Shown here: positions 1 to 64,000 of the stretch, piece after piece
Layout of the letters: each line of letters opens with the position of its first letter
How positions within the stretch are numbered: position 1 is the first letter of the stretch
Source of the DNA: Erysipelothrix urinaevulpis
GTDB taxonomy: Bacteria; Bacillota_I; Bacilli_A; Erysipelotrichales; Erysipelotrichaceae
Length of the DNA: 64,000 nt
Direction of reading: 5' to 3'
Assembly (NCBI RefSeq): GCF_009828835.1
Contig: NZ_WTTB01000006.1
Span: 62,001 to 126,000, forward strand
Notes under the pieces: model-generated
What the model was told of the DNA's origin: nothing
The model's input: the letters and a program-made list of their open reading frames with translations, nothing else
Databases searched by the model: none
Made by a program: the position numbers and the translations under genes

Positions 1-2
1 AT

Positions 3-2885
3 CAAAAGATTAATGTTGATTTAAAAAGTTTTGATTTGCGTATCATGAATAAGGTTGAACTTGATGCTTTATCTCATGATAGTGGCTTAGAAATTGATGA
101 TTTATTGATGGTTAAAACGTATTGTCAACAAAGCAATCGATCCGTAAACGAATTAGAATTAAAATTTTTAAGCACATACTGGTCCGATCATTGTCGCCAC
201 ACGACCTTTAATACCACATTAACAGACATTTCGTTTAGTGGAAAATATCAAACATTACTCGAACAAAGCTTTCATGAATACCTTGAGATTAAACGTAAAG
301 TAAGGCCTGATCACCCGATAACGTTAATGGACCTTGCACAAATTAATGCTCGAAATTTAGATCGTCAAGGGGCATTGGATGATGTTGAAAAATCTCAAGA
401 AGTCAATGCTGCCAGTATCTTTGTTGAGATTGATAATGAGGAATATTTATTAATGTTGAAAAACGAAACACATAATCATCCAACCGAGCTAGAGCCGTAC
501 GGCGGTGCTTCAACCTGTATTGGTGGTTGTGTTCGTGATCCAATGTCGAATCGTGGCACGGTGTATCAAGGCATGCGGATTACAGGATCCAAATCTCCTT
601 TAACCTCATATAATGATCGTCGTTTAGAAAAACTTAGTTCTAAAGTCATCTGTCAAAAATCTGCCCAAGGATTTTCAGATTATGCCAATCAAATGGGCTT
701 GAGAACAGATTATGTCAAAGAATATTATCATGATGGGTTTGAAGCAAAACGCTTAGAGTTGGGTGCTGTTTTAGCAAGTGCTCCAAGCAGTGATGTTATT
801 AAAAAAGAGCCCAGAGTTGGAGATCTCATTCTAGTATTAGGTGGAAGAACAGGGCGTGATGGTATAGGTGCTGCTGTTGGTTCATCAAGTGCTAATCGAG
901 AAGATGATCATCACTTGAAAGGGCCTGAAGTGCAAAAAGGAAATCCAATCATTGAACGAAACTTGATGCGACTCTTTAAGGATAGCGAGTTTACTCGCTG
1001 TGTCAAACGAAGTAATGACTTTGGAGCAGGTGGATTAAGTGTTGCTTTGGGTGAGTTAAGTGATGGTCTAGATATTCATCTGGATAAAATGAAGCTAAAG
1101 TATCCTCTAAGTCCATTAGAAATTGCGCTTTCTGAATCACAAGAACGTATGGCCATCGTGATCGATCCTGATGATAAAGCTAAGGTTTATGATTTGTCAC
1201 ATAAACTAAAGGTCGAAATTGCGGAAGTTGGGATTGTGACAAACACTCAACAATTCAGAATGTTTTATGAATCAGACTGTGTTTTACAATTTGATCGACA
1301 ATTTCTCAATGAAAATGGAGCAAAAAGAGAACAAAAAGTTCATGTCGAAACGACTGAAATTCAAGTTCAACGTGACCCAGTTAATAAAGAAAATCAAGCC
1401 GGTTTAAGATCGATGTTTGCGAATGGAAATGTAAGGAATGATTATTTACAGGAAAGTATGACGATGGCAATTCCTAATAAAAATGGATCTGATGCCGTTC
1501 ATTCTATTCTAAGTTGTGGCTTTAATCCTTGGTTAGGGAGTACAAGTCCATTTCATGCAGGGTATGAAAGTGTCATTGAAGCAATCAGTAAAGTGGTAGC
1601 AAGTGGTGGTAGTGATGAGAATGTTCGCTTAAGTTTTCAAGAGTTTTTCCCGTCTCCAAGACAGGATGAGAAGCGTTGGGGACTTGTGTTTTCTGCCATG
1701 TTGGGTGCGTTTAAAGCCATGAATGATTTAAATATACCAGCAATTGGTGGTAAGGATAGTATGAGTGGAAGTTATGAAGACTTAGATGTCCCACCTAGCA
1801 TCATCTGCTTTGCATTACAAACAAAACAAAAAAATATGATGATAGGTCATCAACTGTTAAAGCCTGACCATTATCTTATCCTTGTGAAGACACCTTATAC
1901 CTATGAAAACTTACTCGATGTCAAGCAGTATCAAGCCAGCAACAAAGTCATCCTTGAATTGATCGAAGACCAGACCATACAATCCATTGCCACAGTTAAC
2001 CATAGCCTGAGTGAAACGATCAAAACCATGGGAATCCATCATAATCTCACGGTTGCTTTCCATGATGAGGATGAAGAGTGCATACCAGTAGGATCGTATT
2101 TGATTGAATTAAAGAATCTCGATCGAGTGGATGAATTAAAAGGACAGGTTTTAGGGAAAACCGTGGTCAATGAAAAAGCGCGACTCAAATCAGCCTTATC
2201 GACAATCTATCCCTATCAAGAACAAGAAATCCTTACACCGATTACAAAACCATTCACAAACACTCACATTCAAACTGCATTAATTGTTGTTTTTGATGGC
2301 TTTGTTGAAGACATGAATTTAACGATGGCCTTAAAACAAAGAAACATCAAGGCTGACACATTTTATTTCAAAGATAATCCATTAAATCTTGCGAGAAAAA
2401 TGATGGATTATGATCTTGTATTCATAGGAGATGGGTTCAATGAACTCAATCCAATCTTTGATGGTGGTGAGATTCTTGAACTCTTATTTAGAAATGAACA
2501 CATTCAACAAGCAATCCATCAACTGAGTGATCACAACGCATATCTTATTACAAGCGGATCTTCAACACGTGCACTTATTAAGGCGAACATGTTTAATAAA
2601 GGTTATACCATTCACTCTTTTGATACTTTTAAGTATGAAAGTCGCTTAATTGTGGTCGATAGTCCAAATGGAAAAAAACACGTTCGTTTAAATGGTCATT
2701 ACAATTTCATTGAAAATATACAAGAGAAATATAACTATGCTAAAAGTCACCATGCCATTGATCAAGGGTATCGGGTGATAGATTTTAAACACGATCGATT
2801 GAATCTGTATGCAAGTTTAGGGATGATGCAAGACGAAAATTTAGATGATATCTTAGAAACGATAACAAAGGAGAAAAAATCATAA
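3..2885 (+). CDS. purL: Phosphoribosylformylglycinamidine synthase, single-chain type, 5' partial, degenerate glutaminase domain
   Basis: Converts FGAR to FGAM (purine step 4). The reading frame is open to the left edge, so the N-terminus lies outside; 960 codons are visible. Synthetase motifs seen: [51 protein letters not shown] and [10 protein letters not shown]. The C-terminal domain (about nt 2270-2885) sits where the fused PurQ-like glutaminase belongs, but GICNGFQ is replaced by TSGSSTR just before a preserved ALIK. The PGGF motif is replaced by GDGFNE, no HGEG follows, and the domain is about half the usual length. The glutaminase is therefore probably dead while the ATP-dependent synthetase part looks intact. 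The stop overlaps the purE start (TAATG). Confidence 0.93.
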
Positions 2886-3346
2886 TGATAAGAATAATTA
2901 TGGGAAGTCAAAGCGATCAAAGGATTGCTGATAAGGCGATTAAAATCTTAAATACATATTCAGTTGAGTATGAATTACGAGTCATTTCAGCGCATCGTTC
3001 ATTAAGTATTTTACAAGACTATATGAAAAAAAATGATGAGATGACCTCTGTTTATATCGCAATAGCAGGAAAAGCAGCCCATTTGGCAGGCGTGATTGCT
3101 GGGCAAACGATTAAACCAGTTATTGGTGTACCTGTCGATGGTAGCCTTCAAGGCTTAGATGCATTGTTATCCACAGTTCAAATGCCAAGTGGAATCCCAG
3201 TAGCAACTGTCGCAATAGGAGCGGCAGATAATGCAGCACTTTTAGCAATGCAAATCATTGCCCTTAACAATCCGAATCTTCAAAATGCATTGATGAATCA
3301 TCGCGAAGAAATGTTAGAAAAAATTCGTCAACTGGGTGAATTATGA
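2885..3346 (+). CDS. purE: N5-carboxyaminoimidazole ribonucleotide mutase / AIR carboxylase subunit
   Basis: Makes CAIR in purine step 6. At 153 aa it is the usual PurE length. It starts with MGSQSD (residues 6-11), then SAHRS (35-39), the AGKAAHLAG loop (about 62-70) and PVIGVPV. The SAHR motif fits class I PurE, which needs PurK to make N5-CAIR. No purK is in this window, so it must be elsewhere, or the enzyme works directly with CO2 like class II. The AIR-loop proline usual in class I (AAHLPG) is alanine here. The start overlaps the purL stop by one base and the stop overlaps purF as ATGA. Its position after purL, not at the operon front, differs from Bacillus order. Confidence 0.92.
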
Positions 3347-4440
3347 AATCAATCTTCGCTTGTTATAGTTTAAATCAAGACGATGTTAGTGATCTTATGA
3401 TTTTGGGACTTCATGCCCTACAGCACCGTGGGGAAGATGGGTTTAAACTTGACATGAAAAATAACGATGAACAGTTGAGTGTTCATGGACAAGGATTGGT
3501 CTCAACCATTAAGCAACCCACATTTGTTGCCGATATGGCACTTGGTGTCATTGATTATCAACAACACGATGATACCTTTGAAAACCAAGTCTTCATTGAA
3601 AAAGACAACCTTGTGGTTAAGCGACATGGAAGTGGCTTAAGGCCCCTTTGTTTAGGGAAGTTGAATCATACATGGATCATTAGTACTGAATCATGTGCCA
3701 TTCAAAGTGTGGGAGGTCGCTTCATAAAAGATGTCCTACCTGGAGAAACCTTATTAATCAATTCAAATGGAATCCAACAACTTTCTTACCAGTCTCAACA
3801 ACAAACGTTGAGTTTGTTTGAATATATTTACTTAGCAAGACCTGATTCTAAATTGGATGGAACCCTTGTTTATGACAGTCGAGTCGCCATGGGGAAAGCA
3901 CTTTATCAAGAATGTAAGATTGAGGCCGATGTGGTGATTGGCGTTCCTGATTCAGGGGTGATTGCCGGATTATCCTATGCACAAAGTGCCCAAATACCTT
4001 ATGAAAAAGCACTGATAAAAAACAAATATATCCATCGAACATTTATTACCCAAAAAGAAAAGACAAGAAAACTCAAAGTTGACATGAAACTTCGATTGAT
4101 TGATAGTTTGGTTGTGAATAAACGCATCATTCTAGTCGATGATTCAATTGTCCGAGGAATTACAATGAAACATCTTGTGAAGATGTTTCGGGAAGCAGGA
4201 GCAAAAGAGGTTCATGTTTTAGTCACTGCTCCCATAATTTATACAAGTACAGAGCAAGGGATTGATGTTGGGGATAGTAAAAATTTGTATTCTTATCAGA
4301 AAGATATCGAAGCCATGAAAAAGGATTTAGATTGTGAGACCCTTCACTTTCTAAGTCTTGAAAACTTAAAAAAATCGTGTGGAAATTTAAATTATTACGA
4401 GGATAACTTTTATAAAGAAAGGACAAGAAATGACGTATAA
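3343..4440 (+). CDS. purF: Amidophosphoribosyltransferase with eroded glutaminase domain
   Basis: Makes phosphoribosylamine, the first committed purine step. It has 365 aa; typical PurF is about 470-500. The N-terminus MKSIFACYS aligns with the family's ECGVFGI but has Lys where the cleaved catalytic Cys should be. GLHALQHRG is kept. The stretch that normally carries GHVRYAT, AHNGN and SDTE is missing: the protein jumps from GQGLVSTI to GLRPLCLGK. The phosphoribosyltransferase half is complete ([34 protein letters not shown] loop [10 protein letters not shown]). The C-terminal FeS cysteines of Bacillus PurF are mostly absent. Expected to be ammonia-dependent. Overlaps purE by 4 nt and purM by 11 nt. 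Confidence 0.92.
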
Positions 4441-5431
4441 AGATGCAGGTGTTGATAAAGAAAAAGGGTATCAACATGTTAAAAATATTCAATCAATGAT
4501 TAATGAAACAAAGAATGAGAATGTATTAAACGAATTGGGAGCTTTTTCAGCTCTATATCGCTTGGATCAAGACCTTAAAGAACCAGTTTTAGTTAGTGGG
4601 ACGGATGGTGTGGGAACCAAGCTAATCCTTAGTGAACGCTATAAATCTTACTATAATTTAGGGATTGATTGTGTGGCAATGAGTGTCAATGATATTTTAT
4701 GTCAAGGTGCTCAACCCTTATTCTTTTTAGATTACATTGCCAGTGGTACATTAAACCTTGAAAGAGCCAAGGAACTTGTGGCCGGAATGGTCGATGGTTG
4801 TAAACAAAGTAAGATGGCTCTTATTGGTGGCGAAAGTGCAGAAATGCCCGGAGTTTATGACAATAACACCTTTGATTTGGCTGGTTTTGCAGTTGGGGTT
4901 GTTGACTATGAAAAACGAATTGTTGGACAAGATGTCAAAGTTGGAGATGTTATTGTTGGTCTTCCTTCCAATGGCATTCATAGCAATGGATTCTCTTTAA
5001 TTCGTCACATTTATGATGACACGATGCTTGAAACGGTCGAGTTTGATAATGCCAAAAAACTTTATGAACTTCTGTTAGAACCTACACGTATTTATGTCCA
5101 AGATTATCATAAAATTAAAGATGTTGTAACTATCAAGGCGATGGCACACATAACAGGTGGTGGTGTCATAGAAAATATACCACGAGCATTAAATCATCAA
5201 TACAAAGCAAAACTTAACACTCAAACTATACCTAAACAAGCCTTGTATCAATTCATAAATGAAACGTCGAATATAGAGGGCGATGAACTCTATGCAACCT
5301 TTAATATGGGAGTCGGATTTATTTTTGTACTCGATAAGAACGATGTAGAAAAATGCTTACACTGTTTACCAGACAGCTTCGTCTTTGGAACAGTCGAAGA
5401 AGGATCTGGAGTGGAACTGGTTCATGCCTAA
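4430..5431 (+). CDS. purM: Phosphoribosylformylglycinamidine cyclo-ligase (AIR synthetase)
   Basis: ATP-dependent closure of FGAM to AIR, purine step 5, cytoplasmic. The 333 aa length is normal. Seen: TYKDAGVD at the N-terminus, VSGTDGVGTKL (about 56-66), MSVNDILCQGAQPLFFLDY, LIGGESAEMPG, GLPSNGIHSNGFSLIR and AHITGGGVIENIPR, all typical of AIR synthetase. The start lies inside the last codons of purF and the stop overlaps the purN start, so translation is likely coupled along the operon. Confidence 0.97.
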   Translation: MTYKDAGVDKEKGYQHVKNIQSMINETKNENVLNELGAFSALYRLDQDLKEPVLVSGTDGVGTKLILSERYKSYYNLGIDCVAMSVNDILCQGAQPLFFLDYIASGTLNLERAKELVAGMVDGCKQSKMALIGGESAEMPGVYDNNTFDLAGFAVGVVDYEKRIVGQDVKVGDVIVGLPSNGIHSNGFSLIRHIYDDTMLETVEFDNAKKLYELLLEPTRIYVQDYHKIKDVVTIKAMAHITGGGVIENIPRALNHQYKAKLNTQTIPKQALYQFINETSNIEGDELYATFNMGVGFIFVLDKNDVEKCLHCLPDSFVFGTVEEGSGVELVHA

Positions 5432-6050
5432 AAATATCGCAGTATTTGTCTCTGGAAATGGTAGTAATCTACAATCACTCATTGACCATCAAGGTCAAGA
5501 CTATGTCATTTCTTTAGTTATTAGCAATAATCCCAACGCCTATGCACTGAAGCGAGCCCACCGAGAAAATATTGCAGTTTTGTGTTTTGATGGCTTGAAC
5601 TATCAATCAGTTTATAAAGCATTAGCTAACGGTCAAATTGATTTCATTGTCTTGGCAGGTTATTTAAAAATAGTTCCTAAAACATTGATCGATCAGTATG
5701 AAAATAGAATGATCAATATCCATCCTTCGTTATTACCAAGTTTTTCTGGGAAAGGATTCTATGGGATTAAAGTTCATCAAGCAGTACTAAAAAAAGGCGT
5801 TAAAGTAACAGGAGCAACCACTCACTTTGTCAGTGAAGTCGCGGATGAAGGTCCAATTATTATGCAAGAAGTTGTACAGATATGTCCTCATGAAACAGCA
5901 GAAAGTTTACAAGAAAAAGTTTTGGATATTGAGTACAAAATACTTTTAAAATCACTGACACATTTATGCAGAAACGAACTACATATTCATGAAAAGAAAG
6001 TTATTATTGGAGGAAAAAATGACAAAAACAGCACTCGTATCGGTTTATGA
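5424..6050 (+). CDS. purN: Phosphoribosylglycinamide formyltransferase (GART)
   Basis: Transfers formyl from 10-formyl-THF to GAR, purine step 3. The chosen start is the ATG before PKNIAVFVSGNGSNLQ, overlapping the last codons of purM; 208 aa. The signature NIHPSLLPSFSGKGFYG (about residues 93-109) carries catalytic Asn and His, and GATTHFVSEVADEGPII follows with the catalytic Asp. The last 11 codons run over the purH start, an overlap of 32 nt. The C-terminal extension past the family end is probably nonessential and serves coupling. Confidence 0.96.
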   Translation: MPKNIAVFVSGNGSNLQSLIDHQGQDYVISLVISNNPNAYALKRAHRENIAVLCFDGLNYQSVYKALANGQIDFIVLAGYLKIVPKTLIDQYENRMINIHPSLLPSFSGKGFYGIKVHQAVLKKGVKVTGATTHFVSEVADEGPIIMQEVVQICPHETAESLQEKVLDIEYKILLKSLTHLCRNELHIHEKKVIIGGKNDKNSTRIGL

Positions 6051-7485
6051 CAAAGAAGGAATTGTTGATTATGTACGCTATTTAATGGATGAAGGTTGGA
6101 CGATAATTTCTAGTGGAGGCACATATGATCATTTACATGATCATGGTCTTAAGGTAAAAAAAGTTGAATCAGTCACTCAGTTTCCCGAGTTGCTCGGTGG
6201 ACGAGTTAAAACATTACACCCTGCAATTCATAGTGGAATTTTAGCAAGACGAGGCATTCAAGAGGATTTAAATGATCTAAAGAAACATTCACTTTTTACG
6301 ATTGATATGGTCATCTGCAATCTCTATCCCTTTGAAGAAGCAGTTAAGAACAAGTTAGAAGAAACAAAGGTTTTAGAGATGATTGACATCGGTGGACCAA
6401 GCATGATTCGTGCTGCTGCTAAAAACTATCGAGATGTCTATGTCTTGACCGATCCTTTGGACTATCAAAACCTTAGATTGCTTGATCGTAAAAAACTTGC
6501 AGGTAAAGCATTTTCCTTATCAGCACACTACGATCGTATGATCGCTCAATACTTTAATCCTGAAATTAAACACATCGAATTACAAAAGAAAACGCCGTTA
6601 CGATATGGTGAAAACCCTCATCAAGAAGCTGTGTATTATGAAGAAGAATTTCCAAGCAATCACCTAAAACAACTTCATGGTAAGGAATTATCTTACAACA
6701 ATATTAATGATTTAACGCAAGCTTTAAAAATGGTTCATGAATTTGAAAGACCAAGTGTTGTAGCTGTTAAACATGCTAATCCGTGTGGAATAGCAAGTGG
6801 AGATACAATTGATGAGGCGTTTAAGAAAGCAAAATCAGTGGATCCAGTATCGATCTTTGGTGGGATTATAGCTGCAAATAAGCCCATTGATTTTAAGACT
6901 GCTAACGAGATGAATTCACTATTCTTAGAAGTCATCGTTGCTCCATCATTCACCAAGGAGGCACTAGAGCTCTTAGAGAAAAAGAAAAATCTACGCTTGA
7001 TTGAATTCAGTAACATGGATGAATTGAGTCTAGGTAAGTGGCAGATAAAAGATGTGATTAATGGTTATTTAGTTCAAGAACAAAATTCAAAACTCCTCAA
7101 TGAAAAACTAAAAACGGTCAGTAAGCGTCAAGCGAGCAAAGAAGAAATTGATGAGTTAATGTTTGCTTGGAAGGCGTGTAAACACATGGACTCCAATGGA
7201 ATAGTGCTGGCAAAAAATCATCAAACATTGGGCTTAGGCCATGGAGAAGTACGACGATCTTGGTCACTTGAAAAAGCAATTGCTCACTCTGAATTTCCAG
7301 TTGCAGGGAGTGTCATGGCTTCCGATGGATTTTTCTTTGAGGATACCGTTGAAATTTGCCACCAAAATGGTATTGATGTGATGATTCAACCAGGTGGATC
7401 CATTCATGATGCTAAAGTGATTGAACTCGCAGATAAATATAATATGGTGCTCATTTTTACAGGAATGCGCCATTTCCAACATTAA
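6019..7485 (+). CDS. purH: Bifunctional AICAR transformylase / IMP cyclohydrolase
   Basis: Last two steps of IMP synthesis. Start chosen at the ATG 6 nt after a GGAGG (6009-6013); 488 aa, near the usual 510. The N-terminal MGS-like cyclohydrolase part shows LVSVYDKEGI and GGRVKTLHPAIHSGIL. The transformylase part shows LRYGENPHQEA, the catalytic KHANPCG (Lys-His), IFGGIIAANKP, and the C-terminal PGGSIHD with FTGMRHFQH. The family's SDAFFPF motif reads SDGFFFED, a mild divergence. One base separates the stop from purD. Confidence 0.97.
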   Translation: MTKTALVSVYDKEGIVDYVRYLMDEGWTIISSGGTYDHLHDHGLKVKKVESVTQFPELLGGRVKTLHPAIHSGILARRGIQEDLNDLKKHSLFTIDMVICNLYPFEEAVKNKLEETKVLEMIDIGGPSMIRAAAKNYRDVYVLTDPLDYQNLRLLDRKKLAGKAFSLSAHYDRMIAQYFNPEIKHIELQKKTPLRYGENPHQEAVYYEEEFPSNHLKQLHGKELSYNNINDLTQALKMVHEFERPSVVAVKHANPCGIASGDTIDEAFKKAKSVDPVSIFGGIIAANKPIDFKTANEMNSLFLEVIVAPSFTKEALELLEKKKNLRLIEFSNMDELSLGKWQIKDVINGYLVQEQNSKLLNEKLKTVSKRQASKEEIDELMFAWKACKHMDSNGIVLAKNHQTLGLGHGEVRRSWSLEKAIAHSEFPVAGSVMASDGFFFEDTVEICHQNGIDVMIQPGGSIHDAKVIELADKYNMVLIFTGMRHFQH

Positions 7486-7486
7486 G

Positions 7487-8707
7487 ATGAGGATACTCGT
7501 CCTTGGATCAGGTGGCCGTGAACATGCTCTAACCTGGAAATTAGAACAGTCACCTTTTGTTGATGTGGTTTATTGTTGCCCTGGAAATGGTGGCATCAAA
7601 AATTCAATTCCTGGTGATTTAAGTAATTTTTCAAACATAAGACAAATTGTAACGGATTTAAAGATTGATTTGACGATTGTGGGTCCCGAAGATCCATTAG
7701 CACAAGGGATTGTTGATGATTTTCACAATCATGGTTTGCGAATTTTTGGTGTTAATCAACAGGCTGCTCAACTTGAAGCAAGTAAAGCATACTCAAAAGA
7801 CTTCATGAATCGTTATGGCATTAAAACCGCCAAGCATCTTAGTTTTAATGATGCTTCATCTGCCTATGACTACTGTGAATCAATTCGCTATCCTCATGTA
7901 ATTAAGGCAGATGGTTTATATAAAGGGAAAGGTGTTATCATTGTTGAATCAAAAGAACATGCCCATGCGACACTTGACGAATTATACATTGAGAACCCAA
8001 AGCAAGTCATTCTGTTTGAGGATTACTTAATTGGGCAAGAACAATCTCTAATCTGTTTTGTATCGAATAATAAAATAATTCCATTGGGAACAGCTCGTGA
8101 CTATAAAAAAAGGCTCGAGAATGATCAAGGATTGAATACCGGGGGTGTAGGAGCCTATTCCCCTGCTCGAAGTCTTCCATCCAATCAAAATGACCAAATT
8201 AATAACATTTTAAGAAAGATAGAGAATGGATTTGTACAAGAGAAAATTTTGTATAACGGGATTTTATTCATTGGTTTTATGATTGATGACATGGATGTCT
8301 ATGTTTTAGAATTTAATGCACGCTTTGGCGATCCGGAAACACAAGTTCTCTTAGCACGCCTCCAATCTGATTTGCTAACAATCATTGAACATTGCCTTGA
8401 TGGGACACTTACAGATGATGATATCATCATGAATGATACCTTTAGCCTTATTACAGTGTTGATGTCGAAGGGTTATCCTGATTCCTTTGATATTGATAAA
8501 AAAATAGTCCTAGAAGATCAAGGGATTGTATTTCATAGTGGAACAAAATGGATTGGTCAAGACTTAGTGACAAGTGGGGGAAGAGTGCTTGGTGTATTAG
8601 AAACAGGTCATTGTTTATCAATGATGCATACCAAGAGTCTTCTAAGAATTGAAAAGATTGTGTTTGATGGAAAACAGTATCGAAAAGACATTGGACAATT
8701 GCTTTAA
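7487..8707 (+). CDS. purD: Phosphoribosylamine-glycine ligase (GAR synthetase)
   Basis: ATP-grasp ligase joining glycine to phosphoribosylamine, purine step 2, directly after PurF. The start is the ATG of MRILVLGSGGREHAL, giving 406 aa. Motifs: VGPEDPLAQGIVD, KADGLYKGKGV (ATP loop), LNTGGVGAYSP and EFNARFGDPETQ (metal/ATP site). There is no clear SD; coupling to purH, one base upstream, is likely. No terminator separates it from the pyr promoter: the pyr -35 box begins 4 nt after the stop, so read-through transcripts enter the PyrR attenuator. Confidence 0.97.
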   Translation: MRILVLGSGGREHALTWKLEQSPFVDVVYCCPGNGGIKNSIPGDLSNFSNIRQIVTDLKIDLTIVGPEDPLAQGIVDDFHNHGLRIFGVNQQAAQLEASKAYSKDFMNRYGIKTAKHLSFNDASSAYDYCESIRYPHVIKADGLYKGKGVIIVESKEHAHATLDELYIENPKQVILFEDYLIGQEQSLICFVSNNKIIPLGTARDYKKRLENDQGLNTGGVGAYSPARSLPSNQNDQINNILRKIENGFVQEKILYNGILFIGFMIDDMDVYVLEFNARFGDPETQVLLARLQSDLLTIIEHCLDGTLTDDDIIMNDTFSLITVLMSKGYPDSFDIDKKIVLEDQGIVFHSGTKWIGQDLVTSGGRVLGVLETGHCLSMMHTKSLLRIEKIVFDGKQYRKDIGQLL

Positions 8708-8711
8708 TTGC

Positions 8712-8740
8712 TTGACAAAGTAAAATGAAAAGCATAGGAT
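8712..8740 (+). promoter_or_regulatory. Promoter of the pyr operon
   Basis: TTGACA at 8712-8717 and TAGGAT at 8735-8740 with a 17-nt spacer; an overlapping GATAAT sits at 8738. It begins 4 nt after the purD stop and precedes the PyrR leader. Confidence 0.75.
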
Positions 8741-8746
8741 AATACT

Positions 8747-8850
8747 GACAGACCTTTAATATGTGTCCAGAGAGGCACAGAAGGAAAGAGACAATACAAA
8801 AGTTCATTTTAAGTGAGCCTCTTTCTACCTACAGAAAGAGGCCTTTTTTA
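8747..8850 (+). promoter_or_regulatory. PyrR-responsive transcription attenuator
   Basis: The binding-loop hairpin TGTG-TCCAGAGAGG-CACA at 8762-8779 matches the PyrR anti-antiterminator consensus ARUCCNGNGAGGYU. A 10-bp perfect terminator stem follows (8817-8826 with 8833-8842) with a U run at 8844-8849. GGAAAGAG near 8783-8790 can pair with CTCTTTC in the left terminator arm, giving the antiterminator. Known logic: PyrR with UMP binds the loop, the antiterminator cannot form, and transcription stops. The same terminator probably also ends purine-operon transcripts. Confidence 0.85.
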
Positions 8851-8874
8851 TAAGAAAAATGATTCTTTTTAAAT

Positions 8875-8890
8875 AAATCCAGTGAGGTTT
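8875..8890 (+). promoter_or_regulatory. Second candidate PyrR binding loop before pyrB
   Basis: AAATCCAGTGAGGTTT fits the PyrR loop consensus as well as the first site and forms an AAA-CC/GG-TTT stem. It is followed by a 7-bp hairpin AGAGCAA (8896-8902) / TTGCTCT (8921-8927) with no U run, so a second rho-independent terminator is not evident. It could act on translation of pyrB (SD AAGGAGG at 8948-8954) or be a remnant of a tandem attenuator. Confidence 0.55.
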
Positions 8891-8960
8891 ATAAAAGAGC
8901 AAATTCTTTATTAGTCTGTCTTGCTCTAGTTGACTACACGAATGTGTAAGGAGGGCTAAG

Positions 8961-9845
8961 ATGAATGCATTACTAAGTGTTAACGATTTGAACGGCAATG
9001 ATGTTGAAACATTAATCCACCGTGCTCTTTTGTTTAAAACAACAAAAGAATATCCTAAATATAATCAAACGGTGGTTAATCTTTTTTATGAAAACAGTAC
9101 ACGGACAAAATATAGTTTTCTTATGGCCCAGCGTAATCTCGGTCTAGATATTCTAGATTTTGAAATTGAAAAAAGTTCAGTAAGTAAGGGTGAGTCATTG
9201 TATGATACATTGCTTACTTTTAAAGCAATTGGTGTTCAACTTGCAGTTGTTCGTCATCCTGAAGATGAGTTTTATAATGCACTCACACCACTCAATATGA
9301 AAATGATCAATGCTGGTGCGGGATGTGGTGAACACCCAACTCAATCCTTGCTTGATATCATGACAATTTATGAAGAATATGGTTCATTTAAAGGACTTAA
9401 TGTTTTAATTATCGGTGATTTACGTCACTCAAGAGTTGCGAAATCTAATGCGAAAATATTAACTAAACTTGGAGCAAACTTACACTTTTCATCACCTGAT
9501 ATGTATCAAGATGACGTGTTCAAACAGTTTGGCGATTATGTTGAAGTGGATCGTGTGATTGAATCAATGGATGTTGTCATGATGTTAAGGATTCAAAATG
9601 AGCGTCATGATGAATGTGGCGATTTATTGATGTATCAAAAAGAATACGGTATGACAGTAGAACGCTATAATAAATTAAAAAATGACGCAATTATCATGCA
9701 CCCAGGACCAATTAATAGAAATGTAGAGATTGTTGATGAGCTTGTTGAAGCTGAGAAATCTCGTTTTGTTGTGCAAATGGAAAATGGTGTGTATATGCGA
9801 ATGGCAATATTAGAAGCTTTGATCAATGAAAGTGAGATAAACTAA
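8961..9845 (+). CDS. pyrB: Aspartate carbamoyltransferase catalytic subunit
   Basis: Joins carbamoyl phosphate and aspartate, the first committed pyrimidine step. 294 aa. The carbamoyl-phosphate loop is FYENSTRTKYSF (about residues 43-54), followed by the KGESLYDT region, GEHPTQSLLD (about 124-133), GDLRHSRVAKSN and HPGPINRNVEI. There is no PyrI, as in Bacillus. A strong SD, AAGGAGG, lies 7 nt upstream. First gene of the PyrR-controlled operon; ends directly before pyrC. Confidence 0.97.
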   Translation: MNALLSVNDLNGNDVETLIHRALLFKTTKEYPKYNQTVVNLFYENSTRTKYSFLMAQRNLGLDILDFEIEKSSVSKGESLYDTLLTFKAIGVQLAVVRHPEDEFYNALTPLNMKMINAGAGCGEHPTQSLLDIMTIYEEYGSFKGLNVLIIGDLRHSRVAKSNAKILTKLGANLHFSSPDMYQDDVFKQFGDYVEVDRVIESMDVVMMLRIQNERHDECGDLLMYQKEYGMTVERYNKLKNDAIIMHPGPINRNVEIVDELVEAEKSRFVVQMENGVYMRMAILEALINESEIN

Positions 9846-11096
9846 ATGATTTTAAAGAATGCAAATATTTTAAGTAAAGAAGGTCATCTTCAACAAACAG
9901 ATCTAAAAATTGAAGCAGGAATCATTACTGAAATTTCTACAGAACTTTCAGGGGAAGATGAGATTGATCTACAAGGACAATTACTGTTACCAGGTTTAAT
10001 TGATGTGCATGTTCACTTAAGAGAACCAGGATTTGAACACAAAGAAACAATTAAAACAGGTAGTGAGGCAGCCATGCGTGGGGGCTTCACAAAAATTATG
10101 GCTATGCCTAACACATCACCAAGTGTCGATAATAAAGAGACCCTTGATAAAATTAACGACATCATCAAACGTGACGCTAAAATTCATGTCCATCAAATCG
10201 CAGCCATCACCAAAGACTTAGTGAGTGATGAACTTGTCGATATCAAAGCAATGGGAGCAATTGCATATAGTAATGATGGCAAAGGCGTTCAAAGGTCATC
10301 TACGATGCTAGAAGCAATGCGAGAACTTGCAAAAAATGACAAAATATTGATTGCTCATACAGAAGATGAGGATATTTTGAATGAGGGAGTAATGCATGAA
10401 GGCTTGCGCAATCAAGAACTGGGCTTACCTGGAATTTTATCAAGCGTCGAATCAAGTCAAATTGCTCGTGACTTAGTCCTTGCCCATCAAACAGGCGCAA
10501 AATATCATGTGTGTCATGTTTCAACAAAAGAAAGTGTTGCTATGATACGGTTTGCTAAACAGATGGGTGTGGATGTGACGTGTGAGGTTACACCTCATCA
10601 TTTAGTTTTAAATGAATGGGATGTCTTGGAAAATGACAGCAAATACAAAATGAATCCACCCCTTAGAAGTAGGGATGATCAAGCCTCCTTATTAGAAGGT
10701 CTACTTGATGGAACTATCGATATGATTGCAACAGATCATGCACCCCATGCACAAAATGAAAAACAAGGAGGATTTATTGATACTCCCTTTGGAATTATAG
10801 GCAGTGAAATTGCCTTTCCGCTCCTGTACACCAAAATGGTCAAAACTAATCAATTAAGTTTGCTTGATCTTTATGAAACAATGTATCGCAAACCATCTGA
10901 ACGCTTTGGATTTGAGACGACAGGAATTACAGTTGGTGCTAAAGCAGACTTAGCAGTCTTCGATCTTGATACAGCCGAAACATTTGGGCCAGATCATATT
11001 GCATCAAAATCATCGAATACACCATTTCTTAATGAAGTTCTTCAGGGTTATTGCACTATGACATTTGTGAAAGGAGAACGTGTATGGCAGAAGTAA
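9846..11096 (+). CDS. pyrC: Dihydroorotase
   Basis: Zinc amidohydrolase that cyclises carbamoyl aspartate to dihydroorotate. 416 aa, class I length. The metal motif DVHVHLREPG is near residues 57-66; HTEDE, CHVSTKES, EVTPHHL and ATDHAPHAQNEK follow in the expected order. The start codon comes one base after the pyrB stop. The 3' end overlaps the carB start by 13 nt. Confidence 0.97.
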   Translation: MILKNANILSKEGHLQQTDLKIEAGIITEISTELSGEDEIDLQGQLLLPGLIDVHVHLREPGFEHKETIKTGSEAAMRGGFTKIMAMPNTSPSVDNKETLDKINDIIKRDAKIHVHQIAAITKDLVSDELVDIKAMGAIAYSNDGKGVQRSSTMLEAMRELAKNDKILIAHTEDEDILNEGVMHEGLRNQELGLPGILSSVESSQIARDLVLAHQTGAKYHVCHVSTKESVAMIRFAKQMGVDVTCEVTPHHLVLNEWDVLENDSKYKMNPPLRSRDDQASLLEGLLDGTIDMIATDHAPHAQNEKQGGFIDTPFGIIGSEIAFPLLYTKMVKTNQLSLLDLYETMYRKPSERFGFETTGITVGAKADLAVFDLDTAETFGPDHIASKSSNTPFLNEVLQGYCTMTFVKGERVWQK

Positions 11097-14068
11097 AGAA
11101 CAAAAAGATTCTCTTAATAGGGTCAGGTCCATCGATTATAGGCCAAGGCGCAGAATTTGATTACTCAGGAACACAAGCAGCCAAAGAATTAAAAGCTTTG
11201 GGTCATGAGGTCGTTGTTTTAAATTCGAATCCAGCTAGCATTCTAACTGATTCCACAACCGCTGATGAAATATACATTGAGGCAATGACACTCGAAAATG
11301 TAATTTCAATTGTTCGTAAAGAGAAAATCAATGCAGTTTTAGGTAATTTCGGGGGACAAACAGCACTTAATATGGTGTTAGAGATGGATAAAAAAGATGT
11401 GTTTAATCGTTATAATTTGGAGTTGTTAAGTCATCCAATCCATACGATTAAAAAGGCAGAAGATCGTGAAATGTTTAGAGATTTGTTAGATTCGATAGGG
11501 GAACCGTATGTTGAATCACAAATTATCACAACAGCCCAACAAGCTAAGCAAGCAAAAACCACCTTAGGCCTTCCTTTAATTGTCAGACCTGCCTTTACCT
11601 TAGGTGGAACAGGGGGTGGTCGATGCAAAACAGATGAAGACTATCAGGAAATTGTAAAACAAGGTTTAGCACTATCACCACTGAATCAATGTCTTGTTGA
11701 ACGAGATATTTCCGGATTGAAAGAAATTGAATTTGAAATGATTCGTGATAAAACAGGTGCTATTCTTCCGGTTTGTACCTTAGAAAACTTCGATCCAGTA
11801 GGGATTCATACAGGTGATTCAATAGTCTTTACACCTGCTCAAACAATCACCCATGAACAAGAAATGATGCTTGAAACTTCAGCAATAAAAATTGTGGATG
11901 CATTAGGTATCATCGGTTCATGTAATGTCCAATTTGCTTTAAATCCTTTGACAAATCAGTATTATGTCATTGAAGTTAATCCAAGGGTTTCCCGCTCATC
12001 AGCACTTGCAAGTAAGGTCAGTGATTATCCTATCGCAAGTGTGGCGGCTCAATTATCAGTTGGAATGACATTAAGTGAAATCAAGCAACCTCATTCTAAA
12101 GAAAAAAACTATGTTGCATGCAAAATGCCACGATTTCCTTTTGATAAATTTAAAAAAGGTGATCGCCGTTTAGGAACTCAGATGAAATCGACGGGTGAAA
12201 TCATGGCCTTTGGTCGTACGCTTGAAGAATGTATGTATAAAGGTCTTGCATCTCTTGAATTAAACGATGTTGATTTCAAAGGGTACAGCGATTATGACCT
12301 ACTTAGTAATATTGAGCAAGGAAGTGATGACCGAATTTATCAAATGATTGAATTATTAAGACGTGGTGGTAGTGTTGAGGAACTGTCTATTCGTACATCA
12401 ATCGACTTAAAATTGATTGAAAGTTTACAGAAAATGGTCAAAAAACAAGCCTATTATGAAGCAACTACCCCACAATTTGCAGCAATCAATGAAAAAACTT
12501 TTTATTCTTTTGCCAGTGATTCAAAAGCAGGCAAGAAGAAACAATCAAATAAAAAAGTCATTGTTGTCATTGGTTCAGGTCCAATCCGCATTGGTCAAGG
12601 TATGGAATTTGATACGTCAAGTGTCCAAGCCGTTCAAAGTATTCAAGAACAAGGGTATGAAGCTGTTATTATTAACAATAATCCGGCAACAGTTTCAACA
12701 GATAAAGATATTGCAGACCGACTTTATTTCGAACCACTAACACCCAAACATGTCCTTGATGTACTTAATTATGAACAACCTGAGGGTGTGATTGTTCAAT
12801 TTGGAGGTCAAACGGCCATCAATCTTGTTGAAACACTCAGCGACCATAATATAAAAATTCTTGGAACTCAGGCAGATCAAATGAATCGAGCAGAAGATCG
12901 CGAATCCTTTGAAAAACTCTTAAGAAAATTGAATATCAAACAACCAGAAGCCCACATTGCTCATAATCAAGAGGATTATCTAAGTTTGGCAGATAGATTA
13001 AATTACCCTGTCCTTATTCGACCAAGCTTTGTCATAGGTGGTGCTTCGATGAAAATCATAAAAACAAAAGAAGACTACCTTGTAGAACATTCTGAATTAT
13101 CGTTTAATAAACCAGTTCTCATCGACCGGTATATCTCAGGGATTGAACTTGATTTAGATGTCATCTCAGATGGAAAAAATATTTTGATCCCAGGTTTAAT
13201 GGAACATATCGAAAAATCTGGGGTTCATTCAGGTGATTCAATGGCTGTTTATCCTAGTGTAAGCCTTGATGAAACACGACAACAAGAAATCGTTGATATC
13301 TCAAGAAAAATCGCGAGAGAATTAAAGATTAAGGGATTGATGAATATCCAGATGATCGTTCAAGATCAAGAAATATATGTGATTGAAGTGAATCCAAGGG
13401 CCTCAAGGACTATTCCATTTATTAGCAAAGCGAGTGGGATCGATGTTAGCAAACTAGCGACGAGAATCGCAATGGGTGAATGCCTTGATAAAGATTATGG
13501 TCTGATTAAAGCACAAGCAGGCATCCATATCAAAGCTCCCATATTCTCCTTTTCTAAATTGCGGAGTGTTGACACATACCTTGGCCCAGAGATGAAATCA
13601 ACGGGTGAAATTATGAGTTCTGCACCAACTTTGGAAAAGGCGTTATTCAAAGCATTCTTAAGCAGTGGGTACACCTTTAAAGAAACAGGTTCTGTTCTTT
13701 TGACCATCGCCGATAAGGATAAAGACGAGATGCTTCACTTAGCAAAGACCATCGAGTCATTAGATTATGATTTATTAGCCAGTAAAAACACCCACAATTA
13801 CTTAAAAGAACATGGCATTAAAAGTCAGCTTATCTCGAAATGGGATGAATCAAATCATGATATGAAGTGGGCGATTGAAAGTTTAGATTTAAATTTTATT
13901 GTGAATACAGTCAGTGATGAGACTAAGTCATTCTCAGATGGTTTTTTAATTCGAAGAACTGCAGTAGAAAAAGGAGTTCCTTTATTCACATCGATTGACA
14001 CTGCGCGTGCATTAGTAAAGGTTTTAGAATCAAGAAGTTCAAAACCTTGGAAACTTGGAGGTCAGTGA
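11084..14068 (+). CDS. carB: Carbamoyl-phosphate synthase large subunit, no small subunit nearby
   Basis: Makes carbamoyl phosphate from bicarbonate, ATP and ammonia. The start is the ATG after AAAGGAGAACGTGT, giving 994 aa against about 1070 in the family. Two ATP-grasp synthetase halves are complete: GSGPSIIGQGAEFDYSG / GGTGGGRC / EVNPRVSRSSALASK, then GSGPIRIGQGMEFD / EVNPRASRTIPFISK. The C-terminal MGS allosteric domain is present. The missing residues are in the central oligomerisation domain: after about residue 450 (nt 12440-12540) the usual AK..GFSD and VDTCAAEF region is replaced by a short Lys-rich linker. carA (pyrAA), which normally precedes it, is absent. Confidence 0.95.
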   Translation: MAEVKNKKILLIGSGPSIIGQGAEFDYSGTQAAKELKALGHEVVVLNSNPASILTDSTTADEIYIEAMTLENVISIVRKEKINAVLGNFGGQTALNMVLEMDKKDVFNRYNLELLSHPIHTIKKAEDREMFRDLLDSIGEPYVESQIITTAQQAKQAKTTLGLPLIVRPAFTLGGTGGGRCKTDEDYQEIVKQGLALSPLNQCLVERDISGLKEIEFEMIRDKTGAILPVCTLENFDPVGIHTGDSIVFTPAQTITHEQEMMLETSAIKIVDALGIIGSCNVQFALNPLTNQYYVIEVNPRVSRSSALASKVSDYPIASVAAQLSVGMTLSEIKQPHSKEKNYVACKMPRFPFDKFKKGDRRLGTQMKSTGEIMAFGRTLEECMYKGLASLELNDVDFKGYSDYDLLSNIEQGSDDRIYQMIELLRRGGSVEELSIRTSIDLKLIESLQKMVKKQAYYEATTPQFAAINEKTFYSFASDSKAGKKKQSNKKVIVVIGSGPIRIGQGMEFDTSSVQAVQSIQEQGYEAVIINNNPATVSTDKDIADRLYFEPLTPKHVLDVLNYEQPEGVIVQFGGQTAINLVETLSDHNIKILGTQADQMNRAEDRESFEKLLRKLNIKQPEAHIAHNQEDYLSLADRLNYPVLIRPSFVIGGASMKIIKTKEDYLVEHSELSFNKPVLIDRYISGIELDLDVISDGKNILIPGLMEHIEKSGVHSGDSMAVYPSVSLDETRQQEIVDISRKIARELKIKGLMNIQMIVQDQEIYVIEVNPRASRTIPFISKASGIDVSKLATRIAMGECLDKDYGLIKAQAGIHIKAPIFSFSKLRSVDTYLGPEMKSTGEIMSSAPTLEKALFKAFLSSGYTFKETGSVLLTIADKDKDEMLHLAKTIESLDYDLLASKNTHNYLKEHGIKSQLISKWDESNHDMKWAIESLDLNFIVNTVSDETKSFSDGFLIRRTAVEKGVPLFTSIDTARALVKVLESRSSKPWKLGGQ

Positions 14069-16403
<2,335 letters not shown>

Positions 16404-16411
<8 letters not shown>

Positions 16412-17018
16412 ATCAGAAACAATTGCAAGCTATTTATTAGATTGCGGTGCTGTTAGTTTAAGACCAGATAATTATTATACATGGGTTAGCGGCATTAAAA
16501 GTCCTATTTACTGCGATAACCGTGTGACAATTTCATTTCCAGAAATTCGTCGCTACATTACCAAGGCGTTTGTTGATATGATCGAAAACAACTATCCAGA
16601 TGTTGATGCAATTATTGGAACCGCAACAGCAGGGATACCACAAGCATGTTGGGTAAGTGATGTTCTCGACTTACCGATGGCATATGTCAGAAGTGGTCAT
16701 AAAGCACACGGAAAAGGTCAGCAAATCGAAGGGAAACTCAATGAAAATTCACAGGTGATTGTCATTGAAGATCTTATTTCAAGTGGAAAAAGTTCAATCG
16801 AAGTTTGCCAAGCTTTAGAAGAACAAGGTCATCATGTTCTTGCAGTTTTATCCATTTTCACCTATGAATTATCACGTGCTCAAACGGCATTCGAAAAAGC
16901 AGATATTCAGGTAAAATCGCTGTCAAATTATAGTGACTTAATTAGAATTGCCCAAGAAAAACATGTTATCACAGAAAAAGACTTAAATATTCTTGCACAA
17001 TGGAACAAAACAATTTAA
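16404..17018 (+). CDS. pyrE: Orotate phosphoribosyltransferase
   Basis: Converts orotate and PRPP to OMP. The ATG at 16404 is preferred over the ATG at 16398 because GGAG at 16393-16396 is 7 nt from it but only 1 nt from the other; 204 aa. The PRPP motif is [14 protein letters not shown] (about residues 113-126) and [12 protein letters not shown] is the flexible loop. Last gene of the pyr operon. No separate terminator follows before the T-box leader, so some read-through into trpP control is possible. Confidence 0.96.
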
Positions 17019-17079
17019 AAGACTTGAAAAAAATTAAGATAATGTTATTATTATTGAAACGATAACCTAGTGATTGAGA

Positions 17080-17303
17080 AAAAGTAACTTTATAAAATCT
17101 ATGGCAGAGAGTATGTGGCTGGTGTGAACATATTGGATGGTTAAAGTGAATGGGCTCATGAAGGGCTGTTCGAATCGAAAGTAGTAGAACATGACGGGAC
17201 TCTACCGTTAAAAAGAGATAAGTATGATAGTACTTAATTAAGTTATAAATCAGGTGGTACCGCGAAAGAGACTTCGCCCTGTGGGGGTGGAGTCTTTTTT
17301 TGT
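17080..17303 (+). promoter_or_regulatory. T-box riboswitch, tryptophan specifier
   Basis: This fills most of the 356-bp gap between pyrE and trpP. The T-box proper is AGGTGGTACCGCG at 17252-17264. The Stem I AGAGAG element is at 17106-17111, and GTGAA-TGG at 17146-17153 places a TGG (Trp) codon in the specifier position. The terminator is an 11-bp stem 17269-17279 / 17285-17295 with a U run. Known logic: uncharged tRNA-Trp stabilises the antiterminator and turns on the gene. The downstream Trp transporter agrees with the specifier. Confidence 0.88.
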
Positions 17304-17327
17304 CTTCAAGGAGGTGATTATCATGGT

Positions 17328-17378
17328 ATGAAGAAGGATTCGAATCGATTTAACATTGTTACAAGGAGGAAACTATGA
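17328..17378 (+). CDS. Possible 16-aa leader ORF coupled to trpP
   Basis: MKKDSNRFNIVTRRKL, ending in TGA that overlaps the trpP ATG as ATGA. An unusually long SD, AAGGAGGTGAT (17308-17318), lies upstream. That SD is best spaced for another ATG at 17323, which reads only Met-Val-stop. No Trp codon is present, so it is not a classic Trp leader peptide. It may be chance; see findings. Confidence 0.3.
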   Translation: MKKDSNRFNIVTRRKL

Positions 17379-17848
17379 AAACAAAAACAATGAGTCAATC
17401 AGCGTTATTATTAGGAATGGGTTTAATCTTACACATGATAACACCAAGTTTTATGGGCTTTATGAAACCCGATTTTATGTTAATTATGATGTTAATCAGT
17501 CTTTTCAAAAGCACGTCATTCACGGATGATTTCACAATTTCAGTCATTGCAGGAATCTTAAGTGGTCTCACCTCAACGATGCCTTTTGGTTTAATCGCTA
17601 ACATCGTTGATAAAATAATTGTTGGAATAATCATCAGCCATCTTAAACACTTAGGTACAAAAAAAGGACTCCTAACATTTATCGGAACCCTTATTTCAGG
17701 TTTGTGTTTTTTACTCATTATTTATTTTTTGACCCAGCTTAGCATACAGACTTTAAAAACTCTCTTTTTTGTCCATGTCATCCCAACAGCATTCATCAAC
17801 ACCGGAATCATTAAAATTCTGCAACGCAATGTCCTTAATGCTGATTAA
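17375..17848 (+). CDS. trpP: Tryptophan transporter, TrpP family
   Basis: Small integral membrane protein of 157 aa with about five hydrophobic segments. FMKPDFMLIMM, the GILSGLTSTMPFG loop and PTAFINTGI are typical of TrpP/YhaG. It imports tryptophan, probably as a secondary or ECF-like S component. SD AAGGAGG lies 6 nt before the start. The Trp T-box upstream supports the assignment. The 3' end overlaps the convergent kinase gene by 14 nt. Confidence 0.88.
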   Translation: MKTKTMSQSALLLGMGLILHMITPSFMGFMKPDFMLIMMLISLFKSTSFTDDFTISVIAGILSGLTSTMPFGLIANIVDKIIVGIIISHLKHLGTKKGLLTFIGTLISGLCFLLIIYFLTQLSIQTLKTLFFVHVIPTAFINTGIIKILQRNVLNAD

Positions 17849-19097
17849 CCAAAGAAATATAGGCAATAAATTGATTGTCTAATTTCTCATAATGAAACAT
17901 ACCACCATTTTCATTAATGATTTTACGCACTGTTTGTAATCCCAAACCGCTTCCTTTCGAATAGTTGTTGTTAGCATTAAAGGTATTTGAAATCATAACA
18001 TCCAGTCTTGAATTATCCATAATTGCTGATTCAATCTTAATATTACGACCCTTTTCAACATTGAGACAAGCTTTGTAAGCATTGTCTAGTAAGTTGGAAA
18101 TAAGTCTAAGCGAATCGTTATCCTTCATCGTTGTTTCCCAGATTAATTGCGCTTGAAAGTCAATGTCATTGTTAAGACACAATTTATTAAATTGATAAAG
18201 GTAAGCGTCAAGAAAAGGATGATTCGATAAGCTAATTTCTTGATTCAAATACTCTTTGATTTCTGGTGATTCAATCATCGTTTTGATAAATTCTTCTTCA
18301 GCAAGATTATTTTCACTGATAACATTCATAATATTTAAGAGGTCATGACGATAAAGACGCAATTCTCGAGCGATTCGTCCTTGTTCTTCAAGTTTTAAAT
18401 TTAAAATCTGGTATTTCTTTTCCAACATTTCGTGTTTACTCTTATAAATTAGTAAATTAGTATGTTCATAATTCATGTATGAAACAACATAGAAAATAAG
18501 GTATGAGATAATAATGACCGTTAATTTACTTTTTAAATGAAAAGCAGAATTTGTTGATCGTTCATTAAAAAAATGATCACTCACATACAATATATTGATG
18601 ATGTAAAAAAAGGTAAAGGCCAGATTCTTCTTGTCAATTTTGTATTTATGTGAAATTCGTATCTGTTTTTTGAATATTTTAGTATAAAAACGCCAGATCG
18701 TACAATGAATTAAACAAGCACCAATAAAAATATAGATATTATCGAGCGGGTGGTAACAGATTAAACAAGCTTTTCCATTGAAAATTGATAATAAATAAAT
18801 GATGATGGCAAGAATAAAAAAGAAATGAACCACTTGATTTAAATTGTGAGATAGGAACGTCTCTTGAGTAAAACGTAAGGCGATAAGTGAACTCAAGAGA
18901 TTGACACCCAATAAGACATAAACCATGCTCGACATCGATGGATTCAACTGTATAAACAAAGCAGCTGATACAATCGCAAGAACGACGTTTCCAATTTTGA
19001 ACTTTAAACTGTAAAAGTCATATAAGTAAGGATTCGCAAAATTATAATAAAAGAAAACACACAGAAAAACAAATGGTAGTAGACCGATTTTAGACAT
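17835..19097 (-). CDS. AgrC-like membrane sensor histidine kinase (HPK10), orphan
   Basis: 420 aa with about six N-terminal membrane segments (residues 1-210), a coiled linker, an H-box RELRLYRHDLLNIM (about 243-256), an N-box NLLDNAYKA and a G-box GSGLGLQTV near the end: a GHKL ATPase domain as in peptide-sensing AgrC/ComD kinases. It would sense a peptide or other signal and phosphorylate a LytTR regulator. No response regulator or AgrB neighbours it. No convincing SD precedes its ATG, which instead overlaps a small ORF (19090-19218), pointing to translational coupling. Confidence 0.85.
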   Translation of the reverse strand: MSKIGLLPFVFLCVFFYYNFANPYLYDFYSLKFKIGNVVLAIVSAALFIQLNPSMSSMVYVLLGVNLLSSLIALRFTQETFLSHNLNQVVHFFFILAIIIYLLSIFNGKACLICYHPLDNIYIFIGACLIHCTIWRFYTKIFKKQIRISHKYKIDKKNLAFTFFYIINILYVSDHFFNERSTNSAFHLKSKLTVIIISYLIFYVVSYMNYEHTNLLIYKSKHEMLEKKYQILNLKLEEQGRIARELRLYRHDLLNIMNVISENNLAEEEFIKTMIESPEIKEYLNQEISLSNHPFLDAYLYQFNKLCLNNDIDFQAQLIWETTMKDNDSLRLISNLLDNAYKACLNVEKGRNIKIESAIMDNSRLDVMISNTFNANNNYSKGSGLGLQTVRKIINENGGMFHYEKLDNQFIAYISLVNQH

Positions 19098-19218
19098 AGG
19101 CTATCATGTCCAATCGTTTAAATGTCAATCGACCAAGAATAAATTCATTACACGTGCTTAGAAAATGCAAATATGATTCGATATTTAACTGAGAATGTCT
19201 TGAAAATAACGTGACCAT
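19090..19218 (-). CDS. Possible 42-aa ORF upstream of and overlapping the kinase
   Basis: MVTLFSRHSQLNIES to KRLDMIAYV, ending 8 nt inside the kinase gene. A G10 tract (19227-19236 on the opposite strand) sits 8 nt before its ATG, where an SD would be. The sequence STCNEFIL in it resembles the Staphylococcus AgrD core STCDFIM, but the C-terminal part is basic, not acidic as in AgrD, and no AgrB is nearby. It may be a leader peptide, a pheromone precursor or chance. With one more G the frame would extend upstream to an ATG at 19247 (52 aa). Confidence 0.3.
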   Translation of the reverse strand: MVTLFSRHSQLNIESYLHFLSTCNEFILGRLTFKRLDMIAYV

Positions 19219-19226
19219 AAGCAAGT

Positions 19227-19236
19227 CCCCCCCCCC
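19227..19236 (-). repeat. Homopolymer tract C10 (G10 on the coding strand)
   Basis: Ten consecutive C on plus, in an otherwise AT-rich 308-bp intergenic region (19098-19405) between the divergent kinase and uppP genes. Such tracts are slippage-prone and typical of phase-variable loci. Its length could be an assembly error. Confidence 0.9.
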
Positions 19237-19405
19237 TTTGATTTCATTTTATCACAACAAGTTAACATATACACTGATTATGGCTCTAATAAGCGTTTAT
19301 TTTAATGTAATAGCCTTTTTTTAATGACACTTGCACGGGTTAGTCTACATTTCCAAAATAATATATGCTAAACTAGAATAAGAGTAAAAAAAAGGAGTCT
19401 TAAAA

Positions 19406-20224
19406 ATGATTGAATTATTAAAGGTAATTATAATTGGAATTGTCGAAGGGATAACTGAATGGTTACCCATCAGTAGTACTGGGCATATGATCTTAGTGGA
19501 TGAATTTATCCAATTGCAAGCAAGCGATGCCTTCAAAAAAATGTTCTTTGTTGTTATTCAACTTGGAGCGATTATGGCCGTTGTTGTTTTATATTGGGAT
19601 AAGTTATTTCCTTTCTCATTCAAGAAAGGCTTTAAAATTGACTCAGACATTATGAGTATGTGGTTTAAAATTGTTGTTGCGTCTTTACCAGCAGCCATTG
19701 TAGGAATTTTATTTGATGATATTATTGATAAATTTATGGGCGTCCAAGTTGTTCCCATTATGTTAATTTTATTTGGTATTTTCTTTATCGTTGTGGAAAA
19801 TCGCCATGCAGGGCAAACACCCCGTATTAATACACTATCAGAAATTACGTATCAAACAGCTCTCATTATTGGATTATTTCAATTGATTGCGGCAGTGTTT
19901 CCAGGAACCTCTCGTTCAGGAGCAACAATTGTGGGTGCACTCATGATTGGGGTGTCTCGTTTTGTCGCAGCAGAGTTTACTTTCTTCATGGCAGTGCCGG
20001 TGATGTTTGGTGCTAGTTTATTGAAGCTAATTAGTTTTGGTTTTAATTTTACATCTCAAGAAGCCTTGTATTTAATTGTTGGTATGATTGTAGCATTTGT
20101 TGTTTCAATTATTACCATTAAATTCTTGATGGGTTACATTAAAAACAATGACTTTAAAGCCTTTGGGTGGTATCGTATTGTCTTAGGACTTCTGGTCATC
20201 ATCGTCTTGTATCTAAAAAAATAA
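19406..20224 (+). CDS. uppP: Undecaprenyl-diphosphatase (BacA family)
   Basis: Membrane phosphatase recycling the lipid carrier for peptidoglycan and conferring bacitracin tolerance. 272 aa, about eight membrane segments. Catalytic motifs: [14 protein letters not shown] (about residues 15-28) and [20 protein letters not shown] (about 170-189). SD AAAGGAG is 9 nt upstream. Stands alone, between a divergent kinase and a convergent radical SAM gene. Confidence 0.97.
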
Positions 20225-20228
20225 AACT

Positions 20229-20269
20229 AAAAACCATATCTTTTCAAAAAAAGATATGGTTTTTTTATT
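20229..20269. terminator. Bidirectional terminator between uppP and the radical SAM gene
   Basis: Stem AAACCATATCTTTT / AAAAGATATGGTTT flanked by A and T runs; can serve both convergent genes. Confidence 0.85.
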
Positions 20270-21209
20270 GTTTATAGTATTTTCCTTGCCAAGTATTTCG
20301 TTTTACCATTAATTTGTCAATGTCATTAAGAACAATTGTTTTCTTTTGGGTCCATAATGGTGCCAAAAGGTCATCTGATAAACCATCACCTGTTAAACGA
20401 GCAATTGTAACTTCAGGTGGTAAGCGTTCAATTTGATCAACGACAAGATCGATGTATTCATCCTTACTTAACATATCAAAGGGTTCTTTAATGTACTGGT
20501 TCCCTAATTTTGTCCCTCTTAATAAATGTAACATATGGATTTTGACCATGTCAGGTTTAATTTTCGCAACATAGTCAATGGTTTCCAACATCATGGCTTT
20601 GTCTTCAACGGGGAATCCGTTAATGATATGGATACACGTTCGTATTTTAGCTTTTTTTAGTTTGAGGAGAATATCGGTTACTGAGTCTAAATCATGCCCA
20701 CGATTCATCCAAAGGCCCGTCGATTTATGGATACTTTGCAATCCAATCTCAATGGTTAGATCTTTTTTATGACTCATAGCCTCGAAGTAGGCAATTTTTT
20801 CATCATCTAGACAATCACTTCGCGTGGCGATATCAATTCCGACAAAGCGATCATCTTCAAAAAAAGGATCGTATAATTTTTTGAGATCTTCCAAAGGAGC
20901 ATGGGTGTTAGTGTATGCTTGAAAATAAGCGATTTTTTCTGCGTTAGGCCACTTTTGACTCATAATTCGATGACCTTCCTGAATTTGTAATTCAATATTT
21001 TCAGTGTCTGGAATCATGTCACCAGATCCTCTGGCTGAACAAAAAACACAGCCTCCATAACCGGAGGTCCCATCTCGATTAGGACAGGTGAAACCAGCAT
21101 CAATGCTTATTTTAAATGTTTTATTTTTATAGGTTTCTCTGACAAAATAATTATAGGTTTTATACCGTTTATTGTCATTTGAAAATGGAAAAGGATTTGA
21201 TTTAATCAT
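20265..21209 (-). CDS. Radical SAM protein, TIGR01212 / YtqA family
   Basis: 314 aa. The N-terminal cluster motif is DAGFTCPNRDGTSGYGGCVFC (Cys in CPNRDG and the GGCVFC pair), the SAM-binding cluster arrangement of the TIGR01212 family, followed by AYTNTHAPLEDL, GIDIATRSDCL and EIGLQSIH. Biochemical role unknown; an RNA or metabolic modification is possible. The start overlaps the end of the upstream acyltransferase gene by 4 nt, so the two form an operon. Confidence 0.88.
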   Translation of the reverse strand: MIKSNPFPFSNDNKRYKTYNYFVRETYKNKTFKISIDAGFTCPNRDGTSGYGGCVFCSARGSGDMIPDTENIELQIQEGHRIMSQKWPNAEKIAYFQAYTNTHAPLEDLKKLYDPFFEDDRFVGIDIATRSDCLDDEKIAYFEAMSHKKDLTIEIGLQSIHKSTGLWMNRGHDLDSVTDILLKLKKAKIRTCIHIINGFPVEDKAMMLETIDYVAKIKPDMVKIHMLHLLRGTKLGNQYIKEPFDMLSKDEYIDLVVDQIERLPPEVTIARLTGDGLSDDLLAPLWTQKKTIVLNDIDKLMVKRNTWQGKYYKQ

Positions 21210-22051
21210 TGAATATCCTCCTTTTTCATGATGCCAATACCCACACCTAAGCTCTCATAGATTCTGTAAGCCCCCTCTTGGAGGCGTCCTTTTTTATTCA
21301 TGGTAGAAATCGTTGCTAATGAAGCTGTACCATAAATTCTTTCCAAGGCTTGAGTGTAGTTTTGAGATGTAGCAATTAGGTCAAATCTGTTTTTAAATCG
21401 CATAAGATTGCTGTTATCATCTAGAAGTTTATTCAGTGAAGGGTGAAGGATCCAAGTTCGACAAATGAAATATTGATATGTGTGCGCAGGGTAATACTGC
21501 GAAAAGAACTCATTCGCCATTGTAAAACTTTGGGATACAGCTTGGGGTGACAAATCTGTCCCTGTCTCAATATGGACATTTATCATGGGTGTATTTTCAG
21601 GGAACTCATGTTTATTCTGTGGTGATAAGGGAAGATAGTCCAAACCTTCACGCTCCATCTCTGCATAATCCATTGGAAAAATTTGAAACCGCAATGTATG
21701 GATTTTAAATATCTTTTCAGTGAATAAGAGATTGAGCCACTTAATGTCTTTCGCAAAAATTCCCAATCGTTGATGTTCGTTGTAGTATTTCATAATATTA
21801 TGATTGAAATTATAAATGGTATCATAAAATATTTTGCTTGGAATATTCTTTTGCTTCATGGTTAAACAATAGAGATAAAAAGCATCAAGACAATGCATAA
21901 ATCGTTCATCATCATTGCAATTATAAAGGGTGTCAAGATCGGTAAATGGGTTTCTTGTTGGTTTAAGGGTCAATGGATATGTCATTAATTCTTTAAGAAT
22001 GACGGGATTAAAATTTGCTTTCTGTGCTGCATCAATGATTACTGTTTTCAT
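21206..22051 (-). CDS. Acyltransferase-domain protein (GNAT_C-like), function unknown
   Basis: 281 aa, no signal peptide or membrane segment. The C-terminal part, from about residue 155 (MINVHIETGTDLSP, ICRTWILHPSLN, LMRFKNRF), resembles the C-terminal domain of a little-studied acyltransferase family found in Firmicutes. The first half is helical with no motif recognised. Co-transcribed with the radical SAM gene. Confidence 0.6.
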   Translation of the reverse strand: MKTVIIDAAQKANFNPVILKELMTYPLTLKPTRNPFTDLDTLYNCNDDERFMHCLDAFYLYCLTMKQKNIPSKIFYDTIYNFNHNIMKYYNEHQRLGIFAKDIKWLNLLFTEKIFKIHTLRFQIFPMDYAEMEREGLDYLPLSPQNKHEFPENTPMINVHIETGTDLSPQAVSQSFTMANEFFSQYYPAHTYQYFICRTWILHPSLNKLLDDNSNLMRFKNRFDLIATSQNYTQALERIYGTASLATISTMNKKGRLQEGAYRIYESLGVGIGIMKKEDIQ

Positions 22052-22070
22052 ATTATCACTTCCTATAGAT

Positions 22071-22085
22071 AGTATAGCCTATACT
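22071..22085. promoter_or_regulatory. 15-bp palindrome over the probable promoter of the acyltransferase operon
   Basis: AGTATAG-C-CTATACT, perfect 7-bp arms with a single central base. On the minus strand it contains TATACT, a plausible -10, about 20 nt before the ATG at 22051, so a repressor site is possible. Confidence 0.4.
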
Positions 22086-22172
22086 CTTTAATAAATATAG
22101 CCAATCCAGGCTTGTTATGTCATGTTTACCATGTTAAACTTTGAGTGATTGTAAGATATAAGAGGGGAAAAT

Positions 22173-23036
22173 ATGAAAAAATGGTATGGCTATATCCTTG
22201 TGATATTCCTTGTTGTTTGTAGTGTAGGGTTTGTCATCATTAAGAAAAAAAATGACGAACTAATTTATCATCAAGCGTTAAAGAAAAATCGAGAAACATA
22301 CTTTGAATCCTATGAAAAAGTCATTGAACATCAATCAATTATTAAAGATAATAAAACGATTGATTTAGGAAAAAAAGTGGTCGTAAAAGAAGGAAAAGAT
22401 GGACGGTGTCAGGTTCAAAATGTTAAAGTTCGTCGCGGAGATGTTGTTTATGTTAATCAGTTGAATCAAACAATGCTTGAACCCAGTGTTGATGAAATTG
22501 TTCACGTAGGTTCAAAAAAGAAACCAATTGAAACGAAAAAAACATCTGACCAGGTTACGGTCAAAGAAATACCTTTTCAGGTACGTAAACCACAACAAAG
22601 TAATCAAACACAGACGAAGTCTAAAAAGTCAAATTCATCAAATGAAAGAAGTAACACAACGACTAAAGGGCTTGTTCTTGATTCGAGTTCAAAAGAAAGT
22701 TTTAGGAAAATAAATCAATTTAGAAATGATCATGGAATGAAATCGTTGGTTTGGGACAATCGAATCTACCAAGCAACGACTCTTAGGGCACAAGAACTTA
22801 CGGTCAAATTTGATCATGTTCGCCCAAGTGGAAAACAGTGGGATAGCGTCACTTATGATTTAGCCGCAGAGAACCTAGCATATGGCTATGCTCAACCCCA
22901 ATCACTAGTGCAAGGTTGGATTGACTCATCAGGACATCGACAAAATCTATTAAATCCTCACGCCAATAAAGGGGCTGTGGCGATGTTTAAAGATGAGAAA
23001 GGTGTTGTTTATTCAGCTTTTTTAGCTGGTTGGTAA
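22173..23036 (+). CDS. Membrane-anchored CAP (SCP/PR-1) domain protein
   Basis: 287 aa. One N-terminal membrane segment (about residues 5-25), a Lys/Ser/Thr/Gln-rich linker (about 110-165), then a C-terminal CAP domain: INQFRNDHGMKSLVWDNR, AQELTVKFDHVRPSG, AAENLAYGYAQP and GWIDSSGHRQNLLN. The His and Glu of the CAP cavity are present. Likely exposed outside the membrane; a role in wall or surface interaction is usual but unproven. SD AGAGGGGA upstream. Confidence 0.85.
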   Translation: MKKWYGYILVIFLVVCSVGFVIIKKKNDELIYHQALKKNRETYFESYEKVIEHQSIIKDNKTIDLGKKVVVKEGKDGRCQVQNVKVRRGDVVYVNQLNQTMLEPSVDEIVHVGSKKKPIETKKTSDQVTVKEIPFQVRKPQQSNQTQTKSKKSNSSNERSNTTTKGLVLDSSSKESFRKINQFRNDHGMKSLVWDNRIYQATTLRAQELTVKFDHVRPSGKQWDSVTYDLAAENLAYGYAQPQSLVQGWIDSSGHRQNLLNPHANKGAVAMFKDEKGVVYSAFLAGW

Positions 23037-23070
23037 AATAAGATTAAATGAATTAATTAGATAGAATATA

Positions 23071-23108
23071 AAAATCCAAGATAAGCTGTAAAGAAATCTT
23101 GGTTTTTT
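23071..23108 (+). terminator. Terminator after the CAP-domain gene
   Basis: CCAAGAT (23076-23082) / ATCTTGG (23096-23102), followed by six T. Confidence 0.8.
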
Positions 23109-23271
23109 GTTATCAAATCAGCATTGTATACAAAATAAAAACAAAGACTGGATGTATGGCTATCCATTAAGGGGTAGTTTTTTTCAATTTTTGTCTAATT
23201 AATTAAATTGTGATAAAAAAATAAGGACTAAATGGTGTTAAGATTGTAAAGGTTTAACTAAAGGAGACTAT

Positions 23272-24183
23272 ATGAAAAAAATAATGATCGGTGTTTTACT
23301 CCTGTTCGTGATCGTTCCGGTTACGACACAAGCACAAACACAAAATGAAATTAGTTATCGAGAAATACGGACAAGTGAGGTCGTCGCCAAGGATACATCC
23401 ATTCTTTCAGATACAATTGATAGTGGCGTTGATAAAACAATAAAAGCGAATGAAACTTGGCAACCATTGCATCATGATTACATTGTTAAGGATGCTTTTG
23501 AAAATCCATTTGTCATTTTCCCAGAACCTGAATTTGGTTATGTTTTCTACTATTATCATATTGTTTACACGGACGGAATGATTTATAAAGGCCATGAAAC
23601 GGTGTTGTCATATGATGACTTAATCGCAAAAAACGATAAAGAAATCGATGAAGTAATTTTTTATTACAGTCATGGTGGACAGCTTGATGTAAGCTACAAA
23701 TTAGATTCAGAGCAAGGTGAAGACCTTCTTGACCCAACAAGTGAATTAGGAAAAGTAAGTTATGATCATTACGATAGCAATGATAACCATTATGTTGACG
23801 AAGGACAAAATTTTTCAGTCAAGACTGAGCTAGAAGGTTATCAACTAAAGGAAGTCATTGGTGATTTAAACGGTTCATTCAGTTTGAGTGCACAAAATGT
23901 AATCTTAGTGTATGAAAAAACACCGGTAGAACCAACGGAACCAACAGAACCAACAGAACCAACAGAACCAACAGAACCAACAGAACCAACAGAACCTGAA
24001 TTGGTCGAAGAAGTATTGGGTGTGAGTCAAGATAAAACACAAGTTCCAACAACACAAACAACACAGGGAACATTACCAAAAACAGGAGTTTCCATGAACG
24101 GTATGCCTTATGTGTTATTTGGAACAGGGTTAGTGATGATACTGGTTAAATATTTAATGAATACAAAAGCATCTAAAAATTAA
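23272..24183 (+). CDS. LPXTG cell-wall-anchored surface protein with TEP repeat
   Basis: 303 aa. Signal peptide (residues 1-22, MKKIMIGVLLLFVIVP.. to AQA), a body of unknown fold, a MucBP-like module (about 165-222: VSYDHYDSNDNHYVDEG to VILVYEK), a stretch of seven Thr-Glu-Pro repeats (about 225-245), then the sorting signal LPKTG (about 270), a membrane helix and a basic tail ASKN. Sortase substrate, probably an adhesin-like or matrix protein. SD AAAGGAG upstream. Confidence 0.88.
   Translation: MKKIMIGVLLLFVIVPVTTQAQTQNEISYREIRTSEVVAKDTSILSDTIDSGVDKTIKANETWQPLHHDYIVKDAFENPFVIFPEPEFGYVFYYYHIVYTDGMIYKGHETVLSYDDLIAKNDKEIDEVIFYYSHGGQLDVSYKLDSEQGEDLLDPTSELGKVSYDHYDSNDNHYVDEGQNFSVKTELEGYQLKEVIGDLNGSFSLSAQNVILVYEKTPVEPTEPTEPTEPTEPTEPTEPTEPELVEEVLGVSQDKTQVPTTQTTQGTLPKTGVSMNGMPYVLFGTGLVMILVKYLMNTKASKN
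23932..23994 (+). repeat. 9-bp tandem repeat encoding Thr-Glu-Pro
   Basis: Seven units of CCAACAGAA (the first is CCAACGGAA) inside the LPXTG gene. The unit is a multiple of three, so copy-number changes keep the frame and only alter the length of the wall-spanning stalk. Confidence 0.95.
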
Positions 24184-24223
24184 AAACGTGTGATGTTTTA
24201 ACATTAGTGTATCAATACGAAAA

Positions 24224-24262
24224 AGCCGAAATATCTCCTACGAGACGTTCCGGATTTTTTAA
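24224..24262 (+). terminator. Probable terminator after the LPXTG gene
   Basis: Imperfect hairpin with CCG/CGG, an internal mismatch and TCTC-CTAC-GAGA, followed by six T at about 24255. Confidence 0.5.
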
Positions 24263-24273
24263 ACTTAATGATG

Positions 24274-24888
24274 TTACAGTGTCAGTATCCGATCACATTG
24301 ACTGATGATATCATCACTATGAGAAACAATAATCACAACTTTGCCTTGCTTGGTAAAATTGGAAAGAATATTCATAACAACTGCAGCATTTTCTTGATCT
24401 AAGTTACCTGTCGGTTCATCGGCTAAGATAATATGACCTTCTTTTAGAATACAGCGTGCTAAAGCAACTCTTTGTTGCTCACCACCGCTTAAAATGTAAA
24501 TAGGGGTATCCAATATGGATGCATCAAGGCCTACCTTTTCTAAAGCATTGTGTAAAGAAAGATCATTCTTTTTGCTCAATACAATTTCTAAATTATAACG
24601 TACAGTCTCACTATCGATTAAAGCGTAATTTTGAAAAAGATAATTAATGTTCTCTTTGACTAATTGTTCTTTTTTTCGTTTACTTAATGCTTTCGTTGAA
24701 CCTTCATGGATGATCACTTCGCCATCATACTCACGATCAATTAAGCCGATAATATTTAAGAGGGTACTTTTACCAGAGCCACTTTTACCAGATATACCGA
24801 CCATTTCTCCTGCTTTAAAGGTATCATTAATGTTTTCAAATAGTGTGCGATTACCAAATGTTCTTCCAACAGATTTCAATTCAATCAT
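24274..24888 (-). CDS. ABC transporter ATPase, bacteriocin-export (lactococcin 972) type
   Basis: 204 aa. Walker A GKSGSGKST (about 34-42), Q-loop LFQNYAL, signature LSGGEQQR, Walker B IILADEPTGNLD and the switch His in VSHSD. Pairs with the permease encoded 2 nt upstream. Close to ATPases of the lactococcin-972-associated transporter group, though MacB/FtsE-like exporters share most motifs. Substrate unknown. Confidence 0.85.
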   Translation of the reverse strand: MIELKSVGRTFGNRTLFENINDTFKAGEMVGISGKSGSGKSTLLNIIGLIDREYDGEVIIHEGSTKALSKRKKEQLVKENINYLFQNYALIDSETVRYNLEIVLSKKNDLSLHNALEKVGLDASILDTPIYILSGGEQQRVALARCILKEGHIILADEPTGNLDQENAAVVMNILSNFTKQGKVVIIVSHSDDIISQCDRILTL

Positions 24889-24890
24889 TT

Positions 24891-27020
24891 TTATTCTCCT
24901 TTGATTTGATGATTCATATTACTTTTGTATATACTTGACTTAACAGCATAAAACATGAGGGTTTCGATTAATAATATTGTTACAATAATGCTAGCTAGTC
25001 CAATGGTGTCAATAGGTGTATTTAGAAAGACCGGAAGGGCAGTTAATACCATTATGATAGCCAATAAGTCGGTGAATATTAGGATTAATATATATTTTTT
25101 AAATATCTTTGTATCAGGTTCTCCAAATAGTTTTCGAACAAATATTTCTTTTCTCATATCATTCATATACGTATAAGTCATATTAAAACTCACAAAGCCG
25201 ATAAGCAATATAGCGATGACAAGAATGACTGAAAATATTTTTATAGATGCTTTTAAAACTGAAATCATAACAACCAAGTCATTGGACGTATTATTGAATG
25301 CATTGAGGGGGATGTTTTTTTCAATATTAAGCGTCTTGAATGTCGGTTTGTTTTTCTCATACCACATCTCTTTTGTTTCATTGTCTTCTAGAATGAACTG
25401 AGCTGCAGTACCCGACCCATATCCTAAGAAACGCATTTGAAATTCTGGAATTCCTTCGATTGTATTTTCATCGAAGACTATGATGATTGGATTGTGAATC
25501 AGATAATTTTTTCCAGTAACTGCAGTATTCATTGTAAAAAAGTCGCCCTGTTTGTAGGTTATGATTTCCATTGGTAAATCGCTAGTCATTGTTTTAGATG
25601 ATTGAAAGTATACTTTGTAATCGTTATATATATCTTCTTTAACATCATCAAACTCGTCTGGGATTAAGAGTACTCGTTTTTTTTCTTTAAGTGCTTCTTT
25701 GATTTTGTTTAGAGGTATTGACTCATAATCTTGAATATATGTATCATTCACTAACGCAAACGAATACTGTTCATCACGATTAATTTCACTCTGATAAGCG
25801 GAGAAGTCGGCATATAAACCATTATTTTTCACCACAACATTTTGATAAAAATCAAGGTAATTAAAGTCTGGATATCCTCTAGGGACTCTTCTATGATTTG
25901 ATTCGTCAATGTTTGAGAAATTTTTTACATAGGAAGTTAAGGCGTAGGTGTCACTATAATTTTCATAGATACGTAGTTTATGTTGGTCTTTGATCAGAGA
26001 ATCTAACATCGATGTAGTATTTACTAAAAAGAAGCTCAGTACTATAACAAATAACAATTTCGCAATCATCGAAAAGCGGATAATGGAATTTGTAGTTTTT
26101 TGATTTTTGGTTAATGAAGCAATATTATATTTTCGAGTAATAATCGTTGAAGATATTACAATTAACAATATCGATACAATGAAAAACACTCCTAAATATT
26201 TTATTTGCGTTTTAATAAGATAGATACTCCAATAGTTAGTAATTAGAGATGTTGCGATAATTGTGATTATTGAACACATTATGAACCACTTCATATAGTC
26301 AGATAAGCCAATCTTTGCGACGGAAAGGTCAGAAAGACCAAGCATCTTATAAATACCGATTTCTTTATTTCGTTTGATGAAACCAAAAAGAATGACCAGC
26401 ATATTGCTAATTGAAAATATGATAATTCCAGTTAATATGAAAACATTAAAAAAATCAGCATCATTTGATATCGATTTTTGTTGGATGAATTCTTCTTGAT
26501 CGATTCCAATAAGCTGAGAAATTTTGTAGAGATAAGTATTGGCGCTTTCTTGATCTTGCGCGTAGAGATTAAAAAAACCATATTCTTCATCATTTAAACT
26601 GGATTCGTCCATTTTTTTGAAGGTTAGTTTTAAATTATCGGTAGTCCCAAATTGCAAAGGCTTCACATAAAAATTATGATCGACCTCTAAGTCAAATGTT
26701 GATAAACTTGTTGTTCCATCAGGAATTTTTTCGCCAAGAAAATAGTCAACATCTTGATTAAAATCTTGAATAGAAACATAGTTTACATTATCTTTATATT
26801 GACTAAAGTACACTTGATCTTTTTGAGCTGATGATAAAATCTCAATCAATTTAGTTTTAGGTATTTTTGTACTTTCAGGGATGTAGATGCTTGTGTAGAA
26901 ATTCGATTCGAAAATATTGATAAGCAGAGCTTCCTGTTTACTTGATACTAAGATTAGTGAAAAAAATACAATGAAAATAATAAACGCTGTAGAAAAAACT
27001 TTCGTTATTTTTGTTGACAT
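24891..27020 (-). CDS. FtsX-like permease, DUF1430 / bacteriocin-associated membrane protein type
   Basis: 709 aa. An N-terminal membrane segment, a large extracytoplasmic loop (about 30-185), three membrane segments (about 190-300), another at about 320, a second large loop (about 345-590) and three C-terminal segments. This is the architecture of the bacteriocin-associated seven-TM family that pairs with the ATPase encoded just downstream. Its neighbours contain no bacteriocin precursor, so the role may be immunity, stress export or a lost system. SD GAGGGGA upstream. Confidence 0.75.
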   Translation of the reverse strand: MSTKITKVFSTAFIIFIVFFSLILVSSKQEALLINIFESNFYTSIYIPESTKIPKTKLIEILSSAQKDQVYFSQYKDNVNYVSIQDFNQDVDYFLGEKIPDGTTSLSTFDLEVDHNFYVKPLQFGTTDNLKLTFKKMDESSLNDEEYGFFNLYAQDQESANTYLYKISQLIGIDQEEFIQQKSISNDADFFNVFILTGIIIFSISNMLVILFGFIKRNKEIGIYKMLGLSDLSVAKIGLSDYMKWFIMCSIITIIATSLITNYWSIYLIKTQIKYLGVFFIVSILLIVISSTIITRKYNIASLTKNQKTTNSIIRFSMIAKLLFVIVLSFFLVNTTSMLDSLIKDQHKLRIYENYSDTYALTSYVKNFSNIDESNHRRVPRGYPDFNYLDFYQNVVVKNNGLYADFSAYQSEINRDEQYSFALVNDTYIQDYESIPLNKIKEALKEKKRVLLIPDEFDDVKEDIYNDYKVYFQSSKTMTSDLPMEIITYKQGDFFTMNTAVTGKNYLIHNPIIIVFDENTIEGIPEFQMRFLGYGSGTAAQFILEDNETKEMWYEKNKPTFKTLNIEKNIPLNAFNNTSNDLVVMISVLKASIKIFSVILVIAILLIGFVSFNMTYTYMNDMRKEIFVRKLFGEPDTKIFKKYILILIFTDLLAIIMVLTALPVFLNTPIDTIGLASIIVTILLIETLMFYAVKSSIYKSNMNHQIKGE

Positions 27021-27152
27021 AATAGGTCCCCTCTATTTTTGTTAATCAAGCATCGCATGAATATATAGTTATCGTATCACATTGAATGTTTTTTTAACAG
27101 GACACACAAAACTTAGAACAATACTCCAATTAGTTTGATTGCTTTTGTTAAT

Positions 27153-27183
27153 AAAAAAATGCTAAAGATGTCTTCTTTAGCAT
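27153..27183 (-). terminator. Terminator after the nitroreductase gene
   Basis: Perfect 10-bp stem ATGCTAAAGA / TCTTTAGCAT with a U run on the minus strand (27153-27158). Confidence 0.85.
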
Positions 27184-27199
27184 TGATATCGATAAAAGT

Positions 27200-27946
27200 T
27201 TAGTATTTTGCAAATCCCTTTTCCTGAAGAAACTCTAATAATTTCATGCGTCCTGGGTGTTTACGGTTCATTCCTTCGGTAATCTGTTTGGTAAATTGGT
27301 CGACGCGACGGTTGGCGTCTCTTAAATCATAATACTCGTGGACTGTTTTGTCGTAGTCTTGAAGTTTTTGATGTAAGTTTTCGTGCTGTGGATACTCATT
27401 TTCAAAGTGCATCAACTCTTGAGGTAATCTTGGTTTGAGTTGTGGTGTTTGATCAGGATACCCAAGTGCTATACCTAAGATAGGAAATACAAATTCAGGA
27501 CATCCCAATATTTCAGCGGTTTGATCAGCTTGATTTAAAATACTTCCCAATACGACTCCACCTAAACCAAGAGATTCAGCGGCTGTTAATATGTTTTGAC
27601 TTGCTAACAAGGCATCACATGCTGCGATTAAGAAACGATCGAAGGAATGCAATACTTCTGTATCTTGTCCTTTTTCTTTTGCGATGTGCATGTTTCTATT
27701 TTGATCAATGACCATAATGAATAGATGTGCAGATTCGGCGATGTAGGGTTGATTTCCTACTTTAGCAATTGCCTCTTTCTTTTCTTGATCACTCACACTG
27801 ATGATTGAATACGATTGCATAAAATTACTGGTTGAAGTATGACGTGCCACATCAACCAACGTGCTTATGATTTCTGGATCTATTTCTTGATCCTTAAATT
27901 TACGAATGCTTTTATGATTGAGCATTGTTTCTATAGTTTTATTCAT
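27200..27946 (-). CDS. NADPH-dependent nitroreductase family protein (NfrA/NfsA-like)
   Basis: 248 aa from the ATG after GGAGGGAACA; an in-frame ATG 18 codons upstream lacks an SD. FMN-binding HKSIRKFKDQEI at the N-terminus, RHTSTSNFMQSYSII, AAESLGLGGVVLG and LGIALGYPDQ are typical of oxygen-insensitive flavin reductases acting on nitro compounds or quinones. Stands alone between the permease and the divergent uracil permease. Confidence 0.9.
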   Translation of the reverse strand: MNKTIETMLNHKSIRKFKDQEIDPEIISTLVDVARHTSTSNFMQSYSIISVSDQEKKEAIAKVGNQPYIAESAHLFIMVIDQNRNMHIAKEKGQDTEVLHSFDRFLIAACDALLASQNILTAAESLGLGGVVLGSILNQADQTAEILGCPEFVFPILGIALGYPDQTPQLKPRLPQELMHFENEYPQHENLHQKLQDYDKTVHEYYDLRDANRRVDQFTKQITEGMNRKHPGRMKLLEFLQEKGFAKY

Positions 27947-28016
27947 TGTTCCCTCCATATATCTACCTATGAGTATATCATGCTCATAAATAAATGACAT
28001 TTTTTTGCATAGAGAC

Positions 28017-28044
28017 TAGACAAGTGATGAAAATATGGTATAAT
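28017..28044 (+). promoter_or_regulatory. Promoter of the uracil permease gene
   Basis: TAGACA (28017-28022), 16-nt spacer, TATAAT (28039-28044). Confidence 0.65.
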
Positions 28045-28057
28045 TCCTTCTAGTATA

Positions 28058-28140
28058 GGTCCTTTAAGTTGTGACAGAGAGCACAACAAGGTACGATTTT
28101 TTACCTTGCATTGAAGGGCGCCTAATGGTGCCTTTTTTGT
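28058..28140 (+). promoter_or_regulatory. PyrR-type attenuator in the uraA leader
   Basis: Loop hairpin GTTGTG-ACAGAGAG-CACAAC (28068-28087) aligns with the pyrB leader loop, including a shared CCTTTAA just before and AAGG just after. A second hairpin, CAAGGTA/TACCTTG (28087-28108), overlaps it. The terminator stem 28114-28122/28127-28135 is followed by a U run. The core keeps CAGAGAG but lacks the full UCC..GG consensus, so PyrR affinity is uncertain. Confidence 0.7.
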
Positions 28141-28173
28141 TTGAGACCCATACCCAATATAAGGAGAGAGAGT

Positions 28174-29481
28174 ATGGAAAATAATTTATTAGTTGATATT
28201 CATGAGAAGCCTAAATCAAAGGCTTATTGGGCAATTTTAAGTATTCAGCATGTATTTGCAATGTTTGGGGCAACCATTCTTGTGCCTATCTTAACAGGAT
28301 TAGACGTAGGGGTGTCATTGGTTGCAAGTGGTGTTGGAACATTAATTTATATTGCTTGTACAAAAGCTAAAGTACCAATTTATTTAGGAAGTAGTTTTGC
28401 TTACATCAGCAGTATTGCGGCTGCTGTTGGAACAACTGGTGGCGTTGAGAGTGCTTATGTTGGTCTCATGGTTGTTGGATTAATATATATGGTCATTGCA
28501 TTAATTATTAACTTTACAGGTAGTGCTTGGATTAAAAAGTTAATGCCTCCAGTCGTTGTGGGTCCGATGATTATCATTATTGGGTTATCATTAGCACCAA
28601 CCGCTGTAACTGAAGCAGGATTAACAGGGATTCAACCATTACTTGATCAAGGAAAATACATTGGCTTAGCAGGGGCAGCATGGAAAGTTCCTTTGGTTGC
28701 TTTTATTACCTTTGCAACAGTCGTTTTAGTTTCTTTAAGAGGGAAAGGCTTTATGCGTGTGATTCCATTTCTAATTGCAATTATGACAGGGTATATCTCA
28801 GCAGTGCTATTAGGACTTGTTAACTTAAATGAAGTCTTTCAAGGATATACATTCTTCCAAGTTCCTAAATTTGTGTTCTTGGGAACGTATTCACTAGATT
28901 TTTCAGCTGTCATTGTTTTTGCTCCGCTTGCATTGGTTACGATTGCTGAACATATTGGTGATCATATTGTTCTAGGTGAAATTGTTGGAAAAGATCTTAT
29001 CGAAGATCCAGGCTTGCATAAAACAATTCTTGGGGATGGTTTAGCAACCTTTGTTTCTGCCGCTCTAGGTGGGCCAGCAAACACAACTTACGGTGAAAAT
29101 ACAGGCGTGATCGCAATGACTCGTGTTGGTTCGGTTTGGGTTACTGGTCTAGCTGCTGTATTTGCAATTTTCTTAGGTTTCTTAGGGTATGTTCAAGCAT
29201 TCATTAGTAGTATTCCATGGGCAGTTATTGGTGGAATGACCATTATTCTTTATGGTTTAATTGCTTCGAATGGTGTTAAAGTATTAATTAAAGATCGAAC
29301 AGATTTAAGCAACATGAAAAATTTAGTAGTTGTTTCAACCATGTTGGTGATTGGTTTAGGGGGAGCAAGCATCCAACTTACACCCGAAACAACCTTAAGT
29401 GGTATGAGTTTAGCTGCAATCTGTGGTATCATCTTAAACTTAGTTCTCAGTGCTATTGAAGAAAAACCAAGCGCTGAATAA
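28174..29481 (+). CDS. uraA: Uracil permease, NCS2 family
   Basis: 435 aa from the ATG after AAGGAGAGAG. Nucleobase:cation symporter with about 12-14 membrane segments. Seen: QHVFAMFGATILVPILTG, IYLGSSFAYISS, PPVVVGPMIIIIG, the conserved AEHIGDHIVLGEIVGKDL (transport Glu) and GGPANTTYGENTG. Imports uracil for salvage. The PyrR-type leader fits repression when pyrimidines are plentiful. Confidence 0.95.
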   Translation: MENNLLVDIHEKPKSKAYWAILSIQHVFAMFGATILVPILTGLDVGVSLVASGVGTLIYIACTKAKVPIYLGSSFAYISSIAAAVGTTGGVESAYVGLMVVGLIYMVIALIINFTGSAWIKKLMPPVVVGPMIIIIGLSLAPTAVTEAGLTGIQPLLDQGKYIGLAGAAWKVPLVAFITFATVVLVSLRGKGFMRVIPFLIAIMTGYISAVLLGLVNLNEVFQGYTFFQVPKFVFLGTYSLDFSAVIVFAPLALVTIAEHIGDHIVLGEIVGKDLIEDPGLHKTILGDGLATFVSAALGGPANTTYGENTGVIAMTRVGSVWVTGLAAVFAIFLGFLGYVQAFISSIPWAVIGGMTIILYGLIASNGVKVLIKDRTDLSNMKNLVVVSTMLVIGLGGASIQLTPETTLSGMSLAAICGIILNLVLSAIEEKPSAE

Positions 29482-29494
29482 ACAAAATAATAAT

Positions 29495-29536
29495 AAAACC
29501 AGACGATTCATTGTTGTGAATAATCTGGTTTTTTTG
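29495..29536. terminator. Terminator after uraA, probably bidirectional
   Basis: AACCAGA / TCTGGTT with an inner ATTCA/TGAAT stem and T run on plus; A-rich on the other side, serving the convergent flavin reductase gene. Confidence 0.8.
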
Positions 29537-29546
29537 TGCTTGATTA

Positions 29547-30176
29547 TTATTTAGGTCGAATTCTTTTGATGATGGATCCTAGATTTGCATAATAAGGACC
29601 CCCTAAACGAGCTAAAGGATGAAAAGAATCATAGTTAATATAGTGTTTTTGAGCATCGAAAATTTTAGTATCAATGTCAATATGCAAAACATTTAATAAT
29701 AACAAATCACTTTGTACCTGCTGTTGATTATCTTTGAGTTCAATGTGTTCATACAATTCTGTTTCCATAATAATTGGAACTGTGTCTAAGGCAAGTAATC
29801 CGCTTTTGTGGTTGAATGTTTTAAGATTCAAAACATCGAATTCAGATAAATCTGATTCAAGACTCAGTGATGAATGATTGACATCATCCAAGTTATCGAC
29901 CTGTGCAATATGTACGAGTGCTTTTTTTGTTTCAATAATATTCTTTGCACTGTCTTTCAATTCTCCGTTTTTTCGATTGATTGCAATCAGCAGTATAGGA
30001 AGATGACTTGAAGCAATCGTAAAGAAAGAAAACGGTGCAAGATTATTGATGTGATCTTTTGATTGTGTGGATAGCCATGCGATGGGGCGTGGGGTAACCA
30101 TTGCATTCAAAAGTTTGTATTGATTTTGAGAATCAAGTTGACTGAAGTCCAAGGGATAAAATGTTCTATTTCCCAT
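29547..30176 (-). CDS. Flavin reductase family protein (FMN-binding split barrel)
   Basis: 209 aa from the ATG preceded by AAGGA; another ATG lies five codons upstream. TPRPIAWLST and NLAPFSFFTIASSHLPILLIAI are the FMN-binding core of the DIM6/NTAB-like reductases. LARLGGPYYANLG near the end is also typical. Last gene of the quinone-stress operon, overlapping the hydrolase gene by 11 nt. Confidence 0.85.
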   Translation of the reverse strand: MGNRTFYPLDFSQLDSQNQYKLLNAMVTPRPIAWLSTQSKDHINNLAPFSFFTIASSHLPILLIAINRKNGELKDSAKNIIETKKALVHIAQVDNLDDVNHSSLSLESDLSEFDVLNLKTFNHKSGLLALDTVPIIMETELYEHIELKDNQQQVQSDLLLLNVLHIDIDTKIFDAQKHYINYDSFHPLARLGGPYYANLGSIIKRIRPK

Positions 30177-30759
30177 AGAAAATCCTTGCATGTTCTAATT
30201 CATCTTGAGTCAGTGAATGACCAAATTGATGAGAGTAAGTAGTAAATTGAATCCCTTCTTGGCCTAAGTCTTTTTCTAATTGTTGGAAATCATCTTTGTT
30301 TACATAGGGATCTTGGTCACCATACGTTATAAAAAGATTAATTTCTTGGTTTTTAAACGGTGTGGTTGTATTAGAACGAGAAGGATGAAATAACAAAGCA
30401 TTCTTAAACTTGGTTTGGTACAATCTCATAATATTTAAGAAAATATTTGAACCATTAGAGTATCCAAGAATTGTTACAGAATCTTCACGAAGATCATACT
30501 GAGCTAAAAGGTTTTTCATTTCTTGATACAGTTCTTCACTTTCAGTATTTAAACTATCTAAATCAAAAGACCCATCAGGATAGCGTTTAAAATATCGATT
30601 CATCCCATTCTCTACAATATTTCCACGAATGCCTATTTTGTGTGCCTTTGGATCAATAAACATGGCTAACGTTAAGAGGTCTGATTCGTTTCCACCTGTG
30701 CCATGTAACATGATAATTGTCTTGTCGTTTATTCCTTTTTCATAGCGATGTTTCATCAT
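30166..30759 (-). CDS. mhqD: Carboxylesterase/phospholipase-like alpha/beta hydrolase (MhqD-like)
   Basis: 197 aa; start chosen at the first of two adjacent ATG codons 5-8 nt after AAGGAG. Oxyanion region MLHGTGGNESDLL, nucleophile elbow GYSNGSN, Asp in TYGDQDPYV and His in HQFGHSLT. Matches the MhqD/YodD type found in quinone-resistance loci of Bacillus. Lies between a MarR regulator and a flavin reductase. Confidence 0.85.
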   Translation of the reverse strand: MMKHRYEKGINDKTIIMLHGTGGNESDLLTLAMFIDPKAHKIGIRGNIVENGMNRYFKRYPDGSFDLDSLNTESEELYQEMKNLLAQYDLREDSVTILGYSNGSNIFLNIMRLYQTKFKNALLFHPSRSNTTTPFKNQEINLFITYGDQDPYVNKDDFQQLEKDLGQEGIQFTTYSHQFGHSLTQDELEHARIFYGK

Positions 30760-31207
30760 CAAGTCTCCTTTTTGCTTCTTTCCCAACTTTTTTTAGAAGT
30801 GTCTGTAACAAAACTTCTTCATTTTGTGTTAGTACATCAAAAATTGGTCGCATATCATTGTAATGCTTAGGGTAAATTTCATCAAATAATTCTCTTCCTT
30901 TATCCGTTAGATATAAGTTTATAACGCGTTGGTCTGCTTTATCCTTTTTTCTTAGAATCAAGCCTTTTTTTTCTAATTGAGCAATCACATAAGTCATTGA
31001 ACTGTTGGGAATTAAGACTGAATCAATGAGAGCCTGTGTTGTTAAACCTTCTTTATGATAAATTGACTCGAGTGCTGTAAATTCATTCAGACTTAAGTCT
31101 ACATCAGCAATGGATTCTTTAACATTTTCCATAACACTATGATAAGCCTTAAACAAAACAATCAATGACTTCAAAGAATCGTTATTATTTAAAGTATTCT
31201 TTTTCAT
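30740..31207 (-). CDS. mhqR: MarR-family repressor (MhqR-like)
   Basis: 155 aa from MKKNTLNNNDS. Winged helix: LSLNEFTALESIYHKEGLTTQALIDSVLIPNSSMTYVIAQLEKKGLILRKKDKADQRVINLYLTDKGREL. In Bacillus, MhqR represses dioxygenase, hydrolase and reductase genes and is released by quinones or electrophiles. Here it sits inside the operon it probably controls, overlapping the dioxygenase gene by 23 nt and mhqD by 20 nt. Candidate operator at 32199-32216. Confidence 0.82.
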   Translation of the reverse strand: MKKNTLNNNDSLKSLIVLFKAYHSVMENVKESIADVDLSLNEFTALESIYHKEGLTTQALIDSVLIPNSSMTYVIAQLEKKGLILRKKDKADQRVINLYLTDKGRELFDEIYPKHYNDMRPIFDVLTQNEEVLLQTLLKKVGKEAKRRLDDETSL

Positions 31208-32174
31208 AGACTTTATTGCTCCGTACACTATCAAATGGTTTTAAAGTATCTTCCACATGCTGCTGATGGTGACGTAGATGTGGGGGTAAGGTTAGTGTTT
31301 CACCCAAAATCTCATACGATTCTTGATCATCAATAAAACCAGGGCCATCGGTTGCAAGTTCGAAAAGTATATTTGGATAAAGTCGAATATAGAGTGACTT
31401 AAAGTAGAACCGGTCAACATAACCCGAATTTCTTAAGTTTTTGGTGTCAAAGTGATCTTGCCACCAATAGAGTTCTTCCAAATCATTGACTCTAAAAGCC
31501 ACATGGTGAACACCGCCATAGCCTTGCTGAGCTTGTGGTGCATCTGTTTTTTCTTCAACGATGACTTCAGCACCATTTCCACCCGTATGCATTTCATAAA
31601 GATGGAAATCATCCTCTTGCGAAATTTTGGTCATGTGTAGTAAGGATGTTAGGGCAGTATCCATGAGTGATAGACTCTGTACAGTTAAGAAGACAGGTCC
31701 TAAACCAATAATCGCAAATTCATTTGGAACTGGTCCCTTATACCATGGTTCACCAGGCGCTACACCGTGGTTATTTTCATCCGACACCAATGCATATTGT
31801 TGTTGATCAAAATCTTCAAATAATATAAATTTTTTGTTGAAGAGGTGTTTGATATCTGAGTGTTTAACATCATAATGGTCAAATCGCTTTAACCAATAAT
31901 TTAAAGATTCATCATCCTTGACTCTAAATGTTGAACGAGAGATATCGTTGGTCCCTTGAACATGTTGAGGAATGTTTTTAAAATCAAAGAACGTCATGTC
32001 TGTTCCTGGACTTCCTTTGTCATCCGCAAAAAATAGATGGTATGTATTAATGTCATCTTGATTAACATTCTTTTTGACTAATCGTATTCCTAAAACATTG
32101 GTATAAAAATCATAAATTCTTTTTGCATCACTGGTGATTGCTGTAATGTGATGAATGCCTCGTAATTGTTTCAT
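31185..32174 (-). CDS. mhqO: Ring-cleaving dioxygenase, glyoxalase fold (MhqO-like)
   Basis: 329 aa with two vicinal-oxygen-chelate modules. The first starts GIHHITAITSDAKRIYDFYTNVLGIRLVKK, the second GGVHHVAFRV (about residue 219). Metal ligands are likely His in GIHHI and VHHVAF and Glu in LFELATDGPGF. Family members are annotated as thiol-dependent (hydro)quinone dioxygenases. First gene of the operon; SD AGGAGG lies before the ATG. Confidence 0.88.
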   Translation of the reverse strand: MKQLRGIHHITAITSDAKRIYDFYTNVLGIRLVKKNVNQDDINTYHLFFADDKGSPGTDMTFFDFKNIPQHVQGTNDISRSTFRVKDDESLNYWLKRFDHYDVKHSDIKHLFNKKFILFEDFDQQQYALVSDENNHGVAPGEPWYKGPVPNEFAIIGLGPVFLTVQSLSLMDTALTSLLHMTKISQEDDFHLYEMHTGGNGAEVIVEEKTDAPQAQQGYGGVHHVAFRVNDLEELYWWQDHFDTKNLRNSGYVDRFYFKSLYIRLYPNILFELATDGPGFIDDQESYEILGETLTLPPHLRHHQQHVEDTLKPFDSVRSNKVYEKEYFK

Positions 32175-32198
32175 AAGTATTACCTCCTATTACCAATA

Positions 32199-32216
32199 TA
32201 TTACGAAACCGTAATA
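32199..32216. promoter_or_regulatory. Palindromic operator before mhqO, probable MhqR site
   Basis: TATTACG-AAAC-CGTAATA, 7-bp perfect arms. It lies 25 nt before the mhqO ATG, in the promoter region of the minus-strand operon. Position and symmetry fit a MarR dimer. Confidence 0.65.
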
Positions 32217-32237
32217 ATTTAAAGTGATTTGCTCAAG

Positions 32238-32261
32238 CATTTGGTGCACGATGACCAAATG
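32238..32261. promoter_or_regulatory. Inverted repeat upstream of the serine dehydratase promoter
   Basis: CATTTGGT and ACCAAATG, perfect 8-bp arms 8 nt apart, ending 12 nt before the probable sdaAB -35 box. No U run, so an operator is more likely than a terminator. Regulator unknown. Confidence 0.5.
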
Positions 32262-32273
32262 AACCAATTTAAC

Positions 32274-32301
32274 TTGGAATAAGTCCGTAAACATATATAA
32301 T
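32274..32301 (+). promoter_or_regulatory. Promoter of sdaAB-sdaAA
   Basis: TTGGAA (32274-32279), 16-nt spacer, TATAAT (32296-32301), 38 nt before the ATG. Confidence 0.6.
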
Positions 32302-32339
32302 AAAGATAGAAAATATTAAATACAAATAGAGGAGGCATT

Positions 32340-33032
32340 ATGGCAGGAAAAAAGTTTAAATCAGTCTTTGATATTATTGGACCCGTCATGGTTGGTCCAA
32401 GTAGTTCACATACCGCTGGAGCGGCACGGATTGGAAAAATGGCACGGTCCCTATTTCCAGAAAACCCAAAGCAAATCAATGTATATTTATACGAATCCTT
32501 TGCTGAAACATATCGTGGTCATGGTACCGATGTTGCCTTAGCAGGTGGATTAATGGGAATGAACCCTGATGATGATCAACTACATGAATCTTTAATACTT
32601 GCTCAAGAAAAAGGGATCAAAATAAATTTTATTCCTCTTGCAGACAAAGTGTCACACCCTAATACCGCAAAAATTGTGATGCGTGGGGATCAAGAAAAAA
32701 TGGAAGTCACAGGAATTTCTATTGGTGGAGGTAGTGCCGAGATTATTCGCGTGGATGGAAAAGAAGTCAATATTGATGGGAAGATTCCAACAATTTTAAT
32801 TAAGCATATCGATCAACCGGGTATGATTTCTCAAGTAGCGAATGTCTTGAGCAATTTAAATCTTAATGTCGCAACGATGCGAGTTGAACGTGAATCAAGA
32901 GGGTGTGAAGCGTACATGGTGATCGAGATTGATGACCATGATGAGATTGGAAATGCTGTTGAAATATTAAACTCAATGGATTGTGTTTTAAATGTTTCAC
33001 ATATTGATTTAAGGGAGGATAGCAATGTTTGA
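32340..33032 (+). CDS. sdaAB: L-serine dehydratase, beta subunit
   Basis: 230 aa. The N-terminal domain shows FDIIGPVMVGPSSSHTAGAARIGK (substrate/allosteric site), RGHGTDVALAGGLMG and SIGGGSAEI. An ACT domain, LIKHIDQPGMISQVANVLSNLNLNVATMRV, is C-terminal. With the alpha subunit it converts serine to pyruvate and ammonia in an iron-sulphur-dependent reaction. SD AGGAGG upstream; overlaps sdaAA by 8 nt. Confidence 0.96.
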   Translation: MAGKKFKSVFDIIGPVMVGPSSSHTAGAARIGKMARSLFPENPKQINVYLYESFAETYRGHGTDVALAGGLMGMNPDDDQLHESLILAQEKGIKINFIPLADKVSHPNTAKIVMRGDQEKMEVTGISIGGGSAEIIRVDGKEVNIDGKIPTILIKHIDQPGMISQVANVLSNLNLNVATMRVERESRGCEAYMVIEIDDHDEIGNAVEILNSMDCVLNVSHIDLREDSNV

Positions 33033-33897
33033 TACGATTGAGGCATTAGTTCAAAAAGCAGAAGAACGTGGTTCTTTATCCGAATTAATAATTGAAGAAG
33101 AAATAAGAGATTCTGGTCATTCAAGAGACTATATTTGGGAACAGATGACCTATCAATTAGATGTGATGAATAAAAGTATTGAACGAGGTATTCAAGGGGT
33201 TAAATCAAAAACTGGATTAACAGGTGGAGCAGCAAAACAAATTCATGAATACATTAAAAAAGGAAAAATGATTAGTGATCCTACTATTCTAACAGCTGTT
33301 CAAAATGCCGTTGGAACAAACGAAGTGAATGCATCGATGGGATTAATCTGTGCAACACCAACTGCAGGTAGTGCAGGAGTTGTACCAGGAGTCTTGAGTG
33401 CTTTAACTCAAAAGTATGAACTCACTGAAGAAGAACAGATACGCTATTTATTTGTTGCAGGTGGCTTTGGTTTGGTTGTGGCTAATAATGCCTCAATTAG
33501 TGGAGCCATGGGTGGATGTCAAGCAGAGATTGGGAGTGCCTCGGCAATGGCGAGTGCTGCAGCCGTCGATGCATTAGGTGGAACGCCTAAAATGGCAGCT
33601 CATGCTTTTGCCATGACAATCAAGAATATGCTAGGTCTTATCTGTGATCCTGTGGCAGGTTTAGTTGAAGTTCCATGTGTAAAAAGAAATGCGCTGGGTG
33701 CATCCCAAGCCATCATTTCTGCAGATATGGCACTTGCAGGTGTCGAAAGTATTTTACCAGCCGACGATGTTGTTTTAGCTATGCATAAAGTTGGGCAGGA
33801 TATGCCATCAAAATATAAAGAAACTGCAGAAGGTGGTCTTGCAGATACGCCAAAAGCACGACAATTGGAAGCAGAAATTTTTAACGAAAATTCTTAA
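33025..33897 (+). CDS. sdaAA: L-serine dehydratase, alpha subunit (iron-sulphur)
   Basis: 290 aa. Conserved cluster and active-site regions: SMGLICATPTAGSAGVVPGVL, ISGAMGGCQAEIGSASAMASAA, GLICDPVAGLVEVPCVKRNALGA and MHKVGQDMPSKYKETAEGGLADTP. The Cys in GGCQAE, ICDPVAG and VPCVKR are the expected [4Fe-4S] ligands. Two-subunit type as in Bacillus. It releases free ammonia, which is of interest given the ammonia-dependent enzymes elsewhere here. Confidence 0.97.
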   Translation: MFDTIEALVQKAEERGSLSELIIEEEIRDSGHSRDYIWEQMTYQLDVMNKSIERGIQGVKSKTGLTGGAAKQIHEYIKKGKMISDPTILTAVQNAVGTNEVNASMGLICATPTAGSAGVVPGVLSALTQKYELTEEEQIRYLFVAGGFGLVVANNASISGAMGGCQAEIGSASAMASAAAVDALGGTPKMAAHAFAMTIKNMLGLICDPVAGLVEVPCVKRNALGASQAIISADMALAGVESILPADDVVLAMHKVGQDMPSKYKETAEGGLADTPKARQLEAEIFNENS

Positions 33898-33992
33898 AAA
33901 TCCTTTTTCATGACATTTAAAGGCACTTTGATAAACATTTAGTTTGCTTATCCAAGCGATTCGCTATACTAAGTTTGAAAGGTGGTCGTATC

Positions 33993-34964
33993 ATGAAAAA
34001 AATTCTAGTTATTGGTGGAACAGGTTTTTTGGGTTACCACACAATTGAAGAATTATTAGAGAAAAAGTACTCAGTTGTTTCTATTTCATTACCACCCATA
34101 CCAAGCGAGACATTATTTGAAGGAAAAGACGTCGAAAATATTTTGGCAGATGTAAATACATTAAAAGACGAACAATTATTAAAGATAATGAACGAAGTAA
34201 GTGGGGTAATTTACGCAATTGGTTCTGATGAAAGAGTGTTACCAAATGCACCAGCATTTCAGTATTATTATCAAGAAAATGTTTTGCCAACTCAACGAAT
34301 TGCTCATTTGGCAAGTAAAGCAGGCGTCGAAAAATTTGTGGTATTTGGTTCATATTATTCAGAGTTTTCCGAACGGATGCCTGATTTATATCTTGAAGAT
34401 GAACCGTATGCGAAAGCAAGGTTATTGCAAGAAGAATTAGCATTTGCTGAAGGTGAAGGAACAATGCATGTGATGAGTTTGAGGTTGCCATACATTTTTG
34501 GTACAATGCCAGGTCGAGAATCTATTTGGAAAGCTTATGTTGAACGGATTCGCGGAAAAAAGATGGTTCCATCACTTCCAGGTGGAACGGCAATGGTTAC
34601 TGCAAAACAAGTAGCCCAAGCAGCGGTTGGAGCTTTAGAAAACGGTGTTCATCGAAAAACCTACGCGATCTCTGGCATTAACATGAAGTATCATGTGTTC
34701 TATGAAATGATCGTCGAAGCGTTAGGTCAAAGTAAATTTACATCAGTTCCAGTTATCCCACTAGCGATGGCCATCGAAACCTATGAAGATTTAGACCAAG
34801 AAGCAAGTCTTCAAGGAAAAGAACATGGTATTCACATGGTAACGGTAGCAAGAATAGAGGAAAAAGATTTCTATATCGATCCCTTCGAAGCAATGGAAGC
34901 CTTAGGCTATGAAGAAGATAATGTATTAAAAACAATTAGAGAAACACTGAAGAGCTGTATTTAA
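33993..34964 (+). CDS. NAD-dependent epimerase/dehydratase family protein
   Basis: 323 aa from MKKILVIGGTGFLG; SD AAAGGTGG upstream. The Rossmann motif GGTGFLG is at the N-terminus. The extended-SDR Ser/Tyr catalytic area is around FGSYYSEFS (about residues 117-125), and SLRLPYIFG is typical. Substrate unknown, probably a nucleotide sugar or a reduced small carbonyl. Followed at once by a terminator, so monocistronic. Confidence 0.75.
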   Translation: MKKILVIGGTGFLGYHTIEELLEKKYSVVSISLPPIPSETLFEGKDVENILADVNTLKDEQLLKIMNEVSGVIYAIGSDERVLPNAPAFQYYYQENVLPTQRIAHLASKAGVEKFVVFGSYYSEFSERMPDLYLEDEPYAKARLLQEELAFAEGEGTMHVMSLRLPYIFGTMPGRESIWKAYVERIRGKKMVPSLPGGTAMVTAKQVAQAAVGALENGVHRKTYAISGINMKYHVFYEMIVEALGQSKFTSVPVIPLAMAIETYEDLDQEASLQGKEHGIHMVTVARIEEKDFYIDPFEAMEALGYEEDNVLKTIRETLKSCI

Positions 34965-34988
34965 GACTAAGTTTACTTAGTCTTTTTT
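34963..34988 (+). terminator. Terminator after the epimerase gene
   Basis: AAGACTAAG-TTTA-CTTAGTCTT followed by T run; overlaps the stop codon. A TATAAT for glpK starts at 34991. Confidence 0.85.
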
Positions 34989-35018
34989 GTTATAATAAGT
35001 AAAAGCGAGGTTTTAATA

Positions 35019-36503
35019 ATGAAAGAATATATTATTACATTAGATCAAGGAACAACAAGTTCTCGAGCAATTGTATTTAATAGGAAACAAGAAATTATTG
35101 GCATTGCTCAAACAAATTTACAATCAATCTACCCACAAAATGCATGGGTTGAACAAGATCCTATGGAAATATGGTCAAGTCAAAGCGGTGCCTTATCAGA
35201 AGTGATTGCTAAAACCGGCATCCATCCAAGTGAAATCGAAGCCATTGGAATTACAAATCAAAGAGAGACAACAGTTGTATGGAATAAAGAAACAGGAAAA
35301 CCAATTTACAATGCAATTGTTTGGCAATGTCGAAGAACGGCGTCGTATTGCCAGACACTTGTAGAAAAAGGATTAGAGCCCTATATTAAAGAAAACACTG
35401 GTTTAGTGGTCGATGCTTATTTCTCAGGGACTAAAATCAAATGGATTTTAGACAATGTCGAAGGTGCTAAAGAATTGGCATCAGAAGGAAAATTAATGTT
35501 TGGAACCGTTGATACGTGGTTGCTTTATAACTTTAGTGAGAAAAAAGTACACAAAACGGATTATACAAACGCATCACGCACAATGATCTACAACATTAAA
35601 AAATTAGAATGGGATGAAAAATTACTGAATGAGTTAGAAATACCACGATCCATGTTACCAGAGGTGTGTGATAGCTCAAGCTTATTTTCATACGCTAATA
35701 TTCAAGGATATCAAATTCCAATTACAGCGATGGTCGGTGATCAACAAGCTGCTTTATTTGGTCAACAATGTTTCAATAAAGGGCAAGCTAAAAACACATA
35801 TGGAACAGGTTGCTTCTTATTGATGAATACAAAAGATGAACTTGTTAAAAGTGAGCGTGGTTTGTTGAGTACTATCGCAATCGCTCTTGACGGAACGGTA
35901 GAATATGCTTTAGAAGGTTCAGTGTTTATTGCAGGTGCACTTATTGCTTGGCTAAAAAATGAGATGGCAATGCTTGATTCAATTGATGATGCAGAGTATT
36001 TTGCAACTAAAGTTGAAAATAACGGTGGACTTTATTGTGTTCCAGCATTTACAGGTCTTGGCGCTCCTCATTGGGATATGGATGCGCGAGGTCTTTTCAT
36101 TGGGCTCACTCGTTCAAGTAATAAAAACCATTTTATACGAGCTGCCTTAGAATCCATTGCTTATCAAAGTTATGATGTCATGAAATCAATGGAAGATGAT
36201 GCACAATTTGCCATCCAACAGTTAAAAGTTGATGGCGGTGCTGCTAATAATAACTTTCTTATGCAGTTTCAAGCAGACATTCTGAATGTTAAAGTGGAAA
36301 GACCGGCCAATGTTGAATCAACATCATTAGGTGCCTATTATCTCGCCGGCCTTCATACATCATATTTCAAAAACAGAGAAGAAATCATGAAAACAACTCA
36401 AGAGAGCAAAACATGGAATCCTACAATGGATGAAACAGTCCGTCATGAGACGATCCAACAGTGGCACAAAGCAGTTGAGAGAAGCCTTAAATGGAAAGAC
36501 TAA
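35019..36503 (+). CDS. glpK: Glycerol kinase
   Basis: 494 aa. Phosphorylates glycerol to glycerol-3-phosphate. FGGY-family motifs: ITLDQGTTSSRAIVF at the N-terminus, GITNQRETTVVW, VWQCRRTA, GTVDTWLLY, TNASRTMIYNI, MVGDQQAALFGQ, NTYGTGCFLLMNT and KVDGGAANNNFLMQFQADI. The His phosphorylated by the PTS in Bacillus-type GlpK should lie in the NLTRxxxxHxxRA-like region: here GLTRSSNKNHFIRAALESIAY keeps His but shifts its spacing. No glpF or glpO adjacent. Confidence 0.97.
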   Translation: MKEYIITLDQGTTSSRAIVFNRKQEIIGIAQTNLQSIYPQNAWVEQDPMEIWSSQSGALSEVIAKTGIHPSEIEAIGITNQRETTVVWNKETGKPIYNAIVWQCRRTASYCQTLVEKGLEPYIKENTGLVVDAYFSGTKIKWILDNVEGAKELASEGKLMFGTVDTWLLYNFSEKKVHKTDYTNASRTMIYNIKKLEWDEKLLNELEIPRSMLPEVCDSSSLFSYANIQGYQIPITAMVGDQQAALFGQQCFNKGQAKNTYGTGCFLLMNTKDELVKSERGLLSTIAIALDGTVEYALEGSVFIAGALIAWLKNEMAMLDSIDDAEYFATKVENNGGLYCVPAFTGLGAPHWDMDARGLFIGLTRSSNKNHFIRAALESIAYQSYDVMKSMEDDAQFAIQQLKVDGGAANNNFLMQFQADILNVKVERPANVESTSLGAYYLAGLHTSYFKNREEIMKTTQESKTWNPTMDETVRHETIQQWHKAVERSLKWKD

Positions 36504-36570
36504 GAAAGCCACAAACCTTTACAATTTCAACTCATTACGATAAGATTATGAGGTATGAAATGAGGAGCTT

Positions 36571-37575
36571 ATGTCGAAAATAATTATACCAAAAGACTAC
36601 CAATCAACGTTAGGTGTCTATGAGACACAAACAGCAATTGGTAATATAAAAAAGTGGTTTGAAGAAGCGTTAACAGGAAGTTTGAAGTTAAAAAGAGTTT
36701 CAGCACCTTTATTTGTTGCTCAAGAATCAGGATTGAATGATGATTTGAGCGGTGTTGAAAGACCGGTCAGTTTTCATGTTCCAGCTTTAGAAGCAAAAGG
36801 TGAAGTCGTTCATTCTTTAGCAAAATGGAAACGAATGGCTTTGCATCAATATGATTTCCGAATTGGAAATGGTCTGTATACGGATATGAACGCAATTCGT
36901 CGAGACGAAGAATTATCCAATATTCACTCTATTTATGTTGATCAATGGGACTGGGAACGTGTCATTGACAACGATCAAAGAACATTAACATATTTAAAAG
37001 ACACAGTTCAAAGTATTGTGAACGCAATAGTCGAAACGTCAAGTCGCTTGCACACTAAATATCCAGAAGTCGATGTCTTCATCGATTCAAATGTCAGCTT
37101 TATTAGCAGTCAAGAATTAGAAGATATGTACCCTGAACTTACATCAAAAGAACGTGAAAATGCATACGTAAAAGAACACCCGACAACATTTATCTATCAA
37201 ATTGGTGACACCTTAAGAAGTGGGCAACCACACGATGGAAGAGCGCCAGACTATGATGATTGGAAACTCAATGGTGATTTACTCTTTTGGCATGAAGCTT
37301 TAGGGATGGCCATGGAATTATCAAGCATGGGAATCCGAGTGGATGCAAAGAGCTTAGATGAGCAATTAAATAAGGCAGACGCTAACGACAAAAGACGCTA
37401 TGAATTTCATCAACGCGTCCTAGATAATACCTTACCATTAACAATTGGTGGTGGAATTGGTCAAAGTCGTATGTGTATGCTGTTGTTAGGAAAAGCACAT
37501 ATTGGGGAAGTCCAAGTGTCACTTTGGGATGATGAAACAATTCAATGTTGTGAAAATAAAATTCATTTACTCTAA
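36571..37575 (+). CDS. asnA: Aspartate-ammonia ligase (ammonia-dependent asparagine synthetase)
   Basis: 334 aa, class II tRNA-synthetase-like fold. It makes asparagine from aspartate, ATP and free NH4+, with no glutaminase domain. Seen: YETQTAIGNIKKWFEEAL, LKRVSAPLFV, GVERPVSFHV, HSLAKWKRMAL, GLYTDMNAIRRDE, YVDQWDWE, RAPDYDDWKLNGDLLFWHEALG and GGGIGQSRMCMLLL. Notable alongside the glutaminase-less PurL, PurF and CarB of the same window. Confidence 0.97.
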   Translation: MSKIIIPKDYQSTLGVYETQTAIGNIKKWFEEALTGSLKLKRVSAPLFVAQESGLNDDLSGVERPVSFHVPALEAKGEVVHSLAKWKRMALHQYDFRIGNGLYTDMNAIRRDEELSNIHSIYVDQWDWERVIDNDQRTLTYLKDTVQSIVNAIVETSSRLHTKYPEVDVFIDSNVSFISSQELEDMYPELTSKERENAYVKEHPTTFIYQIGDTLRSGQPHDGRAPDYDDWKLNGDLLFWHEALGMAMELSSMGIRVDAKSLDEQLNKADANDKRRYEFHQRVLDNTLPLTIGGGIGQSRMCMLLLGKAHIGEVQVSLWDDETIQCCENKIHLL

Positions 37576-37597
37576 CAAGCTTCGGCTTGTTTTTTTA
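37574..37597 (+). terminator. Terminator after asnA
   Basis: AACAAGC-TTCG-GCTTGTT followed by a T run; starts at the asnA stop codon. Confidence 0.9.
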
Positions 37598-37598
37598 T

Positions 37599-37652
37599 TT
37601 GTAACAGGTGTTACAATATGGAACGGGTTACAAGTCAATTAATGTGTTACAA
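37599..37652. promoter_or_regulatory. Clustered operator sites before the PTS gene
   Basis: Perfect palindrome TTGTAACA-GG-TGTTACAA (37599-37616), then two further same-direction half-sites GGTTACAA (37626-37633) and TGTTACAA (37645-37652). The array lies in the leader of the sugar PTS operon, which encodes its own RpiR-type regulator, the best candidate to bind it. Confidence 0.6.
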
Positions 37653-37659
37653 CAGGTAA

Positions 37660-37673
37660 TGAAAGCCTTTACA
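37660..37673 (+). promoter_or_regulatory. Candidate cre (CcpA) site
   Basis: TGAAAGCCTTTACA differs at one position from the cre consensus TGWAANCGNTNWCA. It lies 43 nt before the EIIC start, fitting catabolite repression of a beta-glucoside operon. Confidence 0.5.
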
Positions 37674-37715
37674 CTCTGTCATGGAAAGCATACTATGGTG
37701 GCAGGAGGAGAGGTT

Positions 37716-38993
37716 ATGAATAAAATTTTAGATTCATTGGAACAAAAATTAGTTCCGATTGCATCAAAGCTTGATCAGAATAGATATCTTTCAGCAGTTA
37801 AAGATGGATTTTTTGCAGTCATGTCATTTTTAATCATTGGTTCTATTTTCTTGCTTTTTGCAAACTTACCAATCAATGGTTATCCAGAATTTATGACTGG
37901 ATTACTTGGTGAAGGTTGGAAACAGTATTTCTTAGTACCATTCTTTGCATCCATGAATGTGATGACACTCTTTGTTATGATAGGAATTGCACGAAGTTTG
38001 GCATCATCTCATAACATGGATGAAGAATCATCCATTATTGGAACACTGGTTGCTTTTCTAATTTTAACGCCATTTGAAGCAGGAGAATCAGGATTAATGC
38101 TTGCTGCCAGTGCATTTAGTGCAGAAGGTTTATTTTTAGGGATATTCACTGCAATCTTTACCGTAGAGATTATGCGAATTATTACTGAAAAAGGCTGGGT
38201 TATTAAAATGCATCCATCCGTTCCTGAGAACGTTTCACGATCATTTTCAACATTAATTCCAGGATTGTTTGTCATTTTATTTTTTGGAGTCATTCGACTA
38301 GGGTTTAGTTTTACATCATTTCAAACAATTCAAAATTTTATTTTTACAGCTTTACAGACACCGCTAATGGCTTTGGGCGATACATTGCCAGCCCGAATGA
38401 TTTTGACAGTTGTAGAACAATTACTTTGGTCATTTGGCTTGCATGGAAACAACATTGCAGGTGGAGCAATGGCACCGATTTACCAAACATTAACAGTCCA
38501 AAATGCAGAAGCGACGATGGCAGGATTATTACCGCCTAATATCATTACAGTTCAATTCAATACAAACTTTGTTAAAGTCGGAGGGGCAGGGTCAACGTTA
38601 GGACTTGTCTATCTCATGGCAACACAAGCAAAATCTGAGCAATATAAATCTTTAGGACGTTTATCCTTTGCACCAGCAATTTTTAATATAAACGAACCAG
38701 TTATTTTTGGTGTTCCAATTGTCTTGAATCCACTGATGATTATTCCGTTTTTCTTAGCACCTTTAACACTTGTAGTCATAACATATTTCGCAATGTTTAC
38801 AGGTTTAGTTCCTTATACAAGTGGGGTTAATATACCATGGTCAACACCACCCATTATTTCAGGGCTACTGATTACGGGGTGGCGAGGAGCCCTTTTACAA
38901 GTTGTTAATATTCTCGTAGCCACCGCAATATACTACCCATTCTTTAAAATAATTGACCAAAAAGCATACGATGAGGAGAATCCTCAAGAATAA
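37716..38993 (+). CDS. PTS system EIIC component, lactose/cellobiose family
   Basis: 425 aa from the ATG after GGAGGAGAGG. An N-terminal amphipathic helix (ILDSLEQKLVPIASKLDQNRYLSAVKDGF) and about ten membrane segments are typical of CelB/LicC. GGAGSTLGLVYLM and FNINEPVIFGVPIVLNPLMIIPFF are the family's conserved sugar-site loops. It takes up beta-glucosides such as cellobiose with phosphorylation. EIIA and EIIB genes are not in this cluster and must be supplied elsewhere. Confidence 0.9.
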   Translation: MNKILDSLEQKLVPIASKLDQNRYLSAVKDGFFAVMSFLIIGSIFLLFANLPINGYPEFMTGLLGEGWKQYFLVPFFASMNVMTLFVMIGIARSLASSHNMDEESSIIGTLVAFLILTPFEAGESGLMLAASAFSAEGLFLGIFTAIFTVEIMRIITEKGWVIKMHPSVPENVSRSFSTLIPGLFVILFFGVIRLGFSFTSFQTIQNFIFTALQTPLMALGDTLPARMILTVVEQLLWSFGLHGNNIAGGAMAPIYQTLTVQNAEATMAGLLPPNIITVQFNTNFVKVGGAGSTLGLVYLMATQAKSEQYKSLGRLSFAPAIFNINEPVIFGVPIVLNPLMIIPFFLAPLTLVVITYFAMFTGLVPYTSGVNIPWSTPPIISGLLITGWRGALLQVVNILVATAIYYPFFKIIDQKAYDEENPQE

Positions 38994-39048
38994 GCTAAAA
39001 TTATTGCTTTCCATTATGATAAAATGATGTTGAAAGTGGTGGTTCATA

Positions 39049-39773
39049 ATGTTCGAAAACATTCAAGATTTATCGTATGCAGAAATGTCGGTGTTTAATT
39101 TTGTTAAGTTTAATTTGGATCAAGTCCAAAAAATGAGTATTAGAGAACTGGCTGATCAATCGAATGTATCAGTTGCTACAGTTGATCGTTTTTGTAAAAA
39201 ATAGGTTATAAAGGATTTAGTGATTTTAAGCATCGTTTAAGTGGTGGAAATAAACAACAGTCATCTCTTGATTCAAACAGTTCGTATTTAATTTCTTTTA
39301 TTAATACAGTCAAAGAATTTGAGTATCAAGAACGACTTAAAGAGACAGCAGAATATTTGCTCTCTGCAGATAATTTAGTGTTTATTTCTGAGGCTGGATC
39401 TTCCGCACATATCAATCGAAGTGCAGCTTCAAGATTTTCATCCCTTGTTCGATATGCTATGGTTATTGAAGATTCACTTGATTTTCATAGAATTAATACA
39501 GAATTTAATCAAAAAACATTTAATGAAAATACTTGGATAATATTATTATCAAGAACAGGCGAAACACAAGGGTCATTAACTAAAGCAACCAATCTTCAAA
39601 GGTTAGGCTGTAAAGTACTTGCAATTACAGCTTCTGAAGATACGACTTTAGGAAGAATATCTGATGTATGTTTACCAACATATTTCAGACCCAGTGATAA
39701 TAATACCTCATATGTTCCTATCTTGTTTTTAGTAGAAGAACTCTCAATTGTTGCATCTAAAATGATTCGATAA
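39049..39773 (+). pseudogene. RpiR-family transcriptional regulator, frameshifted in an A6 run
   Basis: The HTH part runs from ATG 39049 (MFENIQDLSYAEMSVFNF, KMSIRELADQSNVSVATVDRFCKK) to an early TAG. In the -1 frame the family sequence continues at once: IGYKGFSDFKHRL, then the SIS sugar-phosphate domain (VFISEAGSSAHINRSA, IILLSRTGETQGSL, LGCKVLAITASEDTTLGRISDVCL) to a stop at 39773. The shift is at TGT-AAA-AAA-TAG (39193-39204); one more A would restore it. It may be a true mutation, a phase switch, slippage rescue or a sequencing error. Probably controls the flanking PTS genes. Confidence 0.85.
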
Positions 39774-39793
39774 GCCTTAGAAAGTAGGGTTTT

Positions 39794-41143
39794 ATGAAAC
39801 ATGGAATTAAGATCGTAACGATCGGAGGAGGAAGTAGTTATACTCCGGAATTAATTGAAGGATTTATATTAAGAAGTGATGAGTTAAAAATTAGAGAAAT
39901 ATGTCTTGTTGATATTGAACAAGGGAAAGAAAAATTAGAAATTGTGGGAGCGATGGCAAAACGTATGATTAAGAAAGCAAATCTTGATTGGGTCGTTACA
40001 CTTAGTACAGATCGTCGAGATGTTTTAGCCGATGCAGATTATGTCACAACACAATTTCGAGTGGGCGGATTAGAGGCTCGAGCCAAAGACGAAAGAATTC
40101 CTTTAAGTCATGGCATGATAGGTCAAGAAACAAACGGTGCCGGAGGGATATTTAAGGCATTCAGAACCATCCCTGTTATTTTAGATATTATTCATGACAT
40201 GGAAGAACTATGCCCAAACGCATGGCTCATTAATTTCACAAACCCGGCGGGAATGGTTACAGAAGCAGCAATAAATGTGGGTGGATGGAACAAGACAATT
40301 GGATTATGCAATATTCCTATCTTGTTTGAAAAAAATTGTCAAGCAGTTATGGAAACTAAAGGTCAAGGTGAAGATTTATTTGTAAAGTTTGCAGGACTCA
40401 ATCATTTCCATTGGCATCGTGCATTTACAAATGAAGGCAAAGATGTCACGGATGTAATAATCGAAGAGTTATATAACAGTAACAATTTTAATGATAGAGA
40501 AGAAGTAGCTAATATTCGAAGATTACCGTTTCATTACGAGCAAGTCAAAAACTTGGGTGTTTTACCCTGTTCTTATCATCGATATTATTACATTACTCAA
40601 GATATGCTTGATGGTCAAATTGATGATTTTGCAAGCAAGCAAACACGAGCTGAAGTCGTTATGGAAACTGAAAAAAGATTATTTGAGTTATACAAAGATC
40701 CCGATTTAGATTATAAACCAGAAGAATTGTCAAAACGAGGCGGTCGTTATTATTCCGATGCAGCGTGTGAACTTATTAATTCAATTGAGAATGATAAACG
40801 TACCATCATGGTCGTTAGTACACAAAACAATGGAGCCTTGAGTGATCTATCAGATAAATCAATTGTAGAAGTATCAAGTATTATTACAGCACATGGAGCT
40901 GAACCTTTAGCTTGGGGTGAATTTAGTGCTGGTCCACGAGCAAGTCTTCAGTTGATGAAGGGGATGGAAGAATTAGTCATTGAAGCAGCAACAACAGGTG
41001 ATTATGGTGCAGCACTCCAAGCATTTACACTTAACCCACTTATTCCAAGTGGCACTGTTTCAAAAAAAGTGTTGGATGAACTGTTTCTTGCTCATGAAGA
41101 TTATTTACCACTATTTAACGAAGCGATTGCCAAATTAAAGTAA
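39794..41143 (+). CDS. licH: 6-phospho-beta-glucosidase, glycoside hydrolase family 4
   Basis: 449 aa. Hydrolyses phosphorylated beta-glucosides delivered by the PTS, using NAD+ and Mn2+ through a redox-elimination mechanism. NAD motif IVTIGGGSSYTPELIEGF, QFRVGGLEARAKDERIPLSHGMIGQETNGAGG, LINFTNPAGMVTEA, the metal ligand Cys in IGLCNIP and His in AGLNHFHWH. Alpha-specific family members would differ around QFRVGG..ARA, so a beta substrate is favoured. Ends the operon. Confidence 0.92.
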   Translation: MKHGIKIVTIGGGSSYTPELIEGFILRSDELKIREICLVDIEQGKEKLEIVGAMAKRMIKKANLDWVVTLSTDRRDVLADADYVTTQFRVGGLEARAKDERIPLSHGMIGQETNGAGGIFKAFRTIPVILDIIHDMEELCPNAWLINFTNPAGMVTEAAINVGGWNKTIGLCNIPILFEKNCQAVMETKGQGEDLFVKFAGLNHFHWHRAFTNEGKDVTDVIIEELYNSNNFNDREEVANIRRLPFHYEQVKNLGVLPCSYHRYYYITQDMLDGQIDDFASKQTRAEVVMETEKRLFELYKDPDLDYKPEELSKRGGRYYSDAACELINSIENDKRTIMVVSTQNNGALSDLSDKSIVEVSSIITAHGAEPLAWGEFSAGPRASLQLMKGMEELVIEAATTGDYGAALQAFTLNPLIPSGTVSKKVLDELFLAHEDYLPLFNEAIAKLK

Positions 41144-41167
41144 AAAACCGCATTTGCGGTTTTTTTG
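41142..41167. terminator. Bidirectional terminator between the GH4 gene and metQ
   Basis: AAACCGC-ATTT-GCGGTTT between A and T runs; serves both convergent operons. Confidence 0.88.
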
Positions 41168-41169
41168 AC

Positions 41170-41961
41170 TTAAAATGAAGGAACTAATGTTGCATCATGA
41201 TCTTCCACTAAGAACGATCTGACTGCATCACTTGTCATTGCTTTGGTCAATGCTTTAATTTTGTCACTGTCTTTGTTATCTTCACGAGCGACTAAACTAA
41301 TCGCATAATAACTGTCACTGTTTTCAATTAACACAGCATCTTTTTTAGGTGTTAATCCAATTTTACCTATATAAGTAGGATAGTTATACACTAAATCAAC
41401 ATCTTCATAAGCTTGCGTCAATGTTAACAATTTAACTTTGATAAATTCAAGCTCTAAGGGATTTTCTAAAATATCTTCCGTAGTAACTTTGCGAATATCT
41501 GTATCATTCAATGTAATTATTTTATGATCGGCAAGAATTGCTAATGCACGAGCTTCGTTTGCAGGATCGTTTGGAATTGCAACTTTAGCGCCTTTTTCAA
41601 CATCTTCAATCTTATCGTATGTCTTTGAATAGAATCCGACAATGGCATCATAGATTGGAGTTACACCCACTAAAGTACCGTCAACACTTTTATTAAAATC
41701 CTCCATGTGAGGAATATGTTGGAAAAAGTTTGCATCAATTTCTTTATCATTTAATGCAACGTTGGGTTGGCGATTGTCACTGACATTGACTAATTCTAAT
41801 TCCCAACCTTCTTTTGCTAGTTCTTCTTTAGCGATGTTAACGACATCGGTCATAGGTTCCATATGTGAAGCCACTTTAATGACCTTATCCTCTTTTTTAG
41901 CACCTGAACATGCAGTTAATAATACAAGTGTGAATAAAACTACCGAAATCTTTTTAATCAT
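41170..41961 (-). CDS. metQ: Methionine ABC transporter substrate-binding lipoprotein
   Basis: 263 aa. Lipoprotein signal with lipobox LTAC (Cys about 18). NlpA/MetQ features: IKVASHMEPMTDVVNIAKEEL, DNRQPNVALNDKEIDANFFQHIPHM, VAIPNDPANEARALAIL and LVYNYPTYIGKIGL. Binds D/L-methionine at the outer face of the membrane. Last gene of the metNIQ operon. Confidence 0.95.
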   Translation of the reverse strand: MIKKISVVLFTLVLLTACSGAKKEDKVIKVASHMEPMTDVVNIAKEELAKEGWELELVNVSDNRQPNVALNDKEIDANFFQHIPHMEDFNKSVDGTLVGVTPIYDAIVGFYSKTYDKIEDVEKGAKVAIPNDPANEARALAILADHKIITLNDTDIRKVTTEDILENPLELEFIKVKLLTLTQAYEDVDLVYNYPTYIGKIGLTPKKDAVLIENSDSYYAISLVAREDNKDSDKIKALTKAMTSDAVRSFLVEDHDATLVPSF

Positions 41962-41962
41962 A

Positions 41963-42625
41963 CTATCTCCTATCTAGCTTATTTGCTATATGGTTTCCAA
42001 AGAATTGAATGAACTGTACGATGATTATCATGATGAATATTGTTGTGTACATAATATCCATTTCCCAGCGTTGATAGCCGTATACCATTGCGAAATCACC
42101 GATTCCGCCACCACCAACGACACCCATTACAGTTGAATAAGAAATAAAACTGACAATTGCTGATGTTAGCCCTAAAACAAGTGAGGAACGTGCTTCAACC
42201 AGGTAGAAGTTAAAGACAACTTCTTTGGTTGAGGCACCAAGGGACAGTGCAGTATCAATAATTTCTTTTGGGACTTCAAGTAAAGCCTGCTCAACAAAAC
42301 GTGAGTATAAGGATGCCGCAACAACAGCCATTGGAATGGACGCTGCAAGTGTACCTAATGAAGTTCCAACTATAAAGCGGGTAACCGGGATCATGAAAAT
42401 AATAAATAATAAGAAAGGAAAAGAACGAACGATGTTAACTAAAATATTCAATGTGTTATAAACAAATCGATTTTCTTTGATACCACCTGGTTTACTGATT
42501 ACTAATAATATTCCAAAGGGTCCCCCAATAAAAATGGCTGAAGCAATGGATAATAACAGTAAAATTCCAGTTTCACTCAAAGCTTTAATCAATTCATTTT
42601 GATGTTCAAGTATAATTTGAATCAT
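41963..42625 (-). CDS. metI: Methionine ABC transporter permease
   Basis: 220 aa, about five membrane segments, with the EAA-type loop ALLEVPKEIIDTALSLGAST. NIVRSFPFLLFIIFMIPVTRFIVGTSLGT and VMGVVGGGGIGDFA are MetI hallmarks. Overlaps metN by 4 nt. Confidence 0.96.
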   Translation of the reverse strand: MIQIILEHQNELIKALSETGILLLLSIASAIFIGGPFGILLVISKPGGIKENRFVYNTLNILVNIVRSFPFLLFIIFMIPVTRFIVGTSLGTLAASIPMAVVAASLYSRFVEQALLEVPKEIIDTALSLGASTKEVVFNFYLVEARSSLVLGLTSAIVSFISYSTVMGVVGGGGIGDFAMVYGYQRWEMDIMYTTIFIMIIIVQFIQFFGNHIANKLDRR

Positions 42626-43356
42626 GACTCAAGGACCTCTTTAGCAAACAGTGAATAAGAACTGTTAATATTTTGATTTAAAGATTGTTTAACATGGACA
42701 ATTTCATGGAGATTTCCTTTTTCCATAATTGCTACCCGATTGCAAATTTCCTTCGCAACCAAAAGTTCATGGGTAACGACAACAATTGTTGTATTAAAGT
42801 CCTTATTAACGTTCTTTAAAATTTGTAACATTTCACTGGTTGTTTTTTGATCCAATGCTGAGCTTGGTTCATCACACAATAATATTTTAGGGCGTGTTAC
42901 AATTGCACGAGCAATTGCGACCCTTTGTTTTTCACCACCGCTTAATTGAGAAGGGTAATGATACATTTTATCATTAAGTCCAACAAACTCTAGGGCTTGG
43001 ACAATACGGTTTGTATCATCAATCCCTTGAATTTTAAGGGCAATAAGAATATTATGGTAAACATCCTTATTATTAAGTAGGTTGTAGTTTTGGAAAACAA
43101 CTGCAATGTTCTCTCTCATTAATTGCAATTCTTTTCGACTTAATGTTGCAATATCAATATCATCAATTAGAACCAAGCCATCATCTTGTGTTTCCAATTG
43201 ATTAATAAGTCTTAAAACGGTAGATTTCCCAGCACCGCTTTCACCCAAAATCCCAAATATTTCTCCATCTTCTATTTCCATGGTTAATTCATTAACAGCT
43301 GTAAATTTTTGTTGATGATTAACAAAAGATTTAGTCACCTGTTCAAATCGAATCAT
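42622..43356 (-). CDS. metN: Methionine ABC transporter ATPase, lacking the C-terminal regulatory domain
   Basis: 244 aa; most MetN are about 340 aa with a C-terminal NIL/ACT-like domain that binds methionine and shuts the transporter (transinhibition). Here the protein ends just after the ATPase core: Walker A GESGAGKST, Q-loop VFQNYNLLNN, signature LSGGEKQR, Walker B ILLCDEPSSALD and switch His VVTHE. No SAM riboswitch or Met T-box is visible upstream, so both usual feedback devices look absent. Confidence 0.93.
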   Translation of the reverse strand: MIRFEQVTKSFVNHQQKFTAVNELTMEIEDGEIFGILGESGAGKSTVLRLINQLETQDDGLVLIDDIDIATLSRKELQLMRENIAVVFQNYNLLNNKDVYHNILIALKIQGIDDTNRIVQALEFVGLNDKMYHYPSQLSGGEKQRVAIARAIVTRPKILLCDEPSSALDQKTTSEMLQILKNVNKDFNTTIVVVTHELLVAKEICNRVAIMEKGNLHEIVHVKQSLNQNINSSYSLFAKEVLES

Positions 43357-43379
43357 TCAATCACTCCCTAACCACTGTC

Positions 43380-43408
43380 ATTATAGGGTATATAAGGTGG
43401 CTTGTCAT
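43380..43408 (-). promoter_or_regulatory. Promoter of metNIQ
   Basis: On minus: ATGACA (43403-43408), 17-nt spacer, TATAAT (43380-43385); 23 nt before the metN start. Confidence 0.7.
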
Positions 43409-43473
43409 GTGATTTTGATCAGTATTTTCACAAAAAATTAGTAAAGTAAGAAAGCAAAGTCAAAGCCAATTTA

Positions 43474-43494
43474 TTGATAATAAATTATTATCAA
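43474..43494. promoter_or_regulatory. Perfect palindrome, Fur-like core
   Basis: TTGATAATA and TATTATCAA flank a 3-nt centre. The TGATAAT/ATTATCA halves are those of Fur-family boxes, but the spacing is wider than the standard 7-1-7 element. It lies in a 263-bp gene-free region, 66 nt upstream of the metN -35 and 125 nt before tRNA-Ala. Confidence 0.45.
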
Positions 43495-43619
43495 AACGCT
43501 TACATTTAGAAGAAAGTATTTTTCTTGCTAACCTATGAAAACTGACTTTTGAAATTATTTTTAATATATTTTAAAAAAGACTACCATTTTTTGAAAAAAC
43601 ATGTATAATGAACTTCGTT

Positions 43620-43695
43620 GGGGCTTTAGCTCAGTTGGCAGAGCGCTTCGCTGGCAGTGAAGAGGTCACCGGTTCGAGACCGGTAAGCTCCACCA
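43620..43695 (+). tRNA. tRNA-Ala (GGC)
   Basis: 76 nt including encoded CCA. Acceptor GGGGCTT/AAGCTCC with the alanine identity pair G3:U70, anticodon loop CTGGCAG, T arm ACCGG-TTCGAGA-CCGGT. A TATAAT lies at 43604-43609. Confidence 0.97.
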
Positions 43696-43706
43696 AAAAT
43701 TTACGT

Positions 43707-43782
43707 GACCCGTTAGCTCAGTCGGTAGAGCAACTGACTTTTAATCAGTGGGTCGTAGGTTCAATTCCTACACGGGTCACCA
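43707..43782 (+). tRNA. tRNA-Lys (TTT)
   Basis: 76 nt including CCA. Acceptor GACCCGT/ACGGGTC, anticodon stem ACTGA/TCAGT with loop CTTTTAA. 11 nt after tRNA-Ala; co-transcribed. Confidence 0.97.
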
Positions 43783-43798
43783 GTTCAATATAAAACAA

Positions 43799-43825
43799 AA
43801 CAACTTGTAAAAGTTGTTTTTTTTG
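43799..43825 (+). terminator. Terminator of the tRNA-Ala/Lys unit
   Basis: AACAACTT-GTAA-AAGTTGTT followed by eight T. Confidence 0.9.
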
Positions 43826-43845
43826 ATTCTAAATTGAAAAAATTC

Positions 43846-44295
43846 TTAAATTCTATGAGTGATGATTAGGATTGTTTTTAATGAAAAATAGAAAACCCAA
43901 ATCCGTGTTATTATTTTTAGAAGTTTTATTTTCTCGACTTGAAATCCTTTTGATTTTTTTTCGAAATTGAGCTTTATTTTCTTTATAATTAGGAAAAGAC
44001 CGCGAGTACTACTTACAAGCATAATAATGGCTGGTAAAAAAACAAGCATCGAAAAGAAGTCGTGTCTGAATTTAGCAAGCCAGTGGACAAATGGTGCGAG
44101 AAAGAAAAATACAAACCAAAACAGTATAAATAGAATGTCGTTATCATTGGATGTGCCGGGTTGGTCATATTCAGGCATCGCACCACAGTTAGGACAATAA
44201 TCATATCCTGCTACGACATTTCTAGAACAATCTGGGCACATGAACCCTTTATTCTCACTGATATATTTAGAGGCATTACGTTGATAATTAACCAT
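43846..44295 (-). CDS. Zinc-ribbon membrane protein, function unknown
   Basis: 149 aa. The N-terminal ribbon CPDCSRNVVAGYDYCPNCG (about residues 20-38) has four Cys. Two or three membrane segments follow (about 54-75, 83-103, 125-145). No family recognised. Single gene; SD AAAGGAG on minus. Confidence 0.6.
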   Translation of the reverse strand: MVNYQRNASKYISENKGFMCPDCSRNVVAGYDYCPNCGAMPEYDQPGTSNDNDILFILFWFVFFFLAPFVHWLAKFRHDFFSMLVFLPAIIMLVSSTRGLFLIIKKIKLNFEKKSKGFQVEKIKLLKIITRIWVFYFSLKTILIITHRI

Positions 44296-44481
44296 AGATA
44301 TCTCCTTTAATAATTATTAATAAATTATATCATAAATAATCAATGATAAACTTAGTCTCAATGTTTATTTTGTTTAAGAGTCTGATTTATAAATATGGTG
44401 AATGATGTTAATAAGTACCATTTCTTTACTGTTAAAAAGGGATTTGATAAGATATTAATAAGTAGAATGTGAGGGCATTAA

Positions 44482-45339
44482 ATGAATATATTAGAAAATG
44501 ATTATTTAAAAGTAACAATCTCAAACACTGGTGCTGAGATTCGAAGTGTTTATGATAAGAAAGATCAACGAGAGAGAATGTGGTCAGGTGATGAATCACA
44601 TTGGAACCGTGTATCACCAGTGCTCTTTCCAATTGTTGGTAAAGTAAAAGAAGGGTTCTATGAAATTGATGGTGAGCGTTATGAACTTTCACAACATGGT
44701 TTTTTAAGAGACCAGCAGTTTGGTGTGATTGAAGAACGTGCTGACTTAATTAAGTTTGCCTATATATCAGATGAAGCAATGCTTCGTGTTTATCCTTATA
44801 AGCATATGGTGTTGATCACATATCAATTAATTAAGTCGTCAGTTAAAGTCGTTTGGTCTATCTACAATCTTGATGATAAAACAATGCATTACTCAATTGG
44901 AGCCCATCCAAGCTTTTTAATTGATGAGAAAAAAGATTATGAATTCAGCTATCCAAATGAAACACGGTCATATTCCATAGGCTTAAAAGAAGGTCATGTG
45001 TTTGATGCAGAAAAAATTCAATTAGAAAACGATCGAGTTGTTCCAGAGTTTTTTGCTAATAATGCAGTTATATACCAAGATTTAAGTTCTGTTATTTTAA
45101 GTTCAACTGACGGAAGTGATTATGTCAAAGTCAATTTTGCTGGTTTCCCATTTGTTGGGTTGTGGAGTCCATATTATAAGGATAAGACAATTGCACCCTT
45201 TGTATGTATTGAACCTTGGTTAGGAATTGCTGATGAATATGATAGTGATCATGATTTTGTTAATAAAATAGGGATGATGGAATTGCCAATTGGTGAATTC
45301 TCTCATCATGGATACGAGATGACCTTCCATGAACAATAA
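44482..45339 (+). CDS. Aldose 1-epimerase family protein (LacX-like)
   Basis: 285 aa. Galactose-mutarotase-like fold: LKVTISNTGAEIRSVYDK, RVSPVLFPIVGKVKEGFYEIDGERYELSQHGFLRDQQF (His of the active site), SIGAHPSFLID (second His) and CIEPWLGIADEY (catalytic Glu). LacX members act on hexose anomers, but the exact sugar is unknown. The 3' end overlaps the next gene by 11 nt. Confidence 0.85.
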   Translation: MNILENDYLKVTISNTGAEIRSVYDKKDQRERMWSGDESHWNRVSPVLFPIVGKVKEGFYEIDGERYELSQHGFLRDQQFGVIEERADLIKFAYISDEAMLRVYPYKHMVLITYQLIKSSVKVVWSIYNLDDKTMHYSIGAHPSFLIDEKKDYEFSYPNETRSYSIGLKEGHVFDAEKIQLENDRVVPEFFANNAVIYQDLSSVILSSTDGSDYVKVNFAGFPFVGLWSPYYKDKTIAPFVCIEPWLGIADEYDSDHDFVNKIGMMELPIGEFSHHGYEMTFHEQ

Positions 45340-45703
45340 AATTAGAAAGTTTTTTGAAGGTCGATATGGTCCAGATTTATTGGGAAGAGATTTAATTTTT
45401 TTAGCATTATTTATATCAATCCTTAATCTTTTTGTGAAAAGTAAAATTGTTTCTTGGATTCCATTTGTAATTTCACTCATAGTTATCTTGCGTTTAATCT
45501 CAAAAAATTTCCCAAAACGATACAATGAAAATAGAATCTATGCTTTATGGCGTCAGCGAATGAAAACCAATACAACTGATCGTTTAAAGTTTAAATATTT
45601 CAGATGCAAGACTTGTAAGCAGCGTGTCCGCGTTCCAAGAGGAAAAGGAAAAGTTACTATTACTTGTCCAAAATGTCGAAGCAAATTCGACGGAAAATCG
45701 TAA
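45329..45703 (+). CDS. Small membrane protein with C-terminal zinc ribbon
   Basis: 124 aa. Two membrane segments (about 22-37 and 40-60), then a basic region and a zinc ribbon FRCKTCKQRVRVPRGKGKVTITCPKCRSKF with two CxxC pairs. Function unknown. Coupled to the LacX-like gene. The second zinc-ribbon membrane protein within 2 kb; the two differ in domain order. Confidence 0.7.
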   Translation: MNNKIRKFFEGRYGPDLLGRDLIFLALFISILNLFVKSKIVSWIPFVISLIVILRLISKNFPKRYNENRIYALWRQRMKTNTTDRLKFKYFRCKTCKQRVRVPRGKGKVTITCPKCRSKFDGKS

Positions 45704-45861
45704 CCTTATACAATATGTTAAAGATTTCACAATGAAAGTGCTTACTTTGTGTCGTTGATGAACTAGATGCCAAATAAACTTAATTTTTACGGATAAACGT
45801 TTGTTTAACCAGTCAATACTTTGTAGGATATATGTGAAGATATTAACAAGGAGGAAGTTGT

Positions 45862-48474
45862 ATGACAAAAAAAGTTGAAGTTAAAGTAGACAACGAAGTG
45901 AATGAAAAGGTTGCGAAAGCTAGACAAGCCTATACAGAGTTTCTTAGTTTAAATCAGGAAGAAGTAGACTTCATTGTAGCGAAAGCGAGTGTTGCGGGTG
46001 TTGATCAACACGGTTACTTAGCACAAGTTGCAATTGAAGAAACTGGCCGTGGCGTATTTGAAGATAAAGCAACAAAAAATATGTTTGCTTGTGAGCATGT
46101 TATTAATCATATGAGAAATTTAAAAACTGTGGGGATCATTAGTGATGATGATGTGACTGGTGTGACTGAGATTGCAGATCCTGTTGGGGTAATTTGTGCA
46201 ATGACTCCTGTAACAAACCCGACATCGACAGCAATGTTTAAAGCGTTAATTGCTTTGAAAACACGTAATCCAATTATTTTCTCATTCCATCCATCTGCTC
46301 AAAGATGTAGTGTAGAAGCAGCCAAGGTCATTCGTGATGCCGCTGTAGCTGCTGGTGCACCTAAAGACTGTATCCAATGGATTGAAAAAGGATCGAAAGA
46401 AAAAACAGATGAATTAATGAATCATGAGGATGTTGCAACCATTCTAGCAACAGGTGGTAACGCCATGGTTAGAGCTGCTTATTCATGCGGTAAACCTGCA
46501 CTTGGTGTTGGAGCAGGGAATGTTCCAGCCTATATTGAAAAAACAGCAGACGTTGCTCAAGCAGTTAATGATATCGCATTATCAAAAGGATTTGATAATG
46601 GAATGATTTGTGCTTCTGAGCAAGCATGTATTGTTGATAAAGAAATCTATAAAGAAGTTGTTGATCGTTTCAAGAACTACGGTGTCCATTTCATTAATAA
46701 AGATGAAAAAGCTAAACTTGAAAAATTCATGTTTGGTGTAGCTTCAACTGATAAAAATTATGCTGACGCTGTCTTAAATCCGAACATTGTCGGTAAAGAT
46801 GCAACGTGGATTGCAGAACAAGCAGGCATTAAAGTACCAAGTAATACTGTTATCTTAGCAGCTGAATGTGCAGAAGTTGGTCCTAAAGAAGTCTTAACAC
46901 GTGAAAAACTTTCTCCTGTCTTAGCGTTCTTAAAATCAAAGAGTACTGATAATGGTATTGAATTAGCACGTCAAATGGTTGAGTTTAATGGGTTAGGTCA
47001 CTCTGCAGCAATTCATACAAAATCAAAAGAAATCTCAGAGCGATTTGGTGAAGCAATCCCAGCAATCCGTATTATTTGGAATTCACCATCAACATTTGGG
47101 GGAATTGGTAATGTTTATAATGACTTCATTCCTTCATTGACATTGGGTTGTGGGTCATATGGTCATAACTCTGTTGGTGACAACGTTGGTGCAGTTCACT
47201 TATTAAATATCAAAAAAGTAGGGAGACGAAACAATAATATGCAATGGTTTAAAGTTCCTCAAAGAATTTACTTCGAACGTAATTCTATTCGCTATCTATC
47301 AGAAATGAAAGATGTTCAAAAAGTATTTGTTGTTACCGATAAAGCAATGGTTGATTTAGGATTCTACTCCTTGATTGTTGAACAATTGAATGCAAGATCA
47401 AATCGTGTTGACATCCAAGTCTTTGCTGATGTTGAGCCAGATCCATCAATTGAAACAGTTGAACGTGGTGTTGAAATGATGAGAGCTTTCCAACCAGATA
47501 CAATTATTGCTCTAGGTGGTGGTTCACCAATGGATGCTGCAAAAGGAATGTGGATCTTCTACGAACATCCAGATACAGACTTCAATGATTTAAAACAAAA
47601 ATTCATTGATATTCGTAAACGTGCCTTTAAATATCCTGAGCTTGGATCGAAAGCACAAATGGTTTGTATTCCAACGACTTCCGGTACAGGGAGTGAAGTA
47701 ACACCATTTGCGGTTATTACAGATAAAAAAGCAAATAAAAAATACCCATTAGCTGATTATTCTATGGTACCTAATGTTGCGATTGTCGACCCAATCTTTA
47801 CAACGAATCTACCATCATCAGTGACTGCTGATACAGGGATGGATGTCTTAACTCATGCGACAGAAGCGTATGTTTCAAACTTTGCAAATGACTATACTGA
47901 TGGTTTATGTATTCAAGCCATTAAATTAGTGTTCCAAAACCTAGAATTATGTGTCCATGATGGAAGCAATGAACTTGAAGCCCGTGAAAAAATGCATAAT
48001 GCTTCAACGATGGCTGGGATGGCATTTGGTAATGCATTCCTAGGAATGAATCACTCAATGGCTCATAAATTTGGTGGACGATTCCATGTTCCTCATGGTC
48101 GTATCAATGCCATCTTGATGCCATATGTAATTCGTTACAACGGGACACATCCAGAGAAACCTTCTCTATGGCCAAAATACAATGTATACCGTGCTCATGA
48201 ACGTTATGCTGAATTGGCAAGAATCTTAGGATTACCTGCAAATACAGTTGAAGAAGGTGTTGAGAGTTATGCTCAAGCATGTCATGACTTAGCAGTTCGT
48301 TGTGGTATTGAAATGAGTTTCAAAGCACAAGGTGTTGATGAAAAAGAATTCTTAAAACATGAAAAAGAATTAGCATACTTAGCGTATGAAGACCAATGTT
48401 CACCATGTAATCCTCGTTTACCGATGGTAGAAGATATGAGAACAATCTTCAAAAAAGCATACTACGGAGAGTAA
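45862..48474 (+). CDS. adhE: Bifunctional acetaldehyde-CoA / alcohol dehydrogenase
   Basis: 870 aa. The N-terminal aldehyde dehydrogenase domain (residues 1 to about 440) has GMICASEQACIVD with catalytic Cys, NPTSTAMFKALIALKTRNPIIFSFHP and GAGNVPAYI. The C-terminal iron alcohol dehydrogenase (about 455-870) shows GGGSPMDAAKGMWI, PTTSGTGSEVTPFAVIT, DTGMDVLTHATEAYVS and AFLGMNHSMAHKFGGRFHVPHGR (iron-binding His). Reduces acetyl-CoA to ethanol and regenerates NAD+ under anaerobiosis. SD AAGGAGG upstream; no clear Rex box found. Confidence 0.98.
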   Translation: MTKKVEVKVDNEVNEKVAKARQAYTEFLSLNQEEVDFIVAKASVAGVDQHGYLAQVAIEETGRGVFEDKATKNMFACEHVINHMRNLKTVGIISDDDVTGVTEIADPVGVICAMTPVTNPTSTAMFKALIALKTRNPIIFSFHPSAQRCSVEAAKVIRDAAVAAGAPKDCIQWIEKGSKEKTDELMNHEDVATILATGGNAMVRAAYSCGKPALGVGAGNVPAYIEKTADVAQAVNDIALSKGFDNGMICASEQACIVDKEIYKEVVDRFKNYGVHFINKDEKAKLEKFMFGVASTDKNYADAVLNPNIVGKDATWIAEQAGIKVPSNTVILAAECAEVGPKEVLTREKLSPVLAFLKSKSTDNGIELARQMVEFNGLGHSAAIHTKSKEISERFGEAIPAIRIIWNSPSTFGGIGNVYNDFIPSLTLGCGSYGHNSVGDNVGAVHLLNIKKVGRRNNNMQWFKVPQRIYFERNSIRYLSEMKDVQKVFVVTDKAMVDLGFYSLIVEQLNARSNRVDIQVFADVEPDPSIETVERGVEMMRAFQPDTIIALGGGSPMDAAKGMWIFYEHPDTDFNDLKQKFIDIRKRAFKYPELGSKAQMVCIPTTSGTGSEVTPFAVITDKKANKKYPLADYSMVPNVAIVDPIFTTNLPSSVTADTGMDVLTHATEAYVSNFANDYTDGLCIQAIKLVFQNLELCVHDGSNELEAREKMHNASTMAGMAFGNAFLGMNHSMAHKFGGRFHVPHGRINAILMPYVIRYNGTHPEKPSLWPKYNVYRAHERYAELARILGLPANTVEEGVESYAQACHDLAVRCGIEMSFKAQGVDEKEFLKHEKELAYLAYEDQCSPCNPRLPMVEDMRTIFKKAYYGE

Positions 48475-48482
48475 GCTAATGT

Positions 48483-48516
48483 TAAACGTCATATCTATAC
48501 GGTATGGCGTTTTTTT
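48483..48516 (+). terminator. Terminator after adhE
   Basis: AACGTCAT / ATGGCGTT (with one G-U pair) followed by nine T. Confidence 0.8.
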
Positions 48517-48554
48517 TTATTATGCTTATAATAAGATTAAAGAGGAGGTTTCAA

Positions 48555-49337
48555 ATGAGAAAACTAGATAAACATGATGAAAAAGAACTAAGAAGGTTTT
48601 TAAATATAGAACCTCATGCTAATTTATTTTTATTAGGTGATTTGGATGCCTTTGGTTTTGATGAAATGAAACAAACATTCTATGGTTTTTTTAAGGATAA
48701 AGAATTAGTTGCAGTAATATTTACCTATTTAGATGATTCAATTCATGGTGTTATTCATGAAATGAATCAAGCAATTATTATTCAATTAAAAGAATTAATT
48801 CAGTTGAACAAGTATGCTTTCTTTAATTGTACAGAGAAAACAATGAATCATTTAGATGGCAGGATTGATTCACTGATTTTAGAGAAAAGAAAAACTATCA
48901 TGTCTGTTTATACTCCTAAAAGTGACTTTAAGAACGATGATGAAGTGTTTGTGTTGAATGAAAACCATTCAACAGCAATAGTGGATTTGGAAAACTTATG
49001 TTTTGGCTTGTCTAATCGTAGCCTTAAGCAAGTTGAAGACGATCTCTTTAAAGGAAATCGGATGAGTTATGGTATGTTTTATGATAATCAATTGGTTGCA
49101 ATTGCAAGTGCAGTGGCTGAAACTGACTTTAGTGTCATGGTTGTTGGTGTAGCAACACATCCTGATTACCGAAACAAAGGTTTTGCAAGTCGAGTTGTTA
49201 AAAAGATGAGTGATGATTATTACAAGAGAGGAAAGCAAGCGGTTTTGTTTTATAATAACCCTCAAGCGGCCTCAATCTATGAGCGACTTGGTTATGAACC
49301 GCTTGAGAATTATATAATGAATAAGATTAAGATATAA
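48555..49337 (+). CDS. GNAT-family N-acetyltransferase
   Basis: 260 aa from the ATG after AGAGGAGG. The C-terminal half holds the acetyl-CoA motif VGVATHPDYRNKGFASRVVKKM (about residues 195-216) and the NNPQAASIYERLGYEPLENY end. The N-terminal half (about 1-130) has a degenerate GNAT-like pattern with ILEKRKTIMSVY. Substrate unknown. Confidence 0.82.
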   Translation: MRKLDKHDEKELRRFLNIEPHANLFLLGDLDAFGFDEMKQTFYGFFKDKELVAVIFTYLDDSIHGVIHEMNQAIIIQLKELIQLNKYAFFNCTEKTMNHLDGRIDSLILEKRKTIMSVYTPKSDFKNDDEVFVLNENHSTAIVDLENLCFGLSNRSLKQVEDDLFKGNRMSYGMFYDNQLVAIASAVAETDFSVMVVGVATHPDYRNKGFASRVVKKMSDDYYKRGKQAVLFYNNPQAASIYERLGYEPLENYIMNKIKI

Positions 49338-49411
49338 ATCTTGGTTTACTGGTGTCTTTAATGTAATATAGTAATTGTATGATATAATTTTATCAGTGAA
49401 GGAGGAATATA

Positions 49412-50125
49412 ATGTCAACACCACATATTAATGCTCAAGTTGGAGAAATCGCTAAGGTTGTTTTAATGCCAGGTGATCCACTTCGTGCTAAATTTATTGC
49501 AGAAACGTTCTTGGAGGATGTCACTGAATTTAATACAGTTAGAAATATGTTTGGCTATACAGGATTATATAAAGGTGAGAAAGTGTCCGTAATGGGATCT
49601 GGGATGGGAATGCCAAGTATCGGTATTTACTCATATGAACTTTATACAGTGTATGGCGTTGAAAGTATTATTCGTATTGGCTCAGCAGGGTCATACTCAG
49701 AAAAAGCAAATGTTTATGATGTCGTGCTTGCTGACTCAGCATATAGTGAATCTTCATTTGCGAAAGTAGCATTTGATTATGAGGAAGATGTTTTGCTTCC
49801 AAGTAAAGAATTAAATGAAGCTTTATTAGAAAGTGCAAAAAAGTTGGATGTTCCTGTTATTGTAGGACGTATCCATAGTAGTGATGTCTTCTATCGTGGA
49901 ACAGGTGTCAGTTATCATGATCTAAGAGACAATCATGGTGTTCTATGTGTTGAGATGGAATCGTTTGCGTTGTTTGCGAATGCTCGTAAGTTGCATAAAC
50001 AAGCTGCTTGTATTTTAACTATTTCAGATTCATTTGTAACAGAGGAAATTACAAGTGCAGAAGAAAGACAAACATCGTTTACAAAGATGATGGAAATCGC
50101 TTTAGATACAGCTATTAATCAATAA
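49412..50125 (+). CDS. deoD: Purine-nucleoside phosphorylase, DeoD type
   Basis: 237 aa. Splits purine (deoxy)nucleosides with phosphate for salvage. Seen: HINAQVGEIAKVVLMPGDPLRAKFIAE, GSGMGMPSIGIYSYEL, IRIGSAGSY, VCVEMESFALFANA-like (LCVEMESFALFANA) and ISDSFVT with the catalytic Asp. A TATAAT precedes it at 49383; SD GGAGG. Confidence 0.96.
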   Translation: MSTPHINAQVGEIAKVVLMPGDPLRAKFIAETFLEDVTEFNTVRNMFGYTGLYKGEKVSVMGSGMGMPSIGIYSYELYTVYGVESIIRIGSAGSYSEKANVYDVVLADSAYSESSFAKVAFDYEEDVLLPSKELNEALLESAKKLDVPVIVGRIHSSDVFYRGTGVSYHDLRDNHGVLCVEMESFALFANARKLHKQAACILTISDSFVTEEITSAEERQTSFTKMMEIALDTAINQ

Positions 50126-50148
50126 GACCGCTTCGGCGGTTTTTTTAT
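50125..50148 (+). terminator. Terminator after deoD
   Basis: ACCGC-TTCG-GCGGT followed by T run. Confidence 0.88.
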
Positions 50149-50161
50149 TTGCTCAATAACG

Positions 50162-50211
50162 TTGACAAATGTAAACGGTCATGATACTATACCCCCATAG
50201 GAGAGGGTAGT
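50162..50211 (+). promoter_or_regulatory. Promoter and CsoR operator of the copper operon
   Basis: TTGACA (50162-50167), 17-nt spacer, TACTAT (50185-50190). The C-rich/G-rich imperfect dyad TATACCCCCATAGGAGAGGG (50188-50207) overlaps the -10 and the start site and resembles known CsoR operators. The SD lies within it, so the leader is only about 15 nt. Confidence 0.75.
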
Positions 50212-50469
50212 ATGAGAAAAGATGAAGCTATGAAAGCACTGAAAAATGCTCAAGGTCAAATGAATGCGGTTATGAAAATGATGGAAGATGATCGTTATTG
50301 TATTGATGTGTCGTATCAGGTCTTAGCAACCATCGCTTTATTAAAAAAAGCGAATGATTCTTTATTGAAACAACATATGGAACATTGTGTTATTGAAGCC
50401 TTTGAAGAAGGTAATGGTCAAGAAAAAATTGATGAAGTTATAAAATTAATGCATAAAATGATAGGATAG
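50212..50469 (+). CDS. csoR: Copper-sensing repressor CsoR
   Basis: 85 aa all-helical DUF156 regulator. The Cu(I) ligands of CsoR are all present at the right spacing: Cys30, His55 and Cys59. It represses the operon and is released by Cu(I). First gene; copA starts about 10 nt after. Confidence 0.93.
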   Translation: MRKDEAMKALKNAQGQMNAVMKMMEDDRYCIDVSYQVLATIALLKKANDSLLKQHMEHCVIEAFEEGNGQEKIDEVIKLMHKMIG

Positions 50470-50478
50470 GTGAAGATG

Positions 50479-52866
50479 ATGAGAGAGATAAAATTTAATG
50501 TTGAAGGAATGACCTGTGCTTCATGCCAAAGTCATGTTCAAAAAGCACTTGAGGGTGTTGAGGGTGTGAAAGATGTGTCTGTGAATTTAATGATGAATAC
50601 GGCGAGTCTAAAGGTTGAGGATGATGTTGAAGAATCAAACCTGATTGACGTTGTCCAGGATGCAGGGTATGCATTAAGTACACAAAAAGGATTGAAATTT
50701 CATGTTGAGGATATGACATGTGCTTCTTGTGTTTCATCGATTGAATCCTATATCGGAAATCAGGATGGCATCAGTAATCTCGAGATTAATTTATTAGAGA
50801 AAGATGTAAGCTTGAATTATGATCCAAATAAAATCAATGAACAGACAATATTTGGCATGATTAAAGAGATTGGATATAGTCCTAGTTTTGCTCAAGAATC
50901 AACTTTAGATTCTAAATCAATGAAATTGTCACTCATTATTGCTGCAGTCATGGTCTATTTTACGATGGCTCCGATGATTAGTCCGATGTTTTTACCTGAT
51001 TTTGTAAGGGCGGACTGGTATCCACTTCGTAATGCATTAATTCAAGTCGTTTTAACGATACCGGTGTTGGTCTTGAATCGTGATATTTTCAAGCGGGGAT
51101 TTAAAGCACTAGCGAAACGTTATCCGAATATGGATTCTTTAGTTGCGGTAGGAACGAGTGCTGCCATTATTTATTCAGCATATGGATTAATCCAAATTAT
51201 TGGTGGAAATGTTGAATTTATTCATCACTTGTATTTTGAAAGTGCAGTGGTTATCCTAGCGTTAATTAAACTTGGGAATTATTTAGAGGATAAAAGTAAA
51301 GAGCAAACCAAATCATCACTTGCTTCATTGTTGGCATTACAACCAGACGATGCTATTTTACTTGAAGATGGCGTGAAAAAAATAATTCCTTTATCTCAGA
51401 TAAAATTAGGAGATATTCTCTTGGTTAAACCAGGCATGAATATTCCAGCCGATGCGAAGGTCGTCTTTGGAAATACAAGTATTGATGAATCGATGTTAAG
51501 TGGTGAAAGTTTGCCGGTTGATAAGACCGTAGATGATGAAGTCAGTCTTGGAACCAGCAATACAAGTGGTACCATTCAAATTGAAGTGACAAAACTTCAA
51601 TCAGAATCGAAATTATCACAAATTATAAAAATGGTTGAAGATGCTCAAAATGATAAAGCTCCCATAGCTCGGTTAGCGGATGAGGTCTCAGCTGTCTTTG
51701 TTCCCATTGTTTTTGTCATTGCAATTGTCTCGTTTATTCTTTGGTTCGTATTTACAAAAGATCTTGAATTGTCATTAACAATCTTTATCTCTATCCTTGT
51801 GATTGCTTGTCCATGTGCTTTAGGGCTTGCAACACCGACTGCCATTATGGTAGGGACAGGTCGTGGTGCAGAAAATGGTGTCTTTTATAAATCGGCAACT
51901 GCATTAGAAACTGCATCAAAGATTGATACTGTGATTTTTGATAAGACTGGTACCCTGACTCAAGGTAATTTAAGTGTTGTGAATACGAAGATTCCAAAAG
52001 ATAAAGACTATATTCTTGATTTGGTTTCCTCAGTAGAATCGATGTCAGAACATCCTTTATCAAAAGCAATGGTGCTTAATGATAGTAAAAAATACGATGT
52101 ACAAAATTTTGAAGCGTTGTTTGGTCGTGGGGTTAAAGCGAATGCTGATAATCAAGAAATCTATATCGGTAATCGTAAATTAATGAATGAACAAGCGATC
52201 GAAGTGAGTGTGTTTGATCAAGAATTTAATAACTGGTCATCGAAAGGACAAACGGTTGTATATGTTGCTTTAGATAATCAGGTTGTTGGTGTGATTGGTA
52301 TCGCTGATGTCATCAAAGATGAGTCAAAACAAACAATTCAACAACTCCATAAAATGGGTAAAAAAGTTGTGATGTTGACCGGTGATAATCACTTGACAGC
52401 TCAAGCGATTGCGGATGAATTAAATATTGATGAGGTTATTGCGGAAGTCTTACCCGATGAGAAATCACAATGGGTTGAAAAATTCCAAAAAGATTCTAAG
52501 GTACTGATGGTAGGTGATGGTGTAAATGATGCGGTTGCATTAACACGAGCTGATGTTGGTGTTGCTGTTGCTGAAGGATCGGATGTGGCCTTAGATTCAG
52601 CGGATATTGTATTAATTAAAGATGATCTAGAATCTTTAGTCTTTGCGTTGAAATTGTCTGAAAAAACACTATCAACGATCAAGCAAAACTTATTTTGGGC
52701 TTTTGCTTATAACGTAATTGGGATCCCATTTGCTGCTGGATTATTCCATGTGTTATTCAATGGACCTTTCCTAAATCCAATGATTGCAGGGGCTGCAATG
52801 GCATTTTCTTCAATCTCTGTTGTGTTGAATGCGTTGCGTTTAAAACGTGTTTCGATTAAAATGTAA
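50479..52866 (+). CDS. copA: Copper-exporting P-type ATPase
   Basis: 795 aa from the ATG of MREIKFNVEG, 7 nt after AGGTGA; a GTG at 50470 and an ATG at 50476 are alternatives. Two N-terminal metal-binding domains with MTCASC (about residues 12 and 80), eight membrane segments, TGES loop, CPC in VIACPCALGLATPTA, phosphorylation site DKTGTLT, SEHPLSKAM and GDGVNDAVAL. Exports Cu(I) from the cytoplasm. Confidence 0.97.
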   Translation: MREIKFNVEGMTCASCQSHVQKALEGVEGVKDVSVNLMMNTASLKVEDDVEESNLIDVVQDAGYALSTQKGLKFHVEDMTCASCVSSIESYIGNQDGISNLEINLLEKDVSLNYDPNKINEQTIFGMIKEIGYSPSFAQESTLDSKSMKLSLIIAAVMVYFTMAPMISPMFLPDFVRADWYPLRNALIQVVLTIPVLVLNRDIFKRGFKALAKRYPNMDSLVAVGTSAAIIYSAYGLIQIIGGNVEFIHHLYFESAVVILALIKLGNYLEDKSKEQTKSSLASLLALQPDDAILLEDGVKKIIPLSQIKLGDILLVKPGMNIPADAKVVFGNTSIDESMLSGESLPVDKTVDDEVSLGTSNTSGTIQIEVTKLQSESKLSQIIKMVEDAQNDKAPIARLADEVSAVFVPIVFVIAIVSFILWFVFTKDLELSLTIFISILVIACPCALGLATPTAIMVGTGRGAENGVFYKSATALETASKIDTVIFDKTGTLTQGNLSVVNTKIPKDKDYILDLVSSVESMSEHPLSKAMVLNDSKKYDVQNFEALFGRGVKANADNQEIYIGNRKLMNEQAIEVSVFDQEFNNWSSKGQTVVYVALDNQVVGVIGIADVIKDESKQTIQQLHKMGKKVVMLTGDNHLTAQAIADELNIDEVIAEVLPDEKSQWVEKFQKDSKVLMVGDGVNDAVALTRADVGVAVAEGSDVALDSADIVLIKDDLESLVFALKLSEKTLSTIKQNLFWAFAYNVIGIPFAAGLFHVLFNGPFLNPMIAGAAMAFSSISVVLNALRLKRVSIKM

Positions 52867-52881
52867 GTGGAGGGTGTTAAG

Positions 52882-53073
52882 ATGAAACGAATAATATTTG
52901 TTAGAGATATGTCGTGTCAAAAATGTGTAGATCGTATCGCAAATGAATTAGATAATACACGATTAGACTATGAGATTAATTTAAAAAATAAAAGTGTTGC
53001 AATTGAAGGTGACAATGATGCACTTTATGTTGCAAAGCAAGCAATTGCACAAGCAGGCTATACAGTAATGTAA
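52882..53073 (+). CDS. copZ: Copper chaperone, heavy-metal-associated domain
   Basis: 63 aa from the ATG after GGAGGGTGTTAAG. A single HMA domain with metal motif DMSCQKC (about residues 9-15). Delivers Cu(I) to CopA or CsoR. Last gene of csoR-copA-copZ. Confidence 0.92.
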   Translation: MKRIIFVRDMSCQKCVDRIANELDNTRLDYEINLKNKSVAIEGDNDALYVAKQAIAQAGYTVM

Positions 53074-53088
53074 AACCTGCTTTTTTTA
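53051..53088 (+). terminator. Terminator of the copper operon
   Basis: AAGCAGG (53051-53057) / CCTGCTT (53076-53082) with T run; the left arm lies in the copZ coding end. Confidence 0.8.
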
Positions 53089-53119
53089 TGTGAATTCGTC
53101 GACTAGTTCATGGTTTTCA

Positions 53120-53148
53120 TTGTGAAGTCTAAGGTTATTTGATATAAT
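53120..53148 (+). promoter_or_regulatory. Promoter of pgk-tpiA-eno
   Basis: TTGTGA (53120-53125), 17-nt spacer, TATAAT (53143-53148). Confidence 0.7.
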
Positions 53149-53173
53149 GAAGGGCGTAAATAAGGAGGAAATT

Positions 53174-54373
53174 ATGGCTAAAAGAACTGTCAGTGATTTG
53201 GATGTTGCTGGAAAACGCGTAATTGTTCGTGTTGACTTCAACGTTCCATTAAATGATGGCGTCATTACTGATGATAATCGTATTATGGGTGCTTTACCAA
53301 CAATTAAGTATCTCATTGAAAATAATGCGAAGATTGTCCTTATGTCGCATTTGGGTAAAATCAATCATAAAGATGCTGAAAAAACAGAAGCAGATAAAGC
53401 TAAAAACACACTAGCACCAGTTGCTAAACGTTTACAAGAGTTATTGCCTGATACAAAGATTACCTTTGTTGGAGCAACACGTGGAAACGAATTAGAGGAA
53501 GCAGTAAATTCATTGAACGATGGCGATATCGTCTTGATGGAAAATACTCGTTATGAAATTGGTGAAACAAAAAATGATGAAAACTTAGCACGTTACTGGG
53601 CAAGTTTGGGTGAATTATTTGTCAGTGATGCATTCGGTACGGTTCACCGTTCTCATGCTTCAACTGTAGGGATCGCTCAATTCTTACCTTCAGCACTTGG
53701 TTTCTTAGTAGAAAAAGAAGTTAAGTTCTTAGGTGAAGCGATTTACTCACCAAAAAGACCGTTTGTCGCAATTCTAGGTGGGGCAAAAGTTAGCGATAAA
53801 ATTAATGTTATCGAAAACTTATTGGAAGTTGCTGATAAAGTTATTGTTGGTGGAGGAATGGCTTATACATTCTTTAAAGCTCAAGGTTATGAGATTGGGA
53901 CTTCTTTATTAGAAGAAGACCGTATTGAAGTAGCTAAGGCTATCCTTGAAAAAGCGGATGGAAAACTTATTTTGCCAATTGATACAGTTGTTGCAAAAGA
54001 GTTTGCACCTGATGCAGAAGCAATCGTTGTTAACTCAACAGAAATTCCTAGTGACTATATGGGTCTAGATATTGGACCTAAGACAATTGAACTTTTCAAA
54101 AAAGAATTGGAAGGTGCAAAAACAGTTGTTTGGAATGGTCCAATGGGAGTCTTTGAATTCGAAGCCTTCGCAAATGGTACAAAAGGTATCTGTAAAGCTA
54201 TTACAGAAGTGCCTGATGTCTTAAGCGTTATTGGTGGTGGTGATTCTGCTGCAGCAGCAATCCAACTTGGATTTAAAGATCAAATTTCGCACATCTCTAC
54301 AGGTGGCGGAGCTAGCTTAGAGTTTATGGAAGGGAAGGAGTTGCCTGGTATAGCTATAATCCAGGACAAGTAA
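53174..54373 (+). CDS. pgk: Phosphoglycerate kinase
   Basis: 399 aa from the ATG after [28 protein letters not shown]-type region [47 protein letters not shown] and [10 protein letters not shown] define the family. Generates ATP from 1,3-bisphosphoglycerate. First of three glycolytic genes; neither gap nor gpmI is in the cluster. Confidence 0.98.
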
Positions 54374-54376
54374 AAT

Positions 54377-55120
54377 ATGAGAAAACCAATTATTTTTGGA
54401 AACTGGAAAATGAATAAGACCAATGCAGAAGCAAAAGCATTCTTTGAGGGTGTTGATGCACATGTAACAGATAAAGCAGACTTTGGTGTTGCTGTTCCTT
54501 TTACAACATTGGGAACATGTGTTGATAACTCAACAAAATTACACGTTGCAGCTCAAAATATGCATTTTGAAGCAAACGGTGCATACACTGGTGAAATTTC
54601 AGCAGGTATGTTAAATGAATTGGGCGTTAAGTGGGTTGTTTTAGGACACTCAGAGAGACGTCAATACTTTAATGAAACAGATAAAGACATCAACAAAAAA
54701 GCAGCTGTTGCCATTGAAAATGGTATGATTCCAATTGTTTGTGTTGGTGAAACATTGTATGAATTTGAAGCGGATAAGACAGAAAGTGTTGTTCGTAAAC
54801 AAGTTTCAGGATGCTTAAGTGGTTTGAATGCAGACGATGTTAAAAATCTTGTCATTGCTTATGAACCAGTATGGGCTATTGGTACAGGTAAGAGTGCAAC
54901 CGTTGAAATTGCACAAAATACATGTGCTTTAGTTCGTGATGAAGTTCGTAACTTATTTGGAAATGATGTTGCTGAAGCAGTTCGTATTCAATACGGTGGT
55001 TCAGTAAAACCAAATAACATTGAAGAGTATATGTCACAAGCTGATATCGATGGTGCACTCATTGGTGGAGCATCATTAGAAGTTGATTCATTTAAAGAAA
55101 TTATTGACGCAATTAAATAA
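54377..55120 (+). CDS. tpiA: Triose-phosphate isomerase
   Basis: 247 aa. GNWKMNKT (Asn/Lys, residues 7-14), VVLGHSERR (catalytic His), AYEPVWAIGTG (catalytic Glu), the QYGGSVKPNN phosphate loop and ALIGGASL. Starts 3 nt after pgk. Its start context lacks a strong SD (GGACAAGTAAAATATG), so coupling to pgk is likely. Confidence 0.98.
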   Translation: MRKPIIFGNWKMNKTNAEAKAFFEGVDAHVTDKADFGVAVPFTTLGTCVDNSTKLHVAAQNMHFEANGAYTGEISAGMLNELGVKWVVLGHSERRQYFNETDKDINKKAAVAIENGMIPIVCVGETLYEFEADKTESVVRKQVSGCLSGLNADDVKNLVIAYEPVWAIGTGKSATVEIAQNTCALVRDEVRNLFGNDVAEAVRIQYGGSVKPNNIEEYMSQADIDGALIGGASLEVDSFKEIIDAIK

Positions 55121-55142
55121 AACAAATAAGGAGGATATTTAA

Positions 55143-56438
<1,296 letters not shown>

Positions 56439-56440
56439 TT

Positions 56441-56466
56441 AAAGCCTCGTTTGAGGCTTTTTTACT
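56441..56466 (+). terminator. Terminator of the glycolytic operon
   Basis: AAAGCCTC-GTTT-GAGGCTTT followed by T run. Confidence 0.9.
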
Positions 56467-56479
56467 TTGGAGGTAAACA

Positions 56480-57070
56480 ATGAGAACAATTAAAGTAAAA
56501 GGAAGTTCACAAATATTTGCTCGTCCAGATTCGATGGAATTGAAGTTTGAGTTGGCATATGAAAATCCGTTGTATGGAGAAGCTCTTAAAAGTTTACGTA
56601 AAGATCATTTGTCATTAATTAGGAGTTTGAGTGACCTAGGTTTTAAAAGTGACTATTTAAAGACAAGTGCAATGAATGTGCAAGTGTTGATGGCACATGA
56701 TGAATTACCCAAGCGGTTTAGAGTATCACAGAGATTTGTTTATCGTGATAAAGTTGATTTGGATCGCTTAACAAATCTTCTTGAATCAATGGAAATGAGT
56801 GAAGATCTAAATTTTTCAATCCAATACTATAGCAGTAAGCTTGAGACGCAAGTCGAAGAAGCATTAATATTGGCATTGAAAGATGCGAAGGCAAAGGCTA
56901 AGGTTTTAGCCTTAGAATCAGATTGTAAACTACATGAAATCATTGAAATTGTTGAGCATGATGAACATTATCCAAATATGCTTAGGACGATGCAAGAAGA
57001 CTTTCTACAAACATCACCGGATGATATCAGTATAGCTCAAACTATCACAGTAACTTGGTCTCTTAAATAA
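56480..57070 (+). CDS. SIMPL-domain protein (DUF541), function unknown
   Basis: 196 aa with no signal peptide. IKVKGSSQIFARPDSMELKFEL at the start, a central LKTSAMNVQVLM region, KDAKAKAKVLALESDCKLHEIIEI and AQTITVTWSL at the end follow the SIMPL pattern. Family members form oligomeric rings; most are exported, but this one appears cytoplasmic. SD TGGAGG lies after the eno terminator. Confidence 0.8.
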   Translation: MRTIKVKGSSQIFARPDSMELKFELAYENPLYGEALKSLRKDHLSLIRSLSDLGFKSDYLKTSAMNVQVLMAHDELPKRFRVSQRFVYRDKVDLDRLTNLLESMEMSEDLNFSIQYYSSKLETQVEEALILALKDAKAKAKVLALESDCKLHEIIEIVEHDEHYPNMLRTMQEDFLQTSPDDISIAQTITVTWSLK

Positions 57071-57073
57071 TAC

Positions 57074-57114
57074 AAAAGTCAGCTTCTATCACACGATAAA
57101 AGCTGACTTTTATA
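57074..57114 (+). terminator. Terminator after the SIMPL gene
   Basis: 12-bp stem AAAAGTCAGCTT / AAGCTGACTTTT. Nothing else is recognised in the 229-bp space to the next gene. Confidence 0.88.
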
Positions 57115-57299
57115 TTTATTAATATAGAGAGAAAGTCTTACTTGTCCTTTTGTTAACGTCAAGAAGTATGGGTAAAGCTCGTTTTAACCTAAGAATACTA
57201 ATCTTAAGCAGGCATCGACTATATTCACGAATCTATACGAACTCAAATTAAAATCAATTTTTTAATTGGTATCAATCAATGGTCATAAAAAATTAATAA

Positions 57300-57944
57300 T
57301 TAATTTTCTTTTACTTTTGCGTTTAAAAGTTTTTCAATCAAAACTTCATATGATTCCGTATCATCTAACGGTTTATATGAAATATCTGATTCTTGCATTT
57401 CAAAGTTTATTTTTGAAAGCTTGTCGGTGATTTCTATAGCAGGATAGGCTTCCATTTGACGAATGTCACTCAAGAGATTATGTATTTCGGATAGATGAAG
57501 TTCTACCTTATCTTCTTCACCCGTAAACCAATAAACATAATCAAAGCCATGTAGCATTTTATTGTTTGTTAAGTCACTGGCTAAATAAAAAGCATTTGAA
57601 TTATCTATTTTGTTGTAATCATCATATTTGTTTGAAGTATCAAATTCGTTTGTATAGACACCGTCTGAATTTGCATAATAGTCAAAAGTATAGATTTCCT
57701 CATTAGAATATACTCCATAGAATGTTGTTTCATGTATTTTTTCATTTGGTCCAATTTTTATTATACTAAAGCGCATATGGTCTTGTGATACCAGACTTGT
57801 TTCCTTTATTTTTTCAGGAACTTCTGTTTCGGATATGAATGTCATTCCTTCATATTTCTCAATTATTTCGGAAGCCTTTGATTCGTTACTACTGCATGAT
57901 GTTAAAACAAAGATAGTACACAACAAAATCAACAATTTTTTCAT
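57300..57944 (-). CDS. Putative lipoprotein, function unknown
   Basis: 214 aa. Signal peptide with lipobox LTSC (Cys about 17), then a Ser-rich spacer and a mixed alpha/beta body. No family motif recognised. Likely anchored on the outer face of the membrane. SD GAGGA upstream on minus. Single gene. Confidence 0.7.
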   Translation of the reverse strand: MKKLLILLCTIFVLTSCSSNESKASEIIEKYEGMTFISETEVPEKIKETSLVSQDHMRFSIIKIGPNEKIHETTFYGVYSNEEIYTFDYYANSDGVYTNEFDTSNKYDDYNKIDNSNAFYLASDLTNNKMLHGFDYVYWFTGEEDKVELHLSEIHNLLSDIRQMEAYPAIEITDKLSKINFEMQESDISYKPLDDTESYEVLIEKLLNAKVKEN

Positions 57945-58059
57945 GATATCCTCCTCAAATTATTTAATTACATTGTATCATATTAAAGCGGTTATTAACA
58001 TTTCTCAGTAAGCTAAAAGAAACATCCGACGTTGTTAGTGAAAAGTAGGAATAGGTATA

Positions 58060-58095
58060 AAAAAACTGAAAGCGTAAATTAATAGAGGCTTTCAG
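58060..58095 (-). terminator. Terminator of the tRNA-Lys(CTT) gene
   Basis: CTGAAAGC / GCTTTCAG (58066-58073, 58088-58095) with the U run on minus. Confidence 0.8.
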
Positions 58096-58107
58096 ATCAA
58101 TTTATAT

Positions 58108-58183
58108 TGGTGCTCCGTCACGGGATCGAACCGTGGACCCACTGATTAAGAGTCAGTTGCTCTACCTACTGAGCTAACGGAGC
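58108..58183 (-). tRNA. tRNA-Lys (CTT)
   Basis: 76 nt on minus including CCA. Acceptor GCTCCGT/ACGGAGC, D arm GCTC..GAGC, anticodon stem ACTGA/TCAGT with loop CTCTTAA (anticodon CTT), T arm CACGG/CCGTG. Reads AAG and complements the TTT isoacceptor at 43707. Confidence 0.96.
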
Positions 58184-58383
58184 GTTTACTAGTAAATTAT
58201 AACGCTTTGAGACTAAAAATCAATGGTTTTGTCGTAAAAAAATAAATATTTCGTCTAAAATTATGCGATATTTATCTATTGTATATTTTATATAAAGTTT
58301 ATTGTGATTTATTACAACGTTTGCTTCATCTTGAAGTAGCCGAGGTGATAGTCTATAATTAATAAATGGTATAGAGGTGAAAC

Positions 58384-59256
58384 ATGAGAAAAGTTGAAGC
58401 TTTAATAATAGGTAAAGGACCGGCAGGCGTTCAAGCGGCTATTTACCTAAAACGTGGTGGAGTCGATCCGATTGTTATTGGCAAAGATATTGGGGCTAGT
58501 GAAATGGCTCATAAAATTGATAATTTTTATGGCTTTCCTGGAGTGAGTGGCATTAATTTAATTCAACAAGGAATTGAACATGCACTGGCATTAGATATTG
58601 AAGTCCTAGAAGATGAAGTAACTTCGATTAGTTATGAGGATGGATTTATTGTTGAAAGTACTTCGGGGACTTTTCATGCCCAAACAGTGTTAATGGCAAC
58701 AGGAGCGCATCGAAATATTCCCAGAATCCGTCGAATTAGAAATTATGAAGGAAAAGGAATTTCGTATTGTGCAGTCTGTGATGCCTTCTTTTTTAAAGGT
58801 AAACATTTGGCGGTACTTGGGGCTGGTAAATATGCTGAAAGTGAAATTAAGGTCTTAGAAGCAATCAGTGATCATGTTATGTTATTAACAGATGGTCAAG
58901 AACTTGAAGGTGAATTTCCAAGTGGTATTAAAATTATTACAGATCGGTTAAAAGCTGTATACGGTGATGAACACTTAGAAGGTATTGAATTTAGAGATGG
59001 TAGTAAACTGGAACTTGATGGCTTATTTGTAGCAGTAGGAACTGCAAGCAGCAGTGATCTTGCTCAAAAACTTGGGGTTCAAGTTGAGGGAAATAAAGTG
59101 GTGGTTGATCAGAAAATGATGAGTAATATTCCAGGGTTATTTGCTGCTGGGGATTGTGTGCCTGGAGTACAACAAATTGCGAAAGCTGTCGGTGATGGTT
59201 GTGTTGCTGGTATGAGTATGGTTGACTATTTAAGAGATAAGAAAAGAGGAAAATAG
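58384..59256 (+). CDS. Thioredoxin-reductase-like FAD/NAD(P) oxidoreductase
   Basis: 290 aa. FAD motif ALIIGKGPAGVQAAIYLKRGG, redox-active CAVCD (about residues 131-135, corresponding to CATCD of TrxB), NAD motif LAVLGAGKYAESE and GLFAAGDCVPG near the C-terminus. It has the dithiol but diverges from standard TrxB (GKGPAG, GAGKYA), so its partner could be another thioredoxin-like protein. Five nt before the HAD gene. Confidence 0.85.
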   Translation: MRKVEALIIGKGPAGVQAAIYLKRGGVDPIVIGKDIGASEMAHKIDNFYGFPGVSGINLIQQGIEHALALDIEVLEDEVTSISYEDGFIVESTSGTFHAQTVLMATGAHRNIPRIRRIRNYEGKGISYCAVCDAFFFKGKHLAVLGAGKYAESEIKVLEAISDHVMLLTDGQELEGEFPSGIKIITDRLKAVYGDEHLEGIEFRDGSKLELDGLFVAVGTASSSDLAQKLGVQVEGNKVVVDQKMMSNIPGLFAAGDCVPGVQQIAKAVGDGCVAGMSMVDYLRDKKRGK

Positions 59257-59261
59257 ATTTA

Positions 59262-60026
59262 ATGAAGCTTTTTGCGAGTGATTATGATGGGACCTTGTAT
59301 AAAAATAGAGAAATTACAGATTATGATTTAGGAATGATTCAGCGTTTTAGGGAAGAAGGGCATAAATTTGGAATTGTGACTGGGAGAACGATTGATTCTA
59401 TATTATTCGAAATCAACAAGCATAATATTCCTTATGATTTTGTTGTTGGAATTAATGGTGGTGTTGTTTTAACGAAGGATCATGAAGAATTGTTTGTTAG
59501 TGAGTTATCTCAAAATGTTGCGGAAGCTGTCATGGAGACACTTCAAGATGAACGGGTCCTATATTATGGCGTTAATGATGGATATGGGATGTCTAGGGTT
59601 CATGTTGATGCTGAAGACAATGAAACAGAATTTAATATTAAGTTAAGCACACTTGATGAGTTGAAAGTAAGAGGATTTAAAGCAATGTATGTACGCAGTA
59701 AATCTGATGAGCATGCCTATCAAGTTGCGAGTAAAATCAATGAAATGTATAACGATTATGGTATAGAAGCTTATCCTAATACGAGTGCAGTTGACATTGG
59801 TTGTAGAGATGTTAGCAAATCAACCGGTATTCAACATATTCTTGATCACCTTGGATACACTAAAGATCAAGTTTATACGGTGGGTGATGCGCATAATGAT
59901 GCCCCGATGTTGGTTGATTATACTAGTTTTGTGATGAGTAATGGTGTCGATGCGGTCAAAAAATATGCGAATCAAGTGGTTGATAGTGTAGGCGAAGCGA
60001 TTGCGTTGACTCTCGAAAAATATTAA
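59262..60026 (+). CDS. HAD-superfamily phosphatase (Cof type)
   Basis: 254 aa. Motif I FASDYDGTLY (nucleophile Asp, residues 3-12), motif II VTGRT, a C2 cap, and motif III/IV DVSKSTGIQHILDHLG and VGDAHNDAPML. Substrate unknown, probably sugar phosphates or flavin mononucleotide as in other Cof proteins. No strong SD; translation likely coupled to the flavoprotein gene. Confidence 0.85.
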   Translation: MKLFASDYDGTLYKNREITDYDLGMIQRFREEGHKFGIVTGRTIDSILFEINKHNIPYDFVVGINGGVVLTKDHEELFVSELSQNVAEAVMETLQDERVLYYGVNDGYGMSRVHVDAEDNETEFNIKLSTLDELKVRGFKAMYVRSKSDEHAYQVASKINEMYNDYGIEAYPNTSAVDIGCRDVSKSTGIQHILDHLGYTKDQVYTVGDAHNDAPMLVDYTSFVMSNGVDAVKKYANQVVDSVGEAIALTLEKY

Positions 60027-60050
60027 AGATGCGACAAGCATCTTTTTTTT
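60025..60050 (+). terminator. Terminator after the HAD gene
   Basis: AAAGATGC-GACAA-GCATCTTT followed by T run. Confidence 0.88.
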
Positions 60051-60071
60051 GGGAGTAAAAGTCATAATGAC

Positions 60072-60129
60072 TTGCAAAGGGTAGCGAAAAGGACTACAAT
60101 ATGAATACATGAACAACCACTCATGTATT
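60072..60129 (+). promoter_or_regulatory. Promoter and ArsR-type operator of the metal-efflux operon
   Basis: TTGCAA (60072-60077), 17-nt spacer, TACAAT (60095-60100). A perfect palindrome, AATACATGA (60104-60112) / TCATGTATT (60121-60129), covers the predicted start site, the usual position for SmtB/CzrA-type repression. Confidence 0.8.
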
Positions 60130-60138
60130 GGAGGGACT

Positions 60139-60453
60139 ATGGAAGATATCGATTCATTAAAAGACTTTCTTCTGGATGAGGAAGAATATCATGATTTATC
60201 AGAACTATTTAAAATGTTTTCTGATCCAACACGTTTACGTATTTTTACTGTTTTAGCTCAAGGTGCCATCCGTGTTGATGACTTAAGGTTGACGCTTGAT
60301 ATGACGCAGTCGGCTATATCACATCAATTGTCATCGTTACGTAAATTAAATTTAGTCAAAACTAGGCGAGTTGGACGAAATATTTACTATTCATTAAGTG
60401 ATGATCACGTTATGCAAATCTTTATGCAAGCATTGGAACACGTTAGAGAATAA
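60139..60453 (+). CDS. ArsR/SmtB-family metal-responsive repressor (CzrA-like)
   Basis: 104 aa from the ATG after GGAGGGACT. Winged helix LFKMFSDPTRLRIFTVLA, TQSAISHQLSSLRKLNLV and GRNIYYSL. Helix 5 reads DDHVMQIFMQALEHVRE: the Asp-x-His-x10-His-x2-Glu array matches the zinc/cobalt alpha-5 site of CzrA with Glu in place of the last His. No N-terminal CxC, so cadmium/lead sensing of CadC type is unlikely. Confidence 0.88.
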   Translation: MEDIDSLKDFLLDEEEYHDLSELFKMFSDPTRLRIFTVLAQGAIRVDDLRLTLDMTQSAISHQLSSLRKLNLVKTRRVGRNIYYSLSDDHVMQIFMQALEHVRE

Positions 60454-60469
60454 AGGGGTATATAAAAAG

Positions 60470-62542
60470 ATGGAAAAGATTAAAGAAATTAAATTTGATT
60501 TGGAAGGCTTAACTTGTGCCGATTGTGCAGGTAAGATTCAAGATGAACTTGGGAAGAGAACTGATGTAAAACAGGCACGGGTTGATGTTGTTTTAGGTAA
60601 GGCTATCTTAGAAATGAATGAGGAAACAGACATTACTGAGGACTTTCTTGCAGATATTACATCGACAGTTCATAAGATTGATCCAATTGGAGTTCGTTTA
60701 GAAGGAACAAAGAACCATGAACACGACCATGATCATGAGCATGCGCCAATGAGTCGTTTTATTTATTTAGGCGTCATATTGATTGGTTTACGATTACTTC
60801 TAGGGGAATCGATTTGGCTGAATGCATTGATTGTTGCTGCCTATTTTCTAGTCGGTTTTCCCGTTTTAAAAGGTGCATGGAATAGTATCAAAAATGGTAA
60901 CTATTTCGATGAGACTGTCTTAATGTCTGTCGCAACCATTGGTGCTTTATTCATTAGAGAATATTCAGAAGCGTTAGGTGTTATGGTCTTTTATAGCATT
61001 GGTGAGTATTACCAACATAAAGCCGTGGATGATTCACGTGCTTCAATCAAAGCATTGCTTGATAAACGTCCTGAGTTTGCTCGACGTTTAAGGGATGGTG
61101 TTGAAGAAGTCGTTGCCTGTGAAGAGATTAATGTGAGTGATGTTATTCGTATATTACCTTCTGATCAAGTTCCACTTGATGGCGTAATTATTAAAGGTCA
61201 AACAAGCCTAGATATGTCTTCTTTAACTGGCGAATCGGTACCTGTTAATGTTGACTTAGGACAAGAGGTTTTATCAGGTAGTTTAAACGTAGCGGCTCCA
61301 ATTGAGTTAGAAGTTACGGCAAGTTACTCAAATTCAACCATTACCAAAATGTTAGATCTGATCGAAAATTCATCACAAAACAAGGCAGAAACAGAAATTT
61401 TTATGACTAAATTTTCGAAGGTCTATACTCCAATTGTGTTTGCATTATCATTGATTATTATGATTGTGGTAGGATTTTTGAGTCAAGATTTATATTCTGG
61501 ACTCTATCGTGGTCTTGTTTTCTTAGTTATCAGTTGTCCATGTGCCCTTGTTCTCTCAATTCCTTTGGGATATTTTGCAGGGATTGGTCGAGCCAGTCGC
61601 TCAGGTATCTTAATAAAGGGTGGCGAGTCAATTGAAGCAATGTCAGCAATTACGGGGGTTGTCTTTGATAAAACAGGAACATTAACCCAAGGAAAAATGC
61701 AAGTAACAGAGGTTGTTGGCGATGATAAGATTCTTGAGATTGCCGCTCATCTTGAATCGTTTTCAAATCATCCAATCGGAAAAGCAATCGTTGATCACTA
61801 TGATGGTGTGATTGAGCAAAGCAAAGTAACGAATTTAAATGAAGTGTTTGGAAAAGGGATTACCGCACAGTATGAAGGAAAAGATGTCTTTGTGGGTTCA
61901 CTAAAAGAGCTTGAAGCACAAGGGTATGATGTGGATGTTTATAAGAATAATAAGACATCGGTTGTTGTTTTGTGTGATTCACAAGTACTAGGTGCTTTAT
62001 ATCTTGAAGACGAATTAAGAGATGATAGTATTGCCCTAATTAAAGCACTGCATGACCGTAATATCAAAACGGTTGTGTTGAGTGGTGATCGCCAAGAGGT
62101 TGTCGATGAAACAGCTCAAAAAGCTGGCATTGATCTTGCGCTTGGAGGTTTACTCCCAGATGATAAGGTGAATGAATTTACACGTTTAAAAAATGAAATG
62201 ACAGGCTCATTAGCTTATGTTGGCGATGGCATGAATGACGCGGCAGTTCTTGGGATGAGTGATGTTGGATTCTCAATGGGTCAAATTGGTAACGATTTAG
62301 CCATTGAATATTCTGATGTTGTGCTTGTTAATGATCAACCACTACAAATAATAGAGGCGATTGATATTTCAAAACGTACTCAAAAAATTACATGGATGAA
62401 TATTATTTTCATTCTTTTGATAAAAGTTTCAGTCTTATTATTAGGAAGCTTGGGAATGGCTAAAATGTGGCAAGCAGTCATTGCGGATGTTGGTGTTAGT
62501 TTATTAGCTGTTCTAAATGCAATGAGAATAATGAGAGATTAG
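60470..62542 (+). CDS. Zn/Cd/Co-transporting P1B-type ATPase
   Basis: 690 aa from the ATG of MEKIKEIKFD. The metal-binding domain has GLTCADC (about residue 13), followed by a His-rich stretch HEHDHDHEH (about 85). Membrane part with ISCPCALVLSIPLGYFAGIG (the CPC and adjoining sequence of the ZntA/CadA group), DKTGTLT, SNHPIGKA, and GDGMNDAAVLGMSDVGFSMG. Exports Zn2+ or similar divalent ions, under the ArsR repressor just upstream. Confidence 0.94.
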   Translation: MEKIKEIKFDLEGLTCADCAGKIQDELGKRTDVKQARVDVVLGKAILEMNEETDITEDFLADITSTVHKIDPIGVRLEGTKNHEHDHDHEHAPMSRFIYLGVILIGLRLLLGESIWLNALIVAAYFLVGFPVLKGAWNSIKNGNYFDETVLMSVATIGALFIREYSEALGVMVFYSIGEYYQHKAVDDSRASIKALLDKRPEFARRLRDGVEEVVACEEINVSDVIRILPSDQVPLDGVIIKGQTSLDMSSLTGESVPVNVDLGQEVLSGSLNVAAPIELEVTASYSNSTITKMLDLIENSSQNKAETEIFMTKFSKVYTPIVFALSLIIMIVVGFLSQDLYSGLYRGLVFLVISCPCALVLSIPLGYFAGIGRASRSGILIKGGESIEAMSAITGVVFDKTGTLTQGKMQVTEVVGDDKILEIAAHLESFSNHPIGKAIVDHYDGVIEQSKVTNLNEVFGKGITAQYEGKDVFVGSLKELEAQGYDVDVYKNNKTSVVVLCDSQVLGALYLEDELRDDSIALIKALHDRNIKTVVLSGDRQEVVDETAQKAGIDLALGGLLPDDKVNEFTRLKNEMTGSLAYVGDGMNDAAVLGMSDVGFSMGQIGNDLAIEYSDVVLVNDQPLQIIEAIDISKRTQKITWMNIIFILLIKVSVLLLGSLGMAKMWQAVIADVGVSLLAVLNAMRIMRD

Positions 62543-62571
62543 TCATCTGAATCCTTTACGTCATGAAACTA

Positions 62572-62600
62572 TTTACATTATTTGAAACAAGATGTATAAT
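62572..62600 (+). promoter_or_regulatory. Promoter of the PPase-like gene
   Basis: TTTACA (62572-62577), 17-nt spacer, TATAAT (62595-62600). Confidence 0.65.
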
Positions 62601-62623
62601 ACTTGAGAGAGGTAAGGGCAGAT

Positions 62624-62998
62624 ATGGACAAATTACTAAATAATGGATACTTTTGGCAGAAAATTGATTCGTTAATTCTATCAACGAATGTTGTTATTTC
62701 TCAAGAAAAAGGATCCCGTCATTCAAAATATATTAATATGGTGTATCCTGTTAACTATGGTTACCTAGAAGATACGGATGCGATTAAAGTCTTTAAAGGC
62801 AGTGATAAACGTTCCAAAGTTGATGCGGTTTTGGTTGTTGCCGATATCTTAAAGCGTGATCTTGAAGTTAAATTACTTTGGGGATGCACTCCGGAAGAAG
62901 AAACAGAAATATTACTATTTATCAATCAGACAGATTATCAAAAAAGTATATTAGTACGTCGTGGGAATGAAATTCCTGAATGGGCGATTACAGATTAA
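62624..62998 (+). CDS. Inorganic-pyrophosphatase-like small protein, possibly inactive
   Basis: 124 aa from MDKLLNNGYFW. GSRHSKYINMVYPVNYGYLE (about residues 32-51) resembles the N-terminal active-site edge of soluble family I pyrophosphatases (GSKHPKH..YPVNYGYIP). The DxDxxD metal motif is not seen: the segment after it is TDAIKVFKGSDKRSKVDAVL. It may be a pyrophosphatase-fold protein with another role. Confidence 0.6.
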   Translation: MDKLLNNGYFWQKIDSLILSTNVVISQEKGSRHSKYINMVYPVNYGYLEDTDAIKVFKGSDKRSKVDAVLVVADILKRDLEVKLLWGCTPEEETEILLFINQTDYQKSILVRRGNEIPEWAITD

Positions 62999-63026
62999 AA
63001 AAAAGGAGCTTAAGCTCCTTTTTTGT
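62999..63026. terminator. Bidirectional terminator
   Basis: Perfect palindrome AAAAGGAGCTTAAGCTCCTT plus TT (63001-63022) between convergent genes. Confidence 0.9.
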
Positions 63027-63569
63027 TTAGCGAATTGTTTTTAGCGCTTTTGCCCATCGAGTTACCTGATCCATCATTTGATTCATATTATGGTCATGGT
63101 AAGTTTGAGGTTTAAAATCACTCATATTTTCAAAGTCTGTCATTAATGAAAATGTAACCATAGTTCTAACAGTGGCGACTTCTTGTTCAGCAAGGCTGGT
63201 ACGATAAGCTTGAATTGCTGCAAGACCACCTAAACCACCATAGGCAACAAACCCAACAGGTTTATTGTGTAATTCTGGTTGTAAATAGTCTAAAGCGTTT
63301 TTAAATGCGCCTGGAATTGAACGATTATATTCTGGTGTTACAAAAATATAGCCGTCAAATGATGCGATTTTCTCAGACCAAGCTTGTATAAATTTAGCTT
63401 GATCATTGCTTGGTGATGTTCCTAATAAAGGTAAATCGTAGTCTTTTAAGTCAACAATTTCATATGTGTTGCCATCTTGGCGTTTTTGGGCAAAGTCAAA
63501 AGTCCACTTTGCGACGGCTTCACCATTTCGTCCTTCTCGGATACTTGCTAAAATAATTCCAATTTTCAT
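63027..63569 (-). CDS. NADPH-dependent FMN reductase / NAD(P)H dehydrogenase (quinone)
   Basis: 180 aa from the ATG after GGAGGATTACATC. Flavodoxin-like fold: MKIGIILASIREGRNGEAVAKW, LPLLG, FVTPEYNRSIPGAFKNALDYL (FMN loop) and VGFVAYGGLGGLAAIQAYR. Reduces quinones, azo dyes or flavin. Single gene. Confidence 0.9.
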   Translation of the reverse strand: MKIGIILASIREGRNGEAVAKWTFDFAQKRQDGNTYEIVDLKDYDLPLLGTSPSNDQAKFIQAWSEKIASFDGYIFVTPEYNRSIPGAFKNALDYLQPELHNKPVGFVAYGGLGGLAAIQAYRTSLAEQEVATVRTMVTFSLMTDFENMSDFKPQTYHDHNMNQMMDQVTRWAKALKTIR

Positions 63570-63683
63570 GATGTAATCCTCCATTTTTATCAGTATATGT
63601 GTGCTTGTTTTGTTGCACTTTAATTATAATTCTAGGAAACTTTCTCGTGGATGGAATTGTCATGAAAACTAGCATTTATGGTA

Positions 63684-63716
63684 TAAAAAAATGATGCTGT
63701 ATGGTAAGCATCATTT
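63684..63716 (-). terminator. Terminator after the MATE-family gene
   Basis: AATGATGCT / AGCATCATT with the U run on minus (63684-63690). Confidence 0.85.
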
Positions 63717-63726
63717 AGATCGGAGT

Positions 63727-64000
63727 TTACTGACTCCATTGGTTTTCGTATTGGTGAACTGTTTCACTGACTTTGGCTTGTTTAAACAGAGTGAGTGCGA
63801 ATATCAGTGAAAGTGATTCTGATAAAAGAAGGGATAACCAAATACCAGGTTCACCGAATAACTTAGGCATAATAGCTAAGGATATCAGAACAAAGATGAG
63901 ACCTCGTGCTAAAGAAATACTAATAGCTCGGTTAATGGATTCTGTTGCCGTAAAATAACCATAAAAGATAATAACGAAGCCTAATGGTAAATATGAGAAG
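63727..64000 (-). CDS. MATE-family efflux protein, C-terminal fragment (5' end outside the window)
   Basis: The visible 90 codons read FSYLPLGFVIIFYGYFTATESINRA, then SLARGLIFVLISLAIMPKLFGEPGIWLSLLLSESLSLIFALTLF and end WSQ. Two to three membrane segments and the FGxxGIWLS..ISE-type ending resemble the last helices of MepA-like MATE transporters. Substrate unknown. Confidence 0.65.
   Translation of the reverse strand, partial: FSYLPLGFVIIFYGYFTATESINRAISISLARGLIFVLISLAIMPKLFGEPGIWLSLLLSESLSLIFALTLFKQAKVSETVHQYENQWSQ

What the first reader, a model, noticed from the sequence alone, without database searches (positions are those of the whole stretch)
1..37575. Convergent loss of glutaminase activity across purine and pyrimidine synthesis: an ammonia-based nucleotide pathway?
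PurL, PurF and CarB, three unrelated glutamine-dependent systems, have all lost their glutaminase parts in one genome segment while their synthetase halves are preserved. Asparagine is made by ammonia-using AsnA (36571-37575), and serine dehydratase (32340-33897) releases ammonia. The simplest joint explanation is a lineage living in high ammonia, or one with a shared ammonia-delivering partner, in which glutamine is no longer the nitrogen donor. I know of no described case combining all three.
Basis: partly seen in the sequence, partly recalled or inferred. Interest (0 to 1): 0.85.

Follow-up and report, generated by a model that had tools for sequence, protein, structure and literature searches.

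The report
Bacterium that seemingly dropped glutamine-dependent synthesis
This bacterium appears to have lost almost every enzyme part that takes nitrogen from glutamine, and the enzyme that makes glutamine, so it probably builds its DNA and RNA letters directly from ammonia.

Summary
In the window, PurL and PurF have lost their glutaminase active sites and CarB stands without CarA, inside otherwise complete pur and pyr operons. Elsewhere in the same genome (genus Erysipelothrix by its relatives' records), CTP synthase has Ser for the catalytic Cys, GMP synthase is a GATase-less form, and two-domain NAD synthetase has lost its nitrilase Cys. GlmS, the class II domain PF13522, GATase_3 and glutamine synthetase were searched for and not found. 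GatCAB is the only amidotransferase found with its catalytic residues. Six of twelve genus relatives show some of the same losses, partly by different mutations; the other six show none. A 2012 survey (PMC3376133) listed no glutaminase-less PyrG, GuaA, PurL or CarAB in 600-800 genomes each. Against exaggeration: GATase-less GuaA is widespread (75 of 80 kept scan loci), Cys-less PurF is known in archaea, and AsnA and SdaAB occur in ordinary Erysipelothrix. A separate PurQ was not searched for genome-wide. No enzyme has been assayed. Best reading: free ammonia is the nitrogen donor for nucleotides and NAD, and glutamine residues are made on tRNA. Habitat is untested; no Amt transporter was found.

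The parts
1..2885 (+). purL, large FGAM synthase; starts 421 bases upstream of the window (1101 aa in all); synthetase part kept, C-terminal GATase decayed and without Cys
2885..3346 (+). purE
   Evidence: TIGR01162
3343..4440 (+). purF, 365 aa; PRPP-binding transferase half kept, N-terminal glutaminase half mostly deleted and without catalytic Cys
4430..5431 (+). purM
5430..6050 (+). purN
6019..7485 (+). purH
7484..8707 (+). purD
8961..9845 (+). pyrB, aspartate carbamoyltransferase
9846..11096 (+). pyrC, dihydroorotase; no carA between it and carB
11084..14068 (+). carB, carbamoyl-phosphate synthase large subunit without carA; both synthetase halves and MGS domain kept, oligomerisation domain below its Pfam cut-off and shortened
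14069..14818 (+). pyrK, DHOD electron-transfer subunit
   Evidence: DHODB_Fe-S_bind
14815..15729 (+). pyrD
15722..16411 (+). pyrF
16398..17018 (+). pyrE (best NCBIfam match, below its cut-off)
32340..33897 (+). sdaB-sdaA, L-serine ammonia-lyase: a possible ammonia source, also in E. rhusiopathiae
36571..37575 (+). asnA, ammonia-using asparagine synthetase; the asparagine is a possible amide donor for GatCAB

Best explanation
The organism makes purines, pyrimidines, CTP, GMP and NAD with synthetases that take free ammonia, because the glutaminase half of each enzyme has been lost by deletion, decay or replacement of the nucleophile. With GlmS and glutamine synthetase also not found, glutamine is probably no longer a general nitrogen carrier. 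Its remaining role is as a protein residue, made on the tRNA by GatCAB; the amide for that step is either imported glutamine or asparagine made by AsnA. Shown: the sequence losses, the kept synthetase domains, and the absence of the searched domains. Inferred: that the enzymes run on ammonia in the cell, that ammonia is plentiful enough, and the GatCAB donor. The confidence was lowered slightly on re-check (0.80 to 0.78) because PurQ and some class II models were not searched genome-wide.
For: Loss in unrelated folds at once. Class I: PurL has no Cys after residue 881; GuaA is 441 aa with GATase positions 1-78 only and no Cys before residue 121; PyrG has Ser at 382 where ten relatives have Cys, with His and Glu kept; CarA with a GATase not found. 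Class II: PF13522 gives 0 matches at E<=10, 14 of 14 controls ringing. Nitrilase type: NadE Glu and Cys gone, Lys kept. GATase_3: 0 at E<=1 (14 of 14 controls ring, 13 over the cut-off). GlmS best match 77 bits against a 418 cut-off. Glutamine synthetase 0, 14 of 14 controls. The synthetase halves are kept: NCBIfam GuaA 541.6 bits (cut-off 400), PyrG 795.1 (308), CarB 1172.8 (599). Relatives: PyrG Cys lost in 3 of 13 by two routes (Ser; Gly plus His to Gln), NadE Cys in 4 of 13, PurL in 5 of 5 found, PurF in the same 5, CarA in the 2 seen. G103 and G105, each a single contig, also lack GlmS over cut-off and glutamine synthetase. E. coli PurF with its Cys replaced still uses ammonia (PMC3261824, passages); these enzymes can use ammonia in vitro (PMC3376133, Introduction).
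Against: No assay and no labelling. The genome is 92.84% complete in 24 contigs, so absences are not proof (G103 and G105 support them). PyrG rests on one base, and neither the PyrG GATase domain nor the NadE nitrilase domain of this species shows excess change once scaled to the synthetase half (PyrG ratios 1.74-2.26 against 1.21-2.53 in 18 of 21 intact pairs, which stopped with an error; NadE 1.36-1.51 against 1.31-1.79 in 10 intact pairs). PurF and PurL score below their NCBIfam cut-offs. GatA keeps its catalytic residues, so one glutamine- or asparagine-using enzyme remains. No Amt. Not searched genome-wide: PurQ (PF13507), PF13537, PF00310/glutamate synthase, PdxT, GlsA, GlnRS, NagB, glutamine transport, and a CarA stripped of its GATase.
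Confidence: 0.78

Rival explanations
1. A separate glutaminase or amidase feeds ammonia to the bare synthetases, so that glutamine or another amide is still the ultimate donor. Candidates are the Peptidase_C26 hydrolase (L002) and a second amidase (L151).
For: L002 keeps its class I Cys motif and matches Peptidase_C26 at 3.3e-69. A second amidase frame of 469 aa exists at C11:66339.
Against: L002's best NCBIfam match is gamma-glutamyl-gamma-aminobutyrate hydrolase, below its cut-off, and proteins of that look occur in G082 and G098, which keep PyrG, GuaA and GlmS intact. No glutamine synthetase was found to supply glutamine. A second amidase match is seen in 6 of 13 genomes only, some keeping intact glutaminases. 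Standalone glutaminase GlsA was not searched.
Confidence: 0.1
2. The pur and pyr genes are decaying remnants; the cell lives on salvaged bases, and the glutaminase parts simply went first.
For: A uracil permease is in the window. 8 of 13 genus genomes give no PurL match. G105 purL is broken into two frames.
Against: All pur and pyr frames in the window are open, and 9 of 10 scanned pass a curated cut-off. CTP synthase, GMP synthase and NAD synthetase, which salvage does not replace easily (general knowledge), show the same loss with strong synthetase scores (for the first two; for NadE). By sequence reading, the purC-L-E-F-M-N-H-D order is kept in this species, G103 and G105.
Confidence: 0.1
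3. Missing genes in an incomplete assembly: intact CarA, GlmS and glutamine synthetase sit in the unassembled part.
For: Completeness 92.84%.
Against: The losses inside assembled genes (PurL, PurF, PyrG, GuaA, NadE) cannot be gaps. G103 and G105, each on one contig, also lack GlmS over cut-off and glutamine synthetase, and their stated completeness is also only 94.
Confidence: 0.05

Closest known systems
Single-domain NAD synthetase (ammonia-using NadE, E. coli type)
   Same: A synthetase that its authors conclude uses free ammonia in vivo (PMC3376133, Introduction)
   Different: Here the protein is the two-domain type whose nitrilase domain is still attached but has lost its Cys
Carbamoyl-phosphate synthase I of animals (ammonia)
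   Same: CPS running without a working glutaminase. The natural Cys-to-Ser change in CPS I is recalled, not tested here; solved CPS1 entries match CarB
   Different: Here no small subunit was found at all, in a bacterial pyr operon; two relatives carry a CarA with Gly at the Cys place
Crenarchaeal PurF' (PMC3261824, passages)
   Same: PurF-like protein in a purine gene cluster without the N-terminal Cys; its authors offer ammonia use as one possibility
   Different: PurF' sits beside a normal PurF; here one PurF was found, and most of the glutaminase domain is deleted
GATase-less GuaA form found by the genome scan
   Same: Same short architecture; 75 of the 80 kept loci lack the Cys motif, 70 of them with a short N-terminus, many from Lachnospiraceae and Bacteroidales. 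The query was the short form, so the kept loci lean towards it
   Different: Here it is the only GuaA found and accompanies loss in the other systems; whether those bacteria also keep a normal GuaA was not tested
AsnA (aspartate-ammonia ligase)
   Same: Ammonia-using amide synthesis in the same window
   Different: Present in E. rhusiopathiae too (PMC9769512, passages), so not evidence by itself

Membership tests
PurF amidophosphoribosyltransferase (TIGR01134) | PRPP-binding transferase domain | tested here: met
   aligned to 1ao0 residues 165-429 including the vddsivrg motif; Pribosyltran
PurF amidophosphoribosyltransferase (TIGR01134) | N-terminal catalytic Cys and Ntn glutaminase domain | tested here: not met
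   score 246.1 against cut-off 350
Large PurL (TIGR01857) | FGAM synthetase core | tested here: met
   (AIRS domains, linker); whole-protein score 699.7 (window part) against cut-off 1057
Large PurL (TIGR01857) | C-terminal GATase with Cys | tested here: not met
   the normal motif is recalled
Carbamoyl-phosphate synthase, glutamine type | large subunit CarB | tested here: met
Carbamoyl-phosphate synthase, glutamine type | CarA with GATase | tested here: not met
   a CarA stripped of its GATase domain was not searched for
CTP synthase PyrG (TIGR00337) | synthetase domain | tested here: met
CTP synthase PyrG (TIGR00337) | Cys-His-Glu triad | tested here: not met
   Ser-His-Glu
GMP synthase GuaA | ATP-PPase and C-terminal domain | tested here: met
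GMP synthase GuaA | GATase domain with Cys | tested here: not met
Two-domain NAD synthetase | NAD synthetase domain | tested here: met
Two-domain NAD synthetase | nitrilase Glu-Lys-Cys | tested here: not met
   Arg at the Glu place, Cys missing, Lys present
GatCAB amidotransferase | GatA Lys-cisSer-Ser and GatB | tested here: met
   (13 of 13 genus GatA); which residues are catalytic is recalled
Ammonia-dependent enzyme (any of the above) | activity with ammonia but not glutamine | not testable with these tools
   needs enzyme assay

The most novel reading that the evidence does not exclude
A bacterium that has abandoned glutamine as a nitrogen carrier: no glutamine synthetase, no working glutaminase in purine, pyrimidine, CTP, GMP or NAD synthesis, and no GlmS. 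All that nitrogen enters as ammonia, and glutamine exists only as a residue made on tRNA, with asparagine from AsnA as the likely amide donor. The genus would show this being reached step by step, perhaps several times.
Probability: 0.45. Interest if true: 0.9.

Novelty: new variant of a known kind. Interest (0 to 1): 0.78.

Why it matters
Glutamine as the general nitrogen donor for nucleotides is close to a textbook rule; the 2012 survey (Table 1 of PMC3376133, read) lists no glutaminase-less form for PyrG, GuaA, PurL or CarAB. A lineage that dropped all of them, and glutamine synthetase, would show that ammonia channelling is dispensable when ammonia is plentiful. It would supply natural ammonia-only versions of several enzymes for structure and kinetics, and it offers a genus in which the order of loss could be read.

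Tried and rejected
Structure prediction of PurF from a single sequence failed (mean pLDDT 31.3), so no fold search was run. Relaxed selection was not shown. For PyrG the ratio of change (GATase over synthetase) is 1.74-2.26 for this species against 1.21-2.53 for intact pairs. For NadE the nitrilase halves are 26-35% identical between loss and intact genomes against 49-58% between intact ones, but the synthetase halves are also less alike (50-64% against 66-77%), and the ratios for this species (1.36-1.51) fall within those of intact pairs (1.31-1.79). Of the six GlmS-model matches in this genome I read only the best, a 323-aa SIS protein at C11:4176; beside a GntR-type regulator and a PTS part it looks like a sugar-phosphate deglycase (sequence reading). 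The marker tree scatters the losses over the genus, which suggests repeated loss, but it is midpoint-rooted with supports from 52 to 100 and long branches, so the number of events is open. GuaA loss as something unique was rejected. Paper searches listed no title or abstract start that reports the combination; I saw listings only, except for the three papers cited by passage or section, and the library holds only open-licence papers.
Full report
What was checked. The window is C21:62001-126000 of a genome of 1,909,597 bases in 24 contigs, 92.84% complete and 0.9% contaminated. Named records placed the genus: the two best hits of a scan with the short GuaA were Erysipelothrix MAGs, identical over 3,216 and 3,144 bases to two of the window's genus relatives, G104 and G101.

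The three losses in the window are real. PurL is 1101 aa and starts 421 bases before the window. Its synthetase core is recognised, but no GATase_5 match appears even at E<=1, and there is no Cys after residue 881. PurF is 365 aa. Its transferase half aligns to solved B. subtilis PurF from residue 165 on; of the glutaminase half only a weak 11-56 match remains, and the N-terminal Cys is gone. CarB follows pyrC without carA, and no PF00117 place that could be CarA exists in the genome. The other pur and pyr genes are there: purC upstream by sequence reading, pyrK by Pfam, and ten more by NCBIfam, nine of them over a curated cut-off and PyrE below.

The same has happened elsewhere in the genome. 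PF00117 finds three places: PyrG, a GuaA remnant and a Peptidase_C26 hydrolase. PyrG reads GISLGMQ (codon TCT) where ten relatives read GICLGMQ, with His and Glu kept. GuaA is 441 aa and lacks the part of the GATase that holds Cys, His and Glu. NadE is the two-domain type with Arg at the nitrilase Glu place and no Cys. No class II GATase (PF13522, E<=10) and no GATase_3 (PF07685, E<=1) were found, while all 14 control genomes rang in both searches, 13 over the cut-off in the second. GlmS has no match near its cut-off (best 77 bits against 418). Glutamine synthetase was not found, nor Amt. PurQ (PF13507), PF13537, PF00310, GlsA, GlnRS and NagB were not searched genome-wide.

What remains is GatCAB. 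GatA keeps the Lys and both Ser in the alignments to solved GatA and in 13 of 13 genus genomes, and gatB stands beside it. Other frames that could release ammonia from amides are the Peptidase_C26 hydrolase and a second amidase.

Across the 13 genomes of the genus: PurL is found in 5, all without the Cys. Their GATase_5 scores fall from 4.8e-26 (G095) through 3.9e-7 (G101), 3.5e-6 (G103) and 3.5e-4 (G105) to nothing in this species. PurF beside them lacks the N-terminal Cys in all 5; in this species, G103 and G105 the domain is also cut down. The PurF search itself covered only G000 and G082 of the genus, but PF13522 was run on all 13 and shows no further PurF glutaminase. The short GuaA occurs in 6 of 13 and a full-length GuaA in 8 of 13; G105 has both. 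The PyrG Cys is lost in 3 of 13, as Ser here and as Gly with His to Gln in G101 and G104. The NadE Cys is lost in 4 of 13: here, G095, G101 and G104. CarA was seen in two (G082, G105), both with Gly at the place of the Cys (motif recalled). GlmS is over its cut-off in 8 of 13, and G104's is cut by contig ends but starts MCGIVAY. Glutamine synthetase is found in 8 of 13 and not in G000, G095, G101, G103 and G105. G095 and G101 are 88% and 84% complete, so their absences are weak; G103 and G105 are single contigs. Six relatives (G096, G097, G098, G099, G100, G102) show none of these losses: they have PyrG and NadE with their Cys, full-length GuaA, GlmS and glutamine synthetase, and no PurL. Glutamine synthetase and GlmS are neighbours in G082 and G104, so one deletion could remove both.

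How it most likely works. These synthetases make their product from ammonia that normally arrives from the glutaminase half, and enzymes of this kind accept free ammonia in vitro (PMC3376133, Introduction); E. coli PurF without its Cys still does (PMC3261824, passages). Without the glutaminase half the cell must keep enough free ammonia. PMC3376133 notes that cellular ammonia is typically low because glutamine synthetase captures it; here that enzyme was not found, which would remove the competitor (inference). Serine ammonia-lyase and AsnA fit such a cell but do not prove it, since E. rhusiopathiae has both and also a glutamine pathway (PMC9769512, passages).

What lowers the claim. GuaA without a GATase is common: 75 of the 80 kept scan loci lack the Cys motif, 70 of these with a short N-terminus, in Lachnospiraceae, Bacteroidales and others. 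The PyrG change is one base and could be an error in this assembly; G101 and G104 have the loss with two residues changed. Scaled to the synthetase half, neither PyrG nor NadE of this species shows excess change in the glutaminase half. Nothing here is a measurement of activity.

Compared with what is known. Ammonia use is established for single-domain NadE and AsnA (the latter from general knowledge); Cys-less PurF is described in archaea as an extra copy. In the 2012 survey of PMC3376133 (Table 1), the column 'No Glnse' is empty for PyrG (800 genomes), GuaA (730), PurL (660) and CarAB (600), and 44% for NadE. My paper searches listed no account of several losses in one organism. I therefore call it a new variant of a known kind: each enzyme has a precedent or near-precedent; the combination with loss of glutamine synthetase does not, as far as these searches reach.

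Noticed in passing
L161 13298-16689 (G105): purL of this single-contig relative is broken into two overlapping frames of 605 and 531 aa within an otherwise complete pur cluster; a split gene, a frameshift or a sequencing error.
   Followed up: no
L003 339-1472: The IMP dehydrogenase beside the short guaA is only 377 aa, shorter than I recall for the usual form with its CBS domains.
   Followed up: no
L179-L258: A GATase-less GuaA is found in 75 of 80 kept loci from many gut Bacillota and Bacteroidales; the 2012 survey in PMC3376133 does not list such a form.
   Followed up: partly
L168 852-1865, L169 1097-2170: CarA with Gly at the place of the catalytic Cys and a match to only the first half of the GATase domain, also in G082, which keeps PyrG, GuaA, NadE and GlmS intact.
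   Followed up: partly
13 GatA loci, e.g. L170 3375-4679: All 13 genus GatA read TGDS where the solved GatA sequences shown read TGGS, next to the catalytic Ser.
   Followed up: partly
window 50470-52866 and 60398-62542: Two heavy-metal P-type ATPases (copper-like and zinc/cadmium-like matches) about 8 kb apart.
   Followed up: no
window 23272-24183: Surface-type protein with TEP repeats and an LPKTG sorting signal; a second one (L004 8424-10793) lies upstream of the pur cluster.
   Followed up: no
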